From positions 5,976,483-6,040,482 of the forward strand of contig NC_087077.1 of assembly GCF_026151205.1 (NCBI RefSeq): DNA of 64,000 nucleotides, written 5' to 3'. Source of the DNA: Bolinopsis microptera. Its lineage: Eukaryota > Ctenophora > Tentaculata > Lobata > Bolinopsidae. Both the position numbers and the translations under genes were made by a program. This document shows, piece after piece, positions 1-64,000 of this stretch (positions within the stretch are counted from its first letter, which is position 1; each line of letters opens with the position of its first letter). The notes beneath the pieces are model-generated. The model was not told the origin of the DNA and searched no databases. It saw nothing but the letters and a program-made list of their open reading frames with translations.

Positions 1-1454
1 GCCCATCCAATCACTTTTGAGAAGTATGCTGAGGCAATTAATGAGTCATTTAGTGGGAACAAATACATAAGTTCAATAGGACAAGGTATTGTGACTCCTC
101 TACAGAAGCCCGGTAAATCTAAGGGTCCCCTCACAAGCCTCAGACCACTTACACTGTTAAACGGATCGAGGAAGATGCTCACTCAAATTGCCTTAAAACG
201 GGTTGAGAGTAGAATTGACATCTACACCATGCCATGGCAGAGTGCTTACAAGAGAGGTAGGAGCTGCTCTGACATTGTGTGGGCTCAGAGAATGCTCATA
301 TCTGTTGTGATGAGGAAGAAATGGACATTTAGCAAAATGGGTATTGATATGAGTAGAGCTTTTGATACCGTAAAAAGGGATACTATCATCAATGTTTTGA
401 AGGATGCTGGTTGTTCGGAGGACGACATTCGCTTATAGTTCAATACCTTCTATCGAATACTCTCCTTAGAGTTCGTGTTAACTCCTCACTGTCGGAAGAG
501 TTTGAAAGTTTACTCGGAGCCTTTCAAGGTGACAGTTTATCTTGAAAACTGTTCACACTTATTCTTGCAGCAGCCTTACACCACCTCAGAGCTGTATCCG
601 GGAGACCAAACCCACCAGTATCAGAACTAGGTTTTCCAACTGAGTGGGAATATTCAGACGATTGTGACTTTGCTGACGAGGACATCGAGAAACTGAGAAT
701 TTTCCTTCCTACAGTGAAGGAGATTCTCAAAGACTGGAACCTCCAAGTAAATGAAAGTAAAACTGAATTCAGTACCTTCTACCTGGCGAAAAAATCTGAT
801 AAAGACACAAACGGTCAGCCATTAGCTAATAACGAACCATGGCGAAGTAACAAGTCACTTTGTTCCTTACTCTGCACTGAGAAGGACATTCAAAGAAGGA
901 GAATCCTAGCTGAGATCGCTTTTAAGAACTTTGGAAAAGTATGGTTGTCCGGTAAGAAAATTTCCCTTGAAAGAAGGCTGAGGTTATATGATGCTCAAGT
1001 TGTATCTGTATTGATTTACAACTCAAATAGTTGGAGTCTTAAGAAAGCAACCATGGAGAAAATGGACACACTCCATCGTAGACACCTCAGGTCCATTTTA
1101 AACATCAAATGGCCTAAAGGTATGATAAGCAACAAAGCATTGTATGAACGGTGCAAAGTTGAAAAGTTATCCAAGCGTATAGAACACCAGCGGTGGAAGA
1201 TGTTTGGACACATTCTCAGGAGTATGGAGAACACCCCAGCCCAAACGGCTCTCTCTTTTGCAATTGAATCAGATAATTTATTCATTGGTAGATTGGGGAG
1301 ACCTAGAATGAACTTGTTATCGGTTTTAAGAAGTGATTTAAGTAGTAGAAATTTGCAAATGGACAACTTGCATGAATTGAACGAAATTAGAGATATAGCT
1401 GCATGCAACAGATGTTGGGAAAATCTTTTTCAAGGGTACAGTTTACCGCATTAA
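1..1454 (+). pseudogene. Non-LTR retrotransposon reverse transcriptase fragment, frame-broken
   Basis: Reads as the central and C-terminal part of a LINE-type reverse transcriptase: finger/palm region with a GIDMSRAFDTV block (motif A) near 340-375, a GDSLS-like block near 530, a YSDDCDF block (the catalytic YxDD box) near 645-675, and a C-terminal region with W..FGH..R and GRPR motifs typical of RTE/CR1-like elements. It is already open at position 1, so the 5' part lies outside. The frame breaks at about 434-438 (a one-base shift, then a TAG in the old frame), and the second frame has an in-frame TGA at 543-545 before staying open to 1454. A short TAA run at 1495-1509 may mark the 3' end. 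Dead copy; the clade is not certain. Confidence 0.8.
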
Positions 1455-1509
1455 GGTATTTTTAAGAATCATTTTTGTCGGTAAGATCCTGTTTTATAAT
1501 AATAATAAT

Positions 1510-1809
1510 GAATATCTATCAGATTCAAATCCGTATTCACACTGAAATTTAGGCTTTTTCCTTGTGAGGAATGGAAACTGTCAAGTAGTTTCAAATGAAT
1601 CAAACATCATTTAAATGTTAGAATATCAATTAAGTGTTTACCACGTCAAATCAAGACTGACCTATGGAGACGAAGAACGCATTAAGACTGGACATAATGC
1701 AGCAGATAGATATTACAACATAAACCAACACGTGGGCCTGCTTTTGTATTCCTACTCGGTGGTATCCCCAGATCACCAAAAATGCAAACATCACTCCGAA
1801 CACCTGTGT
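1510..1809. other. No recognisable feature
   Basis: AT-rich sequence between the LINE relic and the 42-bp minisatellite. Short open frames here have no recognisable domain. Confidence 0.4.
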
Positions 1810-2520
1810 GTGATATCAAGGTAGAAAGGTAGGGAGCGCTATTAGCTGGGTGTGATATCAAGGTAGAAAGGTAGGGAGCGCTATTAGCTGGGTATGATAT
1901 CAAGGTAGAAAGGTAGGGAGCGCTATTAAGTATTAGCTGGGTGTGATATCAAGGTAGAAAGGTAGGGAGTGCTATAAGCTGGGTATGATATCAAGGTAGA
2001 AAGGTAGGGAGTGCTATAAGCTGGGTATGATATCAAGGTAGGAAGGTTGGGAGTGCTATTAGCTGGGTATGATATCAAGGTAGAAAGGTCGGGAGTGCTA
2101 TAAGCTGGGTATGATATCAAGGTAGAAAGGTAGGGAGTGCTATAAGCTGGGTATGATATCAAGGTAGAAAGGTCGGGAGTGCTATTAGCTGGGTATGATA
2201 TCAAGGTAGAAAGGTAGGGAGCGCTATTAGCTGGGTGTGATATCAAGGTAGAAAGGTAGGGAGCGCTATTAGCTGGGTATGATATCAAGGTAGGAAGGTA
2301 GGGAGTGCTATTAGCTGGGTTTGATATCAAGGTAGAAAGGTAGGAAGTGCTATAAGCTGGGTATGCTATCAAGGTAGGAAGGTAGGGAGTGCTATTAGCT
2401 GGGTGTGATATCAAGGTAGAAAGGTAGGGAGTGCTATAAGCTGGGTATGATATCAAGGTAGAAAGGTAGGGAGTGCTATAAGCTGGGTATGATATCAAGG
2501 TAGAAAGGGAACGTTATAAG
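1810..2520. repeat. 42-bp minisatellite, about 17 copies
   Basis: Tandem unit containing TGATATCAAGGTAGAAAGG and ending AGCTGGG, with single-base variants. 42 is a multiple of three, so the minus strand stays open for 190 residues as a 14-residue repeat (ISYPAYSTPYLSTL-like). No start context, domain or splice evidence suggests a real gene. Confidence 0.9.
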
Positions 2521-2946
2521 CTGTGTGAAAAAATGAAAAAGAAAAGTGCTGCATTGTAAATAATTTGTAAAACCAATCAATCTCGAATCATTAAAAGTAA
2601 AAATACCCCGACAGCCAGCATGATAATAGCTAGTACGTAAGGCAACCCATCAACCTGGAGGATTCCCAGGTTTGCAGTCTGCGTGCCTGACATCTTCTTC
2701 TCCGTCACCAAGTACCCAGGTAATAAGTTTGTACTGAGATCTGCAGTTTAGAGTTTAACTAACCACCACATTTAAACATTGCTTAATATCGTTCACTTCG
2801 TGTTCATGTTATCCTATTAAAAGTGATTTTATTATTTCTTGACTTGACTACAGCTGAGAGAAATGACCGAGTAACTTACTGTTTCAATGTGTAAAAGTTA
2901 CACTCCTCAGCAGCGTAGAAGCACAATTTTAAACAATAATCTCAGA
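2521..2946. other. Non-coding spacer, nothing recognised
   Basis: AT-rich DNA without a plausible coding exon on either strand. Confidence 0.35.
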
Positions 2947-3227
<281 letters not shown>

Positions 3228-3400
3228 CGTGTAATTTCCGAGCGGATTAATCAAGAAAACGGTAAGAGTTAAGGAACTGGTGTTTTCGGTATAGTTTCGA
3301 CAAAACTCAGACGAAGCCAAATGATAACGGTTTTTAAATCGGTCGGTGGTAAGTGGTTTGATTAATGGTTTTGTACCACAAAAATTGCTCTCTTTTTCTC
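3228..3400. repeat. Dispersed repeat, copy 1 (partner near 62295-62470)
   Basis: This segment and 62295-62470 share long stretches, including the blocks TCAATCAAGAAAACGG-like, TTTTTCGGTATAGTTT and GGTGGTAAGTGGTTT. Both follow a GT-rich or GTGTGT stretch. They look like two diverged copies of one interspersed repeat of unknown class. Confidence 0.65.
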
Positions 3401-4750
3401 CCTCCTTGCTTTCTCTCCCATTACTGCATGTGTAGCTGCATATGTAACGTTGGTACATGAATCATAATTGGGTTAGCCGCGTAAGATTCACTGTCATGTA
3501 GTACTATAAGCTTGTTAGGGGAGGGGGCACTCATTGCGGTCTGTTTGGACTGTAGAGAGAGTTCATACTTTCTTTCATACAACAATGTTATGCGTGCTTT
3601 CAAATATAATAGGCGGGTTTATACTTTTGCATTTCAACTGCGATAGTGAAGTCCCGGCCGTAGGCACGGGTTACACTAGTAAACTTATAATTTAATAAAA
3701 TATGATTTGTTAATACATAATAAGCATTTATTTTATTAAGGCTATGAAAATTTCGGCTGTCATACTATATAGAATTAGAAACTAAGAAAGCGCAAAAATA
3801 AAAACACAAACATAATCTGTCTAAAAATTAAAAATTAAACCGTTTTGATATTTTTTAAAAGGTTGCACAAAAATGTTTCTCAGATTTTTATAAATTTGGT
3901 CGATTGAAAGACCTGAAGGCCACCCATAGGGGCTTTTGAGCAGTATACAAAATGTATTATAAACAAAATAAATCCCTGGAAATTAAACGACCTGCACCTA
4001 CTTACAATTAAAGCCAGACCCGCCTTGCAAGGACTTTCAGTCCTGCAAGCTCAACGGATCATGGCTGACCTAAATATTATAGTCTTATGCCTTGACCTTA
4101 ATATAGTAAAATATGAGCCACAGTTCATTCTGCCTAAATCTCCACACAAAATCCTGCATCGTAAAAAAACTTGTTAAAAATGGTTTATAGAATACATCGG
4201 CTACAACTTACACTAAGTACAAACTAATTACTTCCTTATTTGAACACTGGAGGCCCTAACTCCTAACGTTCATCTTAATGTCCGTTCAAATAAAGTCCGT
4301 TCATTTAAGGTCCGTCCAAGTAAAAGTCCGTTGCATTTTTTTCAAACATTTTTCACTTCGAACTTTTTGTCCAGATTATGACAACTATGAGAACTTTATT
4401 GTGCCGTAAGTTAACGACGGAAAGGTTCTCCCTGATCTTCCGGAGGTACAGAAAACTTTACTTGTATATGATGTTGTTTTCAAGGGTCACTTGGCGGAAC
4501 AAGTCAACGAAATTATTACACGTACAGCTCGATTTATGGTAAATTTACATTATTCACACTTTGAGGCAACTTTTGGTACCAAAATACCAAATTTATCAAA
4601 TCGGAGTCAACAACTTCTTTACCAACTGACAACGCATGGTGTTTATTACACTGATTAGTAAACAATCAATAATTTTCGTAAACATTTTATGGGAATTTCT
4701 AGAAATTTGTAGGTTGGTCGAATAATTGTAGAAGTAGAAACTTCTACTGT
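3401..4750. other. Gene-free AT-rich DNA
   Basis: No open frame with a recognisable domain and no clear TIR pair was seen. Short motifs repeat locally (GTCCGTTCA-like near 4280-4330). Confidence 0.35.
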
Positions 4751-4751
4751 T

Positions 4752-4895
4752 TTTTGAGTTAGGAGAATCTTCATCACTTCCATTATTGATTGATGGTTGA
4801 GTTAGGAGAATCTTCATCATTTCCATTATTGGTTGAGTTAAGAGAATCTTCATCACTTCCATTATTGGTTGAGTTAGGAGAATCTTCATCGTCTA
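4752..4895. repeat. 36-bp tandem repeat, about 3.5 copies
   Basis: Unit GGTTGAGTTAGGAGAATCTT followed by CATCATTTCCATTATT. On the minus strand it reads as a 12-residue acidic repeat (DEDSPNSTNNGS-like) at the end of a 109-residue open frame (4783-5112). Coding status is doubtful. Confidence 0.75.
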
Positions 4896-5339
4896 TTCGG
4901 TCACCTGAAGTGCCCGAAGTGGAGATTGAAGAAATCTGTTCATCTACAGCTCTCCCTGCAGCTCGAGTTTCGTGATCTTTTATTCGTTGCAACAGATGAA
5001 GCGTAATAGAGCTATTGAAAAGGATGCAGATGCATGCAAACCGGAGAATAATCGTCATGTCCGTGTTATCTATCGCCATGGCAACCGTGACTGAGTTTTT
5101 GGAATCCATCATTTTGTCACTCTACGTGGTTCACAGAGCGTGAGTCACTGATAAACTAAAGCACGAATAACAAAAGTGTAAAACGATAGCGGGATGAATT
5201 AATACAACAATAAATTAAGTTGATGAAAGTACACTGACGGATCATGTAAAAAATACAATACTTGTTGGCATCCACCGGTCTGAAAAAAATTGCTGACTGG
5301 ATCAAAAGTGTAAACATTTATAAAACTACGAGTTAATCA

Positions 5340-5640
5340 TGTGCTATTGCTAAATTTATAAATATATATATATCAACGCAGCCTAGCGGACGGAAAGATA
5401 TATCGCTGTTAGCAGCAGTCAGCAGCAGTCAGCAGCAGTTAGTACTAGTAGCAGTTAGCAGCAGTTAGCAGCAGTTAGTAGCAGTTAGCAGCAGTCAGCA
5501 GCAGTTAGCTGTTAGCAGTAGTTTCTTTGCACTATAGTGTAAGATAGCCTGGAGGACCCGTTGGGCCCGAGTGTTATACGACACTTCCGCCTGCGAGGCG
5601 AGTATGATATGTATTATATCCACAAGTGGGCGTTTATCAC
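5340..5640. repeat. Dispersed repeat with CAG-rich core (partner 11080-11210)
   Basis: Begins with an AT run and a CGCAGCC-containing block, carries an imperfect TTAGCAGCAG array (5407-5522), and ends with a GGAGGACCCGTTGGGCCCGA-like block. The segment at 11080-11210 has the same order (ATATAT, CCGCAGCC, ACGGAGGCCCAACGGCCCAA) with a different middle. They appear to be two members of one family. Confidence 0.55.
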
Positions 5641-5790
5641 AAAGCTTCAGTTTCCAACAATCATAGCAAATTAAAGTAAAAGATTTTAGACTAAAGTTGC
5701 AAATTTACGAACAAAAATCATAGAGTTATTGTTTAAGATGCAGAACAGAGCAAAATTACTGACTATAGAACATAAATATAATAGAGTAAC

Positions 5791-6158
5791 GAGCGTGCTA
5801 AATCACTCTACAGTCGACCTTCGAGATTTTTCTAAAAGGTCCCCTGACAGTTGAAATCTACTTAATCCGATGTATTTTCGCACGCTGATTCCGAATCACC
5901 CCACATGACATAGGGTTAAAATGCTCCCCTAGCGAAATATCGGCGAAAAACTGTCTCGATCACGTGATATGACCATATAAGGAAGTTGGTCTAATTTCAC
6001 GTTAGGGTTTCAGCATATGCTTCAGTTAGGGATTGGGTTAGGGTTAGGATCAGATTAAATGGTTAGGGTTTCGAATAATCAATCACAGCCACCTAGAGGA
6101 CGTGTTTAAAAAGTCACGTGACACTGACAGTCGAGTGTAGAGTGATTAATCATCATCC
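5791..6158. mobile_element. MULE-like MITE, copy A (368 bp, 10-bp TSD)
   Basis: Flanked by the direct repeat ATAGAGTAAC at 5781-5790 and 6159-6168. The 5' end contains AATCACTCTACAGTCGA and the 3' end its near inverse TCGAGTGTAGAGTGATT, giving imperfect terminal inverted repeats of about 27 bp. The interior carries GTTAGGG telomere-like runs and two CACGTGA sites. No ORF. A 10-bp duplication and a G-terminal TIR fit Mutator-like elements best, although the superfamily call is an inference. Confidence 0.85.
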
Positions 6159-6168
6159 ATAGAGTAAC

Positions 6169-7045
6169 CCACGAAAAACCGGCCGCTATCAAACAATTTT
6201 TGAGCTCATTGTTTCATGTAAACGATGCGATCAAAATATAGGCACTTGCTGCATGAGTGTGAGTTTGTCAACTGTAAGCATCTACTCGACTAAAGTTGCC
6301 AGGAGAGTTTGAAACGGAGAAAACAGAAAACATGAGAGTAGAACGTAAAATTCGCAACGGCAAAAACATAACTTTACTGGCGGTGTCAAAACGGGGCAAG
6401 TTTCTATTTTGGTACACAATATACTTGTATTTACAAGTACAAAACCGGCCTAAATATAAAAAAATTAACTCAGCTTATAGGTTATACCATCAAAAGGAGT
6501 GAACTTACTACAGCGTGGCCCAAAAGTAACTGCCCACACGCAACCCTTCAATAACTCACGCGTAATTCTTCTTAGAATTGCACAGAAATTGCAGAAATAA
6601 TAGATATGGGTCAAACTTACATTTCCTGAAAGTTTCATCAAATTTAATTAATTACAGTGGGTGTGGTACGCCAATCTCTTTTTTCCGCTTTGTCGCCATA
6701 AAGTGAAACGCTTTCAGTTAGGAACCTCAACGTTTCTAGACATATTTGGTTTCATAATTGAAGTGCTTTCCCAAAATTTCAAGTTGGTTGTTCACAATTT
6801 ACCCGAGTTATGACCCTTTTAAGATATTGCAGATACGTGATCTCGGCACTTAATCAGTGATTTCGTCACCCAATCAGTAATCTCATCGGGAGCTATTTGC
6901 TATCGGGATCTGATCACTTTGAGTGAGAACTGATAGTGACGATCCATAAAACCGAAGAAATTCGCTTTATAGCGCTTCGGTTGCTGTCCTATAATCCGTC
7001 TCCAACCAATCAGGGCATTGATTGAGTGAAGATATCACTGATTAC
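6169..7045. other. Spacer between repeat elements
   Basis: No convincing gene. A 68-residue open frame at 6296-6502 has no recognisable domain. Confidence 0.3.
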
Positions 7046-7513
7046 GCGCTCCTACTAAATCGCTCGCCCAAATTTTAAGAAAATTCTTGTGAAAAGGCCC
7101 TTTGGGTGTGAAATTGATCTGAATCGGTGTATTTTTGGACGCTGATTCCGAATCACCCCACATGGGCTCTTACTAAATCGCTCGCCCAAAAATTTCACGG
7201 GACTTTGGTTTTTTTGGTTTTGCAGCCTTACAAAACGGTTTTACATAAACCCTAATCCCAACCCTAACCCTAACCATAACCCCGAAGCTATCCATAATCT
7301 TAACCACAATCCTAACCCTAACCCGAGCCCTAAATAATCGAATTCACGTTTTACTAGCCTGTCACGTGACCAAAACGGATTTTAACCCTACGTCATGGGG
7401 GTGATTCGGAATCAGCGTTCAAAAATACACCGATCTAAATCACTTTCAAGCCTAAAGGGCCTTTTCACAAGAATTATTTCTTAAAATTTGGGCGAGCGAT
7501 TTAGTAGGAGCGC
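7046..7513. mobile_element. Foldback element with about 115-bp TIRs
   Basis: The left arm (7046-7161) and right arm (7397-7513) are inverse copies. The outer 24 bp, starting GCGCTCCTACTAAATCG, match perfectly. A second partial terminus lies at 7169-7200. The arms contain the same GCTGATTCCGAATCACC module found inside the MITEs at 5791 and 8216, and the interior contains CCCTAACCCTAACC runs. No clear target duplication was seen at these ends. Confidence 0.75.
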
Positions 7514-7739
7514 TTCCACGGAGAGTTATGGGCAAAAAACCGTTTTGGTCACATGACAGGCTAGTAAAACATGAATTCAATTGTTTAGGGCTCAAGTTAG
7601 GGTTAAGATAGGCCATGCAGGGGGTGGACGATAAAAATAAACTTGCTCGGATTTTACAAATTTTTGTACCGTTGTTTTCTTAACGGGTGATACTCGTAAA
7701 ATATTTGTCCAACTCGGCGCGCGTCCTGGTAGGTTTAAA

Positions 7740-9010
7740 AGGGAAGTGATATCTATTTGCTACTTTTGCATTTTGGTCCCATGGAAAAATATTGTTCCTA
7801 GACGAAATGACTACCGGTCAAAGGTCAGCGCTCATGTGTAAATCAAATTATCAGATTTTGCAATTTAACTCAGCGCGCAACTCTTGTAGCGCATACGTCA
7901 CTTTTTTATTGTTAGTTGGCGTTCACGTGATCTTTTGCACGGCTGTAATTTGTAATTGGTTCTGAACGATCACGTGAATGCGAGTCACATGCGCTCTAAC
8001 ATCCCATGAGCACTCGCACTTTTTTCAGGGCGATGGAAATCGTAATTCACTCAGCCCGAATAAAGATTCGGCGGAATGACAAGCTATGCTAAGCGCCGCC
8101 CCGTAACAATCGCGCGCCCTGAAAATCGAGTCTAAAAATTTATCTTCTCCTACATTTTTTAGCAATCACCTTGAAACTTTAAAATATGTCCTAAGGACCA
8201 TTTAGAAGATTTCACGAGCGTACTAAATCACTCTACAGTCGATCTTCGAAATTGTTCTAAAAGGGCCCCCGACAGTGCAGTTGAAACCAACTTCAATCGA
8301 TGTATTTTCGGACGCTGATTCCGAATCACCTCCCATGACATAGGGTTAAAATGCTCCCCTGACGAGATATAGGCGAAAAACTGTCTCGATCACGTGATAT
8401 GACCGTATAAGGAAGTTAGTCTAATTTCTCGTTAGGGTTAGGGTTTCAGCATATGCTTTTGTTAAGGATTGGGTTAGGGTTAGGGTTGGAATCAGATAAG
8501 AGGGTTAGGTTTTCGAATAATCGTTCAGGACCAGCTAGAGAACGGGTTGAAAAAGTCACGTGACAGTCGAGTGTAGAGTGATTAATTATCATCCAAGATT
8601 TCACTCTTTTTTAAATTTCGAGATAGGCCTTTATAAAAATTTTTATTCAATTTTGAAAGTCTTGCTGTTGCTTGGACCTCTTTTTTTGACGATTTTTCCA
8701 GGTCCAAGATTTTCAAAATGGAATAAACAATGTTTAAAGGCCTATCTCAAAATTCTAAAAAGAGTGAAATCTTCTAAATCATAAATGGTCCTTAAATAAC
8801 ATATCCTAAAATAAAAGTTTCTGCAAGGTGATTGCTAAAAAAATGTAGGATAAGATAGATTTGTAAACTCGATTTTCTATATTCAGGGCGCGTGATTGAA
8901 AATCGCTCGCGCAATACAATTACACATGAGCGCTGACCTTTGACCGGCAATTATTTCTTCTAGGAACAATATTTTTCCATAGGACTAAAAGTAGCAAATA
9001 AATATCACTC
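7740..9010. mobile_element. Large palindromic (foldback) element, split by MITE copy B
   Basis: Sequence from about 7740-8215 (GGTCCCATGGAAAAATATTG, AGGTCAGCGCTCATGTG, TAGCAATCACCTTGAAACTT, GGACCATTTAGAAGATTT) returns inverted at about 8755-9010. The centre (8595-8780) is itself a hairpin built on GATTTCACTCTTTTT and CTTGGACCT. The left arm holds an extra block of about 250 bp (roughly 7850-8100) with no counterpart on the right. No transposase ORF. Confidence 0.75.
8216..8594. mobile_element. MULE-like MITE, copy B (379 bp, 10-bp TSD)
   Basis: Same family as 5791-6158, including TIRs, the GATTCCGAATCACC module, TTAGGG-like runs and CACGTGA sites. It is flanked by AAGATTTCAC at 8206-8215 and 8595-8604. 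It inserted close to the centre of the palindromic element, so it is the younger insertion. Confidence 0.88.
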
Positions 9011-9353
9011 CCCCTATTAAAAACAACTATAAAATCAGTTTCGAGAAAAATTTCATGAAGACCCCCCTGCCCCCTTAACAGCGTGTATATTTGATATTGA
9101 TGAAATACAAGCTTGACGGAGGCTAATCGTCTAAATTTCTTCGAAGTAACGCCAAACGCGCGCCGGGCCAGACCATTAACAATGGTCAAATACAAGCGCG
9201 CTAGCTGCTAGCATACTTGGATCATTGCATTTAATTTTAAATCAAATTTATTCGGATATATATTTATTGATTATGTATTGAATTGGTGATAAATAATAAA
9301 ATTGTCTTTTCTCAAAAATTGTATTTTCTCTATAATATATGTATGTATGTATT

Positions 9354-9871
9354 ATATATTTGACCGAAACCCATAATCATGGGTAGAGTGGACCGTTGCC
9401 AGTGTCTCTCTTTCCCAAACAAGTAGATAATATTAATTTGAATGACCATCTGCAAATGCAAAATGATACCTGGAATGAAATCGTTCGCTCGCTTTTCCCA
9501 TTCATTCACGGCATACGAATTGTAATAAGTTTCGAATAATTGCATTAATCACATGCTGTAAAAATCTCTTTGGGTTGCTACCTAGTATTTTGGGATAAGG
9601 GCGGTATAGTTAGTGTCAAATTAGCTGATGTTTATTCATTGTTGAATCTTTATTGATGAGTGCAGCTGCCTTCATGTAGTTCTTTTTAATATATTACAAT
9701 TGTAATTGTAAATGAATGGGAAAAGCGAGTGACCGATATCATTCTCGGTATCATTTTGCATTTGCAGACGGTAATTCAAATTAATATATCATCTACTTTT
9801 GTTTGGGAAAGAGAGACACTGTAGCGGTCCACTCTACCCATGGCCATGATTATGGGTTTTGGTCAAATATC
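9354..9871. mobile_element. Foldback element with about 175-bp inverted arms
   Basis: The left arm (about 9354-9530) and right arm (about 9692-9871) are inverse copies. Both include TTTGACCGAAACCCATAATC at the outer edge and CATTTGCAAATG-type and GAAAAGCGAG-type sequence further in. The loop is about 160 bp. No ORF. Superfamily unknown. Confidence 0.7.
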
Positions 9872-9879
9872 ATCTCTTT

Positions 9880-10905
9880 TTTATTATAATGTCAAGGTAC
9901 TTTACAAAGTCGAGTGGAAGATTAGTTCGGCAAATGCAGCCATGGGTTCTATTGATCACTGCGTGTGGTCCAACCCAGCATTAACTGACATCAAGTCCAA
10001 ACTTTGGAACAATCATCTTATTGATAAGGGAATATTTTACATCTCAGATTTCCTTTCTATAGACCAAAGTACACTCCTTAACTACGATATGTTCATTAAC
10101 AAGTGGGAGCTGTCACCGAATACGATTTCCAAAATTGATTACTGTAACATTATCATGGGGATACGGAGATATAACTGCCCCACTATTAACTCAAGCTCAA
10201 GGAATATCGTATTTGGCTTTAGGTAGGGTGCCCCGCTAAAAGAACTGGATTCTTCCAGGAAGCATCCCGTGCACAGAGCTTAGTCTACATATATATTAAA
10301 TTATTAACCATTCACTCTGTATGTGCACGAAAATTTATTTCAATCAATATCGAATTTGTTGACCCAAATATAAAAATTCAATTTTTACATTCTTTTACTG
10401 GGCAGGTGAAGGGAAGCAAAATTTGGGATAAAATGTATGATTCTATCTGCACAAACGAGCTGTCTCCATTACGTCAATGGGTTATCGACTTAAATAGTCA
10501 TTCAATCGATTGGGTGGTCGTTCTTAGCAACCTTTTTTTTCTTAGTCTCTAAAAAATTTAAGCTGATTCAATTTCAATACAAACTTTTGATGAGGATCTC
10601 AACTTGTAGATACATGAGACATAAAATGAAAATTTTTGCGGATACTCCCATGTGTAGCCTTTGTAACACTTACTTAGAAACTATTCCTCATATTCATCTC
10701 CATTGTATTCACACAAATAGCTTCATTTTTTATCTAGACACTTTTTTTACTTCGGAGTATTCCAACAGCCATATTGTTACACAAGTGCAACCAGCCAATT
10801 ACAGGAAGCCGTATCAAAAGGAAAGTCGTAAAGTTTGTAATCACACTTCACAAATCATAAACTATTTTAATAAAGATTTCAGGCAGGGGAAATGCTGATC
10901 TGGCA
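9880..10905 (+). pseudogene. L1/Tx1-like LINE ORF2 C-terminal relic
   Basis: The reading frame at 9880-10226 resembles the region after the reverse transcriptase in Tx1/L1-type ORF2 proteins (SKLWNNHLIDKGIFYISDFL). After several stops and shifts, 10560-10740 encodes ISTCRYMRHKMKIF, then CSLCN and, about ten residues later, HIHLHC. That is the CxxC...HxxxxC zinc knuckle normally found near the C-terminus of these proteins. Decayed and truncated at the 5' end by the neighbouring foldback element. Confidence 0.65.
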
Positions 10906-11079
10906 GGGGTATATCAAATTACTTTTAAGCTTTCACTAACAGGAGACAAAATAGGTCACAAAAGTTCTATTGTGTCGATCTTGGTCGATTAGGGCTAAAT
11001 ATCCACTCCATTTATATTGCTGTCTAATTATGTGGTATTTAATTAAGTGGTATTCCTACCACTTGTAAATATTTAGAAT

Positions 11080-11210
11080 TGACGATATATATATAGATAT
11101 CACCGCAGCCTTGAGGGCGGTACTAAATATTGCACGCGCGTGCGCGGAGATATTTCCGTATAGCACGGAGGCCCAACGGCCCAAGTGTAGTTGTAATGCC
11201 AATTAGATGA
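11080..11210. repeat. Dispersed repeat (partner of 5340-5640)
   Basis: AT run, CCGCAGCC block, GCGCGTGCGCGG core and a terminal GGAGGCCCAACGGCCCAAG block, in the same order as the longer copy at 5340-5640. Confidence 0.5.
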
Positions 11211-11889
11211 TCATTTACTAAGTTTTATAAACCACATGCGTAGTTTTATAGCCGTTGCCAAAAACAAATTTTACATTTTGCAGTTGAGTATTACATTTTT
11301 GAATTCCTCAGTCTCAGGAATAAGGAGAATAAATGAAACATTTTAATTTCACAAGGTTAAGCAATTCATATCAAGGTCAGGTGAAATCACAAAACAATTC
11401 TATTGAAGTATTGATCATGAACCTTTCAGCAGTTTAAAAACAATCATTTCTACCAGCTAGTACGGGGATCAAGTCAAACATTTTAAACAGTTCGGCAGTT
11501 CAGTTTAACATACGGGTAAGGATAAAGGTAACCAGAATAACGATTAAGATGAGGGCAATGGTTAACATTCTCTCTCGATAGTCTCTAGGGCTGTCCAAAG
11601 TGAAAATCTGTGACACTCTAGCCACATTTTTGGTGAGACCAGGTCGCTTTACATTGGGCTGCGAGAGGTCAGAAGACAAAATATAGCCCGCTGGTGGATA
11701 TATTATGATCTAATAGTAAATTTTACAAAGCTGGCTTTGGATTTAGGTAAGATTATAATTTATTTTAAAAAAACCACGGATAGTTTTAAGTTTAATTCTA
11801 TTTGTCGTATAATCATAAACAAGTGAATCCTGTTTTCAAGAATGCGCGGCTTTGGCGGCCAGTTATTGACTTATACATTAAATTGAACT
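11211..11889. other. Gene-free AT-rich DNA
   Basis: Nothing recognised. The minus-strand 95-residue frame at 11813-12100 overlaps the start of the inverted satellite and has no domain. Confidence 0.3.
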
Positions 11890-14125
11890 TTAAGGTCATT
11901 GTCAATTTTGCTTTGCCCATTTTGCTTACTTTTTGATTTAAATTTTTGAGCAGGTTGATAAAGAGCAATTTAATCCTTTCTGATATCATTTTCATCTGAA
12001 GATTCCGAATTTTCTGAATTCTTTGGAATGAAGTTTCTATCTCATGTGGAGCAAAAGTTATGACCTGGTTTTCAATGTGGAGCAAAAAAGTGTGGAGCAC
12101 CCCAATAAAATCTATGCTTTTTGACTATTTTGATCGCCATTTAACAAATAGATCCTGGACGTTAATTGCAAAATATTTTCACTGCCAAATCATAAAATGG
12201 ACCTCAGCCAGTGTGGAGCAGTCGAAATATCCTCATATTTTTCGTCTCAACCAGGGGTAAACATTACAGTAGAATCTCCGTCTTTTCACAAAATCTTAGT
12301 TTAAAGGAATACGCACCAGATAACATTATCAATAATGGTAAACCTTGCTCAACCGATGCGGAGCACGAAACTATTATACCTTAGTTGGGAATACTGATTG
12401 GGAAGAAACTGAGTTTTGAAAGTGAGTGTGATTAAAAACGATAAATACATCTAATCAGGCCATAAAAATATCATTTTTTCTTGTGATTATGTTCAGACCC
12501 CCTGACTCTATTCTTTGGAACTGCTGATAAACCTAGTAATGCTCAACCATGTGGAGCAGAGGACTTTTACTGCATAACATGACTCCTCATCGGCTGATAT
12601 GACTTGGATGAGAAATTAGAATGAGTATTTTAGCTTTTACAATAAATTACTAGCAGAACAGATTGAAAAATTGTATTTAATAGGCTCAACCAGAGAGGAG
12701 CAGAATGGAATGATAGATTGATAACACAACTATTTGTAAGGATCAGTGTTGTTATATTAGGATAAAGGAGGAATGATATCATCAATACTTAAGAAGCTGT
12801 TGATGTATGTAGTACTGTGTCCTTTAAAGAGAAATATGCCACCATAGAAAAAGACAATATGCTCAACCGTGAGGAGCAACAGGCTTTTCTACGGTAAAAA
12901 GAGTCTCCATGATGGTCGATCTGTAGCCAATTTGTACGTAATGCAATTTAAAGTTGACTGATATACTTTAAATACTTTTCTTACCATGATTGGGCCATGA
13001 TTGATGTTCCAGAACTGTTCAGCCAGAGTGGAGCAGAGCTAGAAATGACATGTCATGTACGGGATTCCTCAACTGCCTAACATTTGATGAAGATCTCTCT
13101 TGCATGCGGCTGTAGAATGAAGTAGTGAGCTTCGAAAATCTAATACAACAGAAATCATCTCTGCTCCACACAGGTTGAGCACTGAATAGTTCCCGTGAAG
13201 TAAGTTTATTGACCAATATTATAACATATTTTCTCTAGAATGAATAAAAATAATATCCCATGAAGCACTTAAAAGTTGTCTCGATTGATCAAAAGGAAGA
13301 CCTCTTTTTGCTCCACATGGTTGAGATAGGCTGTTCTCAACTAAAGAGTCTGCATCAACGGTGAAAATATAGATACAGGAGTCAAGATGTAAATCACAGA
13401 AGTCACTTTATCTCAACCCAGAAAGAATTTAAAAGTTGGCAAATTTTTAACCATTTTGGGCTCCACAGGGTTGAGAGAAGTGTACTGAATATAAATATCC
13501 GTTTCAGTACTCAAAATAGAGTTAGTAAGAGTTACCAAGCTAAAAAAATCTTACAGATCTAAACAAAAGCATTATGAAAAGCTAATAAATTAAAAATTTA
13601 CAAATTTCTACATTGCCAAAACCTCGCTCCACGTCGGTTGAGACATGGTGTGTTATCGCAAATAGTCAAAAACTCTTGAGAGGGGTTTCAGCTAAAAAGT
13701 TCATAGAGTTTCAACCAAAAACTTGACTGTTTAGCGTATGATTTTTGGTCTTGAAAATTGCCTAACTTTCAAGCTACTGCTCCACACAGGCTGAGCATTA
13801 AAAGTTGTCTCAACCGGGGCTTTCTGTGTAGATGGGACCTTTTTCTGAGAGTCTCAACCTGTTTTGACTGCCAGATTCAGTTACCAACAAGATTGCAAAA
13901 AGTTTTAAAATGTCACTTTGAAGCACTGATATGCTCCACATTGGCTGAGTAACACATATAGATTACATGTTAAAGTGTCCAGTGAACATTTGTTTCCATC
14001 TGGGTGAAATATTAACAAAGGGTGAACACCAGGTGGCATGCTAGCTCACTAAATAGCTCAACCGGTCAAATTGTACCAATTTTGGCAGTCAAATTTGGGC
14101 AAAGCAAACTTTACAATGACCTTAA
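11890..14125. repeat. Inverted array of a diverged ~150-bp repeat with a conserved dyad box
   Basis: Bounded by inverse ends: 11890-11919 and 14096-14125 share TTAAGGTCATTGT and TTTGCTTTGCCCA. Inside, a box of the form GCTCAACC-N(2-3)-GTGGAGCA occurs at about 12201, 12347, 12541, 12684, 12861 and 13017 in plus orientation. Its inverse, TGCTCCAC-N(2-3)-GGTTGAGC, occurs at about 13162, 13309, 13459, 13625, 13778 and 13932. Weaker copies lie at 12041, 12071, 12245 and 14056. Spacing is mostly 145-165 bp and orientation flips at about 13.1 kb. Spacers are much more diverged than the box. No ORF. Confidence 0.8.
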
Positions 14126-14183
14126 ATAGAAATGTGAATATATTAAAATTTAAAACTTTCAAAACGGAGGCTTATAAATATTT

Positions 14184-14258
14184 TTTTACAATCATAATAT
14201 AATTTTTTTTTAAATTGAATTTTCAAATTTTAAAAAAAATTATATTATGATTGTAAAA
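14184..14258. repeat. Perfect 27-bp inverted repeat (hairpin)
   Basis: The arm at 14184-14210 and its exact inverse at 14232-14258 flank a 21-bp loop. The arms are built on TTTTACAATCATAATATAA. This may be a small MITE or its terminus. Confidence 0.8.
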
Positions 14259-14764
14259 TAAAGGATAAAATTTTAAATTTGTTTCACTAAAATTTGTTTC
14301 ACTTCTAACCATCTTATAATTTTTTAGTAAAAAAAGTTGATGGAAAAAATTTGAAGCACAAGTATAACTTTGCCGTTGTGGTACATACGAAAGCAAATAG
14401 CAACAGTGCCTCTTTGCCCCGTCAACTATCAGTCCATCAGTCTATCTGCAGTATGACTGGTATGCAAAAATTATCCTAAATTGCTTTCCTTTAGCTTTGT
14501 AAAGATTTCCAATAATAATGTATAAAATTAGCATCAAATTGATAACTTGGTTTTATTGATAACTGGATAGCAATAAAGCTGAAATTGTTGACTACGATAA
14601 ATTTGATGTTGATGTGAATAAAAAAACAGTTTCATCCACATTTAGCTATTCCAATTTTGACAGTTCCGGCGGCATACCTCTAATTCTACTGGTGTCTGAT
14701 TCTTTTTATTTCAATACCAATTATTATGTGCATGTGAAAATAATGTTTGAAATCTTTTTCTTAG

Positions 14765-14904
14765 AATGTGGAAATTATGAATTCCAGTGACGAATTCACA
14801 AGTCCCATTGCAACCTCGACTGTTTGGAAAAAGAAGAAACCTCCAGGCTGGAATCAAGAACCCAACACAACCTTCCAAGAACATCATGAACAATCTGTGG
14901 CAGG
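14765..14904 (+). CDS. Candidate first coding exon of the CEP192-like gene
   Basis: A strong acceptor (TTTTTCTTAG) precedes an open segment with an ATG at 14777 (MNSSDEFTSPIATSTVWKKK and on to HHEQSVAG). A donor GTTTGT at 14905 would leave two bases, GG. The next CEP192 exon at 23658 begins with one spare base, A, so the phases join as a glycine codon. The intervening 8.7-kb intron is occupied by the hAT-like insertion. The sequence is not one I recognise in CEP192, so membership rests on phase, strand and position. Confidence 0.45.
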
Positions 14905-15020
14905 GTTTGTTTTCTTAAATGATAAATAATAAATTTAATAAACGGGGTTTTAAACACAATCCGGATTTTACACTAATCGACACTTATATTTTATTCTCAG
15001 TAGTGTGAAAAGAACTATTT

Positions 15021-15209
15021 AGGGGTCGTTCACATATATTATGTAATCAATATTTTAGCAATTTTTACCCCCCTCCCCCCTCCATAATCAACCGTAATCA
15101 AGACCCAACCCCCCCCCCCCCCTCCTGACAGCAATATTACGTAATCATGGCCTGACTTTTGACTTTTTTCCCTGGAAACACTTTTCTTTACGTTTGATGC
15201 TACCCTGAT
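15021..15209. repeat. Left half of a poly-C repeat, target of the hAT-like insertion
   Basis: Begins AGGGGTCGTTCACATAT, carries AACCGTAATCAAGACCCAAC and a C tract, and ends at the TSD ACCCTGAT (15202-15209). It resumes at 23218-23290. A related copy without the insertion is at 45210-45410. Confidence 0.8.
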
Positions 15210-15369
15210 TAGGAACCGACCGGATTGGGGTTTTGGCTGCCGGACCGGATTCAGCCGGATTTGGATCTCAAATCCGGCAAGCCGGATTTTGCCGGACCGG
15301 AACCGGTGGTTTCAGAGTGAAATAAAAGGCAGCCGGATTTTGCCGGTTTTTGCCGGATGTTGCCGGAAA

Positions 15370-15495
15370 ATTTCCTTCCTTTCCACGCCTAATCTTCATC
15401 GAGCACTTCTTGCAGCTTGCATAAGGGATCCCATTTTCTTCTGAGTAGATCAACCAGACGGACGATGTTTTAGATTTACTACTACTCGACTCGAC
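15370..15495 (-). pseudogene. BED zinc-finger remnant of a hAT transposase
   Basis: The minus strand reads a serine-rich lead, then SSVWLIYSEENGIPYASCKK followed by CSMKIRRG. This has the VW...Y and CxxC...I.RG pattern of a BED finger. The histidine half is missing because the frame runs into the CCGG-rich subterminal repeats. It reads outward toward the left end, so it is a rearranged fragment, not the start of a working gene. Confidence 0.6.
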
Positions 15496-16233
15496 TTAGG
15501 GCGGCTTCAACGTCCGAACAGATATAGTTTTTTTACAAATCTTCCTATCTACTACTAGACATTGCTTAAACAAGCAGTACGTAGCAGACACAATGTAACA
15601 CGAGTAGACACGAGTCACGACACTAGACGAGTAATACTCAGAAATGATATCTAATTGGCATATGCTGCCAGACCCCTGATTGAGCGCGTTTGTGCGAATT
15701 CCCTTTTTTTCATGCAAGTCTGAGTATCATTGGGTCACGTGACTTACAACCAGAGGTGCTTAATAAGGTTGTTCGCAAGCAGGCACTGTCTAGTACACTA
15801 CTAATCACCGTCTGGCGTCTAGAGCTGAGTCACATGATTGCGGTAATGAGCTGATTGATTGATTGATTGAGGAGCACTACCCAGAGGCATTACTCGGCAC
15901 TAACGCCTTAAAATCTTTAATTACAATCAAATATAAATATATGCACACAATGCAATGTATAAAATATGAATAATGTATAAAATATGATTACGCTATTAGC
16001 AAATTTGAATAGTACTACTATTAAGAATTTCTAAATAACTCTTATCTCTTGACATAAATTTAGAACAGCGACACAGGGTCTGAAGAATGCGCGGTGATAT
16101 TTTTGTTTTGTAAATGACAGTGAAATTGCGCGGTAGCGATAGCATTGTAGAAAATGCTCGAAGATAGTCATATTTCGTTATGAGGTTAAAGTTTTGTTGC
16201 TCGTTATTATCAACGTATGTTGTACCAAATTAT

Positions 16234-19200
16234 TTAAATTTCTAAAAGTACGAAATTTGAGTTGTTCCAGTCCTTGTCATCCGGGTTAAGTGCTTGTGCA
16301 GTAAGCACATGCTTGCTGACTGTAGACTTGAATGAATTTAGGAATTTGTCTTGTAGGCAAGTCGTGACATATTTTATGTCCTTGTTAATAATGTTGACTG
16401 TTTTGTTATATAACTTAGGCCCAATGTAAGAAATGCTCTTGTCTGAATTACATAAACGGTTAAATGGTACTGCAAAGAACTCAGGTTCTCTTCTAGGTGC
16501 GTTTAAGTTTGAAACAGTGAACATTCTTATAATATTTGGTGGTGCAGTGTTAGAATAAACTTTGTGCATTAAGCATAATATACATTTAGCTATCACGTTC
16601 GGTAAAGCTAATACTTCTAGTTTATTGAAAATTTCCTTTGTGTGTGAAGGTGTACTGTTCAGATCTTTGTCATAAAAATAGCGGTGGTATTGGTTATCTG
16701 CAGCGCGAATGCCCTTTTTCTGGGCCGAGAAGACTCTTTTAACGGAGTTTAGCGATCTTGTTCCCCAAACTGTGCAGCAGTAGTACAAGTGAGACTGAAC
16801 AAAGCTGTTGTATATCAACTTGAGTGCTTTGTTAGGTACAGAGCCTTTGAGTTTGTAGAGTATGCCCGCATTTCTAGATACTTTAGTGGCTAAATGTCTA
16901 ATGTGGTGGGCCCAATTTAGCTTGGTATCAATGATCACGCCAAGAAACCTTTCGTGATCACTTTGCTTTAATCGTTCACCTCCCATGTAAATTTCTATAT
17001 CCTCAGTTTTCTTATTTGTAAAGATCATATATTTAGTTTTGCTAGCATTTAATTTAAGCCCGTTATTAGTAGCCCAATCAATTATCAAAGTCAGAATCTC
17101 ATTCACCATTGCATTAAGTTGTTCAAATGTATCTGTACTTATTATTAGGTTTGCGTCGTCAGCGAAATAAATATGTTTAGCTAAATTACTAATCTGAGGA
17201 AGGTCGTTGATGTAAATTATGAACAGAATTGGTCCGAGAATGGAGCCCTGTGGTACTCCGTAGTTAAGTTTGAGGTGAGAGGACTTGCAGTTGTTGACGC
17301 TCACGTATTGCTCTCTATCGGTAAGATATGAGTGAAACCAAGATAAAGCCAATCCCCGAACTCCATAGTGCTCAAGTTTTCTCAGAAGAATACTGCTGTC
17401 AACCATGTCGAAGGCCTTGCTGTAGTCCAATAGAAGCAGTGCTGTGACCTGCTTTTTTTCTAGTGCCCTGTGGATATGGTTTTGGGCTTCTAGTAAAGCA
17501 TGTTCACAGCTATGTCCAGCTCGAAATCCGTATTGAGAGTCAAATAGGATTTTCTCTGTCTTTAAGTGATCTAATAGTCGCGCTTGCATAATTTTTTCAA
17601 AGATTTTTGAGAAACACGAAAGTAGTGAGATTGGTCGATAGTTTGAAACTTCAGCACGTGACCCACCTTTGTGAAGTGGAATTACTTTCGCGATTTTCAA
17701 TTTATGTGGAAACTTCCCCTGATGTAGAGACGCAGAGACTAGGCAGCTAAGCACTGGCGCAAGTATATTGCTCACTTTTTTCAGGGGAAGTATACTCATA
17801 TCAGAAGTCGACTTAATCTTCAGACCCTTAACTATTTCAATTATTTCTGATGCGGACGAGTCTTCGAGATTCATGCTCCGCTGGCATTTGCTATCTTGAG
17901 TTTCTGTTACGATAGTCCGGCCCTCGGAGCATACGAGACCATTTTCTCTCTTAAGAGTCTCAGCTATATTGCAGAAATAGTCATTGAAGCTATTCGCAAT
18001 TTGCTGAGAATCTGTTATCTCGCTCCCATTATAGTTAATTTTGTTTATCTTGATTTTGCCTTTTTTCTTTCTGTTTAACAAGTTATTAACCATTTGCCAT
18101 TGTTTTCTGCTGTCGCTAGAATATTTTGTAAAGTATGCGTTGTAATATTTGTTTTTGGCCTTATCCACGTGTTTATTCACAAATTTCTTCATTTTCTTGT
18201 ACCTAATATCATTTTCAGTGGTCGGGTTTGTGACAAAATCTTCATAAAATTTATTTTTGCGATCACATGCGCACCGTAACCATTCTTGGATCCACGGCTT
18301 TGTGTTTTTACGGCGGCCTGGTTTACTCTTTTTTGCCTTCATTGGGAAATTTCGGTCGTATAGTTCACTATATTTTTTCTCGAAAGCCTCAAATTTTTCA
18401 TCTGCAGAATCATAGTTATTAACCAAGTTCCAGTCTACGGCAGAAATGTCGTTCTCGAACTTTTTGATGCTGTCATCGTTTATTACTCGAGAAGATGTAT
18501 CTTCTTGAAGTTTACAACTGAGCCTATTCTGATCAACCATAATTGTGACAAAAGTTGCCAAGTGGTCAGAGATTGATTCAGAAATTACTCCCGATTTTGT
18601 AACAGCGTGGCAATTATTGACGAAAATATGGTCAATGATAGTCGCACTGTGATCTGTGACTCTAGTTGGTCTTGATATCACAGGAGCGAATCCGTGCTCT
18701 GCTAAAGTGTCCACATACTTAGTAACAGAGTCTATTCTCCCGTAATCTAGTAGGTCTATGTTAGTATCACCGGCCAGTATGATATTTTTGTTTCGATGTC
18801 TTGCTAAGTTACGGAGGAAAATTTTCAATTGTTCAAGGAAACCATTCAAGTCCCCACTTGGAGAGCGATATATATTACAGATTAACGCGTTTTTGTGCCC
18901 TTTCAAGGTAAGTTCTGCAACCAAGAATTCTCCTATCTTAGGATTATCGTGGCAACATAGAGCGCTCTTAACGTTTATGTCAGATAATTCACATAGTTTT
19001 TTGTTAACATATATGACTAATCCTCCACCACGATTTGACGCTCTAGCGGGAGTCTGAACATACGGTGGATAGAAACCGTCTAGTTCGAGCTCCTCTCCCT
19101 GAAAAGGCAAACATTCCGTGTTACAATTTGTTTCATTGAAGCAGAGAACGTCGTATTTTGTGTATTGATCTATATTCTCCCGAAATTCTTCAATTTTCCC

Positions 19201-19836
19201 ACTGAGTGACCTAACGTTTAGCGAGAAAACTTTCAATTCATACTCCTTCGTATTTTTGATCGCGTTCGCGGTATAATATTTGCAGTTATTTAGAAGACTA
19301 GACGTTGTTTCCCATGGATTCAAATCAGCATCAGTATCATCATGATCACCTATTTGATTTGATAGGTGGTCGCGATTAAAGGGGTTAAACCTAATAGTGT
19401 TACTGAAATTTATCATGTGAAGCTGTCTAATGGAGACATCGTATGCTGGGAAAATTTTTCTCAAGCATTCTTTGCAGCCTGTTGAGCCAGCAGAACATCT
19501 TGTGTGGGATAGGTTGTCACAGTAGCAACATTTGGTCATTTGTCTTATATTCCCAATTTTTGTGCAAGTGTGACATTTTTCTCGTTTATTGGAGACTTGG
19601 ATTTGTATAGGCCGTGATGGTGATAGAGGCATGACGGCACCCACTGGAAGAATTTCTGAAATGCAGCTGTAGCAAGACCATTCTCCAGTAAGTTCAGTTA
19701 TGTCGCTAGGTGTTAGGTGAGCACATTTTGGGTGATATGTCGTATAACAAATACTACAAGTGATGCTTACCTTGTGTGAGACTAGGCGCTTTGCACAGGC
19801 CTTACAGCTATTTTTACTACTTCGGATAACTACCAT
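16234..19836 (-). CDS. LINE ORF2: PHD fingers, AP endonuclease, reverse transcriptase
   Basis: 1200 residues, no internal stop. Residues 11-58 form a PHD-type finger (C11, C14, C27, C30, H35, C38, and C55, C58 after W53). Residues 88-124 hold a second Cys/His-rich finger. Residues 200-430 are an AP-like endonuclease: N234-E235-T236, GDTNIDLL at 356 and SDHLATF at 423. Residues 710-980 are the reverse transcriptase: NYRPISLLS at 732, LLDYSKAFD at 802, GVPQGSILGP at 860 and the catalytic FADD at 891-894. The C-terminal third resembles the post-RT region of CR1/Jockey-group elements. It would nick target DNA and copy the element's RNA. All visible catalytic residues are intact. Confidence 0.93.
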   Translation of the reverse strand: MVVIRSSKNSCKACAKRLVSHKVSITCSICYTTYHPKCAHLTPSDITELTGEWSCYSCISEILPVGAVMPLSPSRPIQIQVSNKREKCHTCTKIGNIRQMTKCCYCDNLSHTRCSAGSTGCKECLRKIFPAYDVSIRQLHMINFSNTIRFNPFNRDHLSNQIGDHDDTDADLNPWETTSSLLNNCKYYTANAIKNTKEYELKVFSLNVRSLSGKIEEFRENIDQYTKYDVLCFNETNCNTECLPFQGEELELDGFYPPYVQTPARASNRGGGLVIYVNKKLCELSDINVKSALCCHDNPKIGEFLVAELTLKGHKNALICNIYRSPSGDLNGFLEQLKIFLRNLARHRNKNIILAGDTNIDLLDYGRIDSVTKYVDTLAEHGFAPVISRPTRVTDHSATIIDHIFVNNCHAVTKSGVISESISDHLATFVTIMVDQNRLSCKLQEDTSSRVINDDSIKKFENDISAVDWNLVNNYDSADEKFEAFEKKYSELYDRNFPMKAKKSKPGRRKNTKPWIQEWLRCACDRKNKFYEDFVTNPTTENDIRYKKMKKFVNKHVDKAKNKYYNAYFTKYSSDSRKQWQMVNNLLNRKKKGKIKINKINYNGSEITDSQQIANSFNDYFCNIAETLKRENGLVCSEGRTIVTETQDSKCQRSMNLEDSSASEIIEIVKGLKIKSTSDMSILPLKKVSNILAPVLSCLVSASLHQGKFPHKLKIAKVIPLHKGGSRAEVSNYRPISLLSCFSKIFEKIMQARLLDHLKTEKILFDSQYGFRAGHSCEHALLEAQNHIHRALEKKQVTALLLLDYSKAFDMVDSSILLRKLEHYGVRGLALSWFHSYLTDREQYVSVNNCKSSHLKLNYGVPQGSILGPILFIIYINDLPQISNLAKHIYFADDANLIISTDTFEQLNAMVNEILTLIIDWATNNGLKLNASKTKYMIFTNKKTEDIEIYMGGERLKQSDHERFLGVIIDTKLNWAHHIRHLATKVSRNAGILYKLKGSVPNKALKLIYNSFVQSHLYYCCTVWGTRSLNSVKRVFSAQKKGIRAADNQYHRYFYDKDLNSTPSHTKEIFNKLEVLALPNVIAKCILCLMHKVYSNTAPPNIIRMFTVSNLNAPRREPEFFAVPFNRLCNSDKSISYIGPKLYNKTVNIINKDIKYVTTCLQDKFLNSFKSTVSKHVLTAQALNPDDKDWNNSNFVLLEI

Positions 19837-20314
19837 TTTTTAGCTGTAAATGATACTCTTGTTTAAATGTAGATATAGGTTTGCTACTTAATATAATATA
19901 ATAAAGTACACGGAAAACAGTCACTGAAAGTATCTACTCCAGATGAGTGAGCCAAGAAAATGGGGCCAGGGAAGAGTGAGAAAACGTGCGAGGTTTTGTG
20001 AACACTCTGTCCGGGTCCCTAACTTCAGCTTCTAACTAGAGAAATCAATTCAGTGAAGTGTTGTTCTGTGGGAATAAGTTTAAAAAGTTAATTGAAGTAT
20101 GTGAAATGTGAATGTGACTTGTATTCTGTATTTGTAACTTGTAAGTGTATGTACTTAGTGGTCTGATTACGTGGTTCAACTTAGTAAAGATAAGATTTCG
20201 ATTAGCCGTAAGCTGGTGCAGATAAGACATGGTTCGTATACTGTACGATTCTTAGTAGATTAATAATTTTGTCCAAATTTTCGTTATAGTATGTTTGCCG
20301 ATTGTATTGCTGTT
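19837..20314 (-). other. Inter-ORF region of the LINE
   Basis: 478 bp between ORF1 stop and ORF2 start. Several stops occur in all frames, so ORF2 would need re-initiation or a separate ribosome entry. No structure was recognised. Confidence 0.4.
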
Positions 20315-22102
20315 CTAAGGTCTGCCCAATGAAGAAACATACTCCCGTCTTAGCGGCCAGTGTTTTCGAATTAAGTAGCTGCGCCCCATAAATTCTTTGA
20401 CACAGGTAGCAAGAGAGCGAGCTATCTCTCTCTTGGACATGACTGTTAGGTGGATTCCGTTTCCACCAGGATCTACAATGACCTCTCTTCTCTGGTATAA
20501 AACAGTACAAATATGGTGCGAGTCAAAGAACCATAGCTTGGACACTCTATTGCTTAGTTCAAAAATAAAGCTGTTAAAATGCTTAACTTCCTCATTAAGC
20601 CACGAGAAACGTGTGAGAACTAAAGAATTAAATATAAAAGTCGTGTTAGGATATTTCTCAATTAGATAATCAATATTTCTCTTAAAATCACATGAAAGGG
20701 AGTGGTGGTGGTGGTCATAGCGAGATAAATCGTTTATACCAGAAGAAATTATGACAATTTTAGAGCCAGAAATATATTGTTCGTGATCTAAAATTTTGGA
20801 TAACTGGTACATTTCGCGTTTGATGCAGTGTACGTTAGGAGGGTCAAAAGGGACATCTCTGAGAAGCGAGTCCGTCAAGAATAATAGACGCTCCTTAGGT
20901 TGAGACTGCTCAGTAACCGTAGGCTTATGAATCGGTTCGTGGATCCTCGGGATTTTTTTGCGATGGGGGGTATTCTGAGAGAGGCGTCTGAACGTAAGCG
21001 ATATTCTGCAGTCCTGAGTTTCTGGTTGTGGCAATATACCATGCTCCCAGAAATTCTGTGATTCACGTGTCATCACATACACACATCCATGGTCAAGTTT
21101 GTGGATCTGTTGTTTGACCGGACCGACTTTGCTACGAAATACTAGGTCTCTAGAGGCCCCAAGACTGAGTGTAATGATGTCACCAGTGACCTCATTTTCA
21201 TCATCACTGTGGAAGGGTATGTGGCACTTGCCGTTTTCATATTTGGTGATTAGACAAGTTACCTGCTCCTTATTAAACGTAGGGTCATCTAATGCATTCG
21301 AAATGTTTGTAAAAATGTGGTCAATAACGGAGTTCTGAGGATAGTTTCTGGAATGATGCACGGTCGACCCATAGCGGTAATCTGTTGCTCCAAAGTACTG
21401 TACGGATCGGGATGCGATTCTGCGGAAGTTCATGCTCTTGCAGATGTCCATCCAATTAATGTCATTAAAGTTCACACTTAGATTACATACCGGAGTAGGT
21501 AGAGCTGCGGAGGGTGGGCTAATCACTAACTGTTGTGGGGCTGGAGCAGAAGGGAGTGCGCTGTTTCCGATGCAGTCTGCGGTTGTTCTCCGAACTTCTG
21601 TCTTGTAGTCCTCTAGTGTTGTTTCTGCCTTCTCCAGCAAACCGGAAAAATGGTTCATTAATGAATCTATTTTGGCAACATCTACCGTAAACGAATTGAT
21701 AAAGTTAGCATTTTTACAATCGTTCTCCAGTTTTTGTTTCAATAGAACTTTACGTTTTGAAACCTTAGTGTTGGATTTAATCCCTAAATCAATTCCCAGT
21801 GAATTGTTGTAGGAGATTTCGTGCGCCATGTGCTCATCCTTAACGTGCTCGAACAGATCGAGGCATAGTTTAGGTGACAGGGTAGGAAGCCACTGTCCAA
21901 ATGTTATGTCTGTTTGAGTACTTATAACGCACATACCGGGTGTGGTAGGGGGTGCCAGGCAGTGTTCTGTAGAGGTAGTGGTATGGGCACCACTACCTGG
22001 CAGCCCGGAGTCCGAAGAGATGAAGTCCATATTAGGAGTTGGTTGGATGTTCATGTGTTGTAAATTTGAGTGTAAGGCAGTCTTATCAGCACCAGCCCAC
22101 AA
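20315..22102 (-). CDS. LINE ORF1: AlkB-type dioxygenase fused to SGNH esterase
   Basis: 595 residues, uninterrupted. Residues 1-135 are low in recognisable motifs. Residues 138-172 form a probable coiled coil (DSLMNHFSGLLEKAETTLED), suited to trimerisation. Residues 225-375 match the AlkB-type 2-oxoglutarate/Fe(II) oxygenase fold: H298-S-D300 (HxD metal pair), distal H354 in WEHGI, and R366...R372 (RISLTFR, the AlkB RxxxxxR motif). Residues 404-575 match an SGNH/GDSL hydrolase: S412 in LTDSLLRD, GIND at 455-458, and D544...H551 in DPGGNGIHLT. Esterase domains are known in ORF1 of CR1-type LINEs. The AlkB domain suggests demethylation of the element's RNA or cDNA, but that is inference. The first in-frame ATG at 22102 was chosen; no RNA-binding RRM is seen. 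Confidence 0.88.
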   Translation of the reverse strand: MWAGADKTALHSNLQHMNIQPTPNMDFISSDSGLPGSGAHTTTSTEHCLAPPTTPGMCVISTQTDITFGQWLPTLSPKLCLDLFEHVKDEHMAHEISYNNSLGIDLGIKSNTKVSKRKVLLKQKLENDCKNANFINSFTVDVAKIDSLMNHFSGLLEKAETTLEDYKTEVRRTTADCIGNSALPSAPAPQQLVISPPSAALPTPVCNLSVNFNDINWMDICKSMNFRRIASRSVQYFGATDYRYGSTVHHSRNYPQNSVIDHIFTNISNALDDPTFNKEQVTCLITKYENGKCHIPFHSDDENEVTGDIITLSLGASRDLVFRSKVGPVKQQIHKLDHGCVYVMTRESQNFWEHGILPQPETQDCRISLTFRRLSQNTPHRKKIPRIHEPIHKPTVTEQSQPKERLLFLTDSLLRDVPFDPPNVHCIKREMYQLSKILDHEQYISGSKIVIISSGINDLSRYDHHHHSLSCDFKRNIDYLIEKYPNTTFIFNSLVLTRFSWLNEEVKHFNSFIFELSNRVSKLWFFDSHHICTVLYQRREVIVDPGGNGIHLTVMSKREIARSLATCVKEFMGRSYLIRKHWPLRREYVSSLGRP

Positions 22103-22284
22103 TCTATCGGCGGCTTATCAAACTATACTAGCGAGTTAAAAGCATGCGTAATACATAAAACTATTTGATGAATTAAGTAGCTACCCAGACCCTGAACACG
22201 TGACCTTAACATTTCGTATTTCATAATCAGAAGATTAAATACTGCCAATTTTGCGATTATAGCCGGGGGCTAGCCCAGGGAGGT

Positions 22285-23080
22285 GGCCCAAAATATTTTC
22301 CGGTTTTTTCTAAGTCCGCACCTACCATGCCACTCGATACACTATTCTGTATTCTGGACTCAAGGTTTCCCCCGGTAATGCAATCTCGGAAGGCAGGCCT
22401 CCCCTTTGCAACACGAGCTCGGAAGCGGGAGCTCTCGATACAGGAGGTACGTCTCGAGAACGACTCGGACCGAAAACTTCTAAGTTAAAATTTTTCGAAG
22501 TTTTTCTGAAAACCACTTTTTTCCACGATTCAGGCTACCCTGTTCATTATTAGCCGAAAATATTTTTCCGGTTTTTCGAAGTCCCCACCTACCCCTCGAT
22601 ACACAATTCTGGACTCGAGGTTTCCCCTGGTAATGTGATCACGGAAGGCAGGCCTCCCCTTGGCAACACGAGCTCGGAAGCGGGAGCTCTCGATACAGGA
22701 GGTACGTCTCGAGAACGACTCGGACCGAAAACTTCTAAGTTAAAATTTTTCGAAGTTTTTCTGAAAACCACTTTTTTCCACGATTCAGGCTACCCTGTTC
22801 ATTATTAGCCGAAAATATTTTTTCGGTTTTTCGAAGTCCCCACCTACCCCTCGATACACAATTCTGGACTCGATGTTTCCCCTGGTAATGTGATCACGGA
22901 AGGCAAGCCTCCCCTTTGCAACACGAGCTCGGAAGCGGGAGCTCTCGATACAGGAGGTACGTCTCGACAACGACTCGGACCGAAAACTTCTAAGTTAAAA
23001 TTTTTCGAAGTTTTTCTGAAAACCACTTTTTTCCACAATTCAGGCTACCCTGTTCATTATTAGCCGAAAATATTTTTTTG
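22285..23080. repeat. ~255-bp tandem repeat, three copies
   Basis: Units begin at the GCCGAAAATATTTTT-type block near 22290, 22555, 22812 and 23064. Each contains GGACTCGAGGTTTCCCC, GGAAGGCAGGCCTCCCC, CGGAAGCGGGAGCTCTCG and CGACTCGGACCGAAAAC. Short minus-strand frames (MVFRKTSKNFNLEVFGPSRS) repeat with the unit and are not genes. The same repeat recurs at 33130-33690. Confidence 0.9.
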
Positions 23081-23217
23081 ATTTTTTTTTGGTAAAAAAA
23101 AACTGAAATCCGGCAAATTTTTTTCCAGCCGGAGCCGGAACCGGAACCGGATTTTGAAGCCGGATATCCGGCCGGAACCGGATTCAGCCGGATTTCCGGT
23201 CGGTTCCTAACCCTGAT

Positions 23218-23290
23218 CATGAGCCGGAATTATTGTTATTATGTATAATATATATATCCGGCCAAGCACCTTTCAAACTACTTACTTTAG
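23218..23290. repeat. Right half of the poly-C repeat interrupted by the hAT-like insertion
   Basis: Continues CATGAGCCGGAAT, an AT run and TCCGGCCAAGCACCTTT, matching 45354-45410 in the related uninterrupted copy. Confidence 0.75.
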
Positions 23291-23549
23291 CAGCCGGATT
23301 AGATAGGGGGCCAACGGCATAAAATTGAGAATTTAAAATAAACAGAACCCAATTTTTTACAAAATTTACTAGTAAACGGACGAAATAATTTAAATAAAAT
23401 ATTCATCTAGAATCTAAATATCATTTCGAACACCTAAAAGATAATTGTTTGCCTTTTTATCGTATTTCGACCTTCAACAATTTTACAGATCGAACACAAG
23501 CTTGTATAAATTTTGTAAAATATTGTGTTTTTCAAATATAATAATATCA

Positions 23550-23657
23550 TAATTTTGGTACTAAACGTTTTGCCTTTCCAAGCTAAAAACAATCCAGTAA
23601 AGATGTTTCCAAAGTTTATTAAGTTTTAAATTTCGTGCATATCACTACTATTTCCAG
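23550..23657. repeat. Dispersed repeat abutting the CEP192 acceptor (partner 38160-38260)
   Basis: Shares TTTGGTACTAAACGTTTTGC and CTTTCCAAGCTAAAAAC with the segment at 38166-38250. The acceptor of the next exon lies about 60 bp further on. Confidence 0.6.
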
Positions 23658-23796
23658 AACATTGGACGACAAGGAAAATGTTGACACAAACAGCAATGTG
23701 ATAGTTTCTAGTGAAACAACTTTGAACTTGTGGAAGTACATTGTTCCTCCCCATCCTGGCGAGCTTGAAGAGGACAGCTTCATTGTCGATAACATG
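23658..23796 (+). CDS. CEP192: CEP192-like exon (N-terminal)
   Basis: Acceptor TATTTCCAG, donor GTATGC. Enters with the last base of a codon and leaves in phase 0. Encodes [20 protein letters not shown] then a Trp/Pro-containing segment ending VDNM. Confidence 0.75.
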
Positions 23797-26700
23797 GTAT
23801 GCATTCAAGGAATTTTAACATCATTTGGATTAGTTGTTCTTCTTACATGTATAATTATTAAGGGTAGTTGGTAGTCTTATGAATTGAAGGCTCAGTTTAA
23901 CAACCAATGATACATTTTGCAGGCGTATAACCTAGATGGAAGCACACCAAATGATGTAGATCAAAGAGAATTCTCTGAAAAGATGGCTGAAGATCTGGCC
24001 AGCCTAAATATACTGGCTAAGGAATTGAATGTTGAGGCATCTATTACAGAAAATTCAGAATTCCCTCAAAGAATATGCGAACAATTTTCACCTATACCTG
24101 GATACATTGTTACAGAAAATAATGTCATAATGCGAAGACATTCGTCAACAAACTGCCAAAAAATGGTTGCAAATGCAGATAAGGAAGATGCAGATGGTAT
24201 CAGGAAAATGTTAAGTGCACCTCCTTCAATGACTATCATGGATGAACCAAAACAAGCACATAACGACCTGGATGCAGAGGTGGCTGCATTGACCTCAAAA
24301 AATGCTGTCGATTTCTTTGATTACATAGAGGTCGAGGAAGATCTCGTTAATGAATCGTTTTCTAAATACTTTCTTCAAGAGGATATCATAACATCTCAAG
24401 ATATACCCAATATTAACAAGGAAACAGAAGATAAGATTGATCAAATGGCCCTTCAAATGAGCAAGCCTATGGATCAATTGTTGGGATCCGATCGCGATAG
24501 TCCCATTGATAATGTTTTGTTGCAAGGTCATGGTTCAAAAAATGCATATGAATTAGAGTTCGATACTAAAAACAGTGCTCGTTACTCCCTTGGATCTCTG
24601 AACACTGTAACTTATATTGATCCAGAGAATTCTATGACTACTGAAGCTCTCCAAACTCCTGGGCATGTTGACGAAACCGAGTTTGATGTACCTAGTGACG
24701 AGGAGTCATATGATGAAGATGAGGAACTAGAAGACAATATGCCTTCTGAGCTTAAATTGAAAGAACAGATAAAATAGCATTAATGAAGATAACTCGAGTT
24801 CAGAGAAGTTTGATTATGTGTCAAGTGAAGAGGAGTTAGACACTGGCAATGTTAATTTGGAAACTGATTGTGTGTCAAGTGATGAAAACAATTTGAGCAC
24901 AGTGAACTGTGATGACGGAAATATGGCTCCAGATACTGACCATGGTGAAGTTGAGAGACATCCATCATTCAATAATAGTCTTGAAATTATGCACCATCAT
25001 TCGATTCTCGACAGGATACTTAAAGATGACTTTGCCCCTCGAAACAAATTGTCATCTCTCCCAGCTATACCCTAGAGCAACCTTGTGCTGTGGGTATAAC
25101 AAAGAAATTTCCTGTTATGATAGAAAACAAAACTGATCTATGGGTCCAGTGCAGTATATCAGTTGATGAAGTCGGAAAGATGAATGGCTTTAGTTCCCAA
25201 AACCGTCTGATAATTCCCCCCCTTGCAAAGGAGAGTTTGCCCGTATGCCTGTCTGCTAAACAAGACGGTCTGTGTCTGGGGACCGTGGAGGTGACTGTAA
25301 ATTCTGTGATAAGTGGCATGTTACATGAACAACACCATAGCTGCAAAATAACTGCCATTGCTGAGCTACCTGGCCTCAGCATGCTTCCCAAACAAATACA
25401 ATTCAACATCCAAGTAGAAAACAAAGAGGCGTCGTACGAGCTTAAAAATGCTTCAGACTATGAACTGCCTTTGAAAGTTGTGCTTCATTCTGAAGGCCTG
25501 GATGAAGTCTTCTCGCTTTCCGATCCTATGTCAAAGTACCCTACTGCTGTCTTTGCACTTATCCTACCGCCTCACCAGCTATTTGTTGGGCACATCGAGT
25601 TCTGCCCTTACGAACAATACAGCGTTTGTGAAGGTAATTAGTGGGGTTAGTGGGGATAAGTAGGATTAGTGGGGTTAGTGGGATTAGTGGGGTTAGTGGG
25701 ATTAGTGGGGTGAGTGGAATTAGTGGGATTAGTGGGGTTGGTGGAGTTGGTGGGGTTGGTGGGGTTAGTGGGGTTAGTGGGGTTAGTGGGATTAGTGGGG
25801 TTAGTGGGATTAGTGGGGATAAGTAGGATTAGTGGGGTTAGTGGAATTAGTGGGATTAGTGGGGGTTAGTGCGGTAAGTGGGGATAAGTAGGATTAGTGG
25901 GATTAGTGGGATTAGTAGGATTAGTGGGATTAGTGGGATTAGTGGGGTTAGTGGGATTAGTGGGAGTAGTGGGCTTAGTGGGCTTAGTGGGATTAGTGGG
26001 ATTAGTGGGATTAGTGGGATTAGTGGGATTAGTGGGGTTAGTGGGGTTAGTGGGATTAGGATATTGAATTATGCAGCTAAACTGAATGAAAAAGGAAAGT
26101 TATATATATATATAATGTATCATAAAGGTGATATTATGTTACGTAAAAATTAAGGGTGAAATGTGCAATTGCTATCTCGCTGGGTATCAAGTGTTGTATT
26201 ACACACAGCATATTACACAAAATGACTTACATCCCTATTTCATGAACTATACATATATATTATATCATATCATGACTCTCCTCACTTTACAGCCAGTTTG
26301 AGAGTGTACGTGGATAGTCCTAACGGCGCACTGCTAGCAGAGACTGATGTTTTGGGAACAGTTGGTCATTATAAAGTGAGGATACCCACAGACAAACACT
26401 CTCTTTCTTTCCATTCCAGCCCAGGGGACCCACTCACCACTGACATCACCTTAATTAACACAGGTATAAATATTACAATTTTAAGGTTTGAAACTTCAAA
26501 TCTTTCTTCATCATGCCGAGTATGTAACTTGTATGATGAAGACTCATCTCTTATAAACTATACCCTTCATTAACTTAATCGCTCATGGACGACTTAATAG
26601 TTATGTAATCGAAGCTGTGCAGTATGAATTCAGTTTATAAGATGTGTATGTAACGATGTAACTCTGCAGGCAACATGGCCACCACAATTACTCTCGATGT

Positions 26701-29700
26701 GACGCGCCCCTTTTCTGTATCTCCTCCTTTTATTGGCTCCTTGGTTCCGGGAGAGGAGGCTACCTGCCAGGTGAGCACTAGTGGGGTTAGTGGGAGAGGA
26801 GGCTACCTGCCAGGTGAGCAGTAGTGGGGTTAGTGGGAGAGGAGGCTACCTGCCAGGTGAGCACTAGTGGGGTTAGTGGGAGATGAGGCTACCTGCCAGG
26901 TGAGTACTAGTGGGGTTAGTGGGAGAGGAGGCTACCTGCCAGGTGAGTACTAGTGGGGTTAGTGGGAGAGGAGGCTACCTGCCAGGTGAGCACTAGTGGG
27001 GTTAGTGGGAGATGAGGCTACCTGCCAGGTGAGCACTAGTGGGGTTAGTGGGAGAGGAGGCTACCTGCCAGGTGAGCACTAGTGGGGTTAGTGGGAGAGG
27101 AGGCTACCTGCCAGGTGAGCACTAGTGGGGTTAGTGGGAGAGGAGGCTACCTGCCAGGTGAGCACTAGTGGGGTTAGTGGGAGAGGAGGCTACCTGCCAG
27201 GTGAGCACTAGTGGGGTTAGTGGGAGAGGAGGCTACCTGCCAGGTGAGCAGTAGTGGGGTTAGTGGGAGAGGAGGCTACCTGCCAGGTGAGCACTAGTGG
27301 GGTTAGTGGGAGAGGAGGCTACCTGCCAGGTGAGCACTAGTGGGGTTAGTGGGAGAGGAGGCTACCTGCCAGGTGAGCACTAGTGGGGTTAGTGGGAGAG
27401 GAGGCTACCTGCCAGGTGAGCACTAGTGGGGTTAGTGGGAGAGGAGGCTACCTGCCAGGTGAGCACTAGTGGGGTTAGTGGGAGAGGAGGCTACCTGCCA
27501 GGTGAGCACTAGTGAGGTTAGTGGGAGAGGAGGCTACCTGCCAGGTGAGCACTAGTGGGGTTAGTGGGAGAGGAGGCTACCTGCCAGGTGAGCACTAGTG
27601 GGGTTAGTGGGAGAGGAGGCTACCTGCCAGGTGAGCACTAGTGGGGTTAGTGGAAGAGGAGGCTACCTGACAGGTGAGCACTAGTGGGGTTAGTGGGAGA
27701 GGAGGCTACCTGCCAGGTGAGCACTAGTGGGGTTAGTGGGAGAGGAGGCTACCTGCCAGGTGAGCACTAGTGGGGTTAGTGGGAGATGAGGCTACCTGCC
27801 AGGTGAGCTGTAGTGGGGTTAGTGGGAGAGGAGGCTACCTGCCAGGTGAGCACTAGTGGGGTTAGTGGGAGAGGAGGCTACCTGCCAGGTGAGCACTAGT
27901 GGGGTTAGTGGGAGAGGAGGCTACCTGCCAGGTGAGCACTAGTGGGGTTAGTGGGAGAGGAGGCTACCTGCCAGGTGAGCACTAGTGGGGTTAGTGGGAG
28001 AGGAGGCTACCTGCCAGGTGAGCACTAGTGGGGTTAGTGGGAGAGGAGGCTACCTGCCAGGTGAGCACTAGTGGGGTTAGTGGGAGAGGAGGCTACCTGC
28101 CAGGTGAGCACTAGTGGGGTTAGTGGGAGAGGAGGCTACCTGCCAGGTGAGCAGTAGTGGGGTTAGTGGGAGAGGAGGCTACCTGCCAGGTGAGCACTAG
28201 TGAGGTTAGTGGGAGAGTAGGCTACCTGCCAGGTGAGCACTAGTGAGGTTAGTGGGAGAGGAGGCTACCTGCCAGGTGAGCACTAGTGAGGTTAGTGGGA
28301 GAGGAGGCTACCTGCCAGGTGAGCTGTAGTGGGGTTAGTGGGAGAGGAGGCTACCTGCCAGGTGAGCTGTAGTGGGGTTAGTGGGAGAGGAGGCTACCTG
28401 CCAGGTGAGCTGTAGTGGGGTTAGTGGGAGAGGAGGCTACCCGCCAGGTGAGCTGTAGTGGGGTTAATGGGAGAGGAGGCTACCTGCCGGGTGAGCACTA
28501 GTGGGGTTAGTGGGAGAGGAGGCTACCTGCCAGGTGAGCAGTAGTGGGGTTAGTGGGAGAGGAGGCTACCTGCCAGGTGAGCACTAGTGGGGTTAGTGGG
28601 AGAGGAGGCTACCTGCCAGGTGAGCAGTAGTGGGGTTAGTGGGAGAGGAGGCTACCTGCCAGGTGAGCAGTAGTGGGGTTAGTGGGAGAGGAGGCTACGC
28701 CAGGTGAGCACTAGTGGGGTTAGTGGGAGAGGAGGCTACCTGCCAGGTGAGCATTCCGGGAGAGGAGGCTACCTGCCAGGTGAGCACTCTCCACAACACA
28801 ATAAACTCTCGTCACTTATTCTCAGTTTGAGATGTTGGAATAACTACAACATGGGATAACATGGTCACATTTACTACTTTCTTTTTATATTTCTCCTTTT
28901 TCTTTTTTGAGAGAGGCTGGATGGCTCCCCACTGTAACACATCTAAATTGTCAGGTGTCCTATTTCCCAGTGGTAACGGAGCACGTGACTGGGCTGCTCA
29001 CCCTCAGTCTGGAGGCAGATTCTGTTGTTTACCAGGTATCAAGCCTTAAAAAATAATATTTTATTTCTTAGTAATGGACAAATTTTCAACAAAGTGCTTA
29101 AATTTGTGTTTCACTGTGAGCACTAGTTAGTGGGAGGCTACCTGTCAGGTTCCTAAATCCACAGACTGTCTGCATAACTCGGCCAATTTCAGCCTCTTAT
29201 GTTTTGTCGATAACTCGGATAATAAGCTTTTTTTGGAGATCAACTATAATAAATTTTATACAATTTTGGCCACTGAAAATGTTGTGCAAACCAATAAATA
29301 GCTGAAGGCACTTTGCGTCTTGGAAACTTATTAGGACTGTAACTATAAAATGAATATGTGATAAGTGCGCTATAGGAACCGACCTAATATTCGACTGAGT
29401 CCGCTTCCAGCCCGATATATTATGGACACGTTCATTGAAATTTGAGGATATTGGTAAATTTAAAAAATAGCGTTTTCAACGATAGTGGCTTAATTTTAGC
29501 ATCTAATAATCTAGCAAGTTCAGAAGTTTTTATAGTGTGACAATGTTAGCATCTCACTGCTGGCCGAATTTAAGCGATATCTTATCATCTGATAAAGATA
29601 TCATTATGTGACAAAGTTTACCTAGAGGATGAGACGATTATCCTAACCATGGAGGGTTTTTATAGTTTTATAGTGCGACAAATTTTACCTCATCGTGTCA

Positions 29701-32700
29701 TTTAATAGGGCTACTAACAATGAACGTGTGCATATATAATTATACAGTACTTCTCGATTCCTGATTGTTGATTTAGCTATTTAGGAACGTTTATTCAAAA
29801 TGTTTTGCACTACACAACTACAAGGTACCGATCGAAGGACGGAGCACAAAGAACAAATCAAACGTTGCAAATACCACGTGTCCCTATTCGCTGCTGACCA
29901 GTAAAAGTATTGTTAACTTTGGGGGATCTGAGATTGGTTAGTCAAATTAACAGTCTCTACTCTCTTTTACAGAATAGATTCCGCGATCAGTTCAACTTGT
30001 ACAAATAATGAATTCTAGTTTTCATAACACGCTTCGACGATACAACATACCCCAAAAAGATGAATACAGTAACCCCGATTTACCACGGAGTTTGGGGAAA
30101 GGAAACATCAGCGGTAAATCGGATTTCGCGGTAAATCGGGGTTTTGTTTGTTTACATTATGCATGTTAAGCCCTATTTGGGGGAAATGAGATGGCTGCGG
30201 TATATCGAGGTTGCAGTAAATCGGGGCGCGGTAAACACTTATACTATGCACCTTATAAATCTAATTATATAACTACCAGCCTATCATACTAAATTCATAA
30301 GAGACCCACTATGTTGCACACTTACAGTCATGTTATGGAAACATAGAGGTAGCCTAGTTCATAATTATTAAATTAGAATTATTAAACTAATTAAAATTGA
30401 CCAGGCAGACAGAAGGAAGACACTATAGTGCTACAGAACGATTCACCCACTGAGTTAATGTGTCTGGTGCTGAGAGTGATCAGTCCTAGCCGCTCATTCT
30501 ACATCCTCAACGACAACTCCATAACGTTTACACATTTCTCGTTTATTTTTATAATAGTGGATTAGTTGGTATGTTTGTAATATATATTTAAACGTAACTT
30601 TTGAATATTTAACATCACGTACTATCTGATTTGCAGGTTAAGCTGTGATATGGTGTTACCAGCAGGGACCTCTCAGACGCTCAAGTTGGGTTACACACCA
30701 CTACACAGCCAACAGCATGTGGGCGAGTTGCTCGTTAAAACCAAGAAGAATAACCTTTCCTTTAATATTTCTCTATCTGGGCACGGTGGTCTTAGTAAGG
30801 TACAGTCCCTAATTGTTATGATTTTACGTTATGATGCAACCTCAGGTGGTAATCCTAAACTAAATAAACATGATATAACTCTAACTCCTGCAGATAACTA
30901 TGATGCAACCTCAGGTGGTAATCCTAAACTAACTAAACATGATATAACTGTAACTCCTGCAGATAACTATGATGTAACCTCAGGTGGTAATCCTAAACTA
31001 ACTAAACATGATATAACTCTAACTCCTGCAGATAACTATGATGTAACCTCAGGTGTCAATCCTAAACTAACTAAACATGATATAACTCTAACTCCTGCAG
31101 ATAACTATGATGTAACCTCAGGTGGTAATCCTAAACTAACTAAACATGATATAACTCTAACTCCTGCAGATAACTATGATGTAACCTCAGGTGGTAATCC
31201 TAAACTAACTAAACATGATATAACTCTAACTCCTGTAGATAACTATGATGTAACCTCAGGTGGTAATCCTAAACTAACTAAACATGATATAACTCTAACT
31301 CCTGCAGATAACTATGATGTAACCTCAGGTGGTAATCCTAAACTAACTAAACATGATATAACTCTAACTCCTGCAGATAACTATGATGTAACCTCAGGTG
31401 TCAATCCTAAACTAACTAAACATGATATAACTCTAACTCCTGCAGATAACTATGATTTAACCTCAGGTGGTAATCCTAAACGCACAACAGAGCTCCTCCC
31501 GTCTCTGGGTAGACATGGGAGACATCTGCCCAAACACTCGCAACACCGCGCGTATCACCCTTAACAACACCGGCTCCAGGGCAGCCTTCGTATCAGGAGT
31601 TCTAGAAGACGAGGAGGGGTACCCCTTACCCTCCACTCTGGCCTGGATCAACCCCACCACTTTTGTGATCCCAGATAACACTACACGTGAATTGTACGTG
31701 ATCTACGAGGCAGGGGCTGATAAAGAGGCGGGAGTGAGCAGGATAGCTCTCCTCAAGTTGTACTGTGGTGACGAGATCTCCAGGAGGAGGTTCTGCAACG
31801 TTCTCAACATTCTTGACAGGTATTTTACTTTTACAAAATTAAGTTACCTAAGGTTTATCGGGAGGGGGGGTGGACTGATTTGTTAACAAGGGTCGAATGT
31901 GTCCATCATAAATCATAATAATGCTCTATGCTTCAGGCCGGTGGAAGATCAGGACCTCCCGTTTGACCCTGCTGTGGAGTACCTGACACCAGGTGAAATG
32001 AAGAGAGAGGGTGAGCTGAAAGTACCTCATCTCATGCAGGCCGATATGGCCTTGGAGAGAAAGCTCTTCGGAAGTGGACTATATCAACTCTTTATCAGGT
32101 TAGCTAATTTGGTTACGCCTGGGGGCAAAATGGAAGAATTTACCTGCTTACAAGTATATCCATCTGTTCCTACATCCCTCCTGTTCCTACATCCCTCCTG
32201 TTCCTACATCCCTCCTGTTCCTACATCCCTCCTGTTCCTACATCTTTCCTGTACCTACATCCCTCCCGTTCCTACATCCCTCCTGTTCCTACATATCTCC
32301 TGTTCCTACATCCCTCCTGTTCCTACATCCCTCCTGTTCCTACATTCCTCCTGTTGCTACATCCCGCCTATTCCTACATCACTCCTGTTCCTACATCCCT
32401 CCCGTTCCTACATCCCTCCTGTTTTTACATCCCTCATGTTCCTACATCCTCCTGTTCCTACATCTTTCCTGTACCTACATCCCTCCCGTTCCTACATCCC
32501 TCCTGTTCCTACATATCTCCTGTTCCTACATCCCGCCCTCCTGTTCCTACATCCCTCCTGTTCCTACATCCCTCCTGTTGCTACATCCCTCCTATTCCTA
32601 CATCACTCCTGTTCCTACATCCCTCCCGTTCCTACATCCCTCCTGTTTTTACATCCCTCATGTTCCTACATCCCTCCTGTACCTACATCCTTCCCGTTCC

Positions 32701-35700
32701 TACATCCCTCCTGTTCCTACATCCCTTCCGTTCCTACATCCCTCCTGTTCCTACATCCCTCCTGTTCCTACATCCCCCTGTTCCTATATCCCTTCTGTTC
32801 CTACATCCCTCCTGTTCCTACATCGCTCCTGTTCCTACATCCCTCCTGCTCCTACATCCCTCCTGTTCCTACATCCCTCCTGTTCCTACATCTATCCTGT
32901 TCCTACATCCCTCCTGTTCCTACATCCCTCATGTTCCTTCATCCCTCCTGTTCCTACATCCCTCCTGTTCCTACATCCAGGGGTGTAGGAAGCGGGGGGC
33001 AGGGGGGGGGGGGGGCATCGCCCCCCCCCCCCCCATGAAATCTGGCCAAGGGGCCAAAAAGGGCCAACTTTTTAATTTAGGTTTCTACAAAGTCAAAAAT
33101 TTTCAAAGTTTTCTTGGAAACTACTTTTGTTCATGTTTCATGCTTCCCTGATCATTATGAGCCAAAAATATTTTTTTCGGTTTTCGAAGTTCAATATACG
33201 ATTTTGGACTCGAGGGTTCCCCTTTGTAATGCGATCTCGGAAGGCAGGCCTCCCCTTCGCAATCCGAGCTCGGAAGCGGGAGCTCTGCTTTCAGAGGTAC
33301 GTATCGAGAATGACTCGGACCGAAATTTTTAAGTCAAAATTTTTCTGGAAATTACTTTTTTTCATGTTTCATGCTACCCTGATCATTCTGCGCCGAAAAT
33401 ATTTTTTTCGGTTTTCGAAGTCCGCACCTACCCTTCGATATACTATTTTGGACTCGAGGGTGCCCCTTTGTAATGCGATCTCGGAAGGCAATGCAGGCCT
33501 ACCCTTCGCAATGCGAGCTCGGAAGCGGAAGCTCTGCTTTCAGAGGTACGTATCGAGAGACGAGAATGACTCTGACCGAAAATTTTCTAAGTCAAAATTT
33601 TTCAAAGTTTTCCTGGAAATTACTTTTGTTCATGTTTCATGCTACCCTGATCATTCTGAGCCGAAAATATTTTTTCGGTTTTTTGAAGTCCGTTCCTACA
33701 ATCGGAAGGTTGTGGATGTGATACTGAATGGTTTCATGTACTATTACTAATTAGTTAGTTAGTAGTTAGATAGTAGGAGACGGAAGCTTTCTAAGCTTTC
33801 CGTAGTGCCCCCAACCTGCTATTACTAATTATAGAAAACGTGATATTTGGCCCACAGATTTGAAGGAAAATACGCGAATTTGGTCCTCAGATTTAAAGGA
33901 AAATGCGCAATTTGACGCGGAGAACTGAAAAATCGCGATTTGTTGTGAGGCCAGGATTTAAAAATCGCGATTTGTCGCGGCCCGGCAAAGGTGAAAAATT
34001 GCGATACCGCACATGCTGCAATTTCATTTTGTCCTTACCCTCGAAATTCAGGCTTTGGCGCTTCGCGCCAAAGCCTGAATTTCGAGGGTAAGGACAAAAT
34101 GAAATATTTAGAATTTGGCCCCCTCCATGAAGAAAATCATTCCTACACCCCTGCCTACATCCCTCCTGTTCCTACATCCCTCCCACTCCCGTTCCTACAT
34201 CCCTCCTGTTCCTACATCTCTTTGTTCCTACATTTCTCTGTTCCTTTAGCTGTGGACACCTTGTACGTTTTTAAAAAATGATAAAAGTTTGTTATTTATA
34301 ACTTAGAATAATGATAATTTAAATTTGTTCAGAAAAAAAAGGTAAATTGAATTTTATACATCCTAACACGTGATGAACCTTATATATAATATATTATAGT
34401 GTGATGGGAAGAAAGGGCGGTCCACCAGCTCGCAGATCGCTGGTTACCTTGACCAGACAAGAAGTTTCGGCCAGATCAGGCAGCTCTGATAGTACTATCT
34501 CAGCTGGTAACCTATCACAGGGTGCTACACCCCGGATTAGCCTGACTAATCCTAAAGCCAAGGTTAGGGACCTTTATTAGTTAATACTCTTCTAGACAAT
34601 TAGTTAATACTCCGCTAGAGTACTAGGAAGGTTAGGGATCTTACTACTTTACTAGAGAACGGAATAAGGTTAGAGACCTTAGGAGAGGGAGAGACCTTAG
34701 GAGAGGGATAGACCTTAGGAGAGGGAGAGGGAGAGGGAGAGGGAGAGGGAGAGGGAGAGGGAGAGGGAGAGGGAGAGGGAGAGGGAGAGGGAGAGGGAGA
34801 GGGAGAGGGAGAGGGAGAGGGAGAGGGAGAGGGAGAGGGAGAGGGAGAGGGAGAGGGAGAGGGAGAGGGAGAGGGAGAGGGAGAGGGAGAGGGAGAGGGA
34901 GAGGGAGAGGGAGAGGGAGAGGGAGAGGGAGAGGGAGAGGGAGAGGGAGAGGGAGAGGGAGAGGGAGAGGGAGAGGGAGAGGGAGAGGGAGAGGGAGAGG
35001 GAGAGGGAGAGGGAGAGGGAGAGGGAGAGGGAGAGGGAGAGGGAGAGGGAGAGGGAGAGGGAGAGGGAGAGGGAGAGGGAGAGGGAGAGGGAGAGGGAGA
35101 GGGAGAGGGAGAGGGAGAGGGAGAGGGAGAGGGAGAGGGAGAGGGAGAGGGAGAGGGAGAGGGAGAGGGAGAGGGAGAGGGAGAGGGAGAGGGAGAGGGA
35201 GAGGGAGAGGGAGAGGGAGAGGGAGAGGGAGAGGGAGAGGGAGAGGGAGAGAAAGAGGGAGTCAATTCGTTCCTCGGAGGAGGTTTCAGGTTGAAGTGCC
35301 CTGTTCTTTGAGTTGCTCAGTGCTCTCAAGACAGTGCAATTAGTTTATAATTTCACTGTTTTTCGAGCAGCTAACAACACAGTCCGTGCGATTATAAACT
35401 AATCGCACTGATTATAACACCAGAAGCGTGGAGTTATATAATACGAATATAAATGCATGTATAATATGATTTCACCAGTTATTGCACTCGGCTGCGCCTC
35501 GTGAAATAACTGCAATAATCGAACTCGTGCAATTAATAGTGTAATTGCATTATACGCAGTTAAATTAGCGTATATACTACTATAGTTATAGTACTATACT
35601 ATAGATATTATATAATATACACTAGTGTATAGTCTATTTATCTATGATCACCGTCCACTGGTATTTTCAGTCCTCCAAAGAAGAAAACAAAGAAACATGT

Positions 35701-36906
35701 TGGAGTTTTAGCGTTGATGAATTGAATTTCAGTAAACCAACCGTCTTCCACGTGGTTAACGAGAGTACCAAGTAAGATAGATATTAGATATATTAACCAC
35801 TCATTTTACACCCCCTCTTCATGTTTCTAGCAGTGGTCAACGCTGTATATTAAATACAGCTCTTTGATGTTAAGGATCATGTTTGGTCCAAGTTGGTTGT
35901 CAGTAATGCGAGTTACTAGTCTGTTTAAAAGATATTTTATATTGAGATAATGCACCATTACAGATCGCTATTGTATGATGTTTCTTATGAAGGGACCCTG
36001 TACGATGTGACACCGAAAGCAGGTTGCATTCCACCGTCTGGGTGCACAGAGATCAGCGTCCGACCACGTGTTTCTTCTTCACCCTTCTTATCAACACTTC
36101 TTGTCACTGCTGGAGGAATTGAGAAGACTCTAAAACTATCTTACACCCCTGCTCAGTCTGAAAATGTTCGATTGAAGTGTCCTTTAAGTACATCTGGTAA
36201 TACTGACAAACCTCTGTCAGTCCCAGCTAAGGTCAGTTTCCAAACAATCCCTATTAATACAAGCTGCTCTGCCTTGTTCGAGTTTAACAACACGCAGACT
36301 GAAGTTTTACAGTGGCGGCTCTCCTCCATTGCTCCAGCTTACCGCAAGGTGGACAGTTCGGACCCCATCAGAGTTCCATATTCTGCTTTCTGTGTAGACA
36401 TGGTGAGCGGAGTGACACCTGCAGGTTGTCGGGAGTGTATACCCATCACCTTCTATCCTAAACATACCGGACACTTCAGTCAGTGCTGGAATTTTGTTTG
36501 CTTTAAAGGCTCTATCAAGAGTCTAAAGCACAGCCAAAGAGTGATATTAGAGGGAAGTGCTACAGCATCTACAATACGCACAGTCGATAATCGTCCCAAA
36601 GATAAAGTCTTCATCAGAATAAAAATCCTCGAATTCTCCGCTGGCATCAATGGTTGTCAATCTCTCTCATTTAAAGTGGGTAACCCTCTGAAGGTAGCCA
36701 GTAAAGTGAGACTGTCCGTTCTTCTTCCTCCCTTTTATTTGAAGTATAAAGAAGTCCTTGTCGAGGCAGGACACTCTGCACGCATTCCTATCAAATACAA
36801 ACCCACTATTTTTGGTGAGTTTAAAGAATTTCTGAAGATCGATACTGACCATGGAGTCCTCACACTTGAACTTCAGGGAACTGTTACAAACCGTAAAAGT
36901 AAATAA
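23658..36906 (+). CDS. CEP192: CEP192-like centrosomal scaffold gene (multi-exon span)
   Basis: CEP192 is a pericentriolar scaffold that recruits Aurora A and PLK1 for centrosome maturation and spindle assembly. Twelve exons with matching phases encode about 1,400 residues here, shorter than the roughly 2,500-residue human protein. The N-terminal half is acidic and poorly conserved. The C-terminal half has a series of ASH/MSP-like beta domains. Recognisable stretches include [52 protein letters not shown] and the final TLELQGTV. The exons are separated by repeat-filled introns. Two frameshifts in the third exon of the span raise the question of assembly error or decay. A possible polyA signal AATAAA lies at 37064. 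One exon between 29035 and 30413 may be missing. Confidence 0.85.
23923..25633 (+). CDS. CEP192: CEP192-like large exon with two frameshifts
   Basis: Acceptor ATTTTGCAG, donor G|GTAATT. It is read in three blocks. The frame starting at 23923 is open to a TAG at 24775-24777. The next frame is open from after a TAA at 24770 to a TAG at 25073-25075. The first frame then resumes, being open only after a TGA at 25027-25029, and runs to the donor. The first shift is confined to the AAAA run at 24771-24774 (one base too many). The second lies in 25030-25072 (one base short). The composition is continuous: an acidic disordered region ([24 protein letters not shown]), then the first conserved beta domain ([15 protein letters not shown]). 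So all three blocks look like one exon. Confidence 0.8.
25634..26070. repeat. 9-bp (GTTAGTGGG / ATTAGTGGG) array starting at a CEP192 donor
   Basis: The intron opens GTAATTAGTGGGG and is at once a 9-mer array of about 45 units with GATAAGTAGG variants. The GGGGTTAGTGGG submotif recurs in the 43-bp array two introns downstream. The Gly-Ile-Ser open frames are artefacts. Confidence 0.92.
26293..26463 (+). CDS. CEP192: CEP192-like exon
   Basis: Acceptor CACTTTACAG, donor G|GTATAA; phase 1 in, phase 1 out. Encodes [20 protein letters not shown] through TTDITLINT, corresponding to the beta-domain region before the KNAGNIEVYL segment of human CEP192. Confidence 0.85.
26670..26770 (+). CDS. CEP192: CEP192-like exon whose 3' edge is the source of the 43-bp array
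   Basis: Acceptor ACTCTGCAG, donor CAG|GTGAGC. Encodes [20 protein letters not shown] then [14 protein letters not shown]. The last 24 bases, CCGGGAGAGG through CTGCCAG, recur in every unit of the following array. Confidence 0.88.
26749..28790 (+). repeat. 43-bp minisatellite copying exon end plus splice donor, about 47 units
   Basis: Unit: GTGAGCACTAGTGGGGTTAG then TGGGAGAGGAGGCTACCTGC then CAG. It joins the last 22 or so exon bases to the donor GTGAGC and an intronic GTGGGGTTAGT. Donors repeat every 43 bp from 26771 to 28780. The last unit restores the exon-like TTCCGGGAGAGG and is 34 bp long. Common variants are GAGCAGTAG, GAGCTGTAG and AGATGAGG. Units are highly homogeneous, suggesting recent expansion. 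Confidence 0.96.
28955..29035 (+). CDS. CEP192: CEP192-like exon (27 codons)
   Basis: Acceptor AAATTGTCAG, donor CAG|GTATCA, phase 0 at both ends. Encodes [20 protein letters not shown] then ADSVVYQ, which fits the end of a beta domain (human EVIVSFTPKD region). Directly follows the 43-bp array intron. Confidence 0.85.
29036..30412. other. CEP192-like intron with an orphan 43-bp-type unit
   Basis: At 29116-29148 there is a shortened copy of the upstream 43-bp unit (GTGAGCACTAGTTAGTGGG then AGGCTACCTGTCAG). At 30067-30150 there is a local CGGTAAATCGG-type inverted or repeated motif. The human protein has about 40 residues here that I cannot place, so a short exon may be hidden. Confidence 0.5.
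30413..30535 (+). CDS. CEP192: CEP192-like exon
   Basis: Acceptor AGGCAGACAG chosen because only it keeps phase 0 (the upstream CCAG and GCAG choices give a wrong frame or a stop). Donor AAC|GTTTAC. Encodes [20 protein letters not shown] through [10 protein letters not shown]. Joins to the next exon to give NDNSIT-LSCDM, parallel to LTSNCEI in human CEP192. Confidence 0.75.
30637..30799 (+). CDS. CEP192: CEP192-like exon
   Basis: Acceptor GATTTGCAG, donor AAG|GTACAG; enters with one base completing a codon. Encodes [20 protein letters not shown] through [12 protein letters not shown], matching the IPLSGYGG landmark of human CEP192. Confidence 0.87.
30831..31481 (+). repeat. 69-bp minisatellite copying a splice acceptor plus exon start, 9 decoys
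   Basis: Each unit contains TAACCTCAG followed by GTGGTAATCCTAAAC, the same acceptor and first 15 bases as the real exon at 31467. Decoys start at 30846, 30915 and so on, exactly 69 bp apart (9 x 69 = 621 bp to the true site). In decoys the exon-like sequence runs into an in-frame TAA, but in the real exon that codon is CGC-derived and open. 69 is divisible by 3, so one frame is open through the intron, but it is not in frame with the next exon. Confidence 0.95.
31467..31819 (+). CDS. CEP192: CEP192-like exon with the conserved GDEIS motif
   Basis: Acceptor TTTAACCTCAG (the last of ten near-identical acceptors), donor AG|GTATTT. Encodes [40 protein letters not shown] and [18 protein letters not shown]. 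It parallels the human [11 protein letters not shown] and FGGDEISRQQYR segments and is the most diagnostic exon of the gene. Confidence 0.93.
31937..32098 (+). CDS. CEP192: CEP192-like exon
   Basis: Acceptor TATGCTTCAG, donor AG|GTTAGC; phase matches both sides. Encodes [20 protein letters not shown] through [13 protein letters not shown]. The [11 protein letters not shown] end fits the LFYGSMCKIIL region of human CEP192. Confidence 0.82.
32150..32977. repeat. 17-bp CCTACATCCCTCCTGTT array in CEP192 intron
   Basis: About 48 units, slightly diverged; resumes at 34154-34245 after an insertion. 17 is not a multiple of 3 and the array is open in all three plus frames as a Tyr-Ile-Pro-Pro-Val-Pro-type repeat. 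These open frames are not coding. Confidence 0.95.
33130..33690. repeat. ~255-bp tandem repeat, two further copies
   Basis: Same family as 22285-23080: CCGAAAATATTTTTTTCGG, GGACTCGAGGG, GGAAGCGGGAGCTCT and ACTCGGACCGAAA. Located inside the 1.2-kb hAT-like element. Confidence 0.88.
34021..34105. repeat. Perfect 40-bp inverted repeat hairpin
   Basis: The arm at 34021-34060 and its exact inverse at 34066-34105 are separated by CTTCG. The stem closes on GGCGC-TTC-GCGCC. Sits near the right end of the hAT-like element. Confidence 0.93.
34400..34562 (+). CDS. CEP192: CEP192-like exon, disordered linker
   Basis: Acceptor TATTATAG, donor AAG|GTTAGG. Phase fits: two bases carried over, phase 0 out. 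Encodes [20 protein letters not shown] through [12 protein letters not shown]: basic, serine-rich, no fold expected. Confidence 0.75.
34717..35260. repeat. Pure (AGGGAG)n hexanucleotide array, about 530 bp
   Basis: Almost 90 perfect purine hexamers, preceded by degenerate steps (AAGGTTAGGGACCTT at the donor, then GACCTTAGGAGAGGGA units). Purine/pyrimidine asymmetry is complete. The Ser-Pro and Ser-Leu minus-strand frames are artefacts. Confidence 0.97.
35333..35410. repeat. Short foldback (MITE-like)
   Basis: CAGTGCAATTAGTTTATAAT at 35333-35352 and its near inverse at 35391-35410. Confidence 0.6.
35671..35771 (+). CDS. CEP192: CEP192-like exon
   Basis: Acceptor GTATTTTCAG, donor AA|GTAAGA. 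Encodes [20 protein letters not shown] through VFHVVNEST. Parallels the human WTVLPEHLIL...FQIVNNS segment at the start of a C-terminal beta domain. Confidence 0.85.
35964..36906 (+). CDS. CEP192: CEP192-like last coding exon
   Basis: Acceptor CATTACAG; carries in AA to make a lysine codon. Encodes the last 314 residues: [60 protein letters not shown] and [20 protein letters not shown]. These align in order with the C-terminal MSP/ASH-type beta domains of vertebrate CEP192, ending two or three residues after the family's usual LxLxG end. Stop TAA at 36904-36906. Confidence 0.93.
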
Positions 36907-37400
36907 ATTTGACACTGAGCTATCGACATCGGGATGGTTCTCTTTAAATATTATAATATCTTGTATTACTAAAATATTATGATGCTGAACTAATATTTGA
37001 ACACTGAGGCTAATTGCGCTGTGCACTTACGTTCAAGTAATGTTTAATAATGGTAGTAGTAACAATAAAGCAATAATGGTGTGAAGTGCTCGATGAAAAG
37101 TTGGCCAAATTCTGACGCGAAAGCACACAGCGTTTTAGGTAGAAATTATAACAAAATAATTTTATTGAATATTTTGAAATTTGTACGAAGTTTACATAAC
37201 TTAGTTGTGTTATTATATATTTGTTGTTATATACGTAATAAGTATCGCATGTGTGAATATCACTAAGCATAGCCAGTTCTATGTACATTTTATATTATGT
37301 TCTGGCAGGGAATGTTTTTAACGCACTTTTAATCTGCATTTTTATGTGACGGAATGATTTTATACTTTATAGTTATAGCAACCACAATATTTAATTATTA

Positions 37401-37780
37401 TCCAGGGTGTCCCAACAAATAACAACCAAGTTTTTGTTAATCACCTCAGATTTAATCTAACGACTAATACACTACTAACAACAGTACACTACTAACAGCA
37501 GTACACTACTAACAGCAGTACACTACTAACAGCAGTACACTACTAACAGCAGTACACTACTAACAGCAGAACACTACTAACAGCAGTACATAAAAATGAG
37601 AGATATCAGTAAATTTGTAAAATAGCGTCACAAGGCTGTCACACCACAGAATAAACTTTAAGTCTGATTTTTTTTCGGACTCCGGAGGTTACACGCTATA
37701 GCCTCTGTAAATTATAAATGGCGTTCTTAAACCGTTAAAAAAATTTAATCTCTTGGTTGCTTATTTTGGACACACTGTAT
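37401..37780. mobile_element. Tc1/mariner-type MITE containing a 17-bp repeat
   Basis: The left end CAGGGTGTCCCAACAAATAA and the right end TTATTTTGGACACACTGTAT are inverse copies extending through AACCAAG. They are flanked by TA-rich sequence. Inside, about seven copies of CACTACTAACAGCAGTA (37470-37590). No ORF. Confidence 0.6.
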
Positions 37781-38770
37781 TTGTGTATTTATGAAGCATT
37801 TTTACCATATTATTTGAGATTTATATATTGTTTAACATAGTAGTATAGTATTTAATGGCTCCACTACCTACTTATATAATAATATGTTGTAATTAATAAG
37901 ATGTGCTATAGTTTTAAATTACACTCGTGTCCAAATATATCGTGGTGTTTCCTTGCAAGGGGGGGGGGGGGGGGGGGGGGGGGGGGTCGTAGATTCCTCT
38001 ACAGGGTCATCGAATAGTTCGACCGCCCTTGTTTTACAATACACTATATTGTAGATGTTCTGAAGGAGTAACCTAAGAATTAAGATTCATGATCTTTTGG
38101 CACAGGCACCCCTCCTCATTTAACCCTCAATCAAGTTTCCTATCATTCGGCTGAAGTGATCGCGAATTTGGTACTAAACGTTTTGCCTTTCCAAGCTAAA
38201 AACCATCATGTACCTAAAAATATTTCCGAAATTTATTAGTTTTCATGTTGCATATAGCATGTAGCATGTATGTTTCTTCCAGTGTTCATGTTACCCTGAT
38301 CATTATGAGCCGAATTTTTTTTTCAATAACGACAACGTTGTAAATATTAATTTTGGATTCCCTAAACGATATTTTTTACCGCATCAAAAATATCAATCAC
38401 AACCAAAGTTATGAATAGTCATACCGTGAGCGTAAATGTGAGCTAGTCATGACGTAACATAAAGCATGAAAACGCGCATTGACAATCGGTGCTTGCTCAC
38501 TCACATGCAATTTTTTGAGGTTGCTACGCAACGTCGCAGTTTACCTTCGATAAAATAACAAGGTTTCAACTCCATTTGCGAGCTGAAATTGGTCAGAACA
38601 AAGGGTCGGTTTTTGGTCAATTTTCAGTGTTTTTTGTCCCCGTTGCCGGGGAGATTTCGTCAAGTTTAAAATTTAATATAGAAATATATTCAGCTTATAG
38701 AGTATTAGGAATATTTATTTAAATGAGTGAAATTATGCCTAATTTATTCCATTGTTTTACATAACAATTT
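37781..38770. other. CEP192-arylsulfatase intergenic region
   Basis: Contains a 26-base G tract at about 37961-37986, a copy of the dispersed repeat at 38160-38260, and an ACCCTGATCATTATGAGCC segment (38289 on) that resembles the hAT target. The arylsulfatase promoter and any 5' UTR exon should lie here, but I cannot place them. Confidence 0.4.
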
Positions 38771-38777
38771 TGCAGGG

Positions 38778-40268
38778 ATGTTTCTATCAGGGATCACCCT
38801 CTTTACTATTCATCTCCTTTGCGGTGTCAGCTCCTCTCCCAGACCCAATATTGTGTTGATAATGGCAGATGATCTAGGTTGGGGGGACGTGGCCCCAAAC
38901 AACCCTGACATTAACTACACACCCAACATAGCTAAGCTTGCATCACAAGGAGTACGCTACACAGACTACCACAGTGCTGCTTCAGTCTGCACTCCCTCTC
39001 GAGCAGGACTACTGACCGGCAGGTTGGGGCAGAGGACTGGGGTCATACATAACTTCGGTGTTTACGCGAAAGGGGGCTTGCCACTTAGTGAGCACACTAT
39101 GGCAGATTATTTGAAAAGTGTGGGTTACAAAACTGGGATAATCGGAAAGTGGCACTTAGGTCACACTCACAAATACCACCCCCTGTCTCGAGGCTTTGAT
39201 TACTATTTTGGGCTCCCTTACTCAAACGATATGGGGTGCCTCAACAAATCATCTCCCGTCTACAACATCAAAGTGGATCCATATTGTGGAGCCAACATAA
39301 GGAACCTTTCTCTGCCACTTTTTGAAAATAGGGATATTATTGAGCAACCTGTAGATTTGATAACTCTAACTGAACGATATGCTAAGAAAGCTCTGCAGTT
39401 CATTAGTACCTCTTTAGAAGAAAAGAAACCCTTTTTTCTTTACATTCCAATGACCCACGTGCATGTTCCTTTATACTTTGCTAAACAGGAAACTGGAAAT
39501 CACTTTATCGACACCGTTATTGAAATGGACCAGTATGTAGGTAAGCTGATCAATTTTTTAAAGCAAAACCAACTCGAAAAGAACACAATCGTCATTTTTA
39601 CTTCAGACAACGGACCTTGTGAATTCAAATGTGACCTTGCAGGAACTTCAAAACCTTATTTGGGAGAGTGGCAGAAAACGAAGGGAGAGGGTGGATCGTC
39701 CAGTAAGATGACCACATGGGAAGGAGGTCACAGGGTCCCATTCGTGGTATCTTGGCCCGGAGTCATACCTAAGGGGCAGGTCAGCGGGGATTTGGTGAGC
39801 GCCTATGATATTCTCCCTACGTTGGCTCAGATATCAAACTTTTCCCTGCCAAATGACCGAGTGTTCGATGGGATTCCTTTGCCATTTGTTGTTCCACATG
39901 AAGATACCCGCACTCTCTTCCACCCGGATGTAGACCTCCTGGAGCTCTGGTCAGTTAGATACGGCAAGTACAAGATTTACTACGCTACTTACCCTGATCA
40001 CGACTGTGAGAATAACTTCGGGACAGGGTTCCTGTACCACAACCCAGCTCTGGTGTTTGACCTGGACAATGACAGCAGCGAGAGCTCTCCGCTCAGTCTA
40101 CAAGAGGTCCCGGCAGGTCTTTATCACAAGATAGAGTCTTTAAAGAAGAGAATGAGAGACAGTATTTACACCAGTTTTAGGTCCACAGTGAACTGGAAAA
40201 CCGATGAGGATGTGGCAGCTTGTTGTAACAAACATAACAAGTACTGCGCCTGTTCAGTGGTCCATTAG
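38778..40268 (+). CDS. Arylsulfatase A-like lysosomal/secreted sulfatase
   Basis: 496 residues from the ATG at 38778, which sits just after an acceptor (TTTTGCAG|GG), so a 5' UTR exon probably lies upstream. The in-frame upstream extension to 38727 is likely intron. Begins with a signal peptide (MFLSGITLFTIHLLCGVSS), then PNIVLIMADDLGWGD with metal-binding D31-D32. Sulfatase signature C71-T-P-S-R, where C71 becomes formylglycine. Second signature GKWHLGH (K124, H126), H229 in THVHVP, and D277-N278 in SDNGP. EGGHRVPFVVSWPG matches arylsulfatase A/GALNS-type enzymes. The Cys-rich C-terminus (CCNKHNKYCACS) fits secretion. It hydrolyses sulfate esters, and the true substrate is unknown. Intronless coding part. 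Possible polyA signal at 40618. Confidence 0.93.
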   Translation: MFLSGITLFTIHLLCGVSSSPRPNIVLIMADDLGWGDVAPNNPDINYTPNIAKLASQGVRYTDYHSAASVCTPSRAGLLTGRLGQRTGVIHNFGVYAKGGLPLSEHTMADYLKSVGYKTGIIGKWHLGHTHKYHPLSRGFDYYFGLPYSNDMGCLNKSSPVYNIKVDPYCGANIRNLSLPLFENRDIIEQPVDLITLTERYAKKALQFISTSLEEKKPFFLYIPMTHVHVPLYFAKQETGNHFIDTVIEMDQYVGKLINFLKQNQLEKNTIVIFTSDNGPCEFKCDLAGTSKPYLGEWQKTKGEGGSSSKMTTWEGGHRVPFVVSWPGVIPKGQVSGDLVSAYDILPTLAQISNFSLPNDRVFDGIPLPFVVPHEDTRTLFHPDVDLLELWSVRYGKYKIYYATYPDHDCENNFGTGFLYHNPALVFDLDNDSSESSPLSLQEVPAGLYHKIESLKKRMRDSIYTSFRSTVNWKTDEDVAACCNKHNKYCACSVVH

Positions 40269-41418
40269 TGGAGACTGGAGGTACATTACGTTGTAATGTT
40301 ACAAACAGTACTTCACTATCTTATGAAGGCTTTGTTTCTCGAAGTTACATTTACTGTGGCTGTTTTCTTTCTCACAAACTCCACGGTAAATCAGGGTTTT
40401 ACTGTATATTGGGTATATTGTATAATATCGGTGATGCTTGCACCTGGAATTATAGATGATAGGTGATCTAAGCTATCTGAAATTGGGTTAAATCTTTTTA
40501 TTATTGTAATTATGATTTTTTGCGATTTTCTTACAAGTCTTGATTTTATTAATATTTTCATATTTATTTATAAATAATTGACTTTTAAAAACAAAATTAA
40601 AGAGGCGTTTATTTCTTAATAAATGCAGAGAAACTAGCGGGCTGCGATGAATGGTGACGTGCCACCTGGCCACCATGGCAACATTAACTGTATTGGCTCT
40701 GTTACATCGCTTCCTGTTAAACGTAATATAAAGCTCTGGAACATAAAAAGGGTTCGAATTAAAGGTATTTATAAATTTCACAACTCTCGCCGTAATTCTT
40801 ACAGAATTCAACAAAATCCGAAAATGGGGAAACTAATTACAACACTACAAATCTATTATATTTATTGAGGACGTTACAGAAGGAATTAATTTAATGTAGT
40901 TTGAGGGGTCCTAAGTCTCCTCACGTCCAAAAATGGCGTTTCTCTTGTCGCTAATATAAAATAATAATAAAAACATTTGAATACAACTACAATTACTAAT
41001 AAAAAACAGCAAGCCCCAAAAAAGTGCAACGAAGCACAAAGTACAATTAATCACAAACAATGAAGTATGCGACTGGACAGAGATAAGAAGCCCAATATAC
41101 ACTACTTTACTACATATGTAGTGACTTCATGTATACATGAAGTCACAAACTGTGAAATTGTGCCAGCGTTTGAGAGTACATGCTGGTTGATTATTAAATA
41201 AATGTTTAAAATATTTATACAATCTGACCTTCTTTTCAAAATTCTAAAATCAGTCACAACAAGTGAAGAGGATTTGTATATATCCTATCACTAATTACCT
41301 GTCTGTAAATCACACCTCGGTCCTCGAAACATAACATAAATAATATTAAGGAGGAATCTTCATTTTAAGTTTGTCTCGATACGAACAAATAAATCAAATA
41401 AATTAGTACTGACACTAC
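40269..41418. other. Intergenic, with dispersed repeats
   Basis: 40620-40745 resembles 62055-62165 (GATGAATGG.GAC.TGCCACC, TTTCCTGTTAA), and 41145-41180 resembles 62910-62950 (AACTGTGAAATT.TGCCAG). A perfect 26-bp palindrome lies at 41121-41146. No gene seen. Confidence 0.5.
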
Positions 41419-41590
41419 TTAAGGCATCATGTAGCCGGTGGGCCCGACATGATACAACATATCTCGACACGTCGGGGTTTGTCGGGGTCTGTCGGGATAT
41501 GTCGGGGTTTGTCGGGGTTTGTCAGGGTTTGTCGGGGTGTGTCGGGGTTTGTCGGGGTTTGTCGAGCCTGGAGGCTACATAATGCCTTAC
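41419..41590. mobile_element. Small MITE with an 11-bp internal repeat
   Basis: Inverse ends AAGGCATCATGTAGCC (about 41421) and GGCTACATAATGCCTT (to about 41587), flanked by ACTT on both sides. The interior is about eight units of TTTGTCGGGGT. Confidence 0.65.
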
Positions 41591-42242
41591 TTAGTTGCCA
41601 GTTGTTTCTTGTAATTATGTAAGTCAGATTTAAAAAATAGTCCCAAAAATAGGAAACTTATTCTTTTAAACTGGTTCAATAAAACCTTTCTTGAATAACT
41701 TCTAAGCTTCTTATTCTAAACAATATTAACATCACCAGTAATTATATGCCTACACTCGGCCTCGGTATAATAAAATTACTATCAAAGTTATAAAAATAAT
41801 AAACATTAGAGATAGGCTCATTACTTAAAAAGTGAATTTTAATTAATAATTTCAGAACAAATTGATGTTTGTTAATTTTTTAATTGATTATTGTTTTATG
41901 TATATTCTGAAAAGGTTTTTTATTTAGATGTTATCATGGAGCTTACTACTACATTTTACTCAGTTATTAAACTACCAAGTGTTTTGATGTGAAACTTAAT
42001 TCATTGTGTTTAAAAATTTAATTTGATCAATTTCAAGATCTGGTATATTATTATTTATTATGAAATAAACATTTGTGTAAGTAGATAAATAAATTCTAGT
42101 ATTTATAACACGCTTCGACTGAGAGAAAAACCCCAAAAAGATAATATATATTTTATCAAGATTATAATATTCAGTATTCATTCGATAATATATTTAGATG
42201 ATCAATTTTGTTTGGCATCAAATAAATTCACCTTGTTTTTCA
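41591..42242. other. AT-rich upstream region of the rabaptin-like gene
   Basis: No coding exon recognised. A good acceptor (TTGTTTTTCAG, 42242) suggests that a 5' UTR exon begins at 42243 and that the promoter lies further upstream. Confidence 0.45.
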
Positions 42243-42347
42243 GGATGAGTCCAGCAATAGCTACTGAATGATGAACTAAGATAATGGAAACGATTCAAAT
42301 TTAGCTGTTCAGTTCAGCTCACCATTTATTTTCTTGATGGAGGATTG

Positions 42348-43991
42348 ATGGACCTGACGGACCGGGAGAAACAGTTTATGTTAGAGCGAGACCAACTGGC
42401 AGCAGAAAAGCAGAAGATTCTTGAAGACAAACACCGTTCGGAGGAAGAGTTTGGGAAGATCCGAGCAAAGTTCAAGGATCTGTATCTACAAAGGGAGGCC
42501 GAGATAGTCAAACTAAGTGACGAGAAGAACAGGATAGAATATGAGATATCAGACGTACGCACCGCTGCGATGGTCTCTCAATCGACGGCTCAGGAAGAGT
42601 TGGATGGACTAACAAGGAGGTACAACGAGGAAGTGAGAACGTATAAACAACAGTTGCTAGAAGCGAGGGACAGGTTGCAACAGAGTAGAGTAAGAAACGA
42701 CAACGATATAAGCGAGGTGGAGAACCTGGAGAGTAGCATGCTTAAAGCACAGAAAGACACGGAAATGTTGAAAGAGATAATAGTGCCTCTGGAGACGGAA
42801 CTGAAGGAGGTAAAGCTGCAATGTCAGCAACTTATGGCGGAGAACATGAAACTTCGTGAGCAGCAAACCAAGGACTGCAGACCCCAACCTACGGTCGACA
42901 TGTTGCTTGATCTGGACGGAGATATAGGAGGAACAGAAGTTGGAGTTGAGGTGAACTCCAGGGAACAGGTGGAAGAACTGGAGAGGGAGCTGGAGGAGGA
43001 GACACAGAAGAATGCGAGTCTAAAGGAGCTGGTGCGGTTGCAGGAGCAGCAACTTGGTGATTACAGGAAACGAGACGAGGAACTGACAAAGCAGAACTCC
43101 GAGCTCCAGGAGGAGTCCGGAATGAAAACAACAGAACTAGATGAGTTCAAACGGAGTGTACAGACAACTGAAACTAAGTGGACGGATCTTACTGAGAGGT
43201 TCACTGAGAAGGTGGATCACGTGACTGAGTCTTTTACAATCCTCCGGGATTCTTACAAAACTGCAGAGTCAGATCTCAGCATTTTCAAGAGCAAGAATAC
43301 CGTTGAAATGAACGATTTTGAAAACTACAAGAGAAAGCTGATCGACGACTTTGAGAAGCTGAAAAATAAGTTGAGCGATGAGAGGAAAACGCACGAAGAT
43401 GCACAAGCTCTACTTACTGATTCCTTAGAGTCATGCAGGCAAGAAATTCTTAGGTTGGAGGGTATTTCAAGCGAACTGCAAACCAGTCAGGAGCTCTGTC
43501 AAAAACTGCAGAATGATGTCGTCAACGTTACTGACAAGTTAAATGAGTCTCAGAGAAAAAGTAAGGATGTAATCTTGGGCTTACAAAAACAAATCCTTGC
43601 AGCTACTTCAGAAAAAGAAGAAAGTGTTGCGAGAATTGCTCGACTCGGCAAGGAACTCAGCGAGAGCCTCTCAGTGCGGGATGAACTAGCGGTTCAATCC
43701 TCCGAGCTGCAAGTTCAGTTGGAATCTCACCGTGAACTGCTGAAGAACATCAAGTGGGAACACGAGGACGATGTGGCTAATTGTCGGGGGTGCGAGGTGG
43801 CTTTCTCAATGACAAAGCGGAAGAGCCACTGCCGGAAATGTGGTAGGATTTTCTGCACTGAGTGCTGCAGCAGCACGATAGAGTTTGGAGTCAACAAGCG
43901 ACAGTATAAGGCGTGTGGGGAGTGTGTTAGTAGGCACAGGGCTGAGCAACCTACCGAGTATCATACTGTTACCGTACCTAAAAGTACTTAA
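42348..43991 (+). CDS. Rabaptin-5-like Rab effector with C-terminal FYVE finger
   Basis: 547 residues, one coding exon; ATG at 42348, with two short out-of-frame uORFs upstream in the same leader (42244 and 42337). Almost all coiled coil. Residues about 33-170 (KIRAKFKDLYLQREAEIVKL, EELDGLTRRYNEEVRTYKQQ, MLKAQKDTEMLKEIIVPLET) align with the N-terminal coiled coil of rabaptin-5. The C-terminal coiled coil before residue 470 fits its Rab5-binding end. Residues 470-530 are a FYVE domain: four CxxC-type pairs (CRGC, CRKC, CTEC, CGEC), W at the start and a KRKSHCRKC basic patch (a variant of R[RK]HHCR). It probably binds PI3P and Rab5/Rab4 on early endosomes to promote tethering. Vertebrate rabaptins lack the FYVE finger. 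A polyA signal may be at 44308. Confidence 0.9.
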   Translation: MDLTDREKQFMLERDQLAAEKQKILEDKHRSEEEFGKIRAKFKDLYLQREAEIVKLSDEKNRIEYEISDVRTAAMVSQSTAQEELDGLTRRYNEEVRTYKQQLLEARDRLQQSRVRNDNDISEVENLESSMLKAQKDTEMLKEIIVPLETELKEVKLQCQQLMAENMKLREQQTKDCRPQPTVDMLLDLDGDIGGTEVGVEVNSREQVEELERELEEETQKNASLKELVRLQEQQLGDYRKRDEELTKQNSELQEESGMKTTELDEFKRSVQTTETKWTDLTERFTEKVDHVTESFTILRDSYKTAESDLSIFKSKNTVEMNDFENYKRKLIDDFEKLKNKLSDERKTHEDAQALLTDSLESCRQEILRLEGISSELQTSQELCQKLQNDVVNVTDKLNESQRKSKDVILGLQKQILAATSEKEESVARIARLGKELSESLSVRDELAVQSSELQVQLESHRELLKNIKWEHEDDVANCRGCEVAFSMTKRKSHCRKCGRIFCTECCSSTIEFGVNKRQYKACGECVSRHRAEQPTEYHTVTVPKST

Positions 43992-45209
43992 TCTTTCGTG
44001 CGATGAAATTACCTTAAGAACGAAATAATATTTAGTCTACCATAAATTTGGTCAAATTTTTGACTGAAGTTGTTTTAAGTCACATTTAATTAATGCGACT
44101 ATTTGAACCTTTAACTAATTAAAAAGCGAACTAAAATTTTGGTAGAGTATAAATCATTACAGATTAAGAGTTAAGACGTAATATCGTTGATTTTGACTTT
44201 GAAACTGTTGTCGACCACATCTACTCATTCGTACTCAAAGTTACAAGTCGAAATGTTAAAATTGTGCTTAATTAGCTTACTTTTAAGTTAAATTACACGA
44301 AAAATCAAATAAATCGAAGAAAAATCACGAACAAATGGACTTAAAGTTTGCAACATTTCTAACTAAAATATGGGTAACCAATTTTTTTTGTATCAAATAA
44401 TGGAGTAGTTCGCTGTTTACTAGTCTCATGATTGAAATCCTGATAGTTGGATAATATCCGGTTGGAAGAGACAAGGACAAATGAAACAGGAAGTTAGGAA
44501 TGTAGGCAAATTTTCGGCGTCAACGCCATCTTCAGGCTTAAATTGGTAGTACAAATGTTAGTATACAGTTATTATCCAACTATCAGAATTTGTTTTGTAA
44601 CAAATTTTATTTTAGCCCAAATCTTTGGGACTTACTAAAGTATCAATTTGTTAATTTCCGAGTTGGAATTTGTTAATTTGTTAATAACATAAAATATGGT
44701 AACCTACGTATAAAATACTTCACTATAAATCACATATTATAATATTAACGAGGTCTGATAGTCATCTTCTTACAGCGTTCGATGTCTGTGTGAAGGTAAA
44801 ATGGTGACATCTTCTGGAAAATGCAGGAAAATTTTGTCTCCTTCACTCGCTAATGTTAATTTTAATCCGATTAAACAGCAGACACTAAAGTTTTTCGCCA
44901 GTATTATTTTGTGATTTTATTAGACTGACACGTCTTCAATGGTAGTAGTAGTACAGCTATAGTCCCTATAGTAATACTATATTATAGCATACTATAATAA
45001 GTTATATACTTTATGTTAACACGTATTCTTCTCTCTTCTTCTCTCCCGGGTTTGAGTACAATATTTGATTCATTCTTTATTTGCTGTATTACTTTTGTTT
45101 GATATAAATTTCAGAGTTGTTTCGTCATGCGTCTTAGCTGTGTCACCCAATGTTCAGATTAATTCGTACGATTTTTAGATTTACATTTACTTGTAATTTC
45201 TGCAATAAG
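43992..45209. other. 3' UTR and intergenic region
   Basis: AT-rich; contains the rabaptin-like 3' UTR and no further gene that I can recognise. Confidence 0.4.
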
Positions 45210-45966
45210 GGGTCGTTCACATATTACGTAATCAATATTTTAGAAACTTTTACCCTCCTCCCCACCTCCGTAATCAACCGTAATCAAAACCCAACCCCCC
45301 CCCCCCCCCCCCCCCCCCTTGACTTTTTTGTTCATGTTACCCTGATCATGCTATCATGATGAGCCGAAATCAATGTTATGATATCCGGCCAAGCACCTTC
45401 TAAACTACTTACTATCTTACTATATATAAAGCGAGACGATATATATATATTTATCTATGCCATTTTACTGACACCACGGCATCAACTTTCACGCGAATTT
45501 CTGCAAAAAAAGTCAAAGATATACAACTGAAACTTTTTTGACTGGGTCAAATGCTTTAATGGCCTCCAAATCAGCATGAAAAAATAAAAAATTGGCCAAG
45601 AAATAGGAGTTTTAGAGCCCAAAATTTGGTACCCCAAGTGGTGTCAAAAACGCGAATTAAATAGGTAATAATTGTTTTAGTCTCTTGAGTCTTGACACCA
45701 TTTTAGGGTTAGACGGGTTCCTGCTAGTTATAATAGTGTATAGCCGGACATTCGATCAATTTCTAAATTTTATCACTATCAGAGTGAAATTGAGTGGAAT
45801 TTGAATTAAAATATTGTCATTTAATTGTTATTATTCTAGAGGGTAAAAAAGAAAATTTTGATTACGTAATCAATGACCAAACCCCCCTCCCTGTAATCAA
45901 CCGTAAGCATTTGGAAACCCCCCCCCCCCCCCCTCGGCTGATTATGTTATATGTGTACACGACCCC
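45210..45966. mobile_element. Poly-C TIR element, copy without the 8-kb insertion
   Basis: Left end AGGGGTCGTTCACATATTAC and right end, inverse, GATTATGTTATATGTGTACA then CGACCCCT. Contains long C tracts (45297-45317, 45918-45931) and a copy of the CCATTTTACTGACACCACGG repeat (45440-45760). Its ACCCTGATCATGCTATCATG region is the unoccupied equivalent of the hAT-like target. Confidence 0.7.
45420..45760. repeat. Dispersed repeat (partner 49735-50195)
   Basis: Starts TATATATAAAGCGAGACGAT, carries CCATTTTACTGACACCACGG and GATATACAACTGAAACTTTT, and ends with GGGTTCCTGCTAGTTATA. The partner has about 135 extra bp after the AT run. Confidence 0.8.
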
Positions 45967-46520
45967 TAAGTGGAGATTAAACAGATATACAGTCAATGTT
46001 TATCAAAGGTAAAGATGTACGAGCCAGCTACATACCGCTCTCACGTCTTTACCATTGCATGTTCCTGGCAATTAGTTCTTGTGAATTTTGATCAACATTA
46101 CTCGACATTTTGGCGAACTTCCCTTGTTAAAAATTATCAGCTTTATCGGTTTAATGATTTATCTAGATAAACCCTAAATCGTTATCTGTTTTAAATTTGG
46201 ATAAAAGATTTCATACCGATAATGGATATCCAGGTTTTGAGTTATTTTCAGATAACTATACTCAAAATTGAATGATTGATATTTCAATCAAAAGAATGTT
46301 TTTTTAAGTAACATTGACAAATTTTTGTTTTTCTAAATTTGCGCTACAATACTATTTGTACATCACCTATGTCCTATATGAACATTATACTTGTTCGCAT
46401 ATTGATTTAGTTTGTAAGAATGTTCTTTTGTATTAATTTCCCTGATTCGTAGCTTGTGAGAGAGATAAAGACAATATTGTTTGCAAATAGATCAGATCAC
46501 AGTATAGCTACTAGTGTGTA

Positions 46521-46583
46521 ATGTCAGGTAGAAACAGCAACATGGCAAGTCACACTGATGTGGGTTCACAGATGTCCTCGCCG
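46521..46583 (+). CDS. TMEM104: TMEM104-like exon 1
   Basis: ATG at 46521, 21 codons (MSGRNSNMASHTDVGSQMSS then P), donor CCG|GTAAGC, phase 0. Short hydrophilic N-terminus, as in human TMEM104. An intronic 9-mer array starts at once after the donor. Confidence 0.75.
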
Positions 46584-49500
46584 GTAAGCTACTAGTGAAC
46601 CTAGTGAACCTAATGAAGCTAGTGAACCTAGTGATACTAGTGAACCTAATGAACCTAGTGATCCTAGTGAACCTAATGATCCTAGTGAAGCTAGTGATCC
46701 TAGTGAACCTAGTGATCCTAGTGAACCTAGTGATCCTAGTGAACCTAGTGATCCTAGTGAACCTTGTGATCCTAGTGAAGCTAGTGAACCTAGTTATCCT
46801 AGTGAACCTAGCGATCCTAGTGATCCTAGTGATCCTAGTGATCCTAGTAAACCTAGTGGGGGGGGTCAAAAGTCAGTGCACATACGTTGGCCTTTGTAAG
46901 CTCAGTCACTGAGTGCCGGATTGAGGTATAGTAATTCTTTCTGGTATGACTTACTATCACCACTCATTCGAGGAATATGTCAAATCAACAAAATTTGTTG
47001 TTATTTAATATTCATGTTTTAATTGTTTTCAAATAAAGGTTCATTATCGCATTTATTTGATAGTTCTGATAATTTTTTAATTGGATTGTGTTTGGAATTC
47101 GAATTAAATTTACCCTAAAAAATGAAAGTTTGTCAGATGACTGAGATATGAAGCATAATTAGAATTTTAATTAGAATTAGAATCAAATTTACACAGCCAG
47201 CAATATAATAAAAATACCATACGGTAACAAGGTTATTCATTACGTGTGATCAGGTGATTGGGTTGGCACTATGGGAATCCTGCAGAGAGCCCAATTACGG
47301 TGTCGTAGCACGCAATCACATGATTTCCCAATCAATTTTGCTAACGAGATAAACAAATTGCTTGATAACTTCGTCATTTTGAATCCATTTGGCGCCATAT
47401 CTTCAGATCAAACCTAGATTTAATTACCTATTGGCTATTGCAATATTTTACAATGAATTTTCTAGCATGTTCACAAACACGAGTATATGCAATTCAATGT
47501 TTGATTGGGCGTGGCCTCTAAAAACCGAATTTTCAAATTTTGGCGACAGAATCCTCGAATGAGTACTGATTAGGCCCTGTATTATAATAGTGCACCTACT
47601 GAACATTAATCTCTTGTTTTTCAGATGGCGTTTATCTTTGTGTTCAACCTGCTTCTTGGAGCAGGTGCTCTAGCGCTTCCTGCAGCATTTGCTGACGCGG
47701 GCTGGCTTGTAAGCACTGTTCTTCTCGTTATTCTGTGCTTTGCGAGGTTTGTCTACTGTGAACTTATGAAGGGATGGCTATCTCTTTAATCTTCTCAGTT
47801 TCGTTTCAGCCTCGTTCATGTGTGAATGGATGGCTATCTCTTTAATCTTTTCAGTTTCGTGTCAGCCTCGTTCATGTGTGAAGGGATGGCTATCGCTAAC
47901 GTGCTCCAGAACGTGGCCTGTCCTAAGAAAAACGACAATGTGACAGAAACAGAACAGTTATTGGCTGGAAGCGCTAATGTGAGTATACTTTCTCTTATTC
48001 GTACATAATATATACAGGGGGGGGGGGGGGGCAAAAGTTAGTGCACATAAATTGGGTCTTATACCACCGCCGTGTTTTATATTTGAGACTTGATGCTTTG
48101 CAGATGACATGCTGTTATGCTGTACCTACTCATTCGAGGATTTTGTCGCCAAAATTTGATAATTCGGTTTTTAGGGGCCACACACAATCAACATTGAATT
48201 GCTTATACTCGTGTTTGCGAACATGCTAGAAAATTCATTGTAACATATTGCAATAGGTAATAAAATCCGGGATTTGATTACCTATAATTGATCTGAAAAG
48301 ATGGCGCCAAATGGATTAAAAATGACGAAGTTATCAAGCAATTTGTTAATCTCCGTTAATCTCGTTAATCTCATTAGCAAAATTGATTGGGTAATCATTT
48401 GATAGGTTGCTCCGACACCGTACATGGGCTCTCGGCACGATTCTCATAGTAGTATAGTGCCAGTGCCCAGTTCCCAATCACCTGATCACACGTAATGAAT
48501 AACCTCGTTATGCTTCATATCTCGGTCATCTGAGAAGCTAGAACTCTAGAATTTTTTTCAGGGAAAAAGTTATTTGAATGGCCAAACACAATTCTATACA
48601 ATTTGGCTCGATCCGATTGTTAAAACTATCAAATAAATGCGAAAATGAACCTTCATTCAAAAAAATGAACATGAATATTCTTTGAGTTGACATATTCCTC
48701 GAATGAGTGGTGATAGAAAGTCATACCAGAAAGAGTTATTTCAATCGGGCACTCAGTGACTGAGCTATAAATGCCAACGTATGTACACTGACTTTTGCCC
48801 CCCCCCCCCCCCCCCCCCTTCTATTATAGTAGCTTCAATGTCAAGATACTTAGATAATTTCAACTAATTTTTAAAAGGTTTAAATTGTTGTGAAATAAAA
48901 AAATATGCCACTTACCTTATCGGACCTTATTTGGACGGACATTAATTGAACAAATATTGATATGTTTATAATGAGGAATTTAAATCAATACAGTAAAACC
49001 CTACGCCACGATTTAACACAAACCACGATTTACCGCGGCCATATCATTCCCCCAAATAAGTATTTACACTCACAGACATAATTTCGGCACTTTTCGACGC
49101 TTTTTAAACGCATTTTTACACCTTTTTGGCGCTTTTGACATCTCTTTGACTTGGACTACTATACTATATATAGTAACTGTAGTAAATGTAGTAACTGTAG
49201 TAACTGTAGTAACTGTAGTAACTGTAGTAACTGTAGTAACTATAGTAATTATAGTAGCTGTAGTAACTATAGTAACTATAGTAACTATAGTAACTATAGT
49301 AACTATAGTAACTGTAGTAACTGTAGAAACTATGGTAACTGTAGTAACTATAATAGTAACTGTAGTAACTATGGTAACTATATAGTAAATATAACCTATG
49401 CTCTGGATCAGGGTCTACAATTGCTTAAGTACGAGTTTTCGGACTACGAGTCTGATTCGGTAAGATCCTGCTGAGCTCAATCCTGCTCCATCGCTGTGTT

Positions 49501-52500
49501 TTAGAGTTACACTGTTATATTTACATAGGGATTGGAAAGTTGATTCCTATGTAAAGGTAAAATCTTTATAGCATTATAGCAGCAATATATTGTACAAATA
49601 ACTATATAATATATCTATACTAAATAACAAATGAAACAAAGTTGCCTCTGAACTTTGTTTCATTTGTTATTTACTTTGCTCCTTGACATCAAGTTGAGTA
49701 CTGCAGAAGTGCCGATAAATAAAATACGCCCATATCTTACTATATATAAAGCGAGACGATATATATATATATTTCATGGCTGGACTTCTACACAATAAAA
49801 GAAAGCGGTTGTGATTAGATCTTCGAAAGTCTTTGCATCGTTTATTTACATCAATTCTCAAATTATTTGTTATATAGTAGTGTTGAAAGTATTAAAACTC
49901 ATATATATATCTGTGCCATTTTACTGACACCACGGCATCGACTTTAATGCAACTTTCTGCAAAAACCGTAAAAGATATACAACTGAAACTTTTTTGGCTG
50001 CTTCAAATGCTTTAATATCCTCCAAATCAGCATGAAAAAATAAAAAATTGGCCAAGGAATAATGATTTTAGAGCCGAAAATTTGGACCCCCAAGTGGTGT
50101 CAAAAACGCCAATTAAATAGGTAATAATTATTTCAGTATCTTGAGTCTTGACACCGTTTAGGGTTATATTTCACGGGTTCCTGCTAGTTATATATAATCT
50201 ACGTATATAGTACTATAGTATTTTAAAGTTGACGAAATCTCCCCGGCAATGACATAAAAACAGAAAATTTACCAAAAGAGCAAAAGGTGAACCTGCGTTG
50301 AAAACAATTTTAGCTGAGTTAGCTGAGTTGTAAAACATCATTATATATAATGCTGCTATTATAGTATTTTTAGAATTTTGATTTATATTTCTTTCAAACA
50401 AAGTGAGGGAAAATAGAAAATATGTTTTGGATGATATAAAGCTAAGTTTTGCTGGGGGGGGGGGGGGGGGGGGGTGGTCAGATCAACAGACCAGTCCAAC
50501 CTAAGTTACGTGTTACAGGCTGTTTAAAACTGTATTACGACATCAATTGAATTGAATCTTTCCGAAAATAATCATCTTCAAAAAAGGTATCGCCCGATTG
50601 ACACAAAAAGTACTACTACCACTATACCAGATTGCTTAAAGCAGGACTTTATAAACGGGTAAAATCTACGGTTACAAAATGTAACCGTAGCTTAATTAAG
50701 ATAAGTCGTTTATATTTAAAATAAATTCTAATATGAGTATTATTGCCAGGATACAGAATACTACAGTAACCTGAGTTTACAAATTTCTCAGTCCCAAGCT
50801 TCCCTAGGTTTGTTCACTGTCACAATTTTCAGATTTTATCTTCGTATTAACTTGACATTCTTTTATCTTAAAAAGGGAAAATAGCAGTACTCTAGTAGCA
50901 GAGTGTAACTAACTAGAGTACGGGGCAACTTATTACCTCATTCCTCAATAACTTGATACCATTGCATTGCCAATAAAAGTGAATACACTTAATGCTGAGA
51001 TACATTTGGCGCTATTTTTAGAACTTTGCTTAAAAGTACTGATTAGATTATACCGACAGGATATTTATCTTAATTATAATTTTAGTGTTTATTAATGAGA
51101 AATTAGGGTTTTATCAAACGTAACTTGGTGATACTAATTACTGCATTACACAGGGGGCTCCAGGTACAGCTTCAGGATCAGTAAAAGAATAGAAATGGTA
51201 AGAAGTTTTTGAAAAGGATAATTTAATATTATAAGTGTTAAAAATATCTAGTAATCACGTAAGTACTAAAAAGAAAACTGTCCCTTTTAGCGAATTGTAG
51301 ATCGCCAATGTTTCGATCTAACTGACTTAATAACTACACCCTCCCTGCTACTGGAGCAAAAGCTCTGATTTAAATTTTATGTTCTGAGTTTTCGATTAAA
51401 ATATTTTTAGAATGAACATGATTGTACTCACATTGAAACGTTGACACTTATCTAGTGAGAGGTACAGTGTGTAGTCACCACTCTCACTAGATAAGCAGTT
51501 TCCTTTTTCCTATCTACGTAATTTCAAATTTTGAAAAAAATGCGACTAATAAATAATGTTCCTGTCACTGATTATATAAAGTGAAGTTCCCTAAACCTGC
51601 CTCAAATGTACTGATTATATAAAACACCTGTTTTTTTTGTATCATCACTGATTATTTACTGTTTTGTGAATCTTTGCAGATTGTTGAAGCTTCAACGCTG
51701 AAAAGTCACGGAACACGGTTACCTCTCATTTATTCGTTAATGCATATTTTTACCCGTAGATTTTTTCAGGCGGAGATGGCGGAGATATTTTTCAACAAAG
51801 GTAGGTGTTTTATAGATGATAATATATAATGTATATTTATGATATAGTTTTAATTACATTTCTCATCGGAAGATAAAATAATGACAATAAAATCTAATAA
51901 CATTTGTAAATCGTAAATATCATTTACCTCTCCTCACTGGCATGTGAATTGTGAATTTTGTTAGCATGTTTGTGCGTAAACTGTCGTTATCGTGCATAAC
52001 AAGTTTCGCGCCTCTAATCTCCTCGTCCTTCAAATTGTGAAACGGTTTGCATTTGGCTGTAACAATCACTTTATCACCCCTTTATCATCGAAATGGAAAA
52101 CGCGTAAATATTTTTGAAGGGTTTGTACACGCACGTACGAATAAACTACGCGCACGGTAGATTATCCAAACTTCATCATAAAGTATCGATCGAGTGTTTT
52201 ATGTCTCCCCATATCTATTATCTACCCATGTCTCCCAAAGCATGTAGATAGGAATCACTTATCAGGATTATAATTTAATAATAGGCCCAGTCCACTATCG
52301 TGAACCGTCATAATTGTGTACAATTAGATAAAAATATCATCCAAGTTGGTTTGAAATCAGAGTCAATGTAATGACCACGGTTGACGGTTAACCTTACGAC
52401 CTTACTTCAGAATAAATCGCGAAGTTTTCACCAAAATGATAGTAATATTGATTTCTCTTGGAGAATTTCTCTTTAGACTCTTAACTTGCGAACAAATTGA

Positions 52501-55500
52501 AGCAGCAAACTTTAGGCTAGAAACTTTATTGAATTGAAATAATCATTCCACGTAACAACGTCTTCTTCAGTTCTCAAATTATTTGTTATATAGTAGTGTT
52601 GAAAGTATTAAAACTGGTATAATATTGTTAAGGTAAAAGGTCAAACGTATTTGTGAAGCATCAAACAAGTACTATTTGACACTACTTGAAAATCTAATTT
52701 CAGTTGGTGTGGTGTTGTTTTATGTGGCAGTTATAATATACCTCTACGGGGATCTCGCTATTTACACAGTCGCAGTGCCTAAATCCCTTGCTAATGTCAG
52801 CTGGTGAGTACAGTTGCAGTGCCTAAATCCCTTGCTAATGTCAGCTGGTGAGTACAGTTGCAGTGCCTAAATATATTGCTAATGTCAGCTGGTGAGTACA
52901 GTTGCAGTGCCTAAATATCTTACTAATGTCAGCTGGTGAGTACAGTTGCAGTGCCTAAATCCCTTGCTAATGTCAGCTGGTGAGTACAGTTGCAGTGCCT
53001 AAATCCCTTGCTAATGTCAGCTGGTGAGTACAGTTGCAGTGCCTAAATCCCTTGCTAATGTCAGCTGGTGAGTACAGTTGCAGTGCCTAAATATCTTACT
53101 AATGTCAGCTGGTGAGTACCGTTGCAGTGCTTAAATATCTTGCTAATGTCAGCTGGTGAGTACAGTTGCAGTGCCTAAATCCCTTGCTAATGTCAGCTGG
53201 TGAGTACAGTTGCAGTGCTTAAATATCTTCCTAATGTCAGCTGGTGAGTACAGTTGCAGTGCCTAAATCCCTTGCTAATGTCAGCTGGTGAGTACAGTTG
53301 CAGTGCCTAAATATATTGCTAATGTCAGCTGGTGAGTACAGTTGCAGTGCCTAAATCCCTTGCTAATGTCAGCTGGTGAGTACAGTTGCAGTGCCTAAAT
53401 ATCTTGCTAATGTCAGCTGGTGAGTACAGTTGCAGTGCCTAAATATCTTGCTTATGTCAGCTGGTGAGTACAGTTGCAGTGCCTAAATCCCTTGCTAATG
53501 TCAGCTGGTGAGTACAGTTGCAGTGCTTAAATCCCTTGCTAATGTCAGCTGGTGAGTACAGTTGCAGTGCTTAAATATCTTCCTAATGTCAGCTGGTGAG
53601 TACAGTTGCAGTGCCTAAATCCCTTGCTAATGTCAGCTGGTGAGTACAGTTGCAGTGCCTAAATATCTTGCTAATGTCAGCTGGTGAGTACAGTTGCAGT
53701 GCCTAAATCCCTTGCTAATGTCAGCTGGTGAGTACAGTTGCAGTGCCTAAATCCCTTGCTAATGTCAGCTGGTGAGTACAGTTGCAGTGCCTAAATATAT
53801 TGCTAATGTCAGCTGGTGAGTACAGTTGCAGTGCTTAAATATCTTCCTAATGTCAGCTGGTGAGTACAGTTGCAGTGCCTAAATATCTTGCTAATGTCAG
53901 CTGGTGAGTACAGTTGCAGTGCCTAAATATCTTGCTAATGTCAGCTGGTGAGTACAGTTGCAGTGCTTAAATATCTTCCTAATGTCAGCTGGTGAGTACA
54001 GTTGCAGTGCCTAAATCCCTTGCTAATGTCAGCTGGTGAGTACAGTTGCAGTGCCTAAATCCCTTGCTAATGTCAGCTGGTGAGTACAGTTGCAGTGCCT
54101 AAATATCTTGCTAATGTCAGCTGGTGAGTACAGTTGCAGTGCTTAAATATCTTCCTAATGTCAGCTGGTGAGTACAGTTGCAGTGCCTAAATCCCTTGCT
54201 ATGTCAGCTGGTGAGTACAGTTGCAGTGCCTAAATCCCTTGCTAATGTCAGCTGGTGAGTACAGTTGCAGTGCCTAAATCCCTTGCTAATGTCAGCTGGT
54301 GAGTACAGTTGCAGTGCCTAAATATCTTACTAATGTCAGCTGGTGAGTACAGTTGCAGTGCCTAAATCCCTTGCTAATGTCAGCTGGTGAGTACAGTTGC
54401 AGTGCTTAAATATCTTCCTAATGTCAGCTGGTGAGTACAGTTGCAGTGCCTAAATCCCTTGCTAATGTCAGCTGGTGAGTACAGTTGCAGTGCCTAAATC
54501 CCTTGCTAATGTCAGCTGGTGAGTACAGTTGCAGTGCCTAAATCCCTTGCTAATGTCAGCTGGTGAGTACAGTTGCAGTGCCTAAATATCTTACTAATGT
54601 CAGCTGGTGAGTACAGTTGCAGTGCCTAAATCCCTTGCTAATGTCAGCTGGTGAGTACAGTTGCAGTGCCTAAATCCCTTGCTAATGTCAGCTGGTGAGT
54701 ACAGTTGCAGTGCCTAAATCCCTTGCTAATGTCAGCTGGTGAGTACAGTTGCAGTGCCTAAATCCCTTGCTAATGTCAGCTGGTGAGTACAGTTGCAGTG
54801 CCTAAATCCCTTGCTAATGTCAGCTGGTGAGTACAGTTGCAGTGCCTAAATCCCTTGCTAATGTCAGCTGGTGAGTACAGTTGCAGTGCCTAAATCCCTT
54901 GCTAATGTCAGCTGGTGAGTACAGTTGCAGTGCCTAAATCCCTTGCTAATGTCAGCTGGTGAGTACCGTTGCAGTGCCTAAATCCCTTGCTAATGTCAGC
55001 TGGTGAGTACAGTTGCAGTGCCTAAATCCCTTGCTAATGTCAGCTGGTGAGTACAGTTGCAGTGCCTAAATCCCTTGCTAATGTCAGCTGGTGAGTACAG
55101 TTGCAGTGCCTAAATATATTGCTAATGTCAGCTGGTGAGTACAGTTGCAGTGCCTAAATATCTTACTAATGTCAGCTGGTGAGTACAGTTGCAGTGCCTA
55201 AATATCTTCCTAATGTCAGCTGGTGAGTACAGTTGCAGTGCCTAAATCCCTTGCTAATGTCAGCTGGTGAGTACAGTTGCAGTGCCTAAATCCCTTGCTA
55301 ATGTCAGCTGGTGAGTACAGTTGCAGTGCCTAAATCCCTTGCTAATGTCAGCTGGTGAGTACAGTTGCAGTGCCTAAATCCCTTGCTAATGTCAGCTGGT
55401 GAGTACAGTTGCAGTGCCTAAATATCTTGCTAATGTCAGCTGGTGAGTACAGTTGCAGTGCCTAAATATCTTCCTAATGTCAGCTGGTGATTACAGTTGC

Positions 55501-58500
55501 AGTGCCTAAATATCTTGCTTATGTCAGCTGGTGAGTACAGTTGCAGTGCCTAAATATATTGCTAATGTCAGCTGGTGAGTACAGTTGCAGTGCCTAAATA
55601 TCTTCCTAATGTCAGCTGGTGAGTACAGTTGCAGTGCCTAAATATAGCGCTAATGTCAGCTGGTGAGTACAGTTGCAGTGCCTAAATCCCTTGCTAATGT
55701 CAGCTGGTGAGTACAGTTGCAGTGCCTAAATATATTGCTAATGTCAGCTGGTGAGTACAGTTGCAGTGCCTAAATATCTTCCTAATGTCAGCTGGTGAGT
55801 ACAGTTGCAGTGCCTAAATATAGCGCTAATGTCAGCTGGTGAGTACAGTTGCAGTGCCTAAATATCTTGCTAATGTCAGCTGGTGAGTACAGTTGCAGTG
55901 CCTAAATCCCTTGCTAATGTCAGCTGGTGAGTACCGTTGCAGTGCCTAAATCCCTTGCTAATGTCAGCTGGTGAGTACAGTTGCAGTGCCTCAATCCCTT
56001 GCTAATGTCAGCTGGTGAGTACAGTTGCAGTGCCTAAATCCCTTGCTAATGTCAGCTGGTGAGTACAGTTGCAGTGCCTAAATCCCTTGCTAATGTCAGC
56101 TGGTGAGTACAGTTGCAGTGCCTAAATATATTGCTAATGTCAGCTGGTGAGTACAGTTGCAGTGCCTAAATATCTTCCTAATGTCAGCTGGTGAGTACAG
56201 TTGCAGTGCCTAAATCCCTTGCTAATGTCAGCTGGTGAGTACAGTTGCAGTGCCTAAATCCCTTGCTAATGTCAGCTGGTGAGTACAGTTGCAGTGCCTC
56301 AATCCCTTGCTAATGTCAGCTGGTGAGTACAGTTGCAGTGCCTAAATCCCTTGCTAATGTCAGCTGGTGAGTACCGTTGCAGTGCCTAAATCCCTTGCTA
56401 ATGTCAGCTGGTGAGTACCGTTGCAGTGCCTAAATCCCTTGCTAATGTCAGCTGGTGAGTACAGTTGCAGTGCCTCAATCCCTTGCTAATGTCAGCTGGT
56501 GAGTACAGTTGCAGTGCCTAAATCCCTTGCTAATGTCAGCTGGTGAGTACAGTTGCAGTGCCTAAATCCCTTGCTAATGTCAGCTGGTGAGTACAGTTGC
56601 AGTGCCTCAATCCCTTGCTAATGTCAGCTGGTGAGTACCGTTGCAGTGCCTAAATCCCTTGCTAATGTCAGCTGGTGAGTACAGTTGCAGTGCCTCAATC
56701 CCTTGCTAATGTCAGCTGGTGAGTACAGTTGCAGTGCCTAAATCCCTTGCTAATGTCAGCTGGTGAGTACAGTTGCAGTGCCTCAATCCCTTGCTAATGT
56801 CAGCTGGTGAGTACCGTTGCAGTGCCTAAATCCCTTGCTAATGTCAGCTGGTGAGTACAGTTGCAGTGCCTAAATATATTGCTAATGTCAGCTGGTGAGT
56901 ACAGTTGCAGTGCCTAAATATCTTACTAATGTCAGCTGGTGAGTACAGTTGCAGTGCCTAAATCCCTTGCTAATGTCAGCTGGTGAGTACAGTTGCAGTG
57001 CCTCAATCCCTTGCTAATGTCAGCTGGTGAGTACAGTTGCAGTGCCTAAATCCCTTGCTAATGTCAGCTGGTGAGTACAGTTGCAGTGCCTAAATCCCTT
57101 GCTAATGTCAGCTGGTGAGTACAGTTGCAGTGCCTCAATCCCTTGCTAATGTCAGCTGGTGAGTACAGTTGCAGTGCCTAAATCCCTTGCTAATGTCAGC
57201 TGGTGAGTACAGTTGCAGTGCCTCAATCCCTTGCTAATGTCAGCTGGTGAGTACAGTTGCAGTGCCTAAATCCCTTGCTAATGTCAGCTGGTGAGTACAG
57301 TTGCAGTGCCTAAATCCCTTGCTAATGTCAGCTGGTGAGTACCGTTGCAGTGCCTAAATCCCTTGCTAATGTCAGCTGGTGAGTACAGTTGCAGTGCCTA
57401 AATATCTTCCTAATGTCAGCTGGTGAGTACAGTTGCAGTGCCTAAATCCCTTGCTAATGTCAGCTGGTGAGTACAGTTGCAGTGCCTAAATCCCTTCCTA
57501 ATGTCAGCTGGTGAGTACAGTTGCAGTGCCTAAATCCCTTGCTAATGTCAGCTGGTGAGTACAGTTGCAGTGCCTAAATCCCTTGCTAATGTCAGCTGGT
57601 GAGTACAGTTGCAGTGCCTAAATCCCTTGCTAATGTCAGCTGGTGAGTACAGTTGCAGTGCCTAAATCCCTTGCTAATGTCAGCTGGTGAGTACAGTTGC
57701 AGTGCCTAAATATCTTCCTAATGTCAGCTGGTGAGTACAGTTGCAGTGCCTAAATCCCTTGCTAATGTCAGCTGGTGAGTACAGTTGCAGTGCCTAAATA
57801 TATTGCTAATGTCAGCTGGTGAGTACAGTTGCAGTGCCTAAATATCTTCCTAATGTCAGCTGGTGAGTACAGTTGCAGTGCCTAAATATATTGCTAATGT
57901 CAGCTGGTGAGTACAGTTGCAGTGCCTAAATCCCTTGCTAATGTCAGCTGGTGAGTACAGTTGCAGTGCCTAAATATCTTGCTAATTTCAGCTGGTGAGT
58001 ACAGTTGCAGTGCCTAAATATCTTCCTAATGTCAGCTGGTGAGTACAGTTGCAGTGCCTAAATATATTGCTAATGTCAGCTGGTGAGTACAGTTGCAGTG
58101 CCTAAATATATTGCTAATGTCAGCTGGTGAGTACAGTTGCAGTGCCTAAATATCTTCCTAATGTCAGCTGGTGAGTACAGTTGCAGTGCCTAAATATCTT
58201 GCTAATGTCAGCTGGTGAGTACAGTTGCAGTGCCTAAATATCTTGCTAATGTCAGCTGGTGAGTACAGTTGCAGTGCCTAAATATATTGCTAATGTCAGC
58301 TGGTGAGTACAGTTGCAGTGCCTAAATATCTTCCTAATGTCAGCTAGTGAGTACAGTTGCAGTGCCTAAATCCCTTGCTAATGTCAGCTGATGAATACAG
58401 TTGCAGTGCCTAAATATATTGCTAATGTCAGCTGGTGAGTACAGTTGCAGTGCCTAAATATCTTCCTAATGTCAGCTGGTGAGTACAGTTGCAGTGCCTA

Positions 58501-61500
58501 AATCCCTTGCTAATGTCAGCTGGTGAGTACAGTTGCAGTGCCTAAATCCCTTGCTAATGTCAGCTGGTGAGTACAGTTGCAGTGCCTAAATATCTTCCTA
58601 ATGTCAGCTGGTGAGTACAGTTGCAGTGCCTAAATCCTTTGCTAATGTCAGCTGGTGAGTACAGTTGCAGTGCCTAAATATATTGCTAATGTCAGCTGGT
58701 GAGTACAGTTGCAGTGCCTAAATATCTTACTAATGTCAGCTGGTGAGTACAGTTGCAGTGCCTAAATCCCTTGCTAATGTCAGCTGGTGAGTACAGTTGC
58801 AGTGCCTAAATCCCTTGCTAATGTCAGCTGGTGAGTACAGTTGCAGTGCCTAAATCCCTTGCTAATGTCAGCTGGTGAGTACCGTTGCAGTGCCTAAATC
58901 CCTTGCTAATGTCAGCTGGTGAGTACAGTTGCAGTGCCTAAATATCTTCCTAATGTCAGCTGGTGAGTACAGTTGCAGTGCCTAAATCCCTTGCTAATGT
59001 CAGCTGGTGAGTACCGTTGCAGTGCCTAAATATATTGCTAATGTCAGCTGGTGAGTACAGTTGCAGTGCCTAAATATCTTACTAATGTCAGCTGGTGAGT
59101 ACAGTTGCAGTGCCTAAATATCTTCCTAATGTCAGCTGGTGAGTACAGTTGCAGTGCCTAAATATATTGCTAATGTCAGCTGGTGAGTACAGTTGCAGTG
59201 CCTAAATATATTGCTAATGTCAGCTGGTGAGTACAGTTGCAGTGCCTAAATATATTGCTAATGTCAGCTGGTGAGTACAGTTGCAGTGCCTAAATATCTT
59301 CCTAATGTCAGCTGGTGAGTACAGTTGCAGTGCCTAAATATATTGCTAATGTCAGCTGGTGAGTACAGTTGCAGTGCCTAAATATATTGCTAATGTCAGC
59401 TGGTGAGTACAGTTGCAGTGCCTAAATATCTTGCTAATGTCAGCTGGTGAGTACAGTTGCAGTGCCTAAATCCCTTGCTAATGTCAGCTGGTGAGTACAG
59501 TTGCAGTGCCTAAATCCCTTGCTAATGTCAGCTGGTGAGTACCGTTGCAGTGCCTAAATCCCTTGCTAATGTCAGCTGGTGAGTACAGTTGCAGTGCCTA
59601 AATATCTTGCTTATGTCAGCTGGTGAGTACAGTTGCAGTGCTTAAATATCTTCCTAATGTCAGCTGGTGAGTACAGTTGCAGTGCCTAAATATAGCGCTA
59701 ATGTCAGCTGGTGAGTGCGGCTTCGTTTAAACCAAAGAAAGTCTAGATCGAACATTTTAGTAGTAAAATGTAGTGTGAATATTACCAATTTGTCTCTATT
59801 TATCTAAACCGTGTTGTTTGCAGTATACCAGATCTCCGTGATGAACACAATGTTACGCTATGTTGGAACGGAGTCTCCCACGACGCAGCCTACAGAATAT
59901 TTGTTGTAAGTTAGTGCTCCCTACTAAACATTGCAACGTTGTAAGTTAGTGCTCCCTACTTAACACTGCAACGTTGTAAGTTAGTGCTGCCTACTAAACA
60001 CTGCAACGTTGTAAGTTAGTGCTCCCTACTAAACACTGCAACGTTGTAAGTTAGTGCTCCCTACTAAACACTGCAACGTTGTAAGTTAGTGCTCCCTACT
60101 AAACATTGCAACGTTTTAAGTTAGTGCTCCCTACTTAACACTGCAACGTTGTAAGTTAGTGCTCCCTACTAAACATTGCAACGTTGTAAGTTAGTGCTCC
60201 CTACTTAACACTGCAACGTTGTAAGTTAGTGCTCCCTACTAAACATTGCAACGTTGTAAGTTAGTGCTCCCTACTAAACTCTGCAACGTTGTAAGTTAGT
60301 GCTCCCTACTAAACACAGCAACGTTGTAAGTTAGTGCTCCCTACTAAACACTGCAACGTTGTAAGTTAGTGCTCCCTACTAAATGGAAAAATTAAGGCAC
60401 TAATGCCAAAAAGGCTACTGTTTTGTTTACCAATATCCTCAAATTCAAATAGACATGTTCATATTATAGTAGTGGTAAAAGTATAACAAATAGTTGTACA
60501 AATATGCTATTCCGATTTAATATGCCTTCAGTACTTTTTTATTTACGTTGATTTTAATTTCAGCTTATCTATGTCTTGTGTATAGGCCCCTTTGTGTTTT
60601 TCAACGCTCAAAAAACGACACTTCTGCAGATTTTTAGCTCTATCCTCAGACACACATGTAAGTAAATAGCCTACAAATACTAATACTATCAAAGCCCAGA
60701 TAGCAATTAATTATTTGCTTTAAAGCTTTAACACATCTATTAATTTTGATTAATTTGACTTATTTTGAACGCAAATAACCGCAGCATTCTTCATTATGGT
60801 AGTTATCGCCATTGACCGCATCATGAAACACAAACACGGTGTCCCAAAACCACAAGATGTAAAACCAGTCATCTTCGACAAAATACCAGATTTCATAGGT
60901 TTGTCATTTCTCATGTTGGATATTTTAAGAAATTGAAAGTCTTTTCAAATATAACGCACACAATGCGATTTAGACAATTAAACGACCTCTAAATATCTTT
61001 TATGTACAGGGGGGGGGGGGGGGGGGCCAAAAGTCAGTGTGCAAACGTTGGGTCTTTTACATCCGCCGTGTTTTATATTTAAGATTTTTTGCTTTGCAGA
61101 TGGAATTATGTACTTACTTGTTCGAGGATTCCGTGGCAAAAATTTTAAAATTCGGATATTTTAGACCACGCCCATTCAATATTAAAACGTCTTTATTGTT
61201 CTCTCTGAACAGGCTGGACAGTGGACACCTATTGTTTTCAGAGACGGTAGATTATTAAGTGTTGCATCTGATCTGAAAAAATGAGGCAACACAGATTAGA
61301 AATGATGAAGTTATCAAACTTTTGTGTATCTCGTTACTAAAGTTGACTGGGTTATTATGTGACACCGTGACACGACACCTTAATTGGGCACCCTCAACAA
61401 TTCCCGTAATGTTTAACGGGGTGGTTAACGGGGTCACCTAATCACGTGATTAGGTAAACCAATCACTTTGTGGATATTGAAATAGATTTCAAATTAATCT

Positions 61501-63880
61501 GACTGCATCTAACTCAATTTAAATTATATTCACTTACGAAGGAAATTATTAACTGCTTTTGGTGAACTATCTGAACAAAATACAATTGAACAATGTGTTA
61601 CTTTACAGGAGTGAGTGTCTACTGTTTCATGTGCCAGCACTCTCTTCCTTCCTTCATAACTCCCATGAAGAACCAGAACAGAGCCACTCCCGTCCTCCTC
61701 TCTGCCTTGGCTGCCTGTCTCGGTATCTACGCTGTCGTCTGCTATACGGCTACTTTCTCCTTTGAAAACCTTGAGGTTTGCAAGGAGTACAACAAATTTA
61801 AATACTGTGAAAAATCGTTTTTCAAAACATCTTTGCCAGCAATTCCCATCGTATCAGTGTTTATTTAATTTGATCGGTGTTTATTTAATTTGATATCCGA
61901 GTCCAGCATCACTTTCAATTCAACAAATTTGCAAATACGTTATAGACTTACAGATTTACAGTGGTTTGCGTTCTCAATTTTTTCCCGATCCATGACTCAA
62001 GTGCCGTAGGCACAAAAGAGTCAACAAGGGTTAGCGAACGAGGTTTTTTTTTGTATATTAGGATGCAATGAAACTATCGGACTACGATGAATGGGGACTT
62101 GCCACCCCATGGCAATATTAAAATATATCGACTTTGTGACATCGTTTCCTGTTAATATAAAACTCCGTTACAAACTGAACTGGGATCTGGTAATACTACA
62201 CCTCAAGTCAATAAAATATGATAGGGTGATGTATTTAGACTCATGCAAATGTTTATGTAATCTATTCTAATAATCTCGAAATGTCCGTATGTGTGTAATT
62301 CCAGAGCGGCTCAATCAAGAAAACGGTTAAAGTTATGGGACTGGTTTTTTTCGGTATAGTTTAGACAAAACTCTGACGAAGTCAATAAGCAAAGCTTTTC
62401 TAAATCAACCGGTGGTAAGTGGTTTAATTGATGGTTTTGTACCCCAAATGTGGTAATATTACTGAAGTGTCTCACTTTTTTTTCACACTCTCTCTCTCTA
62501 ACACTATCCCTCCCCATTTACAGCTCCCCTAATTCTCTAATTACAGCTCTGGTATATAATTAGGTAATTTGGCATTAGAGCCAGAAGCCGCAAGTTTGCC
62601 TATTAAGTATTACTATTGGATACATGTTGTGCGCTCACTAAATACGCGAATTTTGGCAAAAATTGTTGCTTCAAATCAATTTTATTAACATTAACAATAA
62701 AACTTCGCTAATTTCCTTAATATAAGTACTTCGGTGAACTGTCGAACTCTGTTCAAATCAGTCACACACTAATTTCCCCTGCATACAAGTACTGCACCCC
62801 CGTCGGCATTTCGAATTCTATACGGGGGAGGGGTCTGGCAAATGCTGACGTCATTAGGGGTCGTTCACATATTATCAGAGATAAAATAATAAAAATTACC
62901 ATTTTTCACCACAACTGTGAAATTATGCCAGTGTCTGAGAATACACGCTGAGGATATATGGTAGCTTGCGTCTGTAAGGGAGCGCAATTTGATCGCTGGC
63001 CCGTTTAGTTTCTATGGTATTGGTAATTATCTTAGAACATTTATTTTGCGCGTTATTTTGGATTAATTGGCTGTCGGTCACGGTGCGCGCAGATATGTAA
63101 ACATTTTGACCTTTTAATTTCGAGTTAGTATAACATAAAGTATCATGCACAGATCCGTTTCAGCTTGCTTAAGCAATATTAGCATAGGCCTAGGCACTAG
63201 GGTTACATAGAATTAGAAATAAAAAATTGTTTTCATAATCAACATGGCCATGGGATATAATATTAATATGAGACGCCATCATGGATCGGGAAATTGAGCG
63301 GCCATCCACTTAAGAAATACGGCCGCATTTCTTGTTTTACAGTTACATTGGAACGAGAGGCTATTTGATCATGATGAGTTGACTTTGCCGATATCATGAT
63401 TATTTTGGTGGCAAGAAATAAAGAGACTTTCAGAGGAATCCAACGTAAATGTTCACCCTTTTCAGGACGTTTACACGCTGAATTTTGCAAACTTTGGCGT
63501 GATACCTATCCGATATTTTTTGGAGCTGTACCCGGTGTTCTGTCTGACCGCCAGCTACCCGATCATCGGTATCACACTCAGGAACAATCTCAAAACTCTT
63601 TTTTCCAAAGAAGAATATCCCTGGCTCGTTGACAGGGTGAGTTCATAAGCCTTGCAAAATCGAAGACTAATTTATTAACAAAATTGAAACACTTTACGGT
63701 TTTTTAGTTCTTACACGAATCCCTCAGGTGGTATTTCCACTCCTGACGATAATCCCACCGACTATTATTGGTATGTGTACGGAGAATGTGGAGTTCCTGG
63801 TCTCGTACACGGGTGCGTTTAGTGGTGCGGCCATTCAGTACATCATACCTGCCTGCTTCGTCCTCCTCGGCAGGATTAAG
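46521..63880 (+). CDS. TMEM104: TMEM104-like gene span (3' end outside the window)
   Basis: TMEM104 is a multi-pass membrane protein of the amino-acid transporter fold (SLC38/APC-related); its substrate is not known to me. Thirteen exons, all phase-compatible, give 432 residues here. Landmarks in order: FVFNLLLGAGALALPAAFAD AGWLV (first transmembrane helix), MAEIFFNK, VGVVLFYVAVIIYLYGDLAI, YCFMCQHSLPSFITPM, DVYTLNFANF, and YTGAFSGAAIQYIIPACFVL. Each matches the human protein in the same order. The final transmembrane helices are missing because the window ends. Introns are packed with tandem repeats and TIR elements, including a 6.9-kb minisatellite. Confidence 0.92.
46590..46858. repeat. 9-bp CTAGTGAAC / CTAGTGATC array at the exon 1 donor
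   Basis: About 29 units beginning within ten bases of the donor GTAAGC. The 9-mer period leaves both strands open, so the Leu-Val-Asn and Arg-Phe-Thr frames are artefacts. Confidence 0.93.
46857..47580 (-). mobile_element. Poly-G TIR element, copy 1
   Basis: Starts with a G run followed by TCAAAAGTCAGTGCACATAC. Its far end (TTGGCGACAGAATCCTCGAA, inverse of the left interior of copy 2) lies just upstream of exon 2. It is in opposite orientation to copy 2 (48015-48818). Confidence 0.75.
47625..47746 (+). CDS. TMEM104: TMEM104-like exon 2 (first membrane helix)
   Basis: Acceptor TTGTTTTTCAG, donor AG|GTTTGT, phase 0 in, 2 out. Encodes MAFIFVFNLLLGAGALALPA then AFADAGWLVSTVLLVILCFA. The GAGALALPAAF motif is the family's first transmembrane helix. 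Confidence 0.93.
47764..47900 (+). repeat. Duplicated acceptor junction before TMEM104-like exon 3
   Basis: The block GGATGGCTATCTCTTTAATC then TTCTCAG|TTTCGTTTCAGCCTCGTTCA recurs about 59 bp later as the real acceptor and exon start, and the exon itself contains GGGATGGCTATCGC. So exon sequence, pyrimidine tract and acceptor have been duplicated in tandem. The first copy has a variant TTTCGTTTC and a GAATGG change. Confidence 0.88.
47855..47978 (+). CDS. TMEM104: TMEM104-like exon 3
   Basis: Acceptor ATCTTTTCAG, donor AAT|GTGAGT. Encodes SFVSASFMCEGMAIANVLQN then VACPKKNDNVTETEQLLAGS. The MCEGMAIAN part corresponds to VMEAMAAAN in human TMEM104. Confidence 0.9.
48015..48818 (+). mobile_element. 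Poly-G TIR element, copy 2 (about 800 bp)
   Basis: Ends are inverse: CAGGGGG(G)n CAAAAGTTAGTGCACATAA and TGTACACTGACTTTTGCC(C)n. The interior is inverse to 46857-47580. No ORF. Flanks are TA-rich, suggesting a TA-target element, but the exact TSD is unclear. Confidence 0.8.
49145..49390. repeat. GTAGTAACT array just before TMEM104-like exon 4
   Basis: About 26 units of GTAACTATA / GTAACTGTA 9-mers, ending about 20 bp before the exon 4 acceptor. Confidence 0.93.
49412..49459 (+). CDS. TMEM104: TMEM104-like exon 4 (48 nt)
   Basis: Phase 0 at both ends; acceptor CTCTGGATCAG (weak tract), donor TCG|GTAAGA. Encodes GLQLLKYEFSDYESDS. It fits the acidic cytoplasmic loop (human STASDSDV). The alternative acceptor TATATAG at 49384 would give an immediate stop. 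Confidence 0.65.
49735..50195. repeat. Dispersed repeat with internal insertion (partner 45420-45760)
   Basis: Same family as 45420-45760. Carries an extra segment (about 49775-49905) whose end (TCTCAAATTATTTGTTATAT through GAAAGTATTAAAACT) recurs at 52569-52615. Confidence 0.75.
50196..51153. other. TMEM104-like intron, no further gene
   Basis: Contains a G tract (about 50454-50473) and otherwise unremarkable AT-rich sequence. Confidence 0.4.
51154..51180 (+). CDS. TMEM104: Possible TMEM104-like 27-nt microexon
   Basis: CATTACACAG|GGGGCTCCAG through GGATCA|GTAAAA, phase 0 on both sides, encoding GAPGTASGS. It would lie in the disordered loop. The donor is weak, so it may be optional or false. 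Confidence 0.4.
51770..51800 (+). CDS. TMEM104: TMEM104-like exon (31 nt)
   Basis: Acceptor TTTTTTCAG, donor G|GTAGGT. Encodes AEMAEIFFNK, equivalent to VEMGQMASMFFNK in human TMEM104; phase fits the next exon. Confidence 0.85.
51801..52703. other. TMEM104-like intron
   Basis: AT-rich. 52569-52615 repeats the segment also found at 49855-49900. No other feature recognised. Confidence 0.4.
52704..52803 (+). CDS. TMEM104: TMEM104-like exon; its 3' edge seeds the 44-bp array
   Basis: Acceptor TAATTTCAG, donor CTG|GTGAGT. Encodes VGVVLFYVAVIIYLYGDLAI then YTVAVPKSLANVS, an almost exact family match (human YLYGDLAIYAAAVP). The last 38 nt, starting at ACAGTCGCAGTGCC, are copied in each downstream repeat unit. 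Confidence 0.93.
52804..59716 (+). repeat. 44-bp minisatellite copying exon end plus splice donor, about 157 units
   Basis: Unit: GTGAGTACAGTTGCAGTGCC then TAAATCCCTTGCTAATGTCA then GCTG, that is, the donor GTGAGT plus 38 exon bases. First donor at 52804, last at 59711; one 43-bp unit near 54190. The main variable window is after CCTAAAT: CCCTTGC, ATCTTGC, ATATTGC, ATCTTCC, ATAGCGC, and the CTCAATCCC form. 6.9 kb, the largest feature in the window. Any downstream donor would extend the exon through an in-frame TGA (TGG TGA at the first junction). Confidence 0.98.
59824..59905 (+). CDS. TMEM104: TMEM104-like exon
   Basis: Acceptor TTGTTTGCAG, donor GTT|GTAAGT. Joins the previous exon as a Cys codon and encodes IPDLRDEHNVTLCWNGVSHD then AAYRIFV. 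CW..V..DAYRIY is the matching human landmark. N-linked site NVT is in the predicted lumenal loop. Confidence 0.88.
59906..60383 (+). repeat. 35-bp minisatellite carrying a splice donor, about 13.6 units
   Basis: Unit GTAAGTTAGTGCTCCCTACT then AAACACTGCAACGTT. Starts exactly at the donor. Every unit keeps GTT|GTAAGT, but only these three exon bases are shared. Variants: ACTTAACAC, AAACATTG. Confidence 0.96.
60564..60657 (+). CDS. TMEM104: TMEM104-like exon
   Basis: Acceptor TTTAATTTCAG, donor T|GTAAGT. Encodes LIYVLCIGPFVFFNAQKTTL then LQIFSSILRHT, matching human LLLGPFTFFDVQKTKYLQIL. Confidence 0.9.
60785..60898 (+). CDS. TMEM104: TMEM104-like exon
   Basis: Acceptor ATAACCGCAG, donor G|GTTTGT. 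Encodes SFFIMVVIAIDRIMKHKHGV through FDKIPDFI: a membrane helix followed by a basic loop. Confidence 0.85.
61009..61445 (+). mobile_element. Poly-G TIR element, copy 3 (3' truncated)
   Basis: TACAGGGGG(G)n CCAAAAGTCAGTGTGCAAAC then GGGTCTTTTACATCCGCCGTG, parallel to copy 2. The right poly-C end is not seen. Confidence 0.75.
61609..61775 (+). CDS. TMEM104: TMEM104-like exon with the CQHSLPS motif
   Basis: Acceptor TTACTTTACAG, donor GAG|GTTTGC. Encodes GVSVYCFMCQHSLPSFITPM through CYTATFSFENLE. Human has GVCVYSFMCQHSLPSLITPV here. Confidence 0.94.
61776..63465. other. TMEM104-like intron with dispersed repeats
   Basis: Includes copies related to 40620-40745 (62055-62165), 3228-3400 (62295-62470) and 41145-41180 (62910-62950), and a lone AGGGGTCGTTCACATATTA end at 62856. 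Confidence 0.55.
63466..63636 (+). CDS. TMEM104: TMEM104-like exon
   Basis: Acceptor CCCTTTTCAG, donor AGG|GTGAGT, 57 codons, phase 0. Encodes DVYTLNFANFGVIPIRYFLE, FCLTASYPIIGITLRNNLKT and EEYPWLVDR; human MYTLNFARCDVV...FPIIAVTLRNNWKTLF. Confidence 0.94.
63728..63880 (+). CDS. TMEM104: TMEM104-like exon (last in window)
   Basis: Acceptor ATCCCTCAG, donor AAG|GTAACC, 51 codons, phase 0. Encodes VVFPLLTIIPPTIIGMCTEN, VEFLVSYTGAFSGAAIQYII and PACFVLLGRIK. The remaining C-terminal helices must lie beyond 64000. Confidence 0.93.
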
Positions 63881-64000
63881 GTAACCCATACCACATACGC
63901 AGGGGCGGGGGCTTTACCGGTCATTATGAAATTTTACTTCACGAGGAGGGCGATGATTTCTCTTTAATTATTTGTAAATCAATCATTATAAATGGGGTGG

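Follow-up and report, generated by a model that had tools for sequence, protein, structure and literature searches.

The window analysed here, a 64,000-nucleotide stretch of Bolinopsis microptera DNA (contig NC_087077.1), contains two intron-rich genes with tandem arrays. A Pfam scan of eight open reading frames (ORFs) gave matches that include Cep192 domains, a sulfatase, a FYVE protein and retroelement-like proteins. Junctions were taken from the exact spliced alignment of the window to two B. microptera proteins, P0241 (CEP192-like) and P0121 (TMEM104-like isoform X2), and all statements on splicing are read from these protein records and refer to predicted splicing. The spliced window sequence reproduced 995 of the 995 amino acids of P0241 on 12 exons with GT...AG introns, and P0121 was placed on 13 exons as far as the window end, so that 23 introns were fixed by the two proteins together. 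The two genes lie 10 kb apart, and each has several arrays at its junctions.

25117..36903, plus strand: CEP192-like gene, 12 coding exons as covered by P0241, with Pfam Cep192 domains
46521..63880, plus strand: TMEM104 gene, 13 coding exons in the window from the P0121 alignment, continuing past the window end

Upstream of the P0241 start (24700-25060), an apparently coding frame seems shifted between 24777 and 25030; an intron, an error or a truncated gene model are the alternatives. The start of TMEM104 exon 6 (51769-51786) is a perfect 9-bp duplication that gives AEMAEI and is also present in the Mnemiopsis protein. Elsewhere in the window, a LINE-like element occupies 16234-23086 on the minus strand: its ORF1 (22114-20315) has a 2OG-Fe(II) oxygenase domain (PF13532, E 1.9e-20) and a weak GDSL match, and its ORF2 (19839-16234, also minus) has PHD, endonuclease and reverse transcriptase matches. 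Just upstream of these ORFs lies a 255-bp repeat of 2.9 copies (22351-23086), which perhaps represents 5′ promoter monomers of the element. A 17-bp array (TACACTACTAACAGCAG) at 37468-37590, between the CEP192 stop and the sulfatase gene, resembles a branch point plus AG.

Arrays were identified with Tandem Repeats Finder (TRF) at a score of at least 50, which returned 35 rows in the window, including 14 arrays in or at introns of the CEP192-like and TMEM104 genes. The arrays discussed below are listed here, as found by TRF unless stated otherwise.

25637..26059, plus strand: 9-bp array (ATTAGTGGG) that begins 3 bases into the first P0241 intron (donor after 25633)
26749..28753, plus strand: 43-bp array of 46.7 copies that spans donor 26770 and starts 22 bases inside the exon
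30830..31481, plus strand: 69-bp array of 9.4 copies that spans acceptor 31467; the unit is 54 intron and 15 exon bases
32164..32978, plus strand: 17-bp array that starts 65 bp into the intron behind donor 32098, touches no junction and resumes at 34154-34245 past an inserted element
34560..35261, plus strand: donor 34562 with near copies, then 18-bp and 6-bp arrays (34672-35261), from TRF and a copy search
46592..46858, plus strand: 9-bp array (CTAGTGAAC) that begins 8 bases into TMEM104 intron 1 (donor after 46583)
47767..47894, plus strand: 56-bp duplication of 2.3 copies that spans acceptor 47855; the unit is 16 intron and 40 exon bases
49171..49379, plus strand: 9-bp array (TAGTAACTG) in the middle of intron 47979-50749, away from used junctions
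52766..59716, plus strand: 44-bp array of 158 copies that spans donor 52803 and starts 38 bases inside the exon; the unit is 38 exon and 6 intron bases
59903..60383, plus strand: 35-bp array of 13.7 copies that starts at donor 59905; the unit is 3 exon and 32 intron bases

All five donors beside which the initial annotation had placed array starts (after 25633, 26770, 46583, 52803 and 59905) are used; the arrays at 25637 and 46592 start 3 and 8 bp from their donors, and those at 26749, 52766 and 59903 span theirs. Two acceptors were correctly named as well: 31467, said to lie at an array end, is used in P0241 and lies inside the 69-bp array, and 47855, said to be duplicated, is used in P0121, with exon start 47799 as the decoy acceptor within the duplication. 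Exon-edge sequence had been attributed to three arrays (43, 44 and 69 bp), a count that rises to five with the 56-bp and 35-bp units, the latter by 3 bases. The acceptor proposed at 49412, also at an array end, is not supported: P0121 passes from 47978 to 50750, and the nearest used junction is 1192 bp from the 49171-49379 array. A TMEM104 model with an exon at 49412 was dropped, as the P0121 alignment puts two other exons in its place and agrees with the model elsewhere. The 48 bases at 49412-49459 have splice-like edges and an open frame (GLQLLKYEFSDYESDS) and are unused by TMEM104 isoform X2; they are possibly a cassette exon of another TMEM104 isoform.

The 43-bp unit is composite. It consists of 22 exon bases, 9 bases of the intron start and 12 bases matching the array at 25637, and after these intron-1-like bases it returns to the exon at a shared GGGA. 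With the intron-1 array it shares the 17-mer TAGTGGGGTTAGTGGGA, the sole pair with at least 11 common bases among 78 pairs of 13 arrays, and a 17-base match was found in 0 of 20000 Markov-shuffled units. At the far end of the 43-bp array the intron-1-like insert is absent, and a plain 33-base duplication of donor 26770 is followed by unique intron; the 33-mer carrying this donor has two full instances, at 26745 and 28754, the second offset into the last two copies. Identity between copies of the 43-bp array declines with distance, being 0.971 at lag 1 and 0.922 at lag 40. This arrangement suggests that template switching and a separate duplication took place at the same donor. In the 44-bp array, copy identity is nearly flat with distance (0.958 at lag 1 and 0.953 at lag 120), and GTGAGT is kept in 156 of the 158 copies; variation is mostly confined to a few mid-unit columns, and most other columns are as invariant as the donor bases.

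Several further features of the arrays were observed. Two copies of donor 34562 (AAG/GTTAGGGACCTT), each with one mismatch, stand at 34628 and 34666, at the base of the 18/6-bp array; the initial annotation does not mention this case. A TAGT core is common to the three 9-bp arrays (25637, 46592 and 49171). No stop interrupts the 69-bp array in the reading frame of the exon before it (30605-31564, a 319-aa stop-to-stop ORF), so that the protein would gain about nine repeats of 23 residues before a stop if this intron were retained. The element inserted within the 17-bp array of CEP192 intron 32099-34399 (32978-34153) has perfect 14-bp terminal inverted repeats and contains, at 34021-34105, an inverted repeat whose 41-bp arms match perfectly.

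An array was counted as junction-touching if a used splice site lies inside it or no more than 10 bp from its edge. Because no junctions were established for them, the gene with the FYVE domain and the single-exon sulfatase gene were left out of the placement statistics. For a merged set of 11 arrays, 34154 was joined to 32164 and 34576 to 34672, and 33845, which lies within the inserted element, was dropped. Junctions are touched by 7 of the 11 merged or 14 unmerged arrays (25637, 26749, 30830, 46592, 47767, 52766 and 59903), in five cases at a donor; the remaining merged arrays, 32164, 34672, 49171 and 61853, lie off junctions. With the arrays collapsed, the 23 introns amount to 12,188 bases, in which a founder unit was placed uniformly and could overhang the exon by one unit. 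Under this null, 1.46 of the 11 arrays are expected at junctions (observed 7, p = 9e-5), or 1.82 of the 14 (observed 7, p = 7.6e-4). When each array was confined to its own collapsed intron, the expectation rose to 3.93 of 11 (p = 0.0066) and 4.17 of 14 (p = 0.021), a harsher null, as collapsing leaves three of the seven introns in question with 20, 30 and 107 bases. The earlier claim of a placement far from random therefore stands for the large arrays in the window, but the effect shrinks once the shortness of the collapsed introns is allowed for.

A k-mer test independent of TRF, which asked whether the 16- or 20-mer at a junction is repeated nearby, gave p = 0.15, 0.023, 0.20, 0.23, 0.38, 0.12, 0.034, 0.0047 and 0.0017 in nine settings; four are below 0.05, and significance was reached only when several copies or close copies were demanded. 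Among short repeats (score 30-49) in both genes, 2 of 23 touch a junction, and one of these is wholly exonic, compared with 7 of 11 large arrays (Fisher p = 0.0017). By this contrast, it is the large arrays that are found at junctions and not the small duplications, which lends no support to a birth tied to the junction. The excess of arrays at junctions is moderate, and it comes from a single window that was picked for showing the pattern.

The protein records also indicate which copy of each site is used. By exact protein match, the exon-proximal site (the first donor or the last acceptor) is used in all five boundary-spanning arrays, and P0241 and P0121 match the window with every array copy except the exonic one removed as intron. 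Each of the 22 decoy sites tested led to a premature stop (five donors in the 44-bp array, three in the 35-bp array and four in the 43-bp array, nine acceptors in the 69-bp array and one in the 56-bp duplication), and the extra copies are thus harmless only if the exon-proximal site wins. The acceptors used with the three donor-spanning arrays lie 107-201 bases past the array (exon starts 28955, 59824 and 60564), so these introns look ordinary, with arrays grown inside them. Locally duplicated 16-mers make up 15 of 2922 in exon interiors, 7 of 47 across junctions, a count that includes donor 26463, whose only copy is 2.6 kb off and outside the gene model, and 1099 of 11636 in intron interiors outside the later copies of arrays. 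The junction rate is near the intron rate, so junctions behave like intron in this respect. These counts are as expected if duplications within exons were purged and junction-crossing ones kept, and together with the decoy results they fit the earlier suggestion that selection tolerates arrays at such sites.

Arrays of this kind have a precedent in amphioxus that is absent from the initial annotation. The available parts of the reports on amphioxus "mirages" describe them as minisatellite-like tandem duplications of intron/exon boundaries (PMC3087553, PMC3902484). According to one of these, they occur at 5′ and 3′ boundaries, the copies at their edges are not homogenised and regular splicing is reportedly undisturbed; units measure 10-72 bp in Adh3 and about 150-160 bp in the globins, and the globin BflGb6 has 6 and 3 units in its two haplotypes (PMC3087553). 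The other describes PGBD5 repeats that lie directly against the 5′ splice site and lists TnC and Adh as additional examples (PMC3902484). The B. microptera arrays resemble the mirages of Adh3, globin, TnC and PGBD5 in that they duplicate 5′ and 3′ boundaries with units of tens of bases. Five of them have units spanning the exon-intron boundary (26749, 30830, 47767, 52766 and 59903, the last by 3 bases), with unit lengths of 35, 43, 44, 56 and 69 bp, at donors 26770, 52803 and 59905 and acceptors 31467 and 47855, whereas the arrays at 25637 and 46592 merely abut the donor. In the 44-bp array, ACAGTCGCAGTG is present in the exonic first copy alone, in line with the reported exclusion of mirage cluster edges from homogenisation (PMC3087553). 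Unlike the amphioxus cases in that text, those described here belong to the phylum Ctenophora and reach 158 copies, against 6 and 3 in BflGb6; there are also several cases in each of two genes, and one unit is chimaeric with the array of another intron.

Other known systems are less similar. Intronic minisatellites in general are likewise short-unit tandem arrays with homogenised copies, but a splice site within or beside them is no requirement, and among the 11 B. microptera arrays, too, 4 touch none. Intron gain under the AGGT model, as outlined in the accessible portion of its source, also involves tandem duplication of a segment bearing a splice site, but there exon sequence becomes a new intron, whereas in B. 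microptera existing introns seem to have been enlarged, with the partner site outside the array (PMC3443670). For ctenophores, the part of the Hormiphora genome report that was available gives TRF repeats across 13% of the genome and does not mention splice junctions (PMC8527503), and no splice-site minisatellite or repeat-bearing boundary from a ctenophore was among the matches listed in a search of open-licence literature. As far as this search goes, the arrays are of a known kind, the mirage, in a new phylum and with large copy numbers.

The initial annotation had proposed that repeat birth is tied to the splice sites. In such a process, an R-loop, a paused polymerase or U1-bound nascent RNA would provoke breakage or template switching immediately past the donor. 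The excess of junction-touching arrays, which holds both globally and within their own introns, points in this direction, as do the five of seven that sit at donors and the two different duplications at donor 26770. A weak hint of the same comes from unit edges that fall at about +3 to +9 relative to a donor: the starts of the 25637 and 46592 arrays, the right end of the 44-bp unit at +6 and that of the 43-bp unit at about +7 to +9, the last two lying immediately beyond the donor hexamer. However, a donor must remain intact to about +6, which makes nearer edges impossible anyway, although it does not demand edges that near. Regions prone to R-loops would be expected to have a G-rich non-template strand, and strong G skew was found in only 2 of the 7 junction arrays; the GC skews of the seven (+0.97, +0.48, -0.25, +0.02, +0.09, +0.08 and -0.17) reveal no common R-loop signature. 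The sub-threshold short repeats, of which only 2 of 23 are at junctions, and the k-mer test, non-significant in five of nine settings, also weigh against a junction-tied birth. Birth by R-loops or nascent RNA is thus not established, and we regard a junction-tied origin as rather unlikely. In its broadest form, it would make splice junctions, and donors most of all, mutational hotspots at which minisatellites are born in animals, with seeded copies invisible to the mRNA, introns growing from their ends, and the amphioxus and ctenophore arrays produced by one old general process, a picture that we likewise consider doubtful. Templating by spliced RNA, or by cDNA copied back into the gene, shares only the junction association as support; the units pass from exon directly into intron, as in unspliced sequence, and 0 of 23 spliced exon-exon 16-mers sought in the window were present, which makes this route extremely improbable.

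Two further explanations concern the origin of the introns and the retention of the arrays. If a tandem genomic duplication of an exon segment with AGGT had given rise to the introns, the arrays would be the remains of that event. The CAG/GTGAGC in the 43-bp unit would suit such an origin, and intron gain from mirages is proposed by the amphioxus authors in the available text (PMC3087553), but the acceptors that pair with the three donor-spanning arrays lie beyond them. Copying of one AGGT therefore did not supply both splice sites of these introns, and we consider this origin very unlikely. Alternatively, the arrays may have been retained for a function, for example because many decoy donors slow or regulate splicing. 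The preservation of GTGAGT throughout most of the 44-bp array would agree with this, but donor conservation is not special there, given the equal invariance of most columns of the unit, and the predicted RNA fold of TMEM104 exon 7 with the first 44-bp copies is weaker than that of shuffles (z = +3.1); a retained function is accordingly hard to credit.

We consider it probable that the arrays are mirage-type minisatellites, formed by tandem duplication and template switching at the DNA level and tolerated at junctions as the copies become intron. What is observed is the tandem repetition, in up to 158 copies, of DNA segments that cross a splice site or touch one. The founding copies may have arisen by template switching during DNA replication or break repair, and would later have been enlarged and homogenised by unequal exchange or slippage. 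The clearest candidate for a template switch is the 43-bp unit, which would have joined the donor of CEP192 exon 3 to a piece resembling the intron-1 array and gone back via the shared GGGA; it is on this one chimaeric unit that the proposed switching is based. Such duplications would survive at junctions and in introns and not inside exons, as the 16-mer counts partly indicate, because the spliceosome would pair an exon with the adjacent site, so that extra donors or acceptors leave as intron. The excess at donors may be partly a survival filter, partly a consequence of short ancestral introns and possibly a local hotspot, and repeat birth would need no causal tie to splicing. Against this reading, a filter acting by itself does not account for the excess that persists in the own-intron null with either array set, and two 9-bp arrays (25637 and 46592) abut a donor while containing no exon sequence.

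The presence of mirages in both ctenophores and amphioxus would, if upheld, make them no cephalochordate oddity but a recurrent route of intron growth and splice-site multiplication. A natural test case for the choice of sites by the spliceosome is offered by an intron in which the donor recurs intact about 155 more times. Any annotated long-read genome can show whether array edges lie at junctions more often than intron length and selection would lead one to expect.
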